A stretch of 64,000 nucleotides of DNA from assembly GCA_021234155.1 (NCBI GenBank), contig JAJEKV010000023.1:4733945-4797944 (forward strand). The letters run 5' to 3'. The notes under the pieces were generated by a model that was not told the DNA's origin, did no database searches, and worked only from the letters and a program-made list of their open reading frames with translations. Every line of letters starts with the position of its first letter. Within the stretch, counting starts at the first letter, position 1. This document shows, in pieces, positions 1-64,000 of the stretch. The DNA is from Isoetes taiwanensis. Lineage: Eukaryota > Streptophyta > Lycopodiopsida > Isoetales > Isoetaceae. The position numbers were made by a program, and so were the translations under genes.

Positions 1-163
1 AACACAGTGATTGACACAAGAAAATAAGAAGCAAGATTGATTCATAGACAAAGTGTGCACCTGGTAAAGGTAAAATAGCACAGGTAATTAATAAACATAG
101 TTAACATATTTGAAATTGGTTAAATAAGAGCCTCATAAGACAACATTGCTGAAATAACTTTAC

Positions 164-3100
164 CTGCTGCTCTTGACTTAGAATCTGAGACTCTGTTTTT
201 TATTAAGCTCCACCCCTCTAAGGTTATCACCTATAGGAAAGATACTAGTGACTTATTGTGCACATTAAGATGCTTGACAAAGGGATACTACAAGATTAAT
301 TTGCACAAGCAAAGTTATTGGCAAAATCATTATGACTCTAGCTGACAAATTTTCTATGTTTAGTATGGAAACTAAATTATATATGCTCATTTATGAAGCT
401 ACCTGAAACATTGTCAATAATGCATGGGGATAGTCATCAAATGTGGTTGCACCCCAATTGGTATTCAGAAACATCTAAAACAATAATAAGAAGCATCAAG
501 TCAGAATCTCATGAAAATTCCACCATACAATAGATTACTAGACTCTTCTAGCCATTAGGAATGACGGACCAACACAAGATCCTTATTTATTTCACTGGCC
601 TACTTGATAATAAGAAATTACTATCATAATAAGTGGCTCAGATTATGCCATAACATCAATCACCTCTGGCTCAATATAAAAGACCATCCATGAAATTTCT
701 TTAAGATTTTGATCTGTGGAGACCCTTAACTGTTACTTTTGCAAAATCCATGATGACTTTGAAAGGACTTACCCACTTCAGTTTCGAAGGCGTAACATGG
801 CTCCTGCCAGAGCTTTGAACAAGAAACTACAATTTGAAGCAGCGTATGGGGCACAGCCTGATGTATCAACCCTCACAATTTTTGGATGCTTGGCTTTCAT
901 TACAAGAAGCTTGCAAACCATCACCAAAAGGATTTGCAGATATTTCGATACTACTAAACAAGAATTTGTTTTCTTCAGACAGTTTGCAATATGTAGAAAA
1001 AGGTATCTATGAGTTGGAAAATCAGGCCCACTTCATCAATGGCTATGATGCAATCTTTTAACTTATGTTGCAAGGAGCATCTGATGGTCCTCTTTATGAA
1101 ATAGTGGCTTTGTATACGAAGAACCAGGGCCTGCGGGTAAATAATCTTCTGAAATTATACTCTCATATATTTTAGAGTATATTATATACCTCCATAGCAT
1201 GGAGAGTACGCAACCTATTCCGAGTGCAAAATTGAGAATGCCTTCTTCAAGGGACGAGAATGATGAAGGTTGATGGCAGGCAACCTGGAGGAAGAAGATC
1301 GTGATAATCCCACAATGACCCTCAAACCTATTCCAACAAGGAGCATAAGTGGTTCTACGCCATCAAGGAGAAGTTTAACATGCTGCAGAAAAAATACAGA
1401 AACCTGCAAGAAAAACATTCTAGATGCTAAACAGGCCTTTAGGATCAAGTTCCTTTGAGTGAGAAGCAGCGGGAGGGTTTGAAGAACACAAGAGGTTTTG
1501 CGTCTATGTACTCTCAGGACACTAATTGCACTTGATCCTATGCGTCCGACCATCTGAATTTTAGGTTTTGCGTCTGTGTGCTCTCAGGACACTAATTGCA
1601 CTTGATCCTATGACTGCCCGACCATCTGAATTTTGATTAACTGTACTTCATAAGGTCAAGAGAACTTTACATGCACCTAGGCGTTGGCATAAGGTAACAA
1701 CCAACAATCTTGATTCATGGGGAAATTGTGCGTTATTATACTTGATGCTACATGTCTCCTGCAGCAGACCAAAGATGCTACGGAAAAGAACTTTGTGACG
1801 CCAAGAATTGCTAGTCAAATTCTATATGGAATCTCGCAAGGCAGCAGCATACCTTTAAAAACCAAGGCAAATGCAATTACTCACATCATACTGACACAGA
1901 TTCAACTTTCAATGGGCAGTTTGGAGGAAGGAGAAAGTGCATCCAAGAAGGAAGGGATCATCTCTATGAAGAATATGGGCGATATAAACATTATATGGTG
2001 ACATGTACAAACGTGCCCATGTGGCAACTTATATATAACTAATCTAAGGTTATCGTCACAAGTGTAACATTTATGTAGCAAACCCTATAGCTATCCATCA
2101 TAGTATCACATTATATTGTCATTGTCACACCTTCCTAATGCCATTATTCATTTGTTCCCTCCGTAAGGGACATCATTTATATTCCAAACCTGAAACTTTC
2201 AAACTTGTTGCCGAAAGGTTTTGTAAAGATGTCAGTAACCTGGTCAATTGATCTCCTGCAATTGTATACTTGCGTAGCCATCTAATGCTTTGTCCCTAAT
2301 GAAAGGTCAGCATGTTATCGATGTGTTTGATATTGTTATGCATGCTGCCTGATGTTCCTTTAAACCAATTTCTATGAGTTTATGAATCCACCCTAATTCA
2401 CATGTTGCAGGCTTTACCTTCAGCTTAGTGCTAGCATCGTAGGCTGTAACTAGCACCTTTGACAAGCAAAAAGTATAGTCCATGACCTTCTAGCATCTCC
2501 GCAGGCTGCCCTATCAGCAATCAAAGTACAGTTGTGTTCTCCAATGGAATTCACAATACAAAGACCTGATTGTAGTGAGGTGATTCAATCCTCCAATCGA
2601 TTCCTGTACTGTGAATTGTACAACTTCGTAGCTTATTTCCAGTTTCTTTATATGCACATCTCTTTGGTGGTTCTCATTTGCCCCGACAATCCTCCTGGCT
2701 TGATAAGGTGAGTTCATAGACATGAAAACCAAGACATTATTTGTCCTGAAAGTCCATCAGCTGTTGCAACGTGGTTAGGCCCCAAAACAGATCAGTGTGG
2801 AGCCCCAATATGCTTTGTTCCAACGTGGAAGGAGGAAAGCCAATGAAAGATGGGAATGGGGACTGCCTACAATGAAATCCTTCAATCAACTATTTCAGTC
2901 CAACTAGACCATTCAAATCCTTCTATATGCTGAAGAGCTTAAGCAAAGCCCAGCAATGTTCCTTTCAGAAGATGATAAAGTCGAAATAAGGACACAAATT
3001 GTATTATTAATAAAAGTGTGTAGGAAGTCTATATTTTATGGACATAACAAGACCTATGCAGACATTAATACCTTTCAGCTTTCCTTTCCCTTTGAACACA

Positions 3101-6100
3101 TGTTTTTCCATAAATTTCTAGTACAATCATGCTGCATTAATTTCCACTATACTGGTTATTCCAAATATCACAGTTGACATTACATCATATTTTAACAACC
3201 AACCCGAATGTAACTTATCAAAAGAAAAGGAAATACCAGGCATTTTTGGTTTTGCTCAGCTATACATTGATAACCATAGTAATGAGTGGGATCCTTCATA
3301 TCACACCAACGCCACGGATAAGCGCGTTGATTATCAGTTGTTCGGATGCACCTAAAATGTCCCTTTGTAGACAATCAGACATTCAATAAGATTGTTATGT
3401 TACTAGATTCAAAACATTATCAAGGGCAAAGCAACGTAAGCTATTGAAATTCATCCCAAGGTTGGACCAGGTTGCCATTCTAAGGCATAAATGGGATACC
3501 TATGATAAAGGACACTGGTAACTTTTTTGGATTAATACTACTTGATCTTCGATCAAGACCAGCTTTTTGTTTATTACATCAAACGTCTGTGGGAGATCAC
3601 TAAGAAAATACTGAAGCATTAGAAAATTAAAAAACTTAGGATATTTTTGTAGAGCAAAGAAAAGGTGAATACTTAGGAAACTTTTGTCTTTTTCCTGCAA
3701 AGAAAAAGATGAATACGGCCTTGTTTTCTCTCTTATTTTCTCTCTTAAATGACTGTTGCTTGTTTGCTGCTCTTTCGTAGATCCTCTCTAAGGAGACAAC
3801 AGATGGAGACAACTAGATGGGTCCCGACGTGACTTCTACTTGTTTCATTATCAGGACAGGGCGGGACAGGGCAGGACACTAGATGGAGACAATTAGATGG
3901 GTCCGGACATGACTGCCCCTTGTTTCCGGAACGGAACGAAACATGTTGATGTCACGCCTACAAGACCATCAATATGAGACATTCAAGAAAGTACATATTT
4001 TTAATGACACTAATTCTAGTGTGTCCGCAGATAAGACATCACTTGTTCCTCTCAAATCATCCTCAAATTCTTCAATAAGATTAAGAACTCTATATTCTCT
4101 CACCGCTCAGTAAAAGCATTTCGATAAGTAAGCCACCTGTATTTTTATATGTGCAAGCTCAAAGAAACTGGTAAGGGATTTGACCCTGATCAAAATTCGT
4201 CACGCAGTCCTTGATAGGCCAAAGAATCTAGAATTGCTTGAACCACATCCTCCCTCGAGGAATCTCCCCCCATCTTCCAACTTCCACACCAAGATGATGT
4301 GAACTAAGTCTCATTCGGCATATTACATGTCTCATTTTAGAAGACATGTTTTCAGAAAGACATGGTAGTTCTCAAAGAAAGGGGGTTCAAATGTCAGAGG
4401 TAGAATATCACTTTAATCCCACCATTATGCCACAACTTAATGCATAAGTGCTCCCACACTCAACTCCTGATTCTGGATTTATTTTTAGGAGATGATCAAT
4501 TGGACTATATGTGCAACCACAATTTCCTTTATGGTTACTTCCACTGAGTGCCATTTTTGGGAGACTCTTTTCTTCCATGTCCATTACTTTGCTATGTATG
4601 CTAATAGTTGGCATAAAGCCCCTCCTTCTAGCGTCGTCATAGTGCATTGTCATCATACTGCACTCTGCTAACATCATCTCATAAGGTACTCGCAACTTAA
4701 CACCTAGTTCAGCAAGAAGAAACTTTTTCTGCACCTTCTCAATTGGGTCTGTAAGGCTAGCCCTGGTCACTAGTAATTTCTATAACATCTTTTCCCTCCA
4801 AAGTTCATGATTTCTACCTTTTTACACTTCCTTTGCATTGCAAAAGAGCTCTTATTCCACCCTCAGCACTTTGTTCAACCACTTTATTCCATCTATAATT
4901 TTGGTCTACTATAACTCCCAAATATAACATTTTTATCATTGCAACTAGATCCCTTTGTAATAGAATGACAATTTATCCATGTTTGTGGTTCCAAAACCAG
5001 AATTTATCTTACATTCACCGTTATTTCTTTAGGACTCCAACACATTCTGCATGCCTTCTTCACTTCTAGACATTAAAACTATATAGCCTGCATATAAGAG
5101 CAGAAGGATAACAAAACCTGCAAGCCTTGTATACCTCTCATAATCAATAACCAAGCCTCCAGCTCATTGATAAATATCCCAAAACGTGGGAGAGAGCGGA
5201 CAGCCCTACAATACTTTGCACCAAATCTGTATATTTTTCCAAGGAGGGATACAAGAATTTCGTCAAAAACTCTTCATATAGTTTAGCAATAGCATTTCTG
5301 AGATCTCAGGTGCCCCTACCCTTTCCATGCTTTCCCACAAATTCTTCTTATCATATCAAAAGCTTTAGAGAAATCCACAAATGCAGCAACTAGTGGGTGC
5401 TTTGTACCTTTACAGAATCAATGGTTGCTCTAAGTGTGACCAGATGATCTATGGTACACTTCTTGGGGTGAAACCCTGCTTGCGTCTTTGATCTGGCATT
5501 GTTTGCCTCAGCCCAAGAGCTTAACTTTGTCTCTAAATGGTAGTCAACAATTTCTAGAGAGACTGCTCACCATAATCATTCTGTAATTATTTGGTCCGGG
5601 TCATCTCCTACTTTATGTCCTGGGATCCCTCTGTTTAACTTCCACGACAGACGTAGCTTTTCCCATGGCACATCATTCTTAATATTGGGTGAGTACCTAG
5701 ATTAGTGATGAACCTCCTCATTTAAGTATCTCAGCCACTAACCCACATGCATCTGCTGCCTTGCCACATGAGAGTTTTTCAATGCCCATTTTTCTTTAAA
5801 ATATTTAACCTTTCTTTCCTGATGTTATAATATCATTTTACTCCTAGTATATGATAAAGTTTTTTAACCTGTTCAAGTAGAACATCCGTTTTTATTTATT
5901 TAGATGGTGCTTCTTAGCTTTCAAGTGACTACAGAACTTTGCGTGGATTATCCATCAATTTCCTTTATTAACACTTCTTGCTTTCGTGCTAAGAAAAATC
6001 GTTTCTTCATTCTAACCAGCTTCATATATTCTTTTCCAATCACCCTTGTATACCTCTCATAATCAACAACCAAGCTTCCAGCTCATTGATAAATATCCCA

Positions 6101-9100
6101 AAAACGTGGGAGAGAGCGGACAGCCCTACATTACTTTGCACCAAATCTGTATATTTTTCCAAGGAGGGATACAAGAATTTCGTCAAAAACTCTTCATATA
6201 GTTTAGCAATAGCATTTCTGAGATCTCAGGTGCCCCTACCCTTTCCATGCTTTCCCACAAATTCTTCTTATCATATCAAACGCTTTAGAGAAATCCACAA
6301 ATGCAGCAACTAGTGGGTGCTTTGTACCTTTTACAGAATCAATGGTTGCTCTAAGTGTGACCAGATGATCTATGGTACACTTCTTGGGGTGAAACCCTGC
6401 TTGCGTCTTTGATCTGGCATTGTTTGCCTCAGCCCAAGAGCTTAACTTTGTCTCAAAATGGTAGTCAACAATTTCGAGAGAGACTGCTCACCATAATCAT
6501 TCTGTAATTATTTGGTCCGGGTCATCTCCTACTTTATGTACTGGGATCCCTCTGTTTAACTTCCACGACAGACGTAGCTTTTCCCATAGCACATCATTCT
6601 TAATATTGGGTGAGTACCTAGATTAGTGATGAACCTCCTCATTTAAGTATCTCAGCCACTAACCCACATGCATCTGCTGCCTTGCCACATGAGAGTTTTT
6701 TCAATGCCCATTTTTTTCTTTAAAATATTTAACCTTTCTTTCCTGGTGTTATAACATCATTTTACTCCTAGTATATGATAAAGTTTTTTAACCTGTTCAA
6801 GTAGAACATCCGTTTTTTTATTTATTTAGATGGTGCTTCTTAGCTTTCAAGTGACTCCAGAACTTGCATGGATTATCCATCAATTTCCTTTATTAACACT
6901 TCTTGCTTTCGTGCTAAGAAAAGTCGTTTCTTCATTCTAACCAGCTTCATATATTCTTTTCCAATCACCCTTCTATGAGTCCCTCTTGCCTTATCATTTT
7001 GAGCTCTTTTCAGAGTACAATTTCAGAGTACAATCCTGGCCAAACCACCCATTGCATTATGGAGGGGGAACTGTTTACCAACCAAAATGACGAGCCAAGA
7101 ACCACCCGAGTGACCAGACAGAAGGAGCCAACCAACACAACACCAAGTCTTATGGGGAGCCAACTACGTGATCCAAAGGAGAGAGCCAACCAGTCATGAC
7201 CAAGCCAAGGGAGAATTGTCTACCAGTCAAGAACCACAAGGCGTAACCAGGCAGGAGGAGCCAACCAACACAACACTGGCAAGTCAATACCCCACCATCA
7301 AGATGTCCACGAATCTGACGAACTTCATGAGGGGGAGGTAGGTTCCTCGAAGTGGCAATAAAACCTGCCTCATAATAGGCATGAAAATGAAATGCTCCTT
7401 TATGTGTCAAGTGATTATTCAAATACCCTGGATTAAAACTTGGGAAAATCTGAAGATATCCAAGCTGCGTTTCATGTTTGTTGTTCCCATGTTCAATGAG
7501 ATAACACATCGGGGCCATTACATTGACAGAAAAAAGAGAAAGTTACTTTTTGATACAATTCCAAGGAACTGTCTCTTTCAAGAACTGCTGGAAGTGACAT
7601 TGTTATATGTATATGACGTTATTGTATAAGATCTATTAAAGACTATAGCCATGCTGGAAAAATCAATGCTTCTGATGTTCTCAAAATGCTGTCCATCTTT
7701 CAGTACTTTTGGTAAAGTCAAGCACATCATCGGGCCAAAATGGACAAACTTGACAAAAACATTGTCCAAGATGATCAAGTGATTTGTCGACTGACTTCTA
7801 TTGTTGCAGCAAAATCTCCCATGCATCTTCACTCTTGGCCTGTATATCGTTCCCAAGCCCAAGCAGTTTCCTGGAGGCCTGTCTTTCAATAGTAAGGGTG
7901 CTTGGAGGCACAAGTGCCTGCTTTAACTGAATAGTGTATCTCAATCCTTCTTTATGCTGGATGACATGTTCTTATCCTCATTCTTTGAGGGCCTTTGTTG
8001 TAGCTTACAGCTCTAGAGAATTTTTCTGAGGAAATAGAGCTCAGGATAAACATGGATAAGTCAAAGGTGATGACAGCATGAGCATGCATGCATTGCAACT
8101 TCTTCTAGTTTATGGTTCTATTTTATGGGCACTCCATGATCAGGTTGTATATTTTGTATCTTTGCCATGTCACCTTTTTTTCTGCTTTTCTTTTGCGCCC
8201 TGGGCCGGGGGAGGGGGAGGGGGGACCCCCATGCTTCCTTCACATCATGCAATCTAACCCCAAACACCTCCCAAATGCAATTTCTCTTTTTTCTTTTTTT
8301 TCCTCTTTTTTTTTGAACCGAGGGGTTGGGCAAAAGGAAGATTACCCCAGCTAGGAACAATAGGTCCTGACAGTGGCTTGTAAACTTGTTACTCTGGTTC
8401 TAAAACAATTATTGTATGGTCAAAATAGAGGGACACCTTTGTTTTACAGGCCCCCACACGCCCACAAATTTTTCTCACATACCCATGCAAGTCCTTCCAA
8501 AATAAAACAATTTTTGTTTTTTCTTACAGCATCACTCACAGTATTATGGGCCTGCAAGATGGGCAATAACTGGGCACTTAAGTAGCGGGCAAGATTACCA
8601 ACTATACGATCATCCCTCTTTGCATGCAATTCTCATTTGTTAAGCATCAGTGAAGGAGACACTCTGGAATTACTTCCTAAAAGAAAATTTTATCTAATAA
8701 AGCTATTAAAAGAGCAAAAGCATGTTAGAGAGAGATTTTATTATCTGTGCCAGCATTTAACATCCCAAATCATAGAGTTGTCATTTTGCAATTATCCAGA
8801 CATGCATGCATACACACCAAGCTTTAATGCACTGCAATGATCTACAGAATAATCGCAAAATGGGATATAGTAAGAAGCAAGGAGCAAACTGACCTCTTAT
8901 TAAGGGATCCATCCAGAAATTGGATAGCTATTTGGGCATAATACGAGCACAGGAACAACGTCAACAAAATGACATTCCTAAGTGGCCAAACACTTTTCCT
9001 GACAGCAGCCATGATATCCTGCAAACTTTAACATGCGTCTCTGATTTCAAAAACTGATAGAACCATAAAAATCACCTACTTTCTTTATCATTAGCATGCC

Positions 9101-11974
9101 TAACAAGCAGCAGATAATGGCAGGATGCTACAACGAGGAAATAAGCAATCGAACAGTCAGTTTAACTAATCAACAGACTGCAAATTTCCTTGTAGTTTTT
9201 CGCAAAGGTAGTTATGCGATTGGAGGAAGTTTGCTGTATTCATGTATGGACTTAAATAAACAGACAACGGCCTATAAAAAGTCAAGGCTGTGCAATATTG
9301 ATAAATCACATTTCATTGTGTTGCCTTATCACTTTGAATTTGATGCTGTTGTTACAACTGAAGAAGCAAAAAGAGTGGCGAGAGAGAAAACTCAAGAGAC
9401 TCCCCAGGCAAACACAGAAAAATCCCCACAGAAGAAGATGCATTGTTGGATGCATAACAGCTTCAAGGTAATACACAGGAGTCCAACGCATGGAGCCTAA
9501 AATGAAAATAAAGTTTCTAGTCTTTCTACTGCTGTCACAGAAGGAGATGCATTGTTGCATAACAGCTTCAAGGTAATACACAGGAGTCCAAAGCATGAAG
9601 CCTAAAATAGAAACAAAATTGGTAGTCTTTCTACTGCCCTACAAGTTTTAGAACCTTTTTCACTGTCACTCATACTTATGTAGCACAAAGAATAAGCCTC
9701 TAAAGCAAAATCCTCCTTCGATTGCATTTTTGGAGGGTAGAATCAAAATGCAAACCCTAGAGGAGTCAACAAAATAGAGGGAAGTGATTAAAATTGTAGC
9801 ATATAATCAAAGTACTTGGACTCGTTTACATGCTGGACATGAGAATGAACTGGCCATCTTCACTGGCCCACATATAATACTGCATTATATGTGCATTTCA
9901 ATGCAAATAAGAAATGCTTCCAATCCTGGCGAAGCATGTCACCATATGCGTTTGAGGTAAAATGACTGGTCATCTTCACTGACCCACATATAATACTGCA
10001 TTATATGTGCAGTTCAATGCAAATAAGAAACGCTTCCAATCCTGGCGAAGCATGTCACCATATGCGTTTGAGGTAAAATGATAGTCATTATTGCCCACTT
10101 TCATGTTTTAATGCACATTATTGTTTACTGCCCATAACCCAGAACCTAGTTGGAAGTGTAGTGATGAAGGGTCCAAATAAAGGAAGCAGGACCAATACAG
10201 CTGGTAATTTAAATGCCCATATACTAACCAGCAACCACCATAATCATAGAAACTAATTTCTGCTCTGATCAAATCCACTTATTATTAACCCATGGCTGTC
10301 CTCTGGCTTACATTTTTTTAGTGTTGATATAAGTCAATCTTATTAGTCACCTCAATCTAGCATCTTAACATGAATCTAATGTATTCCAGAAAACGTCAAG
10401 CCAGAACATACTATGACATCAGAAAAGAAGGATATGTTTTGTAGGGCAAGCAAGCCACGGAATGCTCGAAAGACTGCAACTCGAGCAAAAGTGTCGGATC
10501 CTGTAGCACTCCTTACAAAAATATGCACCCTATGAAACGCAAATCATATTAGTCAACTATTCTGCATTTCAAAAGCTTAATATTGACGGTAGGGAGAAAC
10601 TTACCAAGAGTCAATTACAATAAGGAAGTCAAGCCTGTTATAAGCATTTCGAAGGAAAGAATGTGGTCCCATTACAAATCCTAGACAGGCAATGCGTAGC
10701 AATAACTCCACTCTGCATGAAAATTTATAAAAATTGCTTACTTGAACGTCATGTTGAAACTGAAATATACATTTCAGTTAATACGAGGCCTCACGTATAG
10801 AAGAGCGTCAAGGCTGCATCTGCAAGTTCAAGATCGAACTGCTTTTCATGAGTCCACTGTTCTTGCGCTGTACCCTTAAATATGAGCACTAAGAGATGAG
10901 ACACAATCAGAGCCAACACAAAGTATTCCGTTTTTCTGACAGTGGATCCAATTAAGGAAAAAAAAAAAAAAAAAAAAAAAAAAAAGATAAAAGAATCCTT
11001 AAGAAAGTGTGGAAAAGGCATGCCTTAGGAGGATACTGATTATACAAAAGGAGAAATAGCCTAATACGGGCGGGACTATGGAAACTCCATATTCCGAGAG
11101 CATAGCCATCAAGCCTTGCACCAGGTCCCATTGCACTGGACGTAATTTTCTTCCTCATAATCTAAATGAACAAAGGAGGAGAAATTTTATCAAGCCTCCT
11201 ATAGGTCTGGAATACCTGCATTAGTAGACACGAGGTGGGCCTCCACTTACTATATGCCTTTTAACAGCAAGGTATGCTTTGGACCAATTGTCCTTTGCAG
11301 GGGGTAACGGAGCTGCTGGAGCTGCTATTTCTTTAAGCACTTCCAAAACCTCGGCAGACCTTGGTGGGGCCTCCTTCGAAATATTCTCACTGATCAAAGC
11401 ATCTTCGGTGACTGGACGAACAGGTGGTAGTGGTGCTTCCCACGTTGGATTTTTCTTAAGAAAATCTGGATGATCTTCCAAATCTGATTCTCCCCTATAT
11501 AACTTTCAATACATTAGCAAGTATGCTGTCATATTTTCAATGCAAGGCTTTTAGATTTCATTGAATTTCAAACATGTAAGGCTAAAGAATAACATCGCTC
11601 ATCCTACAAGAAACACAGTTGAAGGCATTATATTTATTTTCCGGCCAAGGAACAGTGTTATTCGAAAGATGTTATGGTGATCTCTAAAAGATGCTGACAT
11701 GTTTCTACAAATTTTCTGCTGCAAACATTTGACTATGACATTCCTCTATATGTTCATTGATTCTAGGGAAAAATGAAGATACATACATGGCAGGAGCGAC
11801 TGTGTTAGCTACGGCAACTGCAGCATTGGATAAACTTTTCGACAACCGGCGCTGCGCATCTGCAACTCCAGATATGGTGCGAGACAATCGACGTTGCACA
11901 CCTTGTCCTGTATCTAATGCAAACTGCACAGCGCTGGCCCTTCTGACAGAGCTGCGTCTTTCCTGACTATCCAT
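164..11974 (-). CDS. CaV-like voltage-gated cation channel, domain I exons (copy A)
   Basis: Predicted plasma-membrane voltage-gated Ca2+/cation channel, assembled from exons with GT-AG borders. Exons (minus strand): 11,787-11,974; 11,251-11,494; 11,037-11,161; 10,795-10,935; 10,605-10,712; 10,412-10,529; 8,894-9,018; 403-474; 164-230. The first seven join in frame for about 349 codons. The N-terminus is basic and Ser/Arg-rich. S1 starts KTEYFVLALIVSHLLVLIF; S2-S3 has VELLLRIACLGF and NRLDFLIVIDSW; S4 has RVAVFRAFRGLLALQ; the S4-S5/S5 exon has RKSVWPLRNVILLTLF. The pore exons read FDDYPHALLTMFQ then VITLEGW, matching the CaV filter with its acidic residue. Exon 8 enters in phase 0 while exon 7 leaves two bases, so one or more small exons between 500 and 8,890 are missing from this model. 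S6 and later exons lie left of the window. Plant TPC1 pores look different, so TPC is unlikely. Confidence 0.75.
716..1012 (+). mobile_element. Ty1/copia polyprotein remnant (copy A)
   Basis: A 98-codon open stretch resembles the end of copia integrase leading into reverse transcriptase: the phrase PDVSTLTIFGCLAF matches the widely conserved copia PDxSxLRxFGCLAY block, preceded by ARALNKKLQFEAAYG in place of the usual NKTPYEAW. No other complete domain is nearby, so this is a degraded fragment in an intron of the minus-strand channel gene. Confidence 0.6.
2190..2760 (-). mobile_element. Ty1/copia RNase H tail remnant (copy A)
   Basis: On the minus strand about 2,200-2,262 reads DQVTDIFTKPFGNKF, the near-universal C-terminal copia block (DQLADIFTKPL). 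Just upstream (about 2,300) KHID is readable, as in the TKHIDxRxHFI block. Stops interrupt it. It lies opposite in strand to the fragment at 716-1,012, so two separate copia remnants sit in the same channel intron. Confidence 0.6.
4408..6972 (-). mobile_element. LINE reverse-transcriptase remnant (copy A)
   Basis: Minus-strand fragments match the LINE at 48.6-51.1 kb: KKFLLAELGVKLRVPYEMML here against KKFLLTELGVKVQTPYPMML there, and GGIRALFAMQRKC against GLKALYAMQRKC. The catalytic box is degraded: LLLLYAGYIVLM replaces LLYADDIVIL near 5,075-5,105. Stops and frameshifts are frequent, so it is a dead element. The reverse-transcriptase part is internally duplicated (5,125-6,043 and 6,044-6,972). 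It sits in the long channel intron. Confidence 0.7.
5125..6972 (+). repeat. Tandem duplication, two units of about 919 bp (copy A)
   Basis: The unit starting CCTTGTATACCTCTCATAATCAA at 5,125 restarts at 6,044 with a few substitutions. It lies inside the LINE remnant and covers its palm-region sequence. The same arrangement is present in copy B, so it predates the 25-kb duplication. Confidence 0.9.
6973..8890. other. Channel intron with degenerate repeats and low-complexity tracts (copy A)
   Basis: No gene is supported. At 7,080-7,290 a phrase of the form AGGAGCCAACCAACACAACAC occurs twice, within a Pro/Thr-rich frame that looks like element debris. At 8,170-8,330 there are T-, G- and C-rich runs. 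The copy B equivalent is 31,931-33,850, where the homopolymers are longer. Confidence 0.45.
9432..9640 (+). repeat. Imperfect tandem repeat, two units of about 109 bp (copy A)
   Basis: GATGCATTGTTG(GATG)CATAACAGCTTCAAGG and the following CACAGGAGTCCAA recur at 9,432 and 9,541. The copy B equivalent is about 34,385-34,590. It lies in a channel intron. Confidence 0.8.
9850..10081 (+). repeat. Tandem repeat, two units of 116 bp (copy A)
   Basis: CTGGCCATCTTCACTGGCCC at 9,850 and CTGGTCATCTTCACTGACCC at 9,966 begin two units. Each contains the near-palindrome CATATAATACTGCATTATATG. The copy B equivalent is 34,806-35,036. It lies in a channel intron. Confidence 0.85.
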
Positions 11975-12265
11975 TTGGTCTGACCGGAAAGGAAGAGATC
12001 AACGAATTGCCCAAATCCTCCAAGCACAAATTCCTCAACTCCGGCAGCAATGAAATGTAACAACCACCACCTGTGCCTTTCCTTATCCTCGCCCTCCGGT
12101 TTGAAAATCTGTAGAATCGTCCTACGTGGCTATATTATGGCCGTAGATTGTTTCTTCTGGTTATGGTGAAATAAAAAAGTCACATGAGGGTTCCACGTGG
12201 TACCGAACGGCCCAGGCTACGACAATTTCTAGGATTGCTGGCAATAAATCCCAACGTAATACTAA

Positions 12266-12980
12266 GGGCGAAATCACACTAGGGCACCTGCCCAATTCTG
12301 GAATTTGAATATACGTGATGAAATGGGCAAGTGCCCAGACACACGTCCGAGCATTGTATCACACTAGGGCACCTGCCCAAGCGCCACGTAACAACGGTCA
12401 AGATTCCGTTCCAAGGTCACCCACCACGCCTTGCAGAATAGAGCATTACGTCAGCGAAGGATTTCACGCCCCTAATCGTATGCCATTGGTCTTGGGCGGA
12501 TCAAGAGCTCTAATCTGTGCCCCCTTTGCATTGTCTTGCGAAATTCCAAACAAGAACAACCATATGGTTTCGGAATGGAAAAACGTCTCAGGAGCTTCAA
12601 GAAATGGGGCGTGAAAAAAAACCTTGCTCAACTGGGGTCGAGGGTGAGAAAATTTGCGACAAATTTTGGGAGGGCCGAAGTTTTGGGCGGCGGTGAGGGG
12701 CGGGCAAGGCCATGGCGAGAATGAATGAAATTGCGGCGGCCCCAGCTATGGCGATGAAAGCATGGGGGCCCCGGATCGGCGATACGTTGATGATATGGCA
12801 TGGTGCCCAAACTTTGGGCACCCTTCGGGTTAAATAGAAATTCATCCGTGTGCCCAAGTCGAAGCATCATTTTGGGCATGTTGGTGTGATAGCACGAAGT
12901 GCCCAACTTGGCCACTTGGAGAATTTTAATAAGACGGGGAATTTTTTATTAATGGCCGAGCACATGGTGTGATGTCGCCC
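12266..12980. mobile_element. Harbinger/Tourist-like MITE (copy A)
   Basis: Left end GGGCGAAATCACAC and right end, read in reverse complement, GGGCGACATCACAC, with TAA immediately outside on both sides (12,263-12,265 and 12,981-12,983). A 3-bp TAA duplication with GG(G)-starting inverted repeats is the PIF/Harbinger hallmark. Length 715 bp, no transposase. It lies about 290 bp upstream of the channel start codon, so it may affect that promoter. Confidence 0.75.
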
Positions 12981-12996
12981 TAAATCGCTATACCAA

Positions 12997-14110
12997 CTCG
13001 AAATGTTACGGTAGGCCACATTTCTCCTTATTATCATCATTCTTACATCCTATAATTTTCCTATGACTTTCTTATCCTACCTGGCAGGGTGCTAGTGCCA
13101 GTTGTCCTAGCTAGTGCCATCTGGCAGTGCTTGTGCCAGCTATATATTATAATTCATGATACATTCAAATTCAAATTCACAATACAATTCACCAATAGAA
13201 TACACCAAAATTCAGTAACTTCCTCCTCATCAACACCAGAAAGCATGGCAAAGGAATGCCACATCTCAGCAGCCATCTGATCATCTATGGCACTCTGATA
13301 ATCTATAGCACCTATCTGATCTATAGAAGCATCCATCTTCTGAGCGGACAAAGAAGCGTAACCTTATAAACGATAATGTTCACAAAGCAAAAATAAAAGG
13401 CCATAAAAACAAGGTATTTAGCCAACCAGGCCAGATCTACGCAAGCTCAAGTTACAAGCATAAAGTTTTGCACGGTACACACTAATCGCATAGCAAATTG
13501 ATGCGCATAAGAAAGGTCGGGGATAGGCTTGCAAGAAAGCATGTAGAAAGAAAGAAAGGCCGGGATAGGCGTGCATGTTACTCGGTCGAGACAACGCAAA
13601 AAAAGCTGCGGTCGGGGTTATATTTTCGTACAAACATGCAAAATAACAAGAACTTCGTCATTTTACACGAAGATGTCGCCAAGATATCAAGATCTTCCGC
13701 AAAAATGATGCTCCACTTGTTGCATGTACCTCCGGTAGATGAAATGCAAAAGAAAAACATGTTAGGACGCATGCATTTCAAGAAAATCCATCAAACATTG
13801 ATTACAAAAATAATCATGCTAAAACCGTGATGAAGCTATCGGAAAATCTTTGAATCAGCGGCAAAGATCTGGCGCCAATTGAAAATCACAAAATCGAGGC
13901 GCCAAGACCAAAATCAACGTAAAACTCCTTAAAAGGAAGCAACCCACAAAAGAGGAGTGGAGCCAAGCAAAAAGTGAACAAAAGGAAGGCAAGCGGCTAA
14001 CGGACCATCGCGGACCTCGCCAAGCTTCGGCGGAAATGTGAAGACCGAGGTCCGAAATGTGCAAAAATGTGGCCTACACGCGTGAAATGTGGCCTACCTA
14101 ACATTTCGAG
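12997..14110. mobile_element. Inverted-repeat element of about 1.1 kb (copy A)
   Basis: Left CTCGAAATGTTACGGTAGG (continuing CCACATTT) is matched in inverted orientation by AAATGTGGCCTACCTAACAT (continuing TTCGAG) at the right end. The interior has AT-rich sequence near 13,140-13,220 and no coding sequence. No clear target-site duplication. A direct repeat (TAAATCG-TATACCAACTC) at about 12,981 and 14,219 brackets the region. Type unassigned. Confidence 0.55.
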
Positions 14111-14239
14111 GGGGTGTTGATTGGCACCGTTACGGGGGTGTATATACCGGCTTCGCCCTAACGGGCTCGCCATGGCCTTACCTGCGTGAATGGCACGCCA
14201 CCGAACATTACCCCTAACTAAATCGATATACCAACTCTA

Positions 14240-16130
14240 ATCGTTTTTTTTTTTTTCTAAATTAAAAACATCCACACCGTGGATCTCGCAACCATTGGGC
14301 CGCAACCAAAAACTGAGGCCGTACACGTGTCAATGCCAAGAAACACCTCTGAACCTTCCATCTTCCATCTCCATAAAAACACAAAACAGACATAAGATTA
14401 ACAAATCACTTTCGAAATTATTGGATCCATTTCATGCACAAAATACCCAAGAATTTCTCTCGGCGAGAATAACGTATGTAAAATCCAAAAAATCTTGTGA
14501 ACTTCGCCTTCAAATTTCTGCATGAAAGGCAGCCTGAGCAAACATCAGAACAAAGAAACTTTGTCGGCGAAATTCAAACCTTTAAAAAAGTTGCTTCTGC
14601 CAAATTGCAAAGATTTTGAACCTCTGGCGCAACCCGAAGCAAAATTTCCCGCCAAGTTGTCTTAAACCCGGCTCCTCAATGGCCAGATCAAAAGCCGTGA
14701 TTCACCTGTGACCTCCACCCGCCAAGAAAATCCTTCCGGGTTTCCAAAGCTTTCTATTTACGTACCAACAAATCCCATCCCCACGCACAAAGCCATTTGC
14801 CGAATCGGCGGCCCATAGGATTTTGACCAAAAGAGCATGTGGGCGTCATATTTCATCATTGGGAAAACCTAATAGAAAACACCTCGAGCAATGGCGGCTT
14901 CTAAAGGCACCAGCGTTCGAATTCTAAATGCGGCTTTATCAACTGAATCCTTGAACTTTTATGAATCAAAAAAAATCTCTCCACCTGCGTGAACTAATAC
15001 ATTTATACAACATGGAAGCTGGATCGGTTGTTGCCTCAGGAATGGAAAACGGCGGGTGATCTTGCTCAAGAGGTAATCGTGGTAATCTCACACTTCCGAT
15101 CCAGTTACCATGTTGGCGGCGGGAAACTCATCCAGATTCTAGGACACGCTCCGCCGGTCGGCGGGACCTGAAATTAACTCCCGAAGCTTCCATGCCGCCA
15201 TACATGGCAAATAAGACTTATGGAAGAAGAAATTTGGCCGCCGAGAAAATTTCAACCCCGAAATTTTTGAGTGGTGAAAATTCTTCCAACGAAAAAAAAA
15301 AGCGTGAATTTTGCCCCCAATTGGCCATTTTTCAGATCATTTTTCGGCATAGTATTACATGGTAAAGACTGCTTTTTAGTGCGGGAGAGCTTCCACAGAG
15401 GAACACGACCACGGGCTCGAGAGGGGAAAGTCGACTAGAGATCGATGAAAAATTTTTGGGATGCAAGACCTGCTTGTTTGGGGCAAAATTTCACGCCCCT
15501 TTTTTTAAAATCACGCCATTCTTTTGCAAGATTACAAGATGATAGATAGGAGATGCAATTTGAACCAAGGCATGGCCCACGATGCTTGATAACTTTTGTG
15601 GGAAGAAGGGTTAAACACCGTGAGAACCCATTACCTTAGATAAAAGCGGGGCGAACAAGGGTAGGTAAGGTTCCTCATCCATAGCTTCGGTTATCGAGGT
15701 TCCATAGCTTAGTTATTAGAGGTTAGACAAGCCATAGCTCGGTTATCGAAGTCGACACCCTTCGTAGTTGGATTATCACCTCGGCTGGATTATTAGCAAA
15801 GAAATTATTATTCGAGATTGAATCCGTGGTAAAGAAATTCATCGATGTTGAATCCAGCAAATCGAGGGGGCAAAGATGCACGTCAAGATGTACAAGTGTT
15901 CTTCCTTAAGGGATGACGTCAAGAGTGTCATTTGGGCGATATCTTTGATTCGGACTTACTCATAGCAAACAGGTTGTGCTTCGTGGTGATATGTATTCTA
16001 TAACTACGTGTTATGTATGTGGTGGGAAGTGTTGCTCTAGTGGACATCTTCTCCACTTTCGGTTGAGTCCCCATGTACTCTTTGTATTCTTTTGAGTAAT
16101 AAAGGTCCACGTTTCATCAAAAATCGAGGG
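14240..16130. other. Non-coding region with LTR-like remnants (copy A)
   Basis: No supported gene. Around 15,690-15,780 a phrase like CATAGCTCGGTTATC repeats three times. At 16,020-16,120 a stretch ending in CTTTGTATTCTTTTGAGTAATAAAGG looks like a retroelement LTR polyadenylation region. A short frame near 14,890 (atggcggcttctaaa) might be a first exon but has no support. The copy B equivalent is 39,213-41,170. Confidence 0.35.
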
Positions 16131-16276
16131 CAAAGATGCACGTTCTTTGCCCCTTCTCGAGTTCCCTTTTTTTTGTATTGAAGGAAGGAGCACTTTCGGA
16201 AGATGCACGCTATTGCCGTGGCTAAATCGAGGGCAAAGAAATTCATCCGCTGGTGGCGGCGAGGCAAGGCTTCCTA

Positions 16277-16531
16277 AGTTCCTTTTTTTATATATATATA
16301 CATCGAAGAAAGGGAGCACCTTATGGTACGGGTGTGGGGTGAGGCTTGCACTCACCACATCTCCCCAACTAAGTTTGTAGTCATTGGGATTTGAACCTAC
16401 GTGCGGTAATAGGCCAAACCCTCGAACCTACGTGCGGTAATAATAGGCCAAACCCAGGGTCTTAACCAAAGGATTTGAATCTGTGGGCTGGTAATAGGCC
16501 AAACCAGAGGTCTAACCACTAGACCACACCC
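16277..16531 (-). mobile_element. tRNA-derived SINE, Au-like (copy A)
   Basis: On the minus strand the element starts GGTGTGGTCTAGTGGTTAGA, an A-box-bearing head as in plant Au SINEs, continues through GATTCAAATCC (B box), and ends with GGTGCTCCCTTTCTTCGATG and a TATA/A-rich tail. A second partial tail (GTGCTCCTTCCTTCAATAC) lies at 16,158-16,200. The B-box segment is reiterated. Confidence 0.75.
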
Positions 16532-17409
16532 GTGATGGGCCTTCCCGAGTTTCCACTTGCATGTTATGACACGAAAGCGCTTTATTTATCAAACCACAAT
16601 CATGTTTGAAAAAAAAACACGAGGTTTTTTGTGGACTTAGCGAATGTTTTTGCTCTTGTCGTGTTAACGCCATATCGAGAGAAAAAACTCAGTTTTTTTT
16701 ATTTCATGTTGGTTCAAACATGACCATGATTGTTAAATAAGGCACTCGATTATGCCATATCCAAGGGGCATAAATCAATGGTCAAGAATGCATTGATCAA
16801 AAGCCTGTCGTGGATTTAACCCCTTAAAAGTCTCCGGTGACACTGTCGTTCATGGCTCTGCCGTTCATGATGGCAATGCCGCCTAACTATTGACGGGGTG
16901 TAAATCCCGCCCAAAAAAAAATTAGTAGTACATAAATAAAGGATGTGAGTTTTTTTTTGTTCTTGGGAATTCATGCTAGCAATACTTCGTCGCAAAAAGG
17001 GTACGGGTCAAGGACGAGTGCTATAAATATCGGATGGGGCGTGGCTATAAAATGTCTTTCCATGAATTAGGAAATAAATGCACATAGGAATTGAATTAGG
17101 AAATAAATGCACATAGGAATTGGAAAGAATATTTTGGGCTGGCATATTTATATAGAGGTGCATTTACAATGGCAGCATGTTCTTCTTTACAAGGTTGTAC
17201 CCATGTCCGTTTAATGCAAAGGATAACTATGTTGCAACCGACGCTATAAAAACAAAACAATATGGCGACTTGGGAGGCGAGCTTTCCAACGTTAGGCGGG
17301 ATATTGCATTGTGCAACCTTGCATTTAAGGTAGCAATACTAACGATATTCATCATGTATTTTTGAACCCAATTTGTTGGTGATCAAACAACCATAGCTTC
17401 CATTTTCCT

Positions 17410-18672
17410 ATGGCTACCTTTTACCCCTTTGAGATGGGCATCAAGCTTTTTCAAGGAGAATTTTATGGCCCTTTTGTTGTCAATAGCTCTTTTCGGTGCA
17501 TCCAACCATTTTACAAACTCGTGTACATTGATTGCTTTTTCTGTACTCTAATCCTCGTCAAAGAGTTTGCAAATATTTTCGAGAGCGATATGTGCATTTT
17601 TCAGAACTCCTAAAGTTCTTAGAGAGTATGGTAAGTGGGCTCGTCCACAGGAGCAACTGATGGAATTGGTAAAGCCATTTGTTTCCAATTTGCGCAAAGG
17701 CAGACTAAATCTTGTAATGGTGGGGCGCCTGAAAGCAAATTGCATGACATTGCAAATGAGATCAAAAGAAAAACATGCAATGGAATGCATATGCATAGTT
17801 GCAGATTTTGCATTGGAAGATCTAGAGGTAGTCATGTCTAGAATCAAGGAAGAAATTTCAGGCATGGAAGTAGGCATTCTTGTAAATAATGTTGGGCTAT
17901 CTTATCCCTATGCAAAGTTCTTTCCATGAATTGGATGACAAACCGACGGCAATCTTATAAGGCTCAATGTTGAGGTTGTAAAAAATGGTGCAACTCATGC
18001 TTCCTCGGGGATGGTAAAAAAGAAAGGGATGTATAATCAATATGGGATCCGGTGTCAAGATCTGGTTTTACCCTCCGATCCACTATATTCTCTCTATATA
18101 GGCTCAAAAGGGTTAGGAAGTAACAAACCCATGTCTTTGCATTTTTGTTCCTTTGTTTTACTTAGCCACATACTTTTATATGGTTTGAATTTGTTCTCAG
18201 GTTTGTTGATCAGTTTTCAAGATCACTTCACTTGGAATACAAACATGTTGGAATTGATGTGCATTGTCAGGTATGAATAACTTGCTATATATGACAGGAA
18301 AATGTGTGAGACATGCATATGTTATGTCTTTCTAAAAACTTTGATGCATATGCTTTATATCTTAAGAGTAGAAATAAGAAATTATGTCGTCCCATGCAGG
18401 TACCATTATATGTGGCTACAAAAGATGGCCAAAATGAGGAAACCATCTTTGACATGTCCCTCCAAATACCTATGCATGGTGGGCTATGAAATATATCGGT
18501 TATGAGGTTATAGTTACACCATATCTGCTACATAATGTGACGTGGTGGCTTGCCAAGTTTTTTGAAGAAGAGACTTTGGGAAAGTATAGACTCAAATTTA
18601 ACATTAACATAAGGAAGAGCTCTTTACTAAAGAAGCTCAAAAATGAAGTCCAACATATCACAAATTAAATAA
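17410..18672 (+). pseudogene. KCR: 3-oxoacyl-CoA reductase (copy A, frameshifted)
   Basis: Same three-exon layout as copy B: 17,410-18,111, 18,201-18,270 and 18,400-18,672, with splice borders preserved. Many small indels break the frame, for example near the cofactor motif (17,640), before the active-site serine (about 18,000-18,060) and in exon 3 (an extra A in ACAAAAGATGG). Several differences replace CTG or CAG with CCG or CGG (GGATCCGG for GGATCTGG, CCTCCGAT for CCTCTGAT). Either the gene has decayed, or it is intact and the sequence here is poorly called; the clean splice sites favour the latter. Confidence 0.85.
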
Positions 18673-18689
18673 ATGTCGGAACTCCGCTT

Positions 18690-20690
18690 TTCTACCTGCA
18701 TTTATAGCCTATTGAAAATGGGACATCATACTATGTTCTTACTTGTATATTTGGATGTCTTGGTAAGTCTTGGAAATTGGATAGCTGAAACTTATTTTAT
18801 TCCCCAATGATTCCAATTTTGAGTTTTTTGTTGAATGAATAAAAAATAGAATATATTGTGCTTGCTTGCTATTACTTAGTCGTTTACTTCTAGTTGTGCA
18901 TCCTTTATAGCATGTGAGTGAAAGATCTAACGATGATATTTCTACAACAAAACACTATGATGAAATTTTCAAGGATGCAACAAATGTTACCATCATTATG
19001 TGTAGCCCCGCCATGTACAGGTTTGGCATACCTTGATGGAGTGAAGGAATATCAATTGTCTTTTGATCTATTACCAAGGGAATAATGTGGGATATGTTGC
19101 GAATCAAGCAATTTGAGCCATCCTTTAGGATCTCTAGAACGCCTAAACGAGGTGTGCCCGGACTATCTCGATTGTCAGTTATCAAATCCTATGGCCCGGT
19201 CATTATGTTGGAGCTCTAGGGCTTTTGCTTCAATTATGATCATTTATGATTTATGGGGCGCCTATGATTTTGAAATATGAAATATAGGTTCGCTTAGGTT
19301 TTGGAATATGAATTATGAGGACTCATCTCTATAATAAATTTCGGATACATGATTTTTGAAATATAGAAATATAGGTTACTTTAGGTTTTGGAATATGAAT
19401 TATGAGGACTCATCTATAATAAATTTTAGAATATGAAATACATAGACTTAACCCTCTGCTAAAATAATCATTATTCGATAAGAATGTTTTGACCAATACA
19501 ACTAGTGGGCTAACATGCTTATTTTTTTTCTATTGAATCTATGGGTTTTTTTTTTAGGTTATCACTCATATATAATTCAAGTCTCATTTTCGATTGACAC
19601 TATTTTTGGTTGCCCCTAGGGCAAACCCTCGAATTATAATGGGTTTATGGCATATCTTAAGTATATATCGAATATACCTAGAAGCAGGACCGCTTCAAAC
19701 CTATTGGTCTTGTAACATCACCTACATTCTTGATCAGGGGTGTTTCAACCGCACTCTCTGGATCCATGGCACACTCTCTATTTCATCTACTATTCAATAA
19801 AAGAAGAGTTTGTCCTTGAAGTTCTTGTGTCCGCACAACACTTTTATGTTCGGATGTCATTCCATATTTCCTACCGCTTTTTGCCATTCCTATGTTCCTT
19901 GTTGGAGCAAAGTATAGGGGTATTGTCGAGCAACAAAAGAAAGTTTTGTTTTCACCGCTATTATTAGCTTGAATAGGTCGTTCATTTTATCACATGCTTC
20001 TTACGGGCTTTCGGTTTTATGGGCGATATGGTACATGATCAAGATGAGTTTTAAAGACTAAGATCTATGGGCAATTTGATGCGAGTTCGATCGGGCCCTG
20101 CAAATGGAGCGGTAGGAGTTAAGCTAAGCGAACCGAAGTCGCCCGGTGAACCCCAGACATTAAGCCCAGACATACATGTTGACATGGCTGCTTGATCAAC
20201 TTCTGCCGGGTTAAGCCAAGCGGGCGAACCCGAGGGAGTTAAATAGCCAGGTGTGATAGCAAGCGAGAGGCATTTATTACCTAAAGTTCGCTGAAACAAA
20301 CCGTGAGGAGACTCAGGTAAATTTGCGGGGCATTTAATTGCCCCCACAGGGTTCCTGGCGAACCACCGTGAGAATATCCAGTGGGATTTCCATTCTTAAT
20401 GGAGTGTCGGGCCACAAATGCAAAATTGATTATGTGAGTCATCGAGAATCGCGCATTTCGCGAGCAATCTGTATTCGCGGTGATCCAGTAATGAATTATT
20501 ATGGCGTAGTTTCTTTGGGATCAAGCGGCCCCAAAGGGAACCCCGGCCGGATCAAAGGGCATTCGAGAAAAACGGATCGGAATGGACATAAATATTATAC
20601 AAATCCCTCTTTACCTTTGAAAAATTCTTCCCGAGTCAGTAGGAGGCGTAGATCTTTGGTGAGAAATAAAAATGTAATTTGGGCCCCGAG
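18690..20690. other. Intergenic sequence after KCR (copy A)
   Basis: AT-rich sequence. An imperfect repeat of a phrase containing TTTTGGAATATGAATTATGAGG lies at about 19,290-19,430. From 20,050 onward the sequence becomes GC-rich and carries GCGAACC-type motifs. No gene recognised. Confidence 0.4.
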
Positions 20691-20699
20691 ACGAGGGCA

Positions 20700-21010
20700 G
20701 AGCAAGCTCCGCTAGAACGAGGAAAACGAGCGAGTATTGAGCCATTACGCCGGATTTGAACGCCAAATCTAAGATTTCTTCATCAGGACAATGTGAAGAA
20801 GCTTGATCACGGCGTTGGAGAGAAGATTACAAACTGAGCCATGGGACTGTGGTCCGGCAGATAGTGGAAACTGAGGGTTTGACTTGTAGCCAAAAATAGA
20901 GAGGAAAAGGGCTACTAAAGTGATGGAGAGAATTTTGAAGGCAAGTCGGTTGTCGCGAGGTCGGCTGTATAGGAACGGAGAGGTCATGAAGCTTTACCAT
21001 GGTACGGACA
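20700..21010 (-). pseudogene. Putative membrane-protein exon (copy A, frameshifted)
   Basis: Counterpart of 45,760-46,080. The hydrophobic segment is preserved, but indels on both sides split it into different frames. Many differences are CAG/CTG against CG, so the damage may be base-calling error. Confidence 0.4.
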
Positions 21011-21631
21011 TTTAGGCGATTCGGCGCCGCGTAAAAGCTCGCTTTACCTTGGGCCTCGCACCTTAACTTTATGCGTGTTGAAACTCTGGCATCGGCGTCG
21101 AGCTGCTCCCCTCCGTGATCACCCGCCCCGCCAATCGGGTGCGGTGGAGTCGCCCAAGCGAACCAATGGGGCCCCTGACGCTTCGTATGGGTTCGCTCTG
21201 ACACTTAACCGCGGTTTGCAGGTTAACCCGGCGGGAAGAATGCCATGCAGGCGATTGCGCCCGCGAACCGTCATGCCCAGGCGAACCCGTTTGGCATGTT
21301 GACTCAATTTCAGGAGCCAATAAAGTGGGCGAATTTGATAGATGGGCAGAATAAGCTTTCAACGATTAAGATCCCTCAGTCGGTTTTCATTCCTGCATGT
21401 CAAATCCTATTAATATTCATCAATCATCCGATCAGTCTAGCTATTCCAGCTTCTTCATTTGGTCATCAAGGGAAGACAGATCATACATACCATCAAACTC
21501 AGAAGGCAAATTTATTGTTTCATTTTGGCCATTTGTTTTTGAAGAGTTAAATATTTAGATCGAGTTGTTAACGCAAGTTTTTGACTTGTATAACAGCACC
21601 AGGAATCTCACTGCTTCCAGGTAGAAGTCCG

Positions 21632-21919
21632 CTACTTCTCAGCTGGAATCTTCTTGCTTCCAGATAGAATCTGGTTGCTTCCAGCTGCTATTTCAAGAGG
21701 TTCCCGCTTGAATCCCAATGCTTTTGGTACCGTAGGTTGGATCAAATCAACCTGCTCTTGCTGAGATTGTTTGTTTGATGGCTCTTCCTTCTTGGAGTTA
21801 TTCTGCTCACTTTCATTGTGATATATCTCTGGGCCATACTTTTGTGTTTTTTTACACTCACTAGTCCTTTTTCCATACTGGTCAGTCCAGAGTGTGCACC
21901 TTCTATTGCCCGAATCCAC
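21632..21919 (-). CDS. Hydrophilic reading frame just inside the unit edge, possible channel linker or C-terminus
   Basis: A 95-residue Lys/Glu/Ser/Gln-rich frame on the minus strand ends at a stop 45 bases from the tandem join. It follows the basic channel linker exons at 21,935-22,099 and lies in the same orientation. It has no recognisable domain. It could be a further cytosolic exon of the channel, its C-terminus, or chance. The composition fits a cytosolic linker. Confidence 0.3.
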   Translation of the reverse strand: MDSGNRRCTLWTDQYGKRTSECKKTQKYGPEIYHNESEQNNSKKEEPSNKQSQQEQVDLIQPTVPKALGFKREPLEIAAGSNQILSGSKKIPAEK

Positions 21920-22109
21920 CCAGCTACCTTTTACGTTACAAATCTTGTCTCTAACCTCTTAAGCTCCTTGAGATGCTCCACCTATATGGAAACTATGATC
22001 AAATAACTCCACACAGAGAGAGAAGAAACTGAGAGAAGAAACTAAGGACAAGGTAATACCTTTTGCATAAGTTTTTCTCTGTCTGTTAGCATTCCTTTTC
22101 TAGGATGAC

Positions 22110-22890
22110 TGCAGTGAGAAGTTCAACACAAATATAACTTACTAAAAGTAAAAGACTAAAACGAGGGAGCTATCCACCTGAATTTATGCATGTATACAAA
22201 AGTTAAAATACTAAATAAGTCTTGAGTATATATATGTACATGTGTCTTTTACGTGACAAACAAATATAACAAGAAATGAAGATAGAAACTTAAGCAAACA
22301 TTGTCAGTGCTACAGAGACTAATTGAGTGCAGAAAATGAAGGATTGGATAGAATGAAGAAATGTCAGATTGTGGAGGAATGTGTGTAATAGCGCCACAGC
22401 TTATTCCAATAGAAACTGACTAAACTGAAGTGTTGCCCATTGCAAGCACTCAAGAATGACAGGAAAATGAAGGATTAGATAGGGATGAATACAAGCTACT
22501 ACTTCAGTTCTATTGGACTAAGTCTTGACCAATATTAAATGTCAGATTGTGAAGGAATGCGTGTAATACTTCGCCGACATTGTTTAAATATAATCTGACC
22601 AAACTGATATGAAATAAACTTTGGCTGCAGTGTTGTAATAATCACTCCACACACTTTGCAAGCATTCAAGATGGATTCGAGGCTACAGTAACCTCGCAGC
22701 AGAAACCAAGTTCACTAACTGCCCACACTATAGTTTGAAGCTGGCCAATTGGGCTTGACTACATAGAACAAAATGTTAAACTAGCTTCATGAACAATTTC
22801 ATGAAGTCAATCACAAGAAAATAAAATTCAGCTGCATTTTAATGTCAAAGGAAACTAGAACTAAGGACGATTTAACCCAAGAATCAAGAT
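22110..22890. other. Intronic sequence without recognised features (copy B channel gene)
   Basis: AT-rich sequence between the pore exon and the linker exons of the channel. I looked for a second-domain S6 here and did not find one. A short phrase (AATGTCAGATTGTG.AGGAATG) recurs at about 22,361 and 22,539, suggesting a small local duplication. Confidence 0.4.
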
Positions 22891-25559
22891 CAATACTTAT
22901 TTGGTATTCCTGGCCGCATAGACCACCACATTTGATTTGGCCAACTTTCTGCAGTAGCCACGCTAAACCATAATAGCATAGTTGTAAGCATTCCATCATG
23001 GTTGAACGCCGGATAGCCTTCTGGATAATTGTCATAGCTTCCACTCCATAGTTCCATGCTAATGATGGAGAAGACCATTATCACAAGCACAAAAAAAGAA
23101 GTATACACTTGCCAAAGCATGCACACTTGATAAGCAATGGACCTGCAGTAAATGCATACAGACTATTATACAGTAGGTGCAAAACATGCTCAACAAATAA
23201 AACTAACCACTACAGACGGATCTATTTGTTGCTTTTCAAGGATAGAACAGCCGCTAACTGAATCCTCCCCCATACATTAGGATAAAGACGTGTCATCAAT
23301 GAACCCATTGATACAAGTATCAAGACGATATCCCACAGATTTATACCTGTAACAATTGCTCTTCTTGTGTAAGAACATTTATAGTTTAACTAGTTAAAAA
23401 TATCTCACCGTCCCAAGAAAGTCCGTGAGTCCTGCTGCAAGGAAGCTTAATAACCATCTCAACAGAAAAAGTATGAGCATTAAGGCTTCTACGCCATCTG
23501 CCAAACTTGAATCAAGGAAAATTGCACAATTGTGGTTGCATTTCTATTAGCCTAAATCAACTATTAGAAGGGATACAAAGAGTATATAAGAGTGCATTTG
23601 ACATATATTCACTGAATAATGACAAAGCCACTTAGATTCAAGAACCACAGAGAGATTTACAAGGTAATCAAATAGACTTAACTTTCGACAAGGTATCTTG
23701 CTTTTTAACCTTGAAGTTTTGAGGACAGATGCACCATAATGAAAGCTCTTGGTAAACTTCCGTGACAGTTTGTTAGATGGCTGTGGTGTCTTGGACTTGA
23801 ATGAGGTTGCAAGGGCATGAAGAGAGGATTGGCCATGTTTCATTGCTTTGATGCACCCATGGATACAGCTTTCGATGCATTTCTGTATATCTGACTGTAC
23901 TTTTGTAGTAGACGCTGATTCCAACTTCCTTCTTCAGTTTCTTTAATAAGCACATCCTTGACAGCGTTTACCATCACTGTAGCTTTAGCAAAAGAAACCT
24001 CAGTTTCACGTTTGCTTTTTAGCAGAATCTGAAAATCAAAAGAACAAACAAAAACTTGATAAACTGCAGGTGATACACCAACACAATGCACAAAAGAGAA
24101 TTATTGCTGCAAATATGTTAATTGTATTACAAGAAACCCAACAAAGCAAAGGCGTGTTAATAAATGGACTCCTGCTTTTTCCAATAAAACAGTTGATTAT
24201 GAACATTATATTGATCAACAAACCAGATTTGTTTCTCAAGCCGCTTGGTTTCTCCACAACATAAAATCCGTCATCTTTTTTTGATCAACAAGTCGTACAT
24301 GAAAAAGCAGAAAGGATTCTCCTTTCATTCTCTCTCCTCAAAAAGTAATTGATATCTACTCTACGCAAATATTTGTTTGGAAGATAGCAATAGATTTCTC
24401 GATATATTAGTATATGGCAATAGAGCCAATTGCATGAGAATTTGAAAGCTTGTGCAAGCCGTTTCAGATAGTTGAGCCAACATCTTGGCTCAGGATCGAT
24501 TTTGATGAGCATCATGAAACACTACTTAAGCCTTCTATGAGATCAATGTATTATAACCAAAAATACAAAATAGAACTATAATAAGACCAAACTAGCAGCC
24601 AATACCCCTTCAAACACCACCTATTTATGAGAGTTCTGATGCTCATGTAATAAAACTTTAGGGCACTTATAATAGAAGTATCTCTTACCCGATGCTCCTG
24701 TCTTACTCGCAAGAAAGTTCCACTAATTCCAGCAATGAAGACATTTATCAGAAAGTATGTCCCAAACATACATAAACTGGGATGAAATATGCATCTGCAA
24801 TAGAAACACAGTGATTGACACAAGAAAATAAGAAGCAAGATTGATTCATAGACAAAGTGTGCACCTGGTAAAGGTAAAATAGCACAGGTAATTAATAAAC
24901 ATAGTTAACATATTTGAAATTGGTTAAATAAGAGCCTCATAAGACAACATTGCTGAAATAACTTTACCTGCTGCTCTTGACTTAGAATCTGAGACTCTGT
25001 TTTTATTAAGCTCCACCCTCTAAGGTTATCACCTATAGGAAAGATACTAGTGACTTATTGTGCACATTAAGATGCTTGACAAAGGGATACTACAAGATTA
25101 ATTTGCACAAGCAAAGTTATTGGCAAAATCATTATGACTCTAGCTGACAAATTTTCTATGTTTAGTATGGAAACTAAATTATATATGCTCATTTATGAAG
25201 CTACCTGAAACATTGTCAATAATGCATGGGGATAGTCATCAAATGTGGTTGCACCCCAATTGGTATTCAGAAACATCTAAAACAATAATAAGAAGCATCA
25301 AGTCAGAATCTCATGAAAATTCCACCATACAATAGATTACTAGACTCTTCTAGCCATTAGGAATGACGGACCAACACAAGATCCTTATTTATTTCACTGG
25401 CCTACTTGATAATAAGAAATTACTATCATAATAAGTGGCTCAGATTATGCCATAACATCAATCACCTCTGGCTCAATATAAAAGACCATCCATGAAATTT
25501 CTTTAAGATTTTGATCTGTGGAGACCCTTAACTGTTACTTTGCAAAATCCATGATGACT

Positions 25560-25961
25560 TTGAAAGGACTTACCCACTTCAGTTTTCATATGTAACATGG
25601 CTCCTGCCAGAGCTTTGAACAAGAAACTGCAATTTGAAGCAGCGTATGGGGCACAGCCTGATGTATCAACCCTCACAATTTTTGGATGCTTGGCTTTCAT
25701 TACAAGAAGCTTGCAAACCATCACCAAAAAGGATTTGCAGATATTTCGATACTACTAAACAAGAATTTGTTTTCTTCAGACAGTTTGCAATATGTAGAAA
25801 AAGGTATCTATTGTATCAACCCTCACAATTTTGGATGCTTGGCTTTCATTACAAGAAGCTTGCAAACCATCACCAAAAGGATTTGCAGATATTTCGATAC
25901 TACTAAACAAGAATTTGTTTTCTTCAGACAGTTTGCAATATGTAGAAAAAGGTATCTATGA
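25560..25961 (+). mobile_element. Ty1/copia polyprotein remnant (copy B) with a local 150-bp duplication
   Basis: Counterpart of 716-1,012, with the same PDVSTLTIFGCLAF block. Here a segment starting TGTATCAACCCTCACAATTT is repeated in tandem (25,662-25,811 and 25,812-25,958), giving two copies of FGCLAF-ITRS coding sequence. Copy A has one. The extra unit is a copy-B-specific insertion or an assembly slip. Confidence 0.6.
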
Positions 25962-27144
25962 GTTGGAAAAATCAGGCCCACTTCATCAATGGCTATGATG
26001 CAATCTTTTTAACTTATGTTGCAAGGAGCATCTGATGGTCCTCTTTATGAAATAGTGGCTTTGTATACGTAAGAACCAGGGCTCATGGTAAATAATCTTC
26101 TGAAATTATACTCTCATATATTTTAGAGTATATTATATACCTCCATAGCATGGAGAGCATGCAACCTATTCCGAGTGCAAAATTGAGAATGCCTTCTTCA
26201 AGGGACGAGAATGATGAAGGTTGATGGCAGGCAACCTGGAGGAAGAAGATCGCGGATAATCCCACAATGACCCTCAAACCTATTCCAACAAGGAGCATAA
26301 GTGGTTCTACGCCATCAAGGAGAAGTTTAACATGCTGCAGAAAAAATACAGAAACCTGCAAGAAAACATTCTAGATGCTAAACAGGCCTTTAGGATCAAG
26401 TTCCTTTGAGTGAGAAGCAGCGGGAGGGTTTGAAGAACACAAGAGGTTTTCGCGCCTATGTACTCTCAGGACACTAATTGCACTTGATCCTGCGCGTCCG
26501 ACCATCTGAATTTTAGGTTTTATGCCTGTGTGCTCTCAGGACACTAATTGCACTTGATCCTATGACTGCCCGACCATCTGAATTTTGATTAACTGTAATA
26601 CTTCATAAGGTCAAGAGAACTTTACATGCACCTAGGCGTTGGCATAAGGTAACAACCAACAATCTTGATTCATGGGGAAATTGTGCGTTATTATACTTGA
26701 TGCTACATGTCTCCTGCAGCAGACCAAAGATGCTACGGAAAAGAACTTTGTGACGCCAAGAATTGCTAGTCAAATTCTATATGGAATCTCGCAAGGCAGC
26801 AGCATACCTTTAAAAACCAAGGCAAATGCAATTACTCACATCATACTGACACAGATTCAACTTTCAATGGGCAGTTTGGAGGAAGGAGAAAGTGCATCCA
26901 AGAAGGAAGGGATCATCTCTATGAAGAATATGGGCGATATAAACATTATATGGTGACATGTACAAACGTGCCCATGTGGCAACTTATATATAACTAATCT
27001 AAGGTTATCGTCACAAGTGTAACATTTATGTAGCAAACCCTATAGCTATCCATCATAGTATCACATTATATTGTCATTGTCACACCTTCCTAATGCCATT
27101 ATTCATTTGTTCCCTCCGTAAGGGACATCATTTATATTCCAAAC

Positions 27145-27715
27145 CTGAAACTTTCAAACTTGTTGCCGAAAGGTTTTGTAAAGATGTCAGTAACCTGGTC
27201 AATTGATCTCCTGCAATTGTATACTTGCGTAGCCATCTAATGCTTTGTCCCTAATGAAAGGTCAGCATGTTATCGATGTGTTTGATATTGTTATGCATGC
27301 TGCCTGATGTTCCTTTAAACCAATTTCTATGAGTTTATGAATCCACCCTAATTCACATGTTGCAGGCTTTACCTTCAGCTTAGTGCTAGCATCGTAGGCT
27401 GTAACTAGCACCTTTGACAAGCAAAAAGTATAGTCCATGACCTTCTAGCATCTCCGCAGGCTGCCCTATCAGCAATCAAAGTACAGTTGTGTTCTCCAAT
27501 GGAATTCACAATACAAAGACCTGATTGTAGTGAGGTGATTCAATCCTCCAATCGATTCCTGTACTGTGAATTGTACAACTTCGTAGCTTATTTCCAGTTT
27601 CTTTATATGCACATCTCTTTGGTGGTTCTCATTTGCCCCGACAATCCTCCTGGCTTGATAAGGTGAGTTCATAGACATGAAAACCAAGACATTATTTGTC
27701 CTGAAAGTCCATCAG
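27145..27715 (-). mobile_element. Ty1/copia RNase H tail remnant (copy B)
   Basis: Almost identical counterpart of 2,190-2,760, with the same DQVTDIFTKPF block on the minus strand and the same stops. Confidence 0.6.
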
Positions 27716-29362
27716 CTGTTGCAACGTGGTTAGGCCCCAAAACAGATCAGTGTGGAGCCCCAATATGCTTTGTTCCAACGTGGAAGGAGGAAAGCCAATG
27801 AAAGATGGGAATGGGGACTGCCTACAATGAAATCCTTCAATCAACTATTTCAGTCCAACTAGACCATTCAAATCCTTCTATATGCTGAAGAGCTTAAGCA
27901 AAGCCCAGCAATGTTCCTTTCAGAAGATGATAAAGTCGAAATAAGGACACAAATTGTATTATTAATAAAAGTGTGTAGGAAGTCTATATCTTATGGACAT
28001 AACAAGACCTATGCAGACATTAATACCTTTCAGCTTTCCTTTCCCTTTGAACACATGTTTTTCCATAAATTTCTAGTACAATCATGCTGCATTAATTTCC
28101 ACTATACTGGTTATTCCAAATATCACAGTTGACATTACATCATATTTTAACAACCAACCCGAATGTAACTTATCAAAAGAAAAGGAAATACCAGGCATTT
28201 TTGGTTTTGCTCAGCTATACATTGATAACCATAGTAATGAGTGGGATCCTTCATATCACACCAACGCCACGGATAAGCGCGTTGATTATCAGTTGTTCGG
28301 ATGCACCTAAAATGTCCCTTTGTAGACAATCAGACATTCAATAAGATTGTTATGTTACTAGATTCAAAACATTATCAAGGGCAAAGCAACGTAAGCTATT
28401 GAAATTCATCCCAAGGTTGGACCAGGTTGCCATTCTAAAGGCATAAATGGGATACCTATGATAAAGGACACTGGTAACTTTTTGGATTAATACTACTTGA
28501 TCTTGATCAAGACCAGCTTTTTGTTTATTACATCAAACGTCTGTGGGAGATCACTAAGAAAATACTGAAGCATTAGAAAATAAAAAACTTAGGATATTTT
28601 TTGTAGAGCAAAGAAAAGGTGAATACTTAGGAAACTTTTGTCTTTTTCCTGCAAAGAAAAAGATGAATACGGCCTTGTTTTCTCTCTTATTTTCTCTCTT
28701 AAATGACTGTTGCTTGTTTGCTGCTCTTTCGTAGATCCTCTCTAAGGAGACAACAGATGGAGACAACTAGATGGGTCCCGACGTGACTTCTACTTGTTTC
28801 ATTATCAGGACAGGGCGGGACAGGGCAGGACACTAGATGGAGACAATTAGATGGGTCCGGACATGACTGCCCCTTGTTTCGAACGGAACTAAAAACATGT
28901 TGATGTCACGCCTACAAGACCATCAATATGAGACATTCAAGAAAGTACATATTTTTAATGACACTAATTCTAGTGTGTCCATGAGATAAGACATCACTTG
29001 TTCCTCTCAAATCATCCTCAAATTCTTCAATAAGATTAAGAACTCTATATTCTCTCACCGCTCAGTAAAAGCATTTAGATAAGTAAGCCACCTGTATTTT
29101 TTATGTGCAAGCTCAAAGAAACTGGTAAGGGATTTGACCCTGATCAAAATTAGGCCACGCAGTCCTTGATAGGCCAAAGAATCTAGAATTGCTTGAACCA
29201 CATCCTCCCTCGAGGAATCTCCCCCCATCTTCCAACTTCCACACCAAGATGATGTGAACTAAGTCTCATTCGGCATATTACATGTCTCATTTTAGAAGAC
29301 ATGTTTTCAGAAAGACATGGTAGTTCTCAAAGAAAGGGGGTTCAAATGTCAGAGGTAGAATA

Positions 29363-31930
29363 TCACTTTAATCCCACCATTATGCCACAACTTAATGCAT
29401 AAGTGCTCCCACACTCAACTCCTGATTCTGGATTTATTTTTAGGAGATGATCAATTGGACTATATGTGCAACCACAATTTCCTTTATGGTTACTTCCACT
29501 GAGTGCCATTTTTGGGAGACTCTTTTCTTCCATGTCCATTACTTTGCTATGTATGCTAATAGTTGGCATAAAGCCCCTCCTTCTAGCGTCGTCATAGTGC
29601 ATTGTCATCATACTGCACTCTGCTAACATCATCTCATAAGGTACTCGCAACTTAACACCTAGTTCAGCAAGAAGAAACTTTTTCTGCACCTTCTCAATTC
29701 GTCTGTAAGGCTAGCCCTGGTCACTAGTAATTTCTATAACATCTTTTTCCCTCCAAAGTTCATGATTTCTACCTTTTTACACTTCCTTTGCATTGCAAAA
29801 AGAGCTCTTATTCCACCCTCAGCACTTTGTTCAACCACTTTATTCCATCTATAATTTTGGTCTACTATAACTCCCAAATATAACATTTTTATCATTGCAA
29901 CTAGATCCCCTTTGTAATAGAATGACAATTTATCCATGTTTGTGGTTCCAAAAACCAGAATTTATCTTACATTCACCGTTATTTCTTTAGGACTCCAACA
30001 CATTCTGCATGCCTTCTTCACTTCTAGACATTAAAACTATATAGCCTGCATATAAGAGCAGAAGGATAACAAAACCTGCAAGCCTTGTATACCTCTCATA
30101 ATCAATAACCAAGCCTCCAGCTCATTGATAAATATCCCAAAAACGTGGGAGAGAGCGGACAGCCCTACAATACTTTGCACCAAATCTGTATATTTTTCCA
30201 AGGAGGGATACAAGAATTTCGTCAAAAACTCTTCATATAGTTTAGCAATAGCATTTCTGAGATCTCAGGTGCCCCTACCCTTTCCATGCTTTCCCACAAA
30301 TTCTTCTTATCATATCAAAAGCTTTAGAGAAATCCACAAATGCAGCAACTAGTGGGTGCTTTGTACCTTTTACAGAATCAATGGTTGCTCTAAGTGTGAC
30401 CAGATGATCTATGGTACACTTCTTGGGGTGAAACCCTGCTTGCGTCTTTGATCTGGCATTGTTTGCCTCAGCCCAAGAGCTTAACTTTGTCTCTAAATGG
30501 TAGTCAACAATTTCTAGAGAGACTGCTCACCATAATCATTCTGTAATTATTTGGTCCGGGTCATCTCCTACTTTATGTCCTGGGATCCCTCTGTTTAACT
30601 TCCACGACAGACGTAGCTTTTCCCATGGCACATCATTCTTAATATTGGGTGAGTACCTAGATTAGTGATGAACCTCCTCATTTAAGTATCTCAGCCACTA
30701 ACCCACATGCATCTGCTGCCTTGCCACATGAGAGTTTTTCAATGCCCATTTTTCTTTAAAATATTTAACCTTTCTTTCCTGATGTTATAATATCATTTTA
30801 CTCCTAGTATATGATAAAGTTTTTTAACCTGTTCAAGTAGAACATCCGTTTTTTATTTATTTAGATGGTGCTTCTTAGCTTTCAAGTGACTACAGAACTT
30901 GCGTGGATTATCCATCAATTTCCTTTATTAACACTTCTTGCTTTCGTGCTAAGAAAAATCGTTTCTTCATTCTAACCAGCTTCATATATTCTTTTCCAAT
31001 CACCCTTGTATACCTCTCATAATCAACAACCAAGCTTCCAGCTCATTGATAAATATCCCAAAAACGTGGGAGAGAGCGGACAGCCCTACATTACTTTGCA
31101 CCAAATCTGTATATTTTTCCAAGGAGGGATACAAGAATTTCGTCAAAAACTCTTCATATAGTTTAGCAATAGCATTTCTGAGATCTCAGGTGCCCCTACC
31201 CTTTCCATGCTTTCCCACAAATTCTTCTTATCATATCAAACGCTTTAGAGAAATCCACAAATGCAGCAACTAGTGGGTGCTTTGTACCTTTTACAGAATC
31301 AATGGTTGCTCTAAGTGTGACCAGATGATCTATGGTACACTTCTTGGGGTGAAACCCTGCTTGCGTCTTTGATCTGGCATTGTTTGCCTCAGCCCAAGAG
31401 CTTAACTTTGTCTCAAAATGGTAGTCAACAATTTCGAGAGAGACTGCTCACCATAATCATTCTGTAATTATTTGGTCCGGGTCATCTCCTACTTTATGTA
31501 CTGGGATCCCTCTGTTTAACTTCCACGACAGACGTAGCTTTTCCCATAGCACATCATTCTTAATATTGGGTGAGTACCTAGATTAGTGATGAACCTCCTC
31601 ATTTAAGTATCTCAGCCACTAACCCACATGCATCTGCTGCCTTGCCACATGAGAGTTTTTCAATGCCCATTTTTCTTTAAAATATTTAACCTTTCTTTCC
31701 TGGTGTTATAACATCATTTTACTCCTAGTATATGATAAAGTTTTTTAACCTGTTCAAGTAGAACATCCGTTTTTTATTTATTTAGATGGTGCTTCTTAGC
31801 TTTCAAGTGACTCCAGAACTTGCATGGATTATCCATCAATTTCCTTTATTAACACTTCTTGCTTTCGTGCTAAGAAAAGTCGTTTCTTCATTCTAACCAG
31901 CTTCATATATTCTTTTCCAATCACCCTTCT
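29363..31930 (-). mobile_element. LINE reverse-transcriptase remnant (copy B)
   Basis: Counterpart of 4,408-6,972. The C-terminal piece reads open at 29,363-29,689 (KKFLLAELGVKLRVPY) and the post-palm piece at 29,734-29,937 (LGVIVDQNYRWNKVVEQ, matching LGLIVDHNYNWNKAVQQ in the LINE at 49.7 kb). It carries the same internal 0.92-kb tandem duplication (30,083-31,003 and 31,004-31,930). Confidence 0.7.
30083..31930 (+). repeat. Tandem duplication, two units of about 921 bp (copy B)
   Basis: Counterpart of 5,125-6,972. Units start CCTTGTATACCTCTCATAATCAA at 30,083 and 31,004. Substitutions that separate unit 1 from unit 2 in copy A are kept in copy B. Confidence 0.9.
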
Positions 31931-34900
31931 ATGAGTCCCTCTTGCCTTATCATTTTGAGCTCTTTTCAGAGTACAATTTCAGAGTACAATCCTGGCCAAA
32001 CCACCCATTGCATTATGGAGGGGGAACTGTTTACCAACCAAAATGACGAGCCAAGAACCACCCGAGTGACCAGACAGAAGGAGCCAACCAACACAACACC
32101 AAGTCTTATGGGGAGCCAACTACGTGATCCAAAGGAGAGAGCCAACCAGTCATGACCAAGCCAAGGGAGAATTGTCTACCAGTCAAGAACCACAAGGCGT
32201 AACCAGGCAGCAGGAGCCAACCAACACAACACTGGCAAGTCAATACCCCACCATCAAGATGTCCACGAATCTGGCCGAACTTCATGAGGGGGGAGGTAGG
32301 TTCCTCGAAGTGGCAATAAAACCTGCCTCATAATAGGCATGAAAATGAAATGCTCCTTTATGTGTCAAGTGATTATTCAAATACCCTGGATTAAAACTTG
32401 GGAAAATCTGAAGATATCCAAGCTGCGTTTCATGTTTGTTGTTCCCATGTTCAATGAGATAACACATCGGGGCCATTACATTGACAGAAAAAAGAGAAAG
32501 TTACTTTTTGATACAATTCCAAGGAACTGTCTCTTTCAAGAACTGCTGGAAGTGACATTGTTATATGTATATGACGTTATTGTATAAGATCTATTAAAGA
32601 CTATAGCCATGCTGGAAAAATCAATGCTTCTGATGTTCTCAAAATGCTGTCCATCTTTCAGTACTTTTGGTAAAGTCAAGCACATCATCGGGCCAAAATG
32701 GACAAACTTGACAAAAACATTGTCCAAGATGATCAAGTGATTTGTCGACTGACTTCTATTATTTGCAGCAAAATCTCCCATGCATCTTCACTCTTGGCCT
32801 GTATATCGTTCCCAAGCCCAAGCAGTTTCCTGGAGGCCTGTCTTTCAATAGTAAGGGTGCTTGGAGGCACAAGTGCCTGCTTTAACTGAATAGTGTATCT
32901 CAATCCTTCTTTATGCTGGATGACATGTTCTTATCCTCATTCTTTGAGGGCCTTTGTTGTAGCTTACAGCTCTAGAGAATTTTTCTGAGGAAATAGAGCT
33001 CAGGATAAACATGGATAAGTCAAAGGTGATGACAGCATGAGCATGCATGCATTGCAACTTCTTCTAGTTTATGGTTCTATTTTATGGGCACTCCATGATC
33101 AGGTTGTATATTTTGTATCTTTGCCATGTCACCTTTTTTTTTTTCTGCTTTTCTTTTTTCGCCCTGGGGGGGGGGGGAGGGGGACCCCATGCTTCCTTCA
33201 CATCATGCAATCTAACCCCAAACACCTCCCAAATGCAATTTCTCTTTTTTTTTTTTCCTTTTTTTTTTTTTTTTTGAACCGAGGGGGTTGGGCAAAGGAA
33301 GATTACCCCAGCTAGGAACAATAGGTCCTGACAGTGGCTTGTAAACTTGTTACTCTGGTTCTAAAACAATTATTGTATGGTCAAAATAGAGGGACACCTT
33401 TGTTTTACAGGCCCCCCCCGCCCACAAATTTTTCTCACATACCCATGCAAGTCCTTCCAAAATAAAACAATTTTTGTTTTTCTTACAGCATCACTCACAG
33501 TATTATGGGCCTGCAAGATGGGCAATAACTGGGCACTTAAGTAGCGGGCAAGATTACCAACTATCACGATCATCCCTCTTTGCATGCAATTCTCATTTGT
33601 TAAGCATCAGTGAAGGAGACACTCTGGAATTACTTCCTAAAAAGAAAATTTTATCTAATAAAGCTATTAAAAGAGCAAAAGCATGTTAGAGAGAGATTTT
33701 ATTATCTGTGCCAGCATTTAACATCCCAAATCATAGAGTTGTCATTTTGCAATTATCCAGACATGCATGCATACACACCAAGCTTTAATGCACTGCAATG
33801 ATCTACAGAATAATCATAAAATGGGATATAGTAAAACAAGGAGCAAACTGACCTCTTATTAAGGGATCCATCCAGAAATTGGATAGCTATTTGGGCATAT
33901 CTGAGCACAGGAACAACGTCAACAAAATGACATTCCTAAGTGGCCAAACACTTTTCCTGACAGCAACCATGATATCCTGCAAACTTTAACATCGTCTCTG
34001 ATTTCAAAACTGATAGAACCATAAAAATCACCTACTTTCTTTATCATTAGCATGCCTAACAAGCAGCAGATAATGGCAGGATGCTACAACGAGGAAATAA
34101 GCAATCGAACAGTCAGTTTAACTAATCAACAGACTGCAAATTTCCTTGTAGTTTTTCGCAAAGGTAGTTATGCGATTGGAGGAAGTTTGCTGTATTCATG
34201 TATGACGAAATAAACAGACAACGGCCTATAAAAGTCAAGGCTGTGCAATATTGTGCAATCACATTTCATTGTGTTGCCTTATCACTTTGAATTTGATGCT
34301 GTTGTTACAACTGAAGAAGCAAAAAGAGTGGCGAGAGAGAAAACTCAAGAGACTCCCCAGGCAAACACAGAAAAATCCCCACAGAAGAAGATGCATTGTT
34401 GGATGCATAACGGCTTCAAGGTAATACACAGGAGTCCAACGCATGGAGCCTAAAATGAAAATAAAGTTTCTAGTCTTTCTACTGCTGTCACAGAAGGAGA
34501 TGCATTGTTGCATAACAGCTTCAAGGTAATACACAGGAGTCCAAAGCATGAAGCCTAAAATAGAAACAAAATTGGTAGTCTTTCTACTGCCCTACAAGTT
34601 TTAGAACCTTTTTCACTGTCACTCATACTTATGTAGCACAAAGAATAAGCCTCTAAAGCAAAATCCTCCTTCGATTGCATTTTTTTGGAGGGTAGAATCA
34701 AAAATGCAAACCCTAGAGGAGTCAACAAAATAGAGGGAAGTGATTAAAATTGTAGCATATAATCAAAGTACTTGGACTCGTTTACATGCTGGACATGAGA
34801 ATGAACTGGCCATCTTCACTGGCCCACATATAATACTGCATTATATGTGCATTTCAATCCAAAAAAAAATGCTTCCAATCCTGGTGAAACATGTCACCAT

Positions 34901-37235
34901 ATGCGTTTGAGGTAAAATGACTGGTCATCTTCACTGACCCACATATAATACTGCATTATATGTGCAGTTCAATGCAAATAAGAAACGCTTCCAATCCTGG
35001 CGAAGCATGTCACCATATGCGTTTGAGGTAAAATGATAGTCATTATTGCCCACTTTCATGTTTTAATGCACATTATTGTTTACTGCCCATAACCCAGAAC
35101 CTAGTTGGAAGTGTAGTGATGAAGGGTCCAAATAAAGGAAGCAGGACCAATACAGCTGGTAATTTAAATGCCCATATACTAACCAGCAACCACCATAATC
35201 ATAGAAACTAATTTCTGCTCTGATCAAATCCACTTATTATTAACCCATGGCTGTCCTCTGGCTTACATTTTTTTAGTGTTGATATAAGTCAATCTTATTA
35301 GTCACCTCAATCTAGCATCTTAACATGAATCTAATGTATTCCAGAAAACGTCAAGCCAGAACATACTATGACATCAGAAAAGAAGGATATGTTTTGTAGG
35401 GCAAGCAAGCCACGGAATGCTCGAAAGACTGCAACTCGAGCAAAAGTGTCGGATCCTGTAGCACTCCTTACAAAAATATGCACCCTATGAAACGCAAATC
35501 ATATTAGTCAACTATTCTGCATTTCAAAAGCTTAATATTGACGGTAGGGAGAAACTTACCAAGAGTCAATTACAATAAGGAAGTCAAGCCTGTTATAAGC
35601 ATTTCGAAGGAAAGAATGTGGTCCCATTACAAATCCTAGACAGGCAATGCGTAGCAATAACTCCACTCTGCATGAAAATTTATAAAAATTGCTTACTTGA
35701 ACGTCATGTTGAAACTGAAATATACATTTCAGTTAATACGAGGCCTCAATTATAGAAAGGCGTCAAAGCTGCATCTGCAAGTTCAAGATCGAACTGCTTT
35801 TCATGAGTCCACTGTTCTTGCGCTGTACCCTTAAATATGAGCACTAAGAGATGAGACACAATCAGAGCCAACACAAAGTATTCCGTTTTTCTGACAGTGG
35901 ATCCAATTAAGGAAACAAAAAAAAAAAAAAAAAAAAAAAAAAAGATAAAAGAATCCTAAAGAAAGTGTGGAAAAGGCATGCCTTAGGAGGATACTGATTA
36001 TACAAAAGGAGAAATAGCCTAATACGGGCGGGACTATGGAAACTCCATATTCGAGAGCATAGCCATCAAGCCTTGCACCAGGTCCCATTGCACTGGACGT
36101 AATTTTCTTCCTCATAATCTAAATGAACAAAGGAGGAGAAATTTTATCAAGCCTCCTATAGGTCTGGAATACCTGCATTAGTAGACACGAGGTGGGCCTC
36201 CACTTACTATATGCCTTTTAACAGCAAGGTATGCTTTGGACCAATTGTCCTTTGCAGGGGGTAACGGAGCTGCTGGAGCTGCTATTTCTTTAAGCACTTC
36301 CAAAACCTCGGCAGACCTTGGTGGGGCCTCCTTCGAAATATTCTCACTGATCAAAGCATCTTCGGTGACTGGACGAACAGGTGGTAGTGGTGCTTCCCAC
36401 GTTGGATTTTTCTTAAGAAAATCTGGATGATCTTCCAAATCTGATTCTCCCCTATATAACTTTCAATACATTAGCAAGTATGCTGTCATATTTTCAATGC
36501 AAGGCTTTAATATTTCATTGAATTTCAAACATGTAAGGCTAAAGAATAACATCGCTCATCCTACAAGAAACACAGTTGAAGGCATTATATTTATTTTCCG
36601 GCCAAGGAACAGTGTTATTCGAAAGATGTTATGGTGATCTCTAAAAGATGCTGACATGTTTCTACAAATTTTCTGCTGCAAACATTTGACTATGACATTC
36701 CTCTATATGTTCATTGATTCTAGGGAAAAATGAAGATACATACATGGCAGGAGCGACTGTGTTAGCTACGGCAACTGCAGCATTGGATAAACTTTTCGAC
36801 AACCGGCGCTGCGCATCTGCAACTCCAGATATGGTGCGAGACAATCGACGTTGCACACCTTGTCCTGTATCTAATGCAAACTGCACAGCGCTGGCCCTTC
36901 TGACAGAGCTGCGTCTTTCCTGACTATCCATTTGGTCTGACCGGAAAGGAAGAGATCAACGAATTGCCCAAATCCTCCAAGCACAAATTCCTCAACTCCG
37001 GCAGCAATGAAATGTAACAACCACCACCTGTGCCTTTCCTTATCCTCGCCCTCCGGTTTGAAAATCTGTAGAATCGTCCTACGTGGCTATATTATGGCCG
37101 TAGATTGTTTCTTCTGGTTATGGTGAAATAAAAAAGTCACATGAGGGTTCCACGTGGTACCGAACGGCCCAGATCCTACCATTAGGCTACGACAATTTCT
37201 AGGATTGCTGGCAATAAATCCCAACGTAATACTAA

Positions 37236-37953
37236 GGGCGAAATCACACTAGGGCACCTGCCCAATTCTGGAATTTGAATATACGTGATGAAATGGGCAA
37301 GTGCCCAGACACACGTCCGAGCATTGTATCACACTAGGGCACCGCCTCAACCGCCATAACAGCGGTCAAGAAACCGTTTCCCAAGGTCACCACGCCGCAA
37401 ATGAGAATAGAGCATTCAGCCATGAAGGATTTACGCCCCTAATCGTTATGCCATTGGTCTTGGGCGGATCAAGAGCTCTAATCTGCCCCCCTTTGCATTG
37501 TCTTGCGAAATTCCAAACAAGAACAACCATATGGTTTCGGGCTTGAAAACGCGTCTCGAAGCAAGAAATGGGGCGACGGTAAAAAAAAAACCTTGCTCAA
37601 GCGGGTCCGAGGGTGAGAAAATTTGCAAAACAAATTTGGGAGGGGCGTAAGTTTTTTTAACAAGTGAGAGGGGCTGAAGCGTGGGCCATGGCAGAATGAA
37701 TGGGTCAGCGACGGCGGGCCGCTATGGCGATGAAAGCATGGGACTGCTCCAGACAAAGATTGTTGATGATATGGCATGGTGCTAAGCTTTGGGCACCCGC
37801 CGGTGCGACCGGAAATTCATCCGTGTGCCCAAGTCGAAGCATCATTTTGGGCATGTTGGTGTGATAGCCACGGGTGCCCAACTTGGCCACGTGGAGAATT
37901 TTAATAAGGCGGGAATTTTTATTAATGGTCGAAGCACATGGTGTGATGTCGCC
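37236..37953. mobile_element. Harbinger/Tourist-like MITE (copy B)
   Basis: Counterpart of the MITE at 12,266-12,980, with the same TAA on both sides and the same GGGCGAAATCACAC left end; the right end has lost one C (GTCGCC). The interior differs from copy A by many small CHG-type changes. Confidence 0.72.
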
Positions 37954-37975
37954 TAAAAGCATATATATACCAACT

Positions 37976-39103
37976 TCGAAATGTTACGGTAGGCCACATT
38001 TCTCCTTATTATCATCATTCTTACATCCTATAATTTTCCTATGACTTTCTTATCCTACCGGCGAGGGAGGTGCTAGTGCCGATTGTCCTAGCTAGTGCCA
38101 TCTGGCAGTGCTTGTGCCAGCTATATATTATAATTCATGATACATTCAAATTCAAATTCACAATACAATTCACCAATAGAATACACCAAAATTCAGTAAC
38201 TTCCTCCTCATCAACACCAGAAAGCATGGCAAAAGGAATGCCACATCTCGGTGACCATCGATCATCTATGGCACTCGATAATCTATAGCACCTATCGATC
38301 TATAGAAGCATCCATCTTTACAAAGGCCGGACAAAAACGAGAACCTTATAAACGATAATGTTCACAAAGCAAAATAAAAAGGCCATAAAAACAAGGTATT
38401 TAGCCAACACAGACCGATCTACACGCAAGCTCAAGTTACAAGCATAAAGTTTTGCACGGTACACACTAATCTGCATAGCAAATTGATCTGCATAAGAAAG
38501 GTCGGGATAGGCTTGCAAGAAAGCACAGAAGCAAGAAAGAAAGGTCGGGATAGGCGTGCATGTTACTCCAGTCGAGACAACTGCAAAAAAAGCACACGGG
38601 TCAGTTATATTTTCGTACAAACATGCAAAAATAACAAGAACTCGTCATTTTACCTGAAGATGTCGCCAAGATATCAAGATCTTCCGCAAAAAATGATGCT
38701 CCACTGTTGCATGTACCTCCAGCCGATGAAATCTGCAAGAAAAACATGTTAGGACGCATGCATTTCAAGAAAATCCATCAAACATTCAGATTACAAAAAA
38801 TAGTCATGCTAAACCTGTGATGAAGCTATCAGAAAATGCTGAATCAACAGCAAAGATGCAGGCGCCAGTGAAAATCACAAAATCGAGGCGCCAGCACCAA
38901 AATCAACGCCAAAACTCCGCAAAAAGGAAGCAACCCACAAAAGAGGAGTGGAGCAAGCAAAAAAGTGAACAAGGAAGGCAAGCGGCTAACGGACCGCCAT
39001 CGCCGACCTCGCCAAGCTCGCCGGAAATGTGAAGACTGAGGTCTGAAATGTGCAAAAAATGTGGCCACACGTGCGAAATGTGGCCTACCCCTAACATTTC
39101 GAG
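37976..39103. mobile_element. Inverted-repeat element of about 1.1 kb (copy B)
   Basis: Counterpart of 12,997-14,110, with the terminal inverted repeats CGAAATGTTACGGTAGGCC and AAATGTGGCCTACCCCTAAC. Confidence 0.55.
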
Positions 39104-39109
39104 GGGGGG

Positions 39110-39212
39110 GTGTTCAGTGGCAACCCGTTACGCGGGGTGCAGCCACTGGCTCGCCCTAACGGGCTCGCCAAGTGGCCTTACCCCACGTAATGGCCTGCCA
39201 CCGAACATTACC
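39110..39212. repeat. Foldback hairpin of about 100 bp (copy B; degraded at 14,111-14,215 in copy A)
   Basis: GGTGTTCAGTGGCAACCCGT is complementary, with mismatches, to ATGGCCTGCCACCGAACATTACC at the far end, and the inner part GCCACTGGCTCGCC pairs with GGCGAGCCaagTGGC around the loop CTAACGGGCT. It abuts the inverted-repeat element. In copy A the hairpin is shortened at CAG/CTG positions. Confidence 0.6.
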
Positions 39213-41170
39213 CCTAACTAAATCGATATACCAACTCTAATCGTTTTTTTTTTTTTCTAAATTAAAAACATCCACACCGTGGATCTCGCAACCATTGGGC
39301 CGCAACCAAAAACTGAGGCCGTACACATGTCAATGCCAAGAAACACCTCTGAACCTTCCATCTTCCATCTCCGCAAAAACACAAAACAGATTACAAGATT
39401 AACAAATCACTTCTCAGAAATTACTGGATCCATTTCATGCACAAAATACCCAAGAATTTCTCATGCTCGAGCAGAATAACCTGTATGTAAATCCAAAAAT
39501 ACTGTGAACTTCGCCTTCAAATTTCTGCATGAAAGGCAGCCTGAGCAAACATCAGAACAAAGAAACTTTGTCGGCGAAATTCAAACCTTTAAAAAAGTTG
39601 CTTCTGCCAAATTGCAAAGATTTTGAACCTCTGCTTCAACCACTGAAAGCAAAATTTCCCGCCAAGCTGTCTTAAACCACAGCTCCTCCAATCGGCCAGT
39701 CCAAAAGCGCAGATTCACCCTGCGCAGCCTCCCTGCCAAGAAAATCCTTCAGGGTTTCCAAAGCTTTCTATTTCTGTTACCAACAAATCCCATCCCCCTG
39801 CACAAAAGCCATTGCCAAATCTGACGGCCCATAGGATTTCGGCCAAAAAAAGAGCATGTGGACGTCATATTTCATCATTGGGAAACCTAATAGAAGCAGC
39901 ACCTCCGGCAATGGCAGCTTCTAAAGCCTGCGTTCTGAATTCTAAATGCAACCTGTCAACTGAATCCTTGAACTTTTATGAATCCGAAAAAAAAAATCTC
40001 TCCACCGGCCGTGAACTAATACATTATACAACATGGAAACTGGATCGGTTGTTCTGCCTCCGGAATGGAAAACGACGGCTGATACTGCTCAAGAGGTAAT
40101 CAGCAGGTAATCTCACACTTCCGATCCAGTTACCATGTTGTGGCGGCAGGAAACTCATCCGCAGATTCTAGGACCTGCTCCCGTCGGTCGCGGGACCGCT
40201 GAAATTAACTCCCGAGCTTCCATGCCGCCATACATGGCAGCGCACTTATGGAAGAAGAAATTTTCGCCGCCAGAAAATTTCAACCGAAATTTTTGAGTGG
40301 TGAAAATTCTTCAACGAAAAAAAAGGGGGCGTGAATTTTGCCCCCAATTTCTGCTTTCCGTCATTTTTCCGGCATAGTATTCGGCATAGTATTTGATGGC
40401 AGCACCGCTTAGTCTGGGAGAGCGCCGCTTCACAGAGGAACACGACCACAGGCTCGAGGGCAGGAAAGTCGACTAGAGATCGACAGAAAATTTTCGGATG
40501 CAAGACCTGCTGTTTGGGGGCAAAATTTCACGCCCCCTTTTTTTTCGTAATACGCCATTCTTTTGCAAGATTACAAGATGATAGATAGGAGATGCAATTT
40601 GAACCAAGGCATGGCCACGATGCTTGATAACTTTTGTGGGAAGAAGGGGTTAAACACCTGTGAGAACCCATTACCTTAGATAAACAGGCGAAGCGAACAA
40701 GGGTAGGTAAGGTTCCTCATCCATAGCTCGGTTATCAGAGGTTCCATAGCTTAGTTATTAGAGGTTAGACAAGCCATAGCTCGGTTATCAGAAGTCAGAC
40801 ACCCTTCAGAGTTGGATTATCAGCTCCAGCCTGGATTATTAGCAAAGAAATTATTATTCGAGATTGAATCCAGGGTAAAGAAATTCATCTGATGTTGAAT
40901 CCAGAGCAAATCGAGGGCAAAGATGCACGTCAAGATGTACAAGTGTTCTTCCTTAAGGGATGACGTCAAGAGTGTCATTTGGAAGCGATATCTTCAGATT
41001 CAGACTTACTCATAGCAAACAGTTGTGCTCGTGGTGATATGTATTCTCTGCTTTTCTGTGTTATGTATGTGGTGGGAAGTGTTGCTCTAGTGGACATCTT
41101 CTCCACTCAGTTTTGAGTCCCCCATGTACTCTTTGTATTCTTTTGAGTAATAAAGGTCCACGTTCATCAA
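39213..41170. other. Non-coding region with LTR-like remnants (copy B)
   Basis: Counterpart of 14,240-16,130. A 95-codon plus-strand frame at 39,812-40,099 includes MAASKACVLNSKCNLSTESL, but it matches nothing I know and its frame is not kept in copy A. The AATAAA-bearing LTR-like stretch is at 41,060-41,165. Confidence 0.35.
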
Positions 41171-41330
41171 AAAAATCGAGGGCAAAGATGCACGTTGCTG
41201 GCCCCTTCTCGAGTTCCCTTTTTTTTGTATTGAAGGAAGGGAGCACTTTACGGTAAGATGCACGCTATTGCCGTGGCTAAATCCAGGGCAAAGAAATTCA
41301 TCTGCGGCTGAAGCGAGGGCAAGGCTTCCC

Positions 41331-41586
41331 AAGTTCCCTTTTTTTTTATATATATATACATCGAAGAAAGGGAGCACCTTATGGTACGGGGTGTGAAGGG
41401 TGAGGCTTGCACTCACCACATCTCCCAACTAGCTGTAGTCAGTGGGATTTGAACCTACGTCTGGTAATAGGCCAAACCCCTGAACCTACGTCTGGTAATA
41501 GGCCAAACCAGGGGTCTTAACCAGTGGGATTTGAATCTGTGGCTGGTAATAGGCCAAACCAGAGGTCTAACCACTAGACCACACCC
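41331..41586 (-). mobile_element. tRNA-derived SINE, Au-like (copy B)
   Basis: Counterpart of 16,277-16,531, better preserved. Downstream of the A box a module beginning TTTGGCCTATTACCAG occurs three times before the 3' body, so the promoter head is expanded compared with an ordinary SINE. A second partial SINE tail is at about 41,215-41,260. Confidence 0.78.
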
Positions 41587-42189
41587 GTGATGGGCCTTCC
41601 CGAGTTTCCACTTGCATGTTATGACACGAGCGCTTTATTTATCAACCACAATCATGTTTGAAAAAAAAAATACACGAGGTTTTTGTGGACTTAGCGAATG
41701 TTTTTGCTCTTGTCGTGTTAACGCCATATCGAGAGAAAAAATACTCAGTTTTTTTTATTTCATGTTGGTTCAAACATGACCATGATTGTTAAATAAGGCA
41801 CTCGATTATGCCATATCCAAGGGCATAAATCAATGGTCAAGAATGCATTGATCAAAAGCCTGTCGTGGATTTAACCCCTTAAAAAGTCTCCGGTGACACT
41901 GTCGTTCATGGCTCTGCCGTTCATGATGGCAATGCCGCCTAACTATTGACGGGGTGTAAATCCCCTCCCAACAAAAATTAGGTAGTACATAAATAAAGGA
42001 TGTGAGTTTTTGTTCTTGGGAATTCATGCTAGCAATACTTCGTCGCAAAAGGGTACGGGTCAAGGACGAGTGCTATAAATATCGGATGGGGCGTGGCTAT
42101 AAAATGTCTTTCCATGAATTAGGAAATAAATGCACATAGGAATTGAATTAGGAAATAAATGCACATAGGAATTGGAAAGAATATTTTTG

Positions 42190-42215
42190 GGCTGGCATAT
42201 TTATATAGAGGTGCA
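42190..42215 (+). promoter_or_regulatory. Candidate TATA box of the KCR gene (copy B)
   Basis: CATATTTATATAGAGG lies about 250 bp upstream of the KCR start codon, and the identical sequence is at about 17,145-17,160 in copy A. Other TATAAA-like strings (GCTATAAATATCGG, GGCTATAAAATG) occur about 120 bp further up. Which one is used cannot be told from sequence. Confidence 0.35.
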
Positions 42216-42458
42216 TTTACAATGGCAGCATGTTCTTCTTACAAGGTTGTACCCATGTCCGTTTAATGCAAAGGATAACTATGTTGCAACCGACGCTATA
42301 AAACAAAACAATATGGCGACTTGGAGGCGAGCTTTCCAACGTTAGGCGGGATATTGCATTGTGCAACCTTGCATTTAAGGTAGCAATACTAACGATATTC
42401 ATCATGTATTTTTTGAACCCAATTTGTTGGTGATCAAACCATAGCTTCCATTTTCCCT

Positions 42459-43719
42459 ATGGCTACCTTTACCCCCTTTGAGATGGGCATCAAGCTTTTC
42501 AAGGAGAATTTTATGGCCCTTTTGTTGTCAATAGCTCTTTTTCGGTGCATCCAACCATTTTACAAACTCGTGTACGCGATTGCTCTTTTCTGTACTCTAA
42601 TCCTCGTCAAAGAGTTTGCAAATATTTCTCGAGCGATATGGTGTGCATTTTTCAGAACTCCTAAAGTTCTTAGAGAGTATGGTAAGTGGGCTCTCGTCAC
42701 AGGAGCAACTGATGGAATTGGTAAAGCCATTTGTTTCCAATTTGCGCAAAGGCAGCTAAATCTTGTAATGGTGGGGCGCTCTGAAAGCAAATTGCATGAC
42801 ATTGCAAATGAGATCAAAAGAAAACATGCAATGGAATGCATATGCATAGTTGCAGATTTTGCATTGGAAGATCTAGAGGTAGTCATGTCTAGAATCAAGG
42901 AAGAAATTTCAGGCATGGAAGTAGGCATTCTTGTAAATAATGTTGGGCTATCTTATCCCTATGCAAAGTTCTTCCATGAATTGGATGACAAACTGATCGG
43001 CAATCTTATAAGGCTCAATGTTGAGGTTGTAACAAAAATGGTGCAGCTCATGCTTCCTCAGATGGTAAAAAGAAGAAAGGGATGTATAATCAATATGGGA
43101 TCTGGTGCTGCATCTGTTCTACCCTCTGATCCACTATATTCTCTCTATATAGGCTCAAAAGGGTTAGAAGTAACAAACCCATGTGCTGCATTTTGTTCCT
43201 TTGCTTTACTTAGCCACATTTCTTATATGGTTTGAATTTGTTCTCAGGTTTGTTGATCAGTTTTCAAGATCACTTCACTTGGAATACAAACATGTTGGAA
43301 TTGATGTGCAGTGTCAGGTATGAATAACTTGCTTATATGACAGGAAAATGTGTGAGACATGCATATGTTATGTCTTTCTAAAAACTTTGATGCATATGCT
43401 ATATCTTAAGAGTAGAAATAAGAAATTATGTCGTCCCATGCAGGTACCATTATATGTGGCTACAAAGATGGCCAAAATGAGGAAACCATCTTTGACATGT
43501 CCCTCTCCAAATACCTATGCATGGTGGGCTATGAAATATATCGGTTATGAGGTTATAGTTACACCATATCTGCTACATAATGTGACGTGGTGGCTTGCCA
43601 AGTTTTTTGAAGAAGAGACTTTGGGAAAGTATAGACTCAAATTTAACATTAACATAAGGAAGAGAGCTCTTACTAAAGAAGCTCAAAAAATGAAGTCCAA
43701 CATATCACAAATTAAATAA
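42459..43719 (+). CDS. KCR: Very-long-chain 3-oxoacyl-CoA reductase (copy B, intact)
   Basis: Short-chain dehydrogenase of the KCR/GL8 type, which reduces 3-oxoacyl-CoA with NADPH in the ER fatty-acid elongase, feeding waxes and sphingolipids. Three exons, 42,459-43,162, 43,248-43,317 and 43,444-43,719, with GT-AG borders and continuous frame give 349 residues, slightly longer than the usual ~320. A hydrophobic N-terminal segment (about residues 19-50) fits ER anchoring. Cofactor motif TGATDGIGK at 81-89; NNVG at 160-163; catalytic Ser at about 215 (GSGAA); YIGSK (YxxxK) at 230-234. The exon 2/3 join gives VQCQVPLYVATKMA, the family's hallmark. The C-terminus is Lys-rich. Neighbouring sequence is repetitive, so no operon-like context applies. 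Confidence 0.93.
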
Positions 43720-43884
43720 ATGTCGGAACTCCGCTTTTCTACCTGCATTTATAGCCTATTGAAAATGGGACATCATACTATGTTCTTACTTGTATATTTG
43801 GATGTCTTGGTAAGTCTTGGAAATTGGATAGCTGAAACTTATTTTATTCCCCAATGATTCCAATTTTGAGTTTTTTGTTGAATG

Positions 43885-43890
43885 AATAAA
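43885..43890 (+). terminator. Candidate polyadenylation signal of KCR (copy B)
   Basis: AATAAA, about 166 bp after the KCR stop codon in AT-rich sequence. The same string follows the copy A gene at about 18,837. Confidence 0.4.
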
Positions 43891-44313
43891 AAATAGAATA
43901 TATTGTGCTTGCTTGCTATTACTTAGTCGTTTACTTCTAGTTGTGCATCCTTTATAGCATGTGAGTGAAAGATCTAACGATGATATTTCTACAACAAAAC
44001 ACTATGATGAAATTTTCAAGGATCTGCAACAATGTTACCATCATTATGTGTAGCCTGCCATGTACAGTTTGGCATACCTTGATGGAGCTGAAGGAATATC
44101 AATTGTCTTTTGATCTATTACCAAGGGAATAATGTGGGATATGTTGCGAATCAAGCAATTTGAGCCATCCCTTTAGGATCTCTAGAACGTCTAAACGAGG
44201 TGTGCCTGGACTATCTCGATTGTCAGATTTATCCGTCCTATGGCCCAGATCGTATGTTGGAGCCTCTAGGCGCTCTTGCTTCAATTATGATCATTTATGA
44301 TTTATGACTGGGG

Positions 44314-44481
44314 CGTCTATGATTTTGAAATATGAAATATAGGTTCGCCTAGGGTTTTGGAATATGAATTATGAGGACTCATCTCTATAATAAATTTCGT
44401 CTATGATTTTGAAATATGAAATATAGGTTCGCCTAGGGTTTTGGAATATGAATTATGAGGACTCATCTCTATAATAAATTT
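44314..44481 (+). repeat. Tandem repeat, two units of 84 bp (copy B)
   Basis: CGTCTATGATTTTGAAATAT starts at 44,314 and again at 44,398, each followed by GGTTCGCCTAGGGTTTTGG. The copy A equivalent (about 19,250-19,435) is less regular. Confidence 0.85.
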
Positions 44482-44544
44482 TAGAATATGAAATACATAG
44501 ACTCGAACCTCTGCTAAAATAATCATTATTCTGATAAGAATGTT

Positions 44545-45045
44545 TTGACCAATACAACTAGTGGGCTAACATGCTTATTTTTTCTATTGAATCTATGGGG
44601 TTTTTTTTTATTAGATTATCACTCATATATAATTCAGTCTCATTTTTCGATTGACACTATTTTTTTTGGGTTGCCCCTAGGGCAAACCCTCGATTATGTG
44701 GGTTTATGGCATATCTTAAGTATATATGCTGGAATATACCTAGAATGTGTTGGTGACTGCTTCAAACCTATTGGTCTTGTAAACTGCCTGTCACCTACAT
44801 TCTTGATCGCGGGTGTTTCAACCGGCTGGCACTCTCTGGATCCATGGCACACTCTCTATTTCATCTACGGTCTGTCAAAAGAAGAGTTTGTCCTTGAAGT
44901 TCTTGTGTCTGCACAACACTTTTATGTTCAGATGTCATTCACATATTTCCGGCCGTTTTTGCCATTCCCATGTTCTCGGTTGGAGCAGTGGCGCCTTGGG
45001 TATTGTCGAGCAACAAAAGAAAGTTTTGTTTTCAGCCGCTATTAG
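44545..45045 (+). other. Open frame of 166 codons, not recognised (copy B)
   Basis: Plus-strand frame rich in Leu, Phe, Trp and Tyr between KCR and the GC-rich cluster. It has no domain I recognise, and copy A (about 19,594-19,967) breaks the frame several times. It starts 0.8 kb after the KCR stop. It may be chance or a remnant, so I do not call it a gene. Confidence 0.2.
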
Positions 45046-45159
45046 CTTGAATAGGTCGTTCATTTTATCACATGCTTCTTCTGCTCGGTTTTTATGGGCG
45101 ATATGGTACATGATCAGAAGATGAGTTTTTAAAGACTAAGATCTATGGGCAATTTGATA

Positions 45160-46385
45160 CCTGATTTCGATCGGGGAACCCGGTTCGGGTTATGCGAACC
45201 TGTGAAATTCGCCAGCGAACCCTGCATTCGCCAGCGAACCCGCCATGTTGACATGGCTGCGGTGGCACTACCAGAGTTATGCCCGCTAAGCTTTAACCCC
45301 CAGGTTAAGCCAACCGCGGTGTGATGGCAAACCAGAGGCATTTATTACCCCCGCCGGGTTCGCCCAAAACCAAACCACCGTGGGGCTCTGATCAATTGCG
45401 GGGGCATTTATTGCCCCTACGGGTTCCCTAAGCGAACGAACCCGGGGGCCATCAGGTGGGATTTCCATTCTTGTCGCGGTCGAGGACACAAATGCAAAAA
45501 TTGATTATGTGAGTCATCGTAATCGCATTTTGCGAAGCAATCTGCGATTGCGGCGACGAACTGAGTATTGTAAGTATGTAGTTTTGTGGGGATCAAACGG
45601 CCCCAAAGGGGCTTCAGCGGATCAAAAGGCATCGAGAAAAAAACGGATCGAGAATGGACATAAATATTATACAAATCCTCTTTACCTTTGAAAAAATTCT
45701 TCCCGTAATCGGCCGAGAGGCGAGATCTTTGGTGAGAAATAAAAATGCAATTTTGGGCTTCAAAAGACAGAGGCAAGCAAGCTCAGAACGAGGAAAACGG
45801 GCGATTGGAGCCATTGGCGTGATTTGGTCGCCAAATCTAAGATTTCTTCATCGGACAATGTGTGAAGAAGCTTGATGCCGCGTTTGGAGAGAAGATTACA
45901 ATCTGGAGCCATGGGATCAGGGTCGAAGTAGACAGGGAAACTGAGGTTTGACTTGTAGCCTAAAATAGAGAGGAAAAGGGCTACTAAAGTGATGGAGAGA
46001 AGGATTTTGAAGGCAAGTCTGGTTGCTGCGAGGTCGGCTATGGCGGAACGGAGGGCTGCGAGCTTTGCCATGGTCGACATTTGGCGATTCGCGCCGAAAA
46101 AGCTCGCTTTTACCTGCGGTCGGCCCGCACTTAACTTGTACCGCGGTTGGAAAGCTCCCGGCATCGCGTCGAAAACCGCTGCTCCTCCAGCGTGGTGTCC
46201 GTCCGCCCCGCCAACCCGGTGCGATGGGGTTCGCCCAAAGCCGAACCCGGGGCCCCTGACGCTTCGTATGGGTTCGCTCTGACACTTAACCGCGGTTTGG
46301 GTTCGCCCAAGCGAACCCGGCAGCAATGCCACGCAGGCGATTGCGCCCGCGAACCGTCATGCCCAGGCGAACCCGCTTGGCATGT
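45160..46385. repeat. GC-rich region with clustered GGTTCGC/GCGAACC inverted motifs (copy B)
   Basis: GGTTCGC and its complement GCGAACC recur in two clusters, about 45,160-45,440 and 46,200-46,385, including the hairpin-like GGGTTCGCCCAAGCGAACCC at 46,299. Each cluster also has a CATGTTGAC string next to it. The clusters flank the short minus-strand frame at 45,760-46,080. The copy A equivalents are about 20,070-20,370 and 21,110-21,310. Function unknown. Confidence 0.6.
45760..46080 (-). CDS. Putative N-terminal exon of a single-pass membrane protein (copy B)
   Basis: A minus-strand frame of about 106 codons from ATG at 46,078-46,080 (alternative ATG at 46,069-46,071). It has a basic/Ala-rich start, then a hydrophobic segment FKILLSITLVALFLSILGY that could be a signal anchor, then a luminal-type stretch ending in LSDEEILDLATKS. 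That pattern resembles N-termini of type II Golgi enzymes, but I cannot name a family. In copy A (about 20,700-21,010) the membrane segment is still readable (FKILSITLVALFLSIFGYKS) while the flanks are frameshifted. No downstream exon was identified. It could be a truncated gene. Confidence 0.4.
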   Translation of the reverse strand: MSTMAKLAALRSAIADLAATRLAFKILLSITLVALFLSILGYKSNLSFPVYFDPDPMAPDCNLLSKRGIKLLHTLSDEEILDLATKSRQWLQSPVFLVLSLLASVF

Positions 46386-47589
46386 TGACTCAATTTCAGG
46401 AGCCAATAAAGTGGGCGAATTTGATAGATGGGCAGAATAAGCTTTCAACGATTAAGATCCCTCAGTCGGTTTCATTCCTGCATGTCCAAATCCTATTAAT
46501 ATTCATCAATCATCCGATCAGTCTAGCTATTCCAGCTTCTTCATTTGGTCATCAAGGGAAGACAGATCATACATACCATCAAACTCAGAAGGCAAATTTA
46601 TTGTTTCATTTTGGCCATTTGTTTTTTGAAGAGTTAAATATTTAGATCGAGTTGTTAACGCAAGTTTTTGGACTTATTACAGCTGGTAAAAGTTCAACAG
46701 GGGCAGCATTGCTTAAGCAGTTCGTGGAAGGTCTGGCAAATTCTGGTTATGGACACATCTGAGGCTGCTTTAAAGGTCGCTATTTGCCTATTTGTGCATT
46801 TTTGCTTGCTATTTCCACAAAATTAACTGGGCAGTTTCATGTGACAGAAAGGGCATAGGATGGAATTGATCATGGCATTGCTTAACAGTAGAAACGATAA
46901 CACTGCCGAAGTTGCTGCAAGTGTTTTAGCACGCTGCTGTGAAACCAATGAACTTCAGAAAGCACTTGCTGATGTGGGATGCTTGCAAAGTGTTATGGAC
47001 CTTCTTACAGGGTCTGTAAACAGAAGAGAAGCAGCATTAGATGCTTTAGCAGCTCTTAAGAGAAATAATGAGCATCAGCAATGCTGAAGACTATGGAACA
47101 TGGAGCTGCTGTAACAAAGATTATGAGATTAACAAAAGATAACTCCTCTCGTACAAGGTTGCTTGCTTGCATATGCCTCTACAATGTTCGGAGAGCATGC
47201 CCATTTGGACATGAAAATGAGATTGAAGTTAGGAAGACTATGCTGTCTACTATTGAAAAGTTATTGGATGAATCTGGACAAGTTGATGAGCAAGCTTCTG
47301 GAGTATTGGCCGACCTAGCAAACTGTGAAGAGCTCAGAAGTCATTCTTAAGGGATTCTCTCAGGTCTCAATCCTTCTCATTTTATCTTGATGATCTATTA
47401 TTCATGGCTGAAAAGCTGAAACATGCTCCAATTCAGCTCTATTTTATTGTTGTTGTTATGTTGTTCATCCTCTGTTTTCAGGAAATAGTACCCAATTGGC
47501 AAGATCAGGGCTCTATTTCACTCCGATCAACACTTTCTGTCAATCTTTGACACACTTTGAATCATAGAATAATATTAAGAAGAAATCAG

Positions 47590-48543
47590 ATCCCTGTTTA
47601 GGGCGAAGAATCTTTATCCACACCTTCCAGAGAGATTTAACCAGGGTTTGGTCCAGAAATGCAAATTCAAACTGGTGCATGGTTAGACTTCTGTGATCAT
47701 GCTGCAAATTCTGGATTTGGGTCTCAAGATAGAGATTTTAGCAGTGGATGGTATGATACAGATTCATCTTGGATGCTGGATTATGCATGTCTGACAAATA
47801 ACACAGATGCTGCAGATGCATTCTATCTACCATATTATGCAGGAATTGATGCATTAAATTATCTATACAATGTCAGCAGCAACAGAAGCCAACATGGAGC
47901 AGATATGGTGGCATGGATATTAGAAAATGAAGGTGATGTATTTTCGCACCGCAATGGAGCAGATCATTTCATGGTTTTAGGAAGAACATCATGGGATTTT
48001 TCAAAGCAGATCCAGGTATGGCACCACGGGGGACATCATTGTTTCAAAATGACAGTATCAGGGATATGTTGTTAGATCAGTGCTCTAAAAGCTCCTCTTG
48101 TTTTCAGGTAGATTGCTCAAAGCTCAAATGTGGCCATAATCCTAAACCTATAATCACCAGTTTTTTGCAGGCAAATTCTTGTCTGCAACCTAGAGGGGAT
48201 ACACCTACTAGAAGGTCTTCATTTGACAGTTTCATTACAGGATGCATTCCTGTTTTTTTCCACCAAGATTCTGCATATTCTTAGTATGAATGGCATCTGC
48301 CCCAAGACACAGGCCATTACTCTGTTTTTGTTGACGAGGAGAAGATCAGAGATGGCATTTTGCTTGAAAATGTTTTGAGTCTTATTCCTCCAAATAGGAT
48401 CCAACAGATGAGATTGAACATAATTTCTATGATTCTTAGCCTCATCTATATGAACAAATCTGATCAGCAGTTTGCAGATGCATTCGACATCACTGTTGCC
48501 AGGCTTCTTGGGCACATTTTGTCTTCACATTCTGAAATTTTTT
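47590..48543 (+). pseudogene. MUR3-like xyloglucan galactosyltransferase (GT47), pseudogene
   Basis: The family consists of Golgi exostosin-domain enzymes that add galactose to xyloglucan side chains. Recognisable blocks in order: DPCLGRRIFIH near 47,590; DFCDHAANSGFG; DADAFYLPYYAGIDAL-like sequence (AADAFYLPYYAGIDALNYLY); HFMVLGRTSWDFSK; then, in another frame, CLQPRGDTPTRRSSFDS and GCIPVFFHQDSAY, a stop, and EWHLPQDTGHYSVFVDEE; and a C-terminal AFDITVARLL. About 80-100 residues between WDFSK and the CLQP block, normally containing the SFAGAPR region, are missing. The deletion, an in-frame TAG near 48,282 and frameshifts mark it as dead. It lies inside the insertion in the armadillo gene. 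Confidence 0.85.
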
Positions 48544-48597
48544 AACTTATTTATACGCCACCTGTAACACTATACAATAAAACGGCTTCTATATTAA

Positions 48598-51110
48598 GAG
48601 AGAGAGAGAGAAATGAAATGAAATGATTATTATTGTCTGTGAGACCATCAGGTCTAGAAGACATATCAACATGTACAATTCTCCATTTCCATAATGCTTT
48701 CCTCTCCCTCCTCGTCCATATATATATCTAATAATTGTTTATAATTTTTTATAGACAATTCTCTCATCTTCATGACATCAATCAAATAATTACATATATT
48801 ATCCATTGGTAGTTTGAAGAAACTGTGTAACGAGACCCCTTGTGGTATTTCAAATCTTCGGCGCAGATTTTGATATGCTGGACATCTTAGTATTAGATGC
48901 TCCTCATCTTCAATCTCATTCGCACCGCATACCTTACATGTGCGTCTGCTCCTAGGAAAGTTCCCCCATTTCTCTTATAACATGAAATATTACTTCTCAT
49001 ATGCAATGCTTCCTCTAGTTCAGGATTTATTGAATCTCTATAAAATCCCATCTTGGATCCTGGGTTCTGCCATAAAGTATATTGTACTTTCCTTTCTATC
49101 CATTCCCTTAATTGAATCTCTATAAAATCCCATCTTGGATCCTGGGTTCTGCCATAAAGTATATTGTACTTTCCTTTCTATCCATTCCCTTAAATCTTGG
49201 ATATCCTCTGGTATCTCTTCTAGTGACATATTCTATTTACAAAGCCATTTTCCAATATCCTTAAACCACCCTTTTATAGTACTCTGGATCATTGCAAGCC
49301 TAGGCAGTCTATCCGTGTCCATGTCTCGTACTCTAATCACATATTTTAATGTTTGAAAAAGGGCTTCTGCTTCCAATGGCATTAGACCTGCCTCCTCTAG
49401 CATCATAGGGTATGGGGTCTGTACCTTGACTCCTAACTCTGTCAATAAGAATTTTTTCTGTATTTTTTCCACTCTTTTCCACATCTCAAGTGAAAGGCTG
49501 GCCCCATGCTTCACATCCATAAAGAATTCTGAAGACGTACCAATGTTTCATACAACATTTTTTCAAATTCAATCCATAATGCCTTTTTCACACTTCCTCT
49601 GCATTGCATATAGAGCTTTAAGCCCTGCATTTGTTCTCTGCTGCACCGCCTTATTCCAATTATAGTTGTGATCTACTATAAGCCCAAGATACTTATATGT
49701 GTCATATATTTCAATTTCTTGCTCATTATAGAAAAAGTGAAAATCGGTGTCCTCATCCCAAAACCGAATCTTGGTTTTGTTTAGGTTAACCTGCATGCTC
49801 GTATGCTCACAAAATGAAGATAGCGCATTTGATGTGTCTTTGCATATCATTTGCATTTCTAGCAAGAATTACAATATCATCTGCATATAATAAAAGTACC
49901 AGCACATACCCGGCGATTGTGGTGCCTGCCCCTCCATTTTTCGCAACCATTCTTCCAGGTTGATCAATATAGATCTTAGAATAATAACGTAGGAGAAAGC
50001 GGGCATCCCTGTTTAACCCCAATGTTACTAAGTATTTCATCCCGGCACTGGTCATACAAAGGGAGTGATAGGCGGACCACTACTTTCTCATACAACGTTG
50101 CTACTGCATTCCTCAGCTCTATTGGTACATTGATATTACCCATGTACTCCCAAATATTTTTCCGTCTAAGCATATCAAATGCTTTCGTGAGGTCTACAAA
50201 TAATGCAAAGAGTGGCCTTTTAGTTTTCTTAACTGACTCCGTAAGAACTCTAATAGTAACCAAATGATCAATAGTGGACTTTTTGGGCCTAAAACCCGCC
50301 TGCCCGATTGCCCTTATATTGCTTTCTTCAGCCCATGCACTCAATTTTTTCTCAACAATAGTAGCAAACAGTTTAGAAAAAAGGCTGCTTACCATCACCA
50401 TACGGTAATTATTTGGGTCTTTAATGTCCCCAGCTTTATGGATAGGCGTAACACGGTTAATCTGCCATGATGGAGGAAAACCATGTACCATAACTGCATT
50501 CATCATTTTAGTAATAACCTTTGTGGTGGTTTTGCCTGCCCATTTCACCATTTCTGATACTAGCCCAAAAGCATCCTTTGCCTTACCACAAGAAAGCTTC
50601 TGTATGCCTGCTATTATATCTTCCTCCTCAAATATTAGAAAAGGTCCATTTTTTTCCATCCGATCATCCAAATCCTCAATGTGGTACAATTTGCTCACCT
50701 GTTGTATTAACTGCCCTACTTCTAGTGCGCAGCTTTGTTGCTTTTTATTTTTTAAGTGAGCCCAAAATTTTTTAGGATTCTTCATTAAGTCCTCCACCAA
50801 GGATTCCTGTTTTTGCTTATAATACCATCTCTTTTTCCGCCGTATTAGCTTACGATACTCAACCCTGACCTGATTTTTCTTCTCCAAACATGCATCTTTG
50901 AATTCCTGCCTTTTTTCCTTACATTCCTTGTCATACCATCCATTGCATGGCAGCCCTTTCATCCTCCTTCCAGATAAAAAACATGCATTTGCTATCCTTG
51001 TGAGCATGGACGTCATCATTCTATCCATTTCCACTACATCATTCTCTGGCCATGATACTGTTCTTCACAACACTGCAAATATATATCTTTTTGAGCTGTT
51101 TTCATGTGCA
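48598..51110 (-). mobile_element. LINE with reverse transcriptase, non-L1 type
   Basis: Minus-strand non-LTR retrotransposon. The main frame (49,976-51,034) holds a basic linker, the RT fingers and palm with FALFVDLTKAFDML (motif A) and GVKQGCPLSP. After frame changes, LLLYADDIVILA (motif C) follows at about 49,890, then NLNKTKIRFW and a thumb region. A C-terminal zinc-knuckle-like CKVCGANEIEDEEHLILRC lies near 48,900-48,950. The 3' end shows no poly(A) but a simple-repeat tail (AAATG units and AG run at 48,598-48,630). No endonuclease is visible upstream, so it is 5'-truncated. An 82-bp tandem duplication (49,030-49,193) adds further damage. The same family occurs at 4.4-7.0 kb. Confidence 0.85.
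49030..49193 (+). repeat. Tandem repeat, two units of 82 bp inside the LINE
   Basis: TTGAATCTCTATAAAATCCC starts at 49,030 and 49,112, with the units otherwise nearly identical. It duplicates about 27 codons of the LINE C-terminal region with a frame change. Confidence 0.9.
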
Positions 51111-51120
51111 TAACAGCCAA

Positions 51121-51128
<8 letters not shown>

Positions 51129-51206
<78 letters not shown>
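51129..51206 (+). repeat. (AG)n microsatellite, about 39 units
   Basis: Pure AG dinucleotide run that merges directly into the right-hand copy of the target-site duplication (AGAGCTCAGAAGT). Confidence 0.97.
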
Positions 51207-51208
<2 letters not shown>

Positions 51209-51391
51209 CAGAAGTTTTTTTTTTTTGCATACGAGCTGAACATAATTAGGAAACTTGTGGGCTTCCTACGCAGAGGACTTACAGAAAGACGGCTCGAGGG
51301 AGTGCTCATGGCACTTGCTGAGGTATGTTCGAGGTTGGAGGAGAGTCACAGTCAGTTGCTTGCAGTTGAGGTAGGCTTGCTAAATATTCTC

Positions 51392-53330
51392 TATATCTTT
51401 TGAATGAGCTCATTTCATGTTGGCAAGAGGGCAATTGTCTTTTGCAATTTATTCCTATTCATTAGTGTAGTGTTCTTTCGGAATGATTAATTTGTGCCCA
51501 CCTTCCTATAATAGAATTCTTTGCATATATCTTCATATGCAGGGAAGTTCAACATTGATAACTATACCATTATTAGGTGCTAATGAAGTCAGTGGAATAT
51601 CTATAGCAGCTAGTTTCTTCTATGCATGGTATGGTTCATTGGCTAGGTTCATGAGCTGTCACTTAATAAACATATTTTTCATTTAGTCATGAATTTGTAA
51701 TTTCATAGAATGGATCTCAAGTATTGTCATAGCTGTTCTGTTTGAACACAATTGTTCCATTAGTTAAAGCTGGAGTTCTTGGTATACTTGCAACACTAGT
51801 GATTGTATACTTGATATTAAGATGGTTCTTGTGCTTCCATTTTGCAGGGTCAAATTCTATAATAGTGTCAAGTTACCAATCATGCATATCATGTGTTTCT
51901 GCAATCAACAGAATGCTCCATTATAATGGCATATGAAAGCAAGGCACATGGAGCAAATGATCTTCCCTTCTCCTTTGATTTGTCTCTATAATCAGCAAGT
52001 CATGAACAATGGTCATTTCCAAATTGCAAATACTAGTTAAGGAAAAAGAGAGAAGCTCACCTTATTTGTATCTTCAAGAAGTGATACGATGCTTTCTAAT
52101 GTTGAAGTCCACACTTTTTATTGTCTTCTCAATGCCACTTGTTGCCAAAATTGTACCATGTCGCTGGGGTTGAGTTTAGTTTGAACAACTCAATCCCAGC
52201 CATATATGTTGTTCTGTCCCCTATTGTTGCATTCCTATAAAACCAAAGAATCTTTCCAGCAATGAAACCATTATTGCACTTAATGGCCAAGTCAAAAAAA
52301 TCTTAAATTCCGTGGCATACCTTATAAGACTTCTGTGCACGAAGCTTCGAATGTCAGACTTGCACTTCTTTTTGTGACTTGCACTTCTTTTTGTGAAGAA
52401 CTGCAAAATGGAGAGGAAAGGAAGTCTGTTCATAGCTCAGCAGATCACCATAACCATACACCAAAAAATCGCCATAGCCATTGCTTCCAACAAAAACGAC
52501 AGTGAGATCAAAGTCAATGATAAATCTTGCAGAAAAACAGAAGACATAAGACAATATCATGACCCAGCAAATAAAAACCATAAATCTTGAACTGACAGCA
52601 AAGCCCCCAAGATTTTTAAGCAAGGGGAATGTTGACCCCTTTAAATATTTGTTGGAAAGGATTATCTTCAATCTAGTAGTATGACCAATGACAGGAATTG
52701 CGGCAGGAGATTATCGGCAACAAAAATCGGAAGAACGGTAATCTCCCAATGGTTATCACCGTAGTTTAGAATTTATCTTTCGCTATAATAGGTTTTGACT
52801 GGATGGCTGGCAGCAGTTAGATCCTGATAATCTCAAGAGCAAAGATTTAATGTGTCAGAGTGTTACTTTTCTGTAGGAGAAATGGGTGAGTGCATGTGAC
52901 ATTCTAGTACTTTGTATTTTATTTTATTTTTTTTGAAGGTAAGAGGTGTTTTTTCCATTAATTAATAAAAGTCATACATAAATGTTACTAATGAGAGTGG
53001 TGTTCTCATTAGTTCCATCATAACATCAACAATTATATAACAAAGTAGCAGTATAAAGTTATTCAAAAGAGCTAGATAGAACCTTGCTAGAAGTAGCAAG
53101 ATATTGCATAAGGAAAGGTAGTAAATTCTGCCATGCCCCTAATGAAGGAGTTGATATATAAGCCTGAAAGCAGCATCAATCATGAACAGTCGATCCCAAA
53201 AAACCTGCAAGGACAAAATTCTTTCCAAGTGCTTGAGCAAAATGTTAGGCAAGAGGAGGATTAATTACTGAGCAGTAGCTAATATGAAATGGAAGCACGT
53301 TTTAGATCAGGCTAATAAAGAGTGATGGAA
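51392..53330. other. Region without a recognised gene
   Basis: AT-rich sequence, possibly downstream introns and exons of the armadillo gene. A frame at 51,742-51,936 starts MNTIVPLVKAGVLGIL, weakly like an armadillo helix pair, but I do not call it. A 19-bp direct repeat (GACTTGCACTTCTTTTTGT) lies at about 52,358-52,395. Confidence 0.4.
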
Positions 53331-53338
53331 GATGTTGG

Positions 53339-53977
53339 CTAAGGAGATGGGGATTGCATGATTTGATCAAATATGGCATTGTAGACCCAATAGAAACCCG
53401 AGTCTGTCCCAAACATGTAGCTGTTGAATTCAGATCCATTTTCCATTAGCAGTTGGTGAATATCTTGCTTACCCATCAGAAGCAATAGTGTACCATAAAG
53501 GTCTGCCAACATCTTGTGTGAGTAGTACAATTCCCTGTACCTACTCAGCTGCCTATCAGTTAGTGAATAATGGTACATGAACATAAAACCGTACATGCAA
53601 TACACCTGTACTACTTCCCTGCAATAAATTCTGGCCCATGATGACTCATTGCTATTGCTTCTCACATTGTAGAGCTTAATCTCATCCAATGTTGCATTTG
53701 GCCCTGGTGGCACTAGATTTGATACCCCTGAACTGTTGCAGTATAGTGTAGCTTCCTGATATGTGAGCATGGTATCAAACTTGTTCTTGCCTTCCCCTTT
53801 CAGGAACTCCAGATATTCTAGGAAGATCAATCAGAAAAAGGAGCATTAGAATTGATGACATTGAGATAAGAAGTGAAGAAATTGAAAAAACCTGAGAAGT
53901 TACCAACAGAGTCCCATTTCCTGTCATAATTGTCTCCACTTTTATTTTTGTGAGCAGTCACATAGCTTTCCAAGTCT
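53339..53977 (-). CDS. 3' exons of an unrecognised plant gene
   Basis: Two minus-strand exons, 53,892 to about 53,977 and 53,339-53,817, join at GT-AG borders to give GNFS-EYLEFLKGEG and continue in frame for about 159 codons to a stop (MQSPSP end). The encoded segment is Tyr/Met-rich, with YCREVVQVYCMYGFMFMYHY and YSHKMLADLYGTLLLLMG. It has no motif I can name. Its open frame and clean splice sites suggest a real gene rather than repeat debris. Any upstream exon is cut off by or lies beyond the L1 that starts at 53,980, which sits directly against the first exon with no poly(A) between. Confidence 0.5.
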
Positions 53978-53979
53978 AG

Positions 53980-55149
53980 CTAGATGTTCATTTTAATCCA
54001 GAAGACAGAGACATTTTTCTTACCATGCACTATCCTATTTCTTGCCTTCCAGATATTCCATAGGGCAGTAAATACAATGGTATTAAGGAAAGCATCATTG
54101 TTTTGGATTTTGTTAAGCAAGGCCCCATGATTTCGAGAAGAAAAATGATCATTAAATTTACAATAAAACCATGACAAAAAATCAGCAATTTTAGGACAGT
54201 CAAAGATATGCTGCAAAGTTTCATTATGAGAGCAATTAGTTTGGCAAGCTGGGAGCACAAGGTTAGGTAGACTTTTATGTGCGATCAACCAAATAAAGTA
54301 ATTAACCTTAGGGGGACAATAAGAGCACCAGATATTTCTATAAAGAATTTTACATTCATCATCAGAAATAGACCACTTGAGCTTAGCTTTGGCAGAGTTT
54401 TCTCTGTGATTGAGAATGGCATAAACAGAGCTGACTTTATATTTGTTATGGCCATTAATTTTAAAACCAGCTCCACAATCATTGCCAATCAGATTATTAG
54501 CTTGAAATAAGATACCTTTGAAGTGAAGGTACAATGCTTTGTCACTGGAAGTACCATGAATAATCCTTCTAAGATTGGTCCAAGAAATAATGTGATCATT
54601 CCTATACAAATCCTTTATGTGGGAGATACCATGAGAGAGCCATTTCCTATATATCTTAGGATGTCTGAGAGCAGGAATATTATCATCACAATCTTTGAAT
54701 GGGGGAGACCAGAATAGAGAAGAGTGCAAATGAAGATCATGAATTTCGAATGTATCAAAGCTATCCTACACCATGTTCCAAGCCTTGATCATGTTTTGCA
54801 TCAAAGGTAAGGTATGTTTGCCAGGATGAAGGGTATTGAGGGCTGATTCAGGTAAATAATGTTGCACAGATGGATGGCCATCAAGATATGATCTCTCAAT
54901 CCAATATCTAATGAAGATTGATGCCATAGAATTGCTGCCAGTCAGAGTTCTCCAGATGAATTTACCTGCCAGGGCACAAGCTTGCAAATATAGATTTTTA
55001 CAGCCTAAACCACCATTTGACTTGGACCTACTGGCAGTATCCCAATTAACAGAATGAGAACCTCCCCATATGAAATTTCGGATAGATTTCTCCAGCAACA
55101 AGAGCTGAAGAGAAGTAGATGTGAGATGCACCAAGGACTGAGTTTGCAA
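53980..55149 (-). CDS. L1 ORF2, C-terminal zf-RVT region
   Basis: Two frames (54,766-55,149 and 53,980-54,729). The first has NFIWGGSHSVNWDTASRSKS and GGLGCKNL, which follow RT in plant L1s. The second has WCSYCPPKVNYFIWLIAHKS and CQTNCSHNETLQHIFDCP, the Cys/His pattern of zf-RVT, then ALWNIWKARNRIVHGK. A frame change separates them near 54,750. Confidence 0.85.
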
Positions 55150-55915
55150 TGAGTGTTCTACCTGCCATAGATAACGAATTTCTGAAAGTGTTTAACTTTC
55201 TCTTGATCTTTTGGAGAATTGGATCCCAAAGTCCCTTAATATTAGGATTCAGGGATAAGGGCATCCCCAGCAGCTTAGTTGCTTGTAAAGCATTTAGAAC
55301 CTTAATGCCACAGAGGGAATTCTCAGTAGAGTCACCTACAATAACACTTTTGGCAATATTTAAATAAATTCCAGAGGCTGCAGAAAAAAGGTCAATGATG
55401 TTTAAGAACTTGGCAATATTATCAGGATTAGAGTTCAAGAAAGCAAAGGTATCATCTGCATATTGGGATAAGATAAGAGAACCTTTATTATCAGGTAAAA
55501 CTAGACCTTGAAAATTACCACAATCCTGATGAAAATCCACTGCCTTAGTGAGCATCTCAGCAACAACCAGAAAAAGATAGGGGGCAAGAGGACACCCCTG
55601 TCTAACTCCCCGAGCCAATTGAAAGAATTTTGAAGGAGAACCATTAATTAAGACAGCTGAATTTGCCATGGAATGTAATCCAAGAAAAATTGAGGAGTGA
55701 AGATGCTCAGATCTCCAAAAGCCATGGACCAATTTAATGATATCATCCTTACGAATATCCCAGAATTGCAAATAAAATTCTGGAGGGATCCCATCTGGTC
55801 CTGGAGATTTTCCTTTGCTAAAACTCAAGATAACCTTGTAAATTTCTTGTTCAGAGGGGACAGAGGCAATCGATTCATCCATCAAGCTAACAGAGTTTGG
55901 AATGATTTGGTTCAT
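55046..55915 (-). CDS. L1 ORF2, reverse transcriptase with internal deletion
   Basis: Shows the plant L1 finger block SKGKSPGPDGIPPEFYLQFW, then passes directly into ANSAVLINGSPSKFF, RGVRQGCPLAPYLF and the catalytic QYADDTFAFLN. The segment that normally lies between, including the IPK block, RPISL and the motif A aspartate (LxLDxxKAYD), is missing: roughly 150 residues by comparison with the family. This copy therefore cannot encode an active RT, even if its frameshifts are base-call errors. Confidence 0.85.
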   Translation of the reverse strand: MNQIIPNSVSLMDESIASVPSEQEIYKVILSFSKGKSPGPDGIPPEFYLQFWDIRKDDIIKLVHGFWRSEHLHSSIFLGLHSMANSAVLINGSPSKFFQLARGVRQGCPLAPYLFLVVAEMLTKAVDFHQDCGNFQGLVLPDNKGSLILSQYADDTFAFLNSNPDNIAKFLNIIDLFSAASGIYLNIAKSVIVGDSTENSLCGIKVLNALQATKLLGMPLSLNPNIKGLWDPILQKIKRKLNTFRNSLSMAGRTLIANSVLGASHIYFSSALVAGEIYPKFHMGRFSFC

Positions 55916-56202
55916 CAGGAGATGAATCCATCCCTTTTTGAGGTCGAGTTAACCATGGTATCTGCACAATTACTAAACAGGGAGGCATATTTCTCCTGAA
56001 AAAAGAGCTTGATATCTTTGGGAGCATCAATATTTGAACCATTGTCAGATGAAACTTGAATGATGGAATTATTGAGAATCCTGTTTCTAGCAGTTCTGTA
56101 AAAGAATTTAGAACTTCCCAAATCCATTTCCTTGTTGAATTTAATTCTGCATTTGATTGCATAACTCTTGGCCTCCATTTCCTCAATTGATTTTATTTTC
56201 TT

Positions 56203-57264
56203 TTACAGAACTTCTTCCCCAATTTGAAGATTAATGTCATAGGGTTGGGAATGGAGCAGAGCTCTAATTTTCCTCATTTGTTCAAGATAGCAATCCTTCT
56301 GCCTGGTTTTCTCTTTGAAGATTGCTTGAGACCAGATCTTGATCCAAGTTTTGACTTGCTTGATCTTGGAATAGAATGCTTTCATAGAATGATGACCACT
56401 GGAGCACAGATTAGCATCACACCTATTTTGCATAGAGAGATAGAAAGTTTTGAATTCTTGACAGAATTTATCATTTTGAAGGAGGGAACAATTAAATTTG
56501 AAAGGAATGTTACCCTCTCTTGGAAGATTCAGAAGATGCTTAGTGTGGAGGAATTGAGGCTGGTGGTCAGAGATAGATATGGATTCATCATTGATGACAT
56601 AACAGTTATCCCAAAAAGAATTAGTGGAATTTGAGACATAAAACCTGTGGAGAGCACAATATACTCTATTTGAGTTTTTTTGCTTGTTTGACCAAGTGTA
56701 GATGGCAGTTGAAGAGGGAACATGAAGCAGATTAGAGTCAGAGACCAGGGAATCCCAGTTAACTCTCTCTGTGATAGACATATTTATTCTGTTCCCTAAT
56801 TTCATGTCCCAATTAGGGGTGTTATTAAAATCCCCAGCTACAATCCAATCAATAGCAGGTTGGGAAGAAATCCAATGATTAATTTCTGGCCATAATAATT
56901 CTCTATCCTTAGGACAAGTTGGAGCATAGATGTTGAGAACACCAAAACTAGAATTATTGATAGAGAAAACTACAGCCTGCCAACATTTACTGGGACTATT
57001 ATAAAAGGAGGCATGAGTCAAAGATTTCCAAATCATGATGAGCCCCCCACATGTGCAAGAGGATTCAATCCAAATAGAGGAAGCACCTGGGAAAATCCAA
57101 TCAGCCAGACTAGAGCTCTCAAATTTAGGGAGCTTGGTTTCTTGAAGCAGAATGAGATCAGCCTTGTAGTGCCTAAGCTGAGAAATTACTCTTCTTCTCT
57201 TGATGGGACCTTTTATGCCCCTAACATTCCATGTCATTATCTTCATTAGAATAAAAGGTGACAA
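56203..57264 (-). CDS. L1 ORF2, endonuclease domain
   Basis: Apurinic endonuclease domain that nicks target DNA for L1 insertion. The open frame starts MKIMTWNVRGIKGP and shows LLQETKLP, NIYAPTCPKDRELLW, WIVAGDFNNTP and ISDHQPQF in the order typical of plant L1 endonucleases, so the key Asn, Glu, Asp and His residues appear present. It ends in a stop at about 56,203; the linker to RT continues in another frame (55,915-56,178). Position 57,264 is the first ATG that keeps the conserved start block. Confidence 0.85.
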   Translation of the reverse strand: MSPFILMKIMTWNVRGIKGPIKRRRVISQLRHYKADLILLQETKLPKFESSSLADWIFPGASSIWIESSCTCGGLIMIWKSLTHASFYNSPSKCWQAVVFSINNSSFGVLNIYAPTCPKDRELLWPEINHWISSQPAIDWIVAGDFNNTPNWDMKLGNRINMSITERVNWDSLVSDSNLLHVPSSTAIYTWSNKQKNSNRVYCALHRFYVSNSTNSFWDNCYVINDESISISDHQPQFLHTKHLLNLPREGNIPFKFNCSLLQNDKFCQEFKTFYLSMQNRCDANLCSSGHHSMKAFYSKIKQVKTWIKIWSQAIFKEKTRQKDCYLEQMRKIRALLHSQPYDINLQIGEEVL

Positions 57265-57282
57265 ATGGAAATGACCAGAAAG

Positions 57283-58422
57283 TTATCTATTTATCTTAGT
57301 CTTTTTGCTCCTAGTGTTGCCAGCAGGAGTTTTATGAAGATAAGAGGTGATATCAGGCTTGGCAAGACCTTTTTTCTTTTTTGACTTGGATTTATGCTTG
57401 GCATTATTAGTCAAAGAATTATCTGCTAAAAAAGATTCCTTCCCCCAGTTTTCTTTTTCACTATCAAACTCATTATCAGAACAACCACTAGGTATGAATT
57501 CAAATAGGTTAGAGGGATTATCTTTAATAACTTCTAAATTAGAACTATCAGAGAGAGGTACTTGCCTTTTACATATGCCTTCATTACTTAGTGGAGTGCT
57601 CGAGTCATGAGAAAGTATGCATCCAAATCTGACATCTGCAGTGACATGCTCGAATGCCAACAACCCTTGCTCTGGAGTCTCAACCACTACTTGTTCCTCA
57701 TTGTCTTTGTCCATAGATGTTGCCTCACCAGTTGCCAAGTGCTCATCTGCAGTAATATGCTCAACTGCCAACAGTACCTGCTGTGGAGTCTCTGCCACCA
57801 CTTGTTCCTCATTGTCTTTGTCCATAGATGTTGCGTCACCAGCTGTTAAGTGCTCAGTATATATGGGATCAATTAACAGACCAACTTGCAGAGAGGCAAG
57901 TTGTTTTGCAATTTCCTTGGAGACTGAAGAGGTGACTATAGGGGAATGACATGACCAGGTATTCAAGTCAATTAAGGGATTGGGATGGTTTGGATGGAGA
58001 GGGGAGCAATATTATGAAGGAGTGGAGGGAATGTCCATGATGTGGAGGCTAGAATTGTTGCTCAGTAATAAATCAAACTCTTGATCTACATTTAAACTAG
58101 CAAGTACCTGAAATTGATTAGAGCAATCAATTTTGTCCACCATGTTGTCGATAGGATCTACTTGAATAGGCTCCTGGACTTTGGGAGGAGCTAATGAAAC
58201 AGAGTCATTAGCAGCCTTATCTTGATTTGCTGATGTAGAAAAGACTGGATTAATAGATCTGGAGATGCCCTTTGAGTTGCTTGTAGGAACTTTATCCATG
58301 ACAGTAGTCATTATTTTAGAAACCCTTCCCAAGTTAGAATTATTTGTTAAAGTAGGTAACTTTGGCTCAAAATGTTTGTCATTTCCAAAATTCCCTGCCA
58401 GAATTTTGTCACATATTTTCAA
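57283..58422 (-). pseudogene. L1 ORF1-like remnant
   Basis: Two frames (57,283-57,966 and 58,012-58,422) upstream of ORF2 on the same strand. They are acidic and Ser/Asn-rich, with a Lys-rich end (SKSKKKKGLAKPD), as in the variable C-terminal part of plant L1 ORF1. A unit of about 35 residues containing ATSMDKDNEEQVV-ETP is repeated in tandem (about 57,645-57,850). No DUF4283 or CCHC knuckle is visible, so the N-terminal part is absent. Confidence 0.6.
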
Positions 58423-58636
58423 GCCTTTAAGGATGACTGGATGCTGTGAGGTATGACTTTTAATAATTAGTGGAACACTCTTATCTTTTAGATGACCAAA
58501 GTGATCAGCTGACTTCTGTTTTGTATGTTATTCGCACAAATACGTGATACATCATCGTCCATAAATAGTTATGTTAGTTATACATGTTGACATTGTAGAT
58601 AGATAGTTTTTTTATGTCCACGAGAAGCTCTGCTAA

Positions 58637-59564
58637 CAGTGTTGTCAGGTACGTTTAGTACGGTACGGGTATTATACGTATGTAACGTATTAATACCGTA
58701 TGCATACCTCTCATTTAAAAAGTACTTTAAATACGTTTTTTGGAATTATAAAGTACTTATTAAATACGTAAAATACGTACTTTACGTACTATACGTTAAG
58801 TACTTTCTGTAATTTTTAGAACTATTATTTCTTGTATTGCACTTGAAATAGTTGCAATAACAACTAGTATGAAGAAACTTCAAGTTTTAAATAATGAACC
58901 AGAATATATTACTTTAGAAAATTAAGTATTTCTTAAAGTTTTCAATCCAAAATATGTCTATTTAAGAGTTATATATTCTAGTCTGCAATCTACACCCACA
59001 GATAATTGTTGCTCATTTGTTGCATCTGAAGCTATTAACCGCCGCTGACCTCTGTATTTCTTTCCTAGCATGAATGCAAGCTAGTAAAGTATTAAGGAGA
59101 AGGTTTGCCTCCTACCATGACAAAACAAGGAGAAAGGTGGGTCTGCATCTCCATCTCCATTCCGATTCAACAGCCAGGGTAAGAAGAAATAGGAGGAAAA
59201 CGCAAGGGTTTTGAGTGTTTATTTGCAAGAAGATTATGTGCTTTTTTTTCTTTTTAACTACAATTCTATAATTTCCCTAATGTTTAAAATCTCCTAATGT
59301 GTTTTTACTCCTATTCTATAATATATAATAATGTATTTTTCCTAATGTATAATTTTACCAATTCTATTGGTCTAATGTCATTTTGACGGTTTTTTTTATA
59401 TAAAGTACGTATCATACGTACTGTACGTATTAATACGTTAAGTACGGTGTTAATAAAACAAGAGCGTAATTTGACCTGTCAACTTATAGGTATAGTACGT
59501 ATAGTACTGTGAGGAAGGTACGAGACGTACGTAAACGTAAAATACGGGTACGTAAACAACACTG
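58637..59564. mobile_element. Non-autonomous hAT element (MITE), 928 bp, complete
   Basis: The left end CAGTGTTGT is matched by ACAACACTG at the right end. TCTGCTAA flanks both sides (58,629-58,636 and 59,565-59,572), a perfect 8-bp target-site duplication, which is the hAT hallmark. Subterminal regions are dense in TACGTA/ACGTAC palindromes on both sides. No transposase frame. Confidence 0.9.
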
Positions 59565-59770
59565 TCTGCTAATTAAGTTACTAATTAGACCTATAAAGCA
59601 TGATTTCATTAATTAGAGAAATTTGGAATTCTCGTTTAGCATGAAATAGGTTAGCGGGTAGCCATATAGTGCAAAAACTACTACCAACTGAGTAAAAGTT
59701 GGCGTTTTTTTGACAAATTCTGCAAATGATTCAGTGTTCTTCGGAAATATAATTTTTACAGGTCATGCAA
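59565..59770. other. Short spacer between hAT element and palindrome-rich region
   Basis: AT-rich; no gene. It contains the inner hairpin CCAACTgagtaaAAGTTGG at about 59,685. Confidence 0.4.
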
Positions 59771-60109
59771 AGGTCCATCGCGAGTAGAATGTAGTAGGAG
59801 GGAATGCTCAAACTTATCCCAAGGATCGCGAACGCGATGTTTCGCAGCTGAAAGGAGACAAAATAATGCAGCTTTTATTAAAACCATATGAGAGCATTGT
59901 GTTAAAAGAAGGTACCGAGGAGCAAGCATATCACAAAAAATTCAGTATTTAAAGCCATATAATTGCTACAAAGGATCGCGGTCGCGATTTTTTTTAGCAT
60001 TAAACATATGGTAAAAGATATGGTTAAAGACAAAAAGATATGGTAATACATATTCCTGAAACCAAAATTTCCATTGAAGGAAGTAATATACAACATTCAT
60101 TATTCTGAT

Positions 60110-60600
60110 TGTGTTTCAGATACTTGATCAGGTATCACACCCATTTCATTGGCCATGCGGATGACATGCTCTCTACCCAATTCCATAGCTTGTGTTGTGT
60201 CCATCTCTGAATAACTTTGTGACCTCCGGAATCGAACACCCATGGCATTTGCGATGTCTTTGCAGATGTGAATCGGACTCCCATTTTTCCTTTGTGGCCC
60301 ACTTTGCGCCCGAGTCTATAAGTTCCTTCTCAGATTCAAGAGCAATCTGGCTGTGGATGAAAGAGCTTACGCTTCTTCTTTGTGTACCGATGCTCTTGTG
60401 TCCCATGAACCTCATCTTGGTCGGTTTCCATGTCTTTGTTGGTGCGCTTCCATGTCTTTGGTGGTTCTGTTTCCATGTGTTCTCATGCGTATTCAAACTT
60501 ATGTTCTTTGTCAAGAAAGGCATGTACCCATCAAGCTTCTCATTAAGTGCACTCATTTTTTGAAAAGTGGGCTCCGTGGCTTCTATACCTTTTCCGTCTC
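60110..60600 (-). pseudogene. C-terminal coding remnant, unrecognised
   Basis: Minus-strand pieces in two frames: EATEPTFQKMSALNEKLDGY (coiled-coil-like), IHSQIALESEKELIDSGAKW, then DIANAMGVRFRRSQSYSEMD and AMELGREHVIRMANEMGVIP to a stop at about 60,110. Composition and layout resemble the C-terminus of a plant transposase-type protein, but I cannot name the family. The frame is broken several times. Confidence 0.35.
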
Positions 60601-62174
60601 TTCAAGCAAGCGCTTTTGTTTCTTGCATTCTCTCTTCGTGGGACTTAGCATCGAGGTTTTCCAAAATGGAATCCAACTTTGATAGATCGTGTTTTGGGTG
60701 ATATCCGATGTTGGGCGGCATTGGATCAGGCTCAACATTCTCTCGCTTTCTCCTCTTCTTCAAACCCAGGTACTTTGATTGGCCATTTTCTCAAAGCGTT
60801 TCAAAGAACCCTCGGAAAAATGGCACACTTTACCCTGAACTTTCGAAGGCCACGCTCTTTTTGCCTTGCATAAGAGCAACACGAAGTCATCCTGGCCAGG
60901 AGAAGAAATCGAGCATAACCATCGGTCGGCACCGGTTGTTCAACAATATGGTAGGCATACGAGGTTTTCGGTGGCATTTCAATACAAGATCTCCTTCCAT
61001 TGCCGCCCATTTGAATCTTGGTTTGCCACGTAAAAAAGAGCCCGAAATTTCTTTTTTATCTTCTCATCGGCATCCTCATTACATTAGCGGCATTGGAGGC
61101 AATGGTGTTGACTTAGGAGCCTTGCCGTGTGGAGATAGGTGAAGCTCCAGCTCACGGTTGCACGAGGTGCTACACCTAACATCACTCTTGTTAATGCACA
61201 TATGACTAATATAGTAATTGATGTTCTTTCACCCTTCGTTTGCTCTCCCATCCCATTTCTTCATAAGAACCTAAAGATAGGTGGCCACAGCCCTCAATTT
61301 GCTTCGACCGCACAAAGCAATTGGGCAAATTCATCGAGCGCATGATAATGACCAAGTGATAAACTTTGGCATTAGGTCATGGTAGCTGTCCTTGTAAATA
61401 GATCTCGTGTATTTCTTGCAATCCCATACCTTGTTTATCCCTCGGATGTCAATAAATATCAATGTCGCATTCTCGACACTTGGGAGGAAGTAGGGATGCC
61501 ATCCTTTGTCTTTGCTATGACAATATTTTTCTTTTCCTTTCTTTTTCTAGCCTCTTTCGGCTTTTAGAATATTCCGATTGGCTCCGAAAAGGCTACTGGT
61601 AGGTTACCTAGTGTATGATCCTTGTTATAGTTAGCCTTCACGTGATTGTGTCGATTCCAGATCTCGATATATCCGGTATTCTCTGTTCGGTCAAATCGGG
61701 GAAAAGCTCAAGCAATTTCCCTCCCCTATCGAAATCCTTTTGCAAGAAATTTGTGGCATAAGACAAAATTTCTCGCCTCATAAAAGTGAGGGTTACATGT
61801 CGGTTGCCCGTTGTTTGCAATCAAATCTCCCGCTATAACCCGATCGCACCTTTAAATACGTCTTGCCTTCTATAATCTCATCGACCGGTTTGTGACACCT
61901 CGGTGATTCGACATACCTCGTGAGTAGCAACCGGAGCCGGGTCTTGTTAAAGAAGTCTTTGGATGGTTTGTCAGGAAACTCGCCATGGTCGCCGCTGAAG
62001 TTTACGACTCACCCACGTGCACCGCAACTTCCATTAACTTCTTGAAAACCTTCTCATCCATAAAATGAATTGTTTTTCATCCTTAAGCTCCCGTGCATTT
62101 TCAAGGTGGTTGTTGCAATTTCATAGAAATCCTGAAACAAAGCAAAAGGTTATCAAGATCGCGGACGCGATGTT

Positions 62175-62524
62175 GGCGAGTAGAGAAAATAAATAAATAC
62201 CTTCCAAGCTGAAGTTGTAGCTGTTCCTATAGGTCCTTGTGGAGGACAGACCATAAGCCTTGTGCCGATGACCGAAGTTGTTGCATTTTTTTCAATCGGT
62301 GGCTCTCTCAGACACCGGTGTTTGCAATTGCCGTTGCATTGAATACTCAACTCTATATATTCCTTGTTCGTAAGATTTCCGTTGAGCACCCTCGATCTTC
62401 TTCTAGCATATACTTTGGCAAATTCTAGTTGTTGCTCCAACCGGGCCGATGACCGAAAGCAAAGGAGTTGTGCCACGAAAATCTTTGGGTTGCCGTAAAT
62501 AATATAAAATTTCTTGCCCTTCAA
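62175..62524 (-). CDS. Unrecognised exon in the palindrome-rich region
   Basis: A minus-strand frame with LEFAKVYARRRSRVLNGNLT and CNGNCKHRCLREPPIEKNAT runs to TSAWK, where a GTATTTATT donor follows at about 62,200. Three Cys in CNGNCKHRC might bind metal. No family recognised. A palindrome lies 30-40 bases downstream, inside the putative intron. Confidence 0.35.
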
Positions 62525-63459
62525 ATCTTACGGATTGCTCCATGTCACCCTCCTCCTCGAAAGATAGACAACCATCAAGTCAAATCTACATAACGAAAGT
62601 GTCCAAAAGATAAAGAATTAGTTACCCGGTAATAGGGTCAAACCAACACGACGCCGCCAGGTGTGAGGACCTCGTCGGGTATGTCTTGAAGCTTTTAACG
62701 AGTTTGAACATGGTCATTTGATCGCGATTCGTGTGTCAAGTTTGCTGGTGCAGGTTCACAATCAAAAATAGAAATCTTTGTAAACCAATTAACCCCTAAG
62801 GGGTAAAACCTTTTGAACTGCTCAAGCTTCGAAAGTGGTTTGCTCGCCATCTTTGCGTTCCTCTTTAGGATTGAACTTCAACTCGATTGGAATGGCAAAA
62901 GCGTGGGGCCATGTCAATGCTAGTCTAGAGGAGGCATCCAGAATCGAGGGGAGTTTGAGAATCTGTTGGGCTGCGGGCTATCGCCGGCCAGTGTTAGATT
63001 TCTAAGGTTAATTTTGAAAGGAGGGAGTTTTTTTGGAATAAATCCACCAGATGTAGTGCTATCTGGGGCCTTCAAAGCAAGAGGAGGAGTAGGGTCAATA
63101 ATACCGGAGGGGTTTATTGTGGATTGTGGATCTTCAACAACCTTTTTTGGTGCTGACGTCTCTCCCAAAGTAGCAATAGGCTTCACACTCTTTTTCTTGG
63201 CCACGGCTCTTAGCCAATTGGTGTCCATCACGGAGGGCATTTTTTCGCCCGAATCGCTTTCAAAGCACAAACTCGGAGGCTTCTTTTGTCGTCAGACAAA
63301 CCATTTCTGCATGCCGAGAACCCTACCAATATGTCTCTGTTTCCCTTTATTCCTGACAAAGAGAGAGATTCATAGGATGGTAACAACCGCTGATGTGGGG
63401 ACGTTTTTCCCTGTGGCTGGCTTGTTCATTTTGCTGGCTGTCATCAAAGACGGATCGTA

Positions 63460-63762
63460 ATTGCGCCATTTCAAAATGTACTCCAGGAACTGCAATGCTT
63501 GTGTGTCCTCAATGCTGCATATGATTGCATCTTGCACATTGTTCTTCGTGCCTTCCCACATTGCCACCACTATGCCAACTTGTTCAACGTCCTCAGGTTT
63601 CTTTCCCGTCCGCAGGAACAGGCACAGGTCCTTTCTGCGATCACCTTTAATGTGCGGTATGGCTTGTGCAATCTCAATACACCATTTCCTTTCATTGGAA
63701 GGGGTTATAATACGGATGGGTTCGACATCCGGTCCTCGAAACAGAGCAAGTGCTGTAAACAA
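63460..63762 (-). CDS. Unrecognised exon with acceptor site
   Basis: After a TTTGTTTACAG acceptor (about 63,752) the minus-strand frame reads LALFRGPDVEPIRIITPSNE, KWCIEIAQAIPHIKGDRRKD and VVAMWEGTKNNVQDAIICSI, then a Lys/Pro-rich tail. A further hydrophilic frame follows at 62,920-63,270 (PPFKINLRNLTLAG). No known domain. These probably belong to the gene inside the candidate transposon. Confidence 0.35.
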
Positions 63763-64000
63763 AAGCCTGTGGTGAGTGCCTGATAGGCTGCATAATGTTG
63801 TGCAACGAAAAGGTATAAACTACTGTAGAGAAACGCGACCGCGATCCTTCCAAGCAACTAAAATAGCACTCCACACTATCGCGGCCGCGATGTTGTGTAG
63901 CAACTAAGCACGGCAAGAAAACAATTCCAATGCTCGCGAACATCGCGGTCGCGATCCTAGTAACCTACTACACTACTACTCATGAACATCGCAAGAAAGA

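Follow-up and report, generated by a model that had tools for sequence, protein, structure and literature searches.

Two apparently intact genes for four-domain CaV-type channels in the genome of the lycophyte Isoetes taiwanensis

Isoetes taiwanensis carries two apparently intact genes that, judged from their sequences, encode four-domain CaV channels, a family known from animals and algae. One gene was found through a stretch of 64,000 nucleotides (the window, C1027:4733945-4797944, C1027 being the 19.7-Mb scaffold JAJEKV010000023.1). The other lies on a 15.0-Mb scaffold, C1040. We consider it very likely that the former is an intact lycophyte nuclear gene of the four-domain (4x6TM) CaV type, one of two paralogues, most probably inherited vertically from algal ancestors.

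The gene was modelled on the minus strand by splicing at phase-matched GT-AG sites. Borders were picked by hand where the scorer preferred another site, namely at exon 3 and the U12-type borders and at the ends of exons 13 and 17. In this spliced model the gene (C1027:4745918-4724257, minus strand) comprises 23 exons and 5412 bases encoding 1803 amino acids, with no internal stop, a single terminal stop and GT-AG borders at 22 of 22 introns. It runs out of the left end of the window, which holds exons 1-10 only (Table 1). Exons 11-23 (C1027:4733934-4724257) encode S6 of domain I and domains II-IV, together with an EF-hand-like region and an IQ-like motif. The original prediction of minus-strand exons with GT-AG borders, encoding domain I with the filter FQ/VITLEGW, is confirmed by the gene model, and domains II-IV were located to the left of the window, where it had expected them. 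It had also placed S1 to S6 of domain I within the window, beyond whose left edge the S6 of the full gene lies. The single gene that it drew from 36931 to 164 mixes two tandem copies: 164 is indeed the donor end of exon 10 (230-164) and 36931 is indeed an ATG, but this ATG belongs to copy B, while the full gene is copy A, with its ATG at 11974. Likewise, the second-domain exon with ATAESW does exist at about 22955, but as part of copy B; the full gene's own ATAESW is in exon 15 (C1027:4732283-4732039).

Table 1. Features of the channel locus, in window positions (position 1 is the first base of the window).
Feature	Position	Strand	Basis
Copy A exon 1: start codon at 11974, N-terminus	11787..11974	-	gene model
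Copy A exon 2: N-terminal cytoplasmic part	11251..11494	-	gene model
Copy A exon 3: precedes domain I S1; U12-type donor at codon 186, phase 2	11037..11161	-	gene model; same exon in C1040 paralogue
Intron 3, U12-type: donor GTATCCTCC 7/9, branch site 9/9, branch A 16 nt before acceptor	10936..11036	-	
Copy A exon 4: domain I S1	10795..10935	-	gene model
Copy A exon 5: domain I S2-S3	10605..10712	-	gene model
Copy A exon 6: domain I S4, 3 arginines	10412..10529	-	gene model
Copy A exon 7: domain I S4-S5 linker and S5	8894..9018	-	gene model
Copy A exon 8: domain I turret, holds four cysteines	3237..3351	-	gene model
Copy A exon 9: domain I pore helix	403..474	-	gene model
Copy A exon 10: domain I selectivity filter TLEGW	164..230	-	gene model
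Tandem duplication of ~25 kb holding the 5' part of the gene	1..46675 (copy A -3225..21587; copy B 21592..46675)	.	alignment of copies A and B
Copy B: counterparts of exons 1-17, ATG at 36931 to junction; scattered 1-4 bp indels	21592..36931	-	
Copy B domain II exon with ATAESW (~22955)	23142-22897	-	

The Pfam profile search proposed with the original prediction finds Ion_trans in four stretches of the spliced 1803-amino-acid protein (E 1.5e-127), a similarity far beyond chance. Among the best 60 of 131 matches in the PDB, the solved relatives closest to the full protein are CaV alpha-1 subunits: CaV1.2 scores 369.5 bits and CaV3.3 290.6, against 268.5 for NaV1.7, 210.3 for NALCN and 39.1 for TPC2. 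This order, CaV above NaV above NALCN, agrees with the CaV-type identity first proposed. Domains I-II are collinear with those of CaV in the phmmer alignment, and the collinearity with animal CaV alpha-1 subunits extends over domains III-IV. The filters of domains I-IV read TLEGW, TAESW, TFDNW and TADNW, that is E/E/D/D with no lysine, which we take to be the charge pattern of T-type CaV3. With animal CaV1-CaV3 alpha-1 subunits the Isoetes protein shares four domains, an acidic filter in each, a U12-type intron at domain I S1 and a 4-0-2-2 arrangement of turret cysteines, present in both paralogues, each of which adds a further cysteine in the turret of domain IV. It differs from them in its low identity and in its filter, that of CaV1 and CaV2 being E/E/E/E. 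The 4-0-2-2 framework is given for 4x6TM channels in PMC6259924, which also places E/E/D/D among Ca2+- or non-selective filter sites and quotes 60-105 residues for the domain I turret, more than the 57 here and the 52 in the paralogue by our own bounds.

Other features of the protein call for caution. In the Pfam search of the full protein, GPHH and IQ reach 24.2 and 15.7 bits, short of the curated cut-offs of 26.8 and 20.3. The numbers of arginines and lysines in S4 of domains I-IV, counted over stretches longer than S4 proper, are 3, 5, 7 and 3 in the C1027 gene and 6, 5, 7 and 5 in the C1040 paralogue. As the S4 of domain IV is poor in charge in the C1027 copy, its gating may differ. Charge-poor S4s, sub-threshold tail motifs, hand-picked borders and the duplication are the weak points of a CaV reading. 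The protein has the appearance of a full voltage-gated cation channel whose filter would prefer Ca2+, and its sequence supports a CaV-type channel encoded in a land-plant nuclear genome.

The paralogue (C1040:8167376-8140249) encodes 1699 amino acids in 23 exons, again without internal stops. Intron phase is identical to that of the C1027 gene at 22 of 22 introns and exon length at 16 of 23 exons. Over 1674 aligned codons the two proteins are 49.7% identical, third codon positions being the most divergent. The NG86 method gives a dN of 0.454 and a dS of 3.9, hence a ratio of about 0.12 that points to constraint and serves as a guide only, since dS is saturated. The filter is E/E/D/D here too, with TGESW in domain II. 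Among the best 60 of 74 PDB matches to domains III-IV of the paralogue, CaV3.2 (269.4), CaV2.3 (265.4) and CaV2.1 (230.5) stand next to eel NaV (241.7), NaV1.5 (235.5) and NALCN (190.9): CaV leads and the NaV range overlaps. When the genome (1,658,258,908 bases in 1110 contigs) was searched with the full protein, 39 matches were obtained, 27 on C1027 (both copies), 4 on C1040 and 8 on a further contig, C169. Ion_trans matches on C1028 (two) and C1025 (one) were discarded as CaV candidates, being K+ channels by TVGYGD or SKOR-like sequence, which we take to be K+ channel motifs. Profiles PF08016 (PKD/TRP) and PF01365 (IP3R/RyR) had no match in the genome, which carries no weight as to absence, since the controls were silent too. 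As a separate observation, contig C840 carries rbcL, next to which atpB and accD were recognised by eye.

Placement among TPC channels, raised with the original prediction as an outcome against it, is ruled out. Plant TPC1 and animal TPC belong to the Ion_trans superfamily as well, but they have two domains instead of four, and TPC2 scores far below CaV1.2 among the best 60 of 131 matches. Domain number alone (four in a single chain) rules out CatSper. NaV channels are alike in their four domains, the U12-type intron at domain I S1 and a short III-IV linker; unlike them, the Isoetes channel has no lysine in its domain III filter, and NaV1.7 is well behind CaV1.2 among the same best 60 of 131 matches. 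NALCN and fungal Cch1 also have four domains in a single chain, but NALCN identity is ruled out by the E/E/D/D filter without lysine and by scores well under those of CaV among the matches listed. A different matter is whether a four-domain channel of this kind works as a voltage-gated Ca2+ channel or, for instance, as a leak or non-selective cation channel. The uneven S4s, sparsely charged in domains I and IV of the C1027 copy, would suit the latter, as would the grouping of E/E/D/D with Ca2+- or non-selective sites in PMC6259924. Against it stand the filter without lysine, the NALCN scores (well under CaV among the matches listed), the better charged S4s of the paralogue and the U12-type intron at domain I S1, which NALCN reportedly does not have (PMC6259924). 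We thus regard such a function as unlikely.

Two of the 22 introns in each paralogue, introns 3 and 12, are of U12 type, and they are at matching places. Both have a GTATCC donor; their U12 branch sites match at 8-9 of 9 positions, with the branch A lying 10-17 nt ahead of the acceptor. None of the remaining introns combines both features, the best other branch site matching at 7 of 9. U6atac snRNA gave eight matches in the genome, while the controls were silent. The combined length of exons 1-3, 557 bases here and 497 in the paralogue, puts intron 3 between the second and third bases of codon 186 and codon 166, respectively. In phmmer, the residues flanking it align to CaV1.3 without gaps. 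In 7dtd_A, numbered with an SCN1A length that we take to be 2009 residues, codon 128 is a serine 13 residues past the N of NPLR. Q186 sits 13 residues past the S of SPAR, an offset equal to that of SCN1A codon 128, whose numbering depends in part on the length taken for SCN1A. According to published sources, a U12-type intron at domain I S1 is common to NaV1, NaV2 and CaV1-3 and lacking in NALCN (PMC6259924), the SCN1A splice variant c.383+1A>G corresponds to phase 2 with an A at +1 (PMC8739186), and the minor introns of rat Cacna1c are introns 2 and 13 (PMC8767276). The animal NaV/CaV intron at domain I S1 is AT-AC, whereas the Isoetes U12-type introns are GT-AG. The other domain I introns (S2, S3 and S4) were rejected as shared with animals, as they miss the positions that we assume for SCN1A (S3 by one codon, in the same phase), so that only the U12-type intron is counted.

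Intron 3 agrees with the U12 intron of animal NaV/CaV genes in place, phase and class, the SCN1A codon number depending in part on the length taken for SCN1A, and this agreement favours vertical descent. If the Isoetes lineage had instead acquired the gene horizontally, an isolated occurrence would be expected, and the family is reported missing elsewhere in land plants in PMC5824947, PMC6259924 and PMC11085791. Transfer of genomic DNA could also have brought the introns along. However, 22 spliceosomal introns, together with a U12-type intron at the animal codon and phase, fit common ancestry, and we hold horizontal acquisition to be decidedly unlikely.

The tandem duplication covers the left 46.7 kb of the window and 3.2 kb further left. 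Its two copies are 97.3% identical over 4266 columns, 95.6% over 19542 and 84.1% over the 1409 columns of the right end. Copy B breaks off at the duplication junction near 21590, which falls within exon 17, in the linker of domains II and III. Its exons 1, 2, 5, 6, 8 and 9 are identical to those of copy A, exons 3 and 7 are each one base short, and exons 10-17 have further indels, exon 17 being only partial. In one block of 21,096 columns, 269 of 391 indels between the copies are of 1 bp and transitions to transversions stand at 291/303; the indel count leaves out the left 4.2 kb (exons 10-17), where blocks overlap. Like copy B, C169 (190,181 bases) carries parts of the gene with frameshifts. 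Its indels are of 1 bp in 46 of 62 cases relative to copy A and in 134 of 184 relative to copy B, and it ends in exon 17, about 150 bases past the point where copy B stops. We ascribe the differences in copy B and C169 to long-read error that has persisted, whether in a recent duplication or in an assembly duplicate plus an alternative haplotype; copy B itself may be an assembly duplicate. These frameshifts, together with the shortage of charge in the S4 of domain IV, might indicate a dead or unexpressed relic that is intact by chance, or whose good copy is a product of polishing. But two independent paralogues keep full open frames with 22 matching intron phases and a dN/dS of about 0.12 (with dS saturated), and where copy B and C169 differ, it is mostly by 1-bp indels and at a transition/transversion ratio near 1, resembling unpolished long reads. 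A relic is therefore very unlikely.

The genomic surroundings speak for a plant. GRAS, which we take to be a plant-specific family, has 118 matches in the genome and none in 14 prokaryote controls, and matches occur on both gene scaffolds (C1027:1751737-1752486 and C1040:12334251-12334901). The 19.7-Mb scaffold is thus plant by context, which answers the concern, voiced with the original prediction, that the contig might not be. Contaminant DNA of an alga, protist or animal from the non-axenic underwater culture is conceivable in that the raw assembly had contaminants and non-plant contigs were filtered (PMC8566536), yet it is extremely unlikely given that both genes are inside big scaffolds, each with a GRAS match, and that LINE-type fragments near the two loci resemble each other in tblastn.

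We infer that the genes are expressed and that their products are gated and Ca2+-selective at a membrane or ciliary location. The voltage-sensor domains would open one pore with a Ca2+-preferring E/E/D/D filter, so that depolarisation would lead to Ca2+ entry, and feedback by Ca2+-calmodulin might come from the EF-hand-like and IQ-like region at the C-terminus. Chlamydomonas CAV2 and other green-algal CaV channels have the same four-domain architecture and belong to the green lineage, with motile cilia. By likeness to CAV2, the Isoetes channels may act in flagellated sperm. It is plausible that they share a ciliary role with CAV2, since Isoetes sperm are flagellated and the genome encodes a radial-spoke protein (PF04712, four matches on C1101, E 1.9e-36). 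In PMC11085791, algal CaV is tied to flagellar motility, and centric diatoms are suggested to keep CaV since only they have flagellated gametes. The channels might also serve other purposes in the sporophyte, among them action potentials or stress signalling.

Statements that the family is absent from land plants reportedly rest on Verret 2010 and Edel 2017. Embryophytes are said to lack the CaV/FVCC family in PMC5824947, PMC6259924 and PMC11085791, one of which puts the absence down to a loss of motility and to less need for fast Na+/Ca2+ signalling. No report of a lycophyte or Isoetes CaV was recognised in our literature search of CC-licensed PMC papers. We tentatively propose, as a possibility somewhat short of probable, that CaV was kept past the origin of land plants in at least one vascular lineage with swimming sperm, two intact genes with an animal-shared U12 intron providing voltage-gated Ca2+ entry for sperm motility or chemotaxis, and was later lost repeatedly elsewhere in land plants.

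In summary, the intact lycophyte pair contradicts the blanket statement of CaV loss in embryophytes. If descent was vertical, land plants would have lost CaV later and repeatedly, and the origin of the U12-type intron at domain I S1, so far described for animal and choanoflagellate NaV/CaV, would predate the split of plants and animals. The gene pair allows direct tests of voltage-gated entry of Ca2+ in a vascular plant, and of how such entry relates to flagellated sperm. Calcium signalling in plants with swimming sperm may thus deserve a second look.

Both channel paralogues, the gene on scaffold C1027 and the second one on C1040, have in common a second U12-type intron, which lies in the S1-S2 region of domain II and possibly corresponds to intron 13 of Cacna1c. 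Channel exons 1-17 were also found on the unplaced contig C169, whose end falls within exon 17. Since the sequence of this contig still tracks copy A beyond the left edge of the tandem duplication, it looks like an alternative haplotype.

Upstream of the channel lies a short-chain dehydrogenase gene, presumably resembling plant KCR1. Its reading frame is a single open one in copy B and is split into two in copy A. The cleaner copy differs by gene, being copy B for the dehydrogenase and copy A for the channel.

The doublets found within the duplication carry LINE-type reverse transcriptase pieces with matching frames, and further LINE-type pieces lie to its right (RVT_1, 1.3e-14 and 4.9e-11; Exo_endo_phos, 1.1e-10). 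The second full-length rbcL match, on C1052, with an open frame of 512 aa, is perhaps plastid DNA of recent transfer.

Features in the window and elsewhere in the Isoetes taiwanensis assembly (G000)
Feature	Coordinates	Strand	Remarks
Second U12-type intron, after exon 12	exon 12 ends at C1027:4732721 and C1040:8149768		domain II S1-S2
Channel exons 1-17	C169:174001-190181		unplaced contig
Short-chain dehydrogenase gene, copy B	window 42417-43235	+	Pfam adh_short 8.6e-30
Short-chain dehydrogenase, copy A	window 17552-17929 and 17939-18280	+	ORFs
Head-to-tail doublet, ~920 bp, one per copy of the 25-kb duplication	window 5125-6976; 30083-31932		identity 97.6-98.5%
LINE-type retroelement pieces	window 49976-51064; 55046-57282	-	RVT_1, Exo_endo_phos matches
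Second full-length rbcL match	C1052:5415903-5416829		position 5.4 Mb
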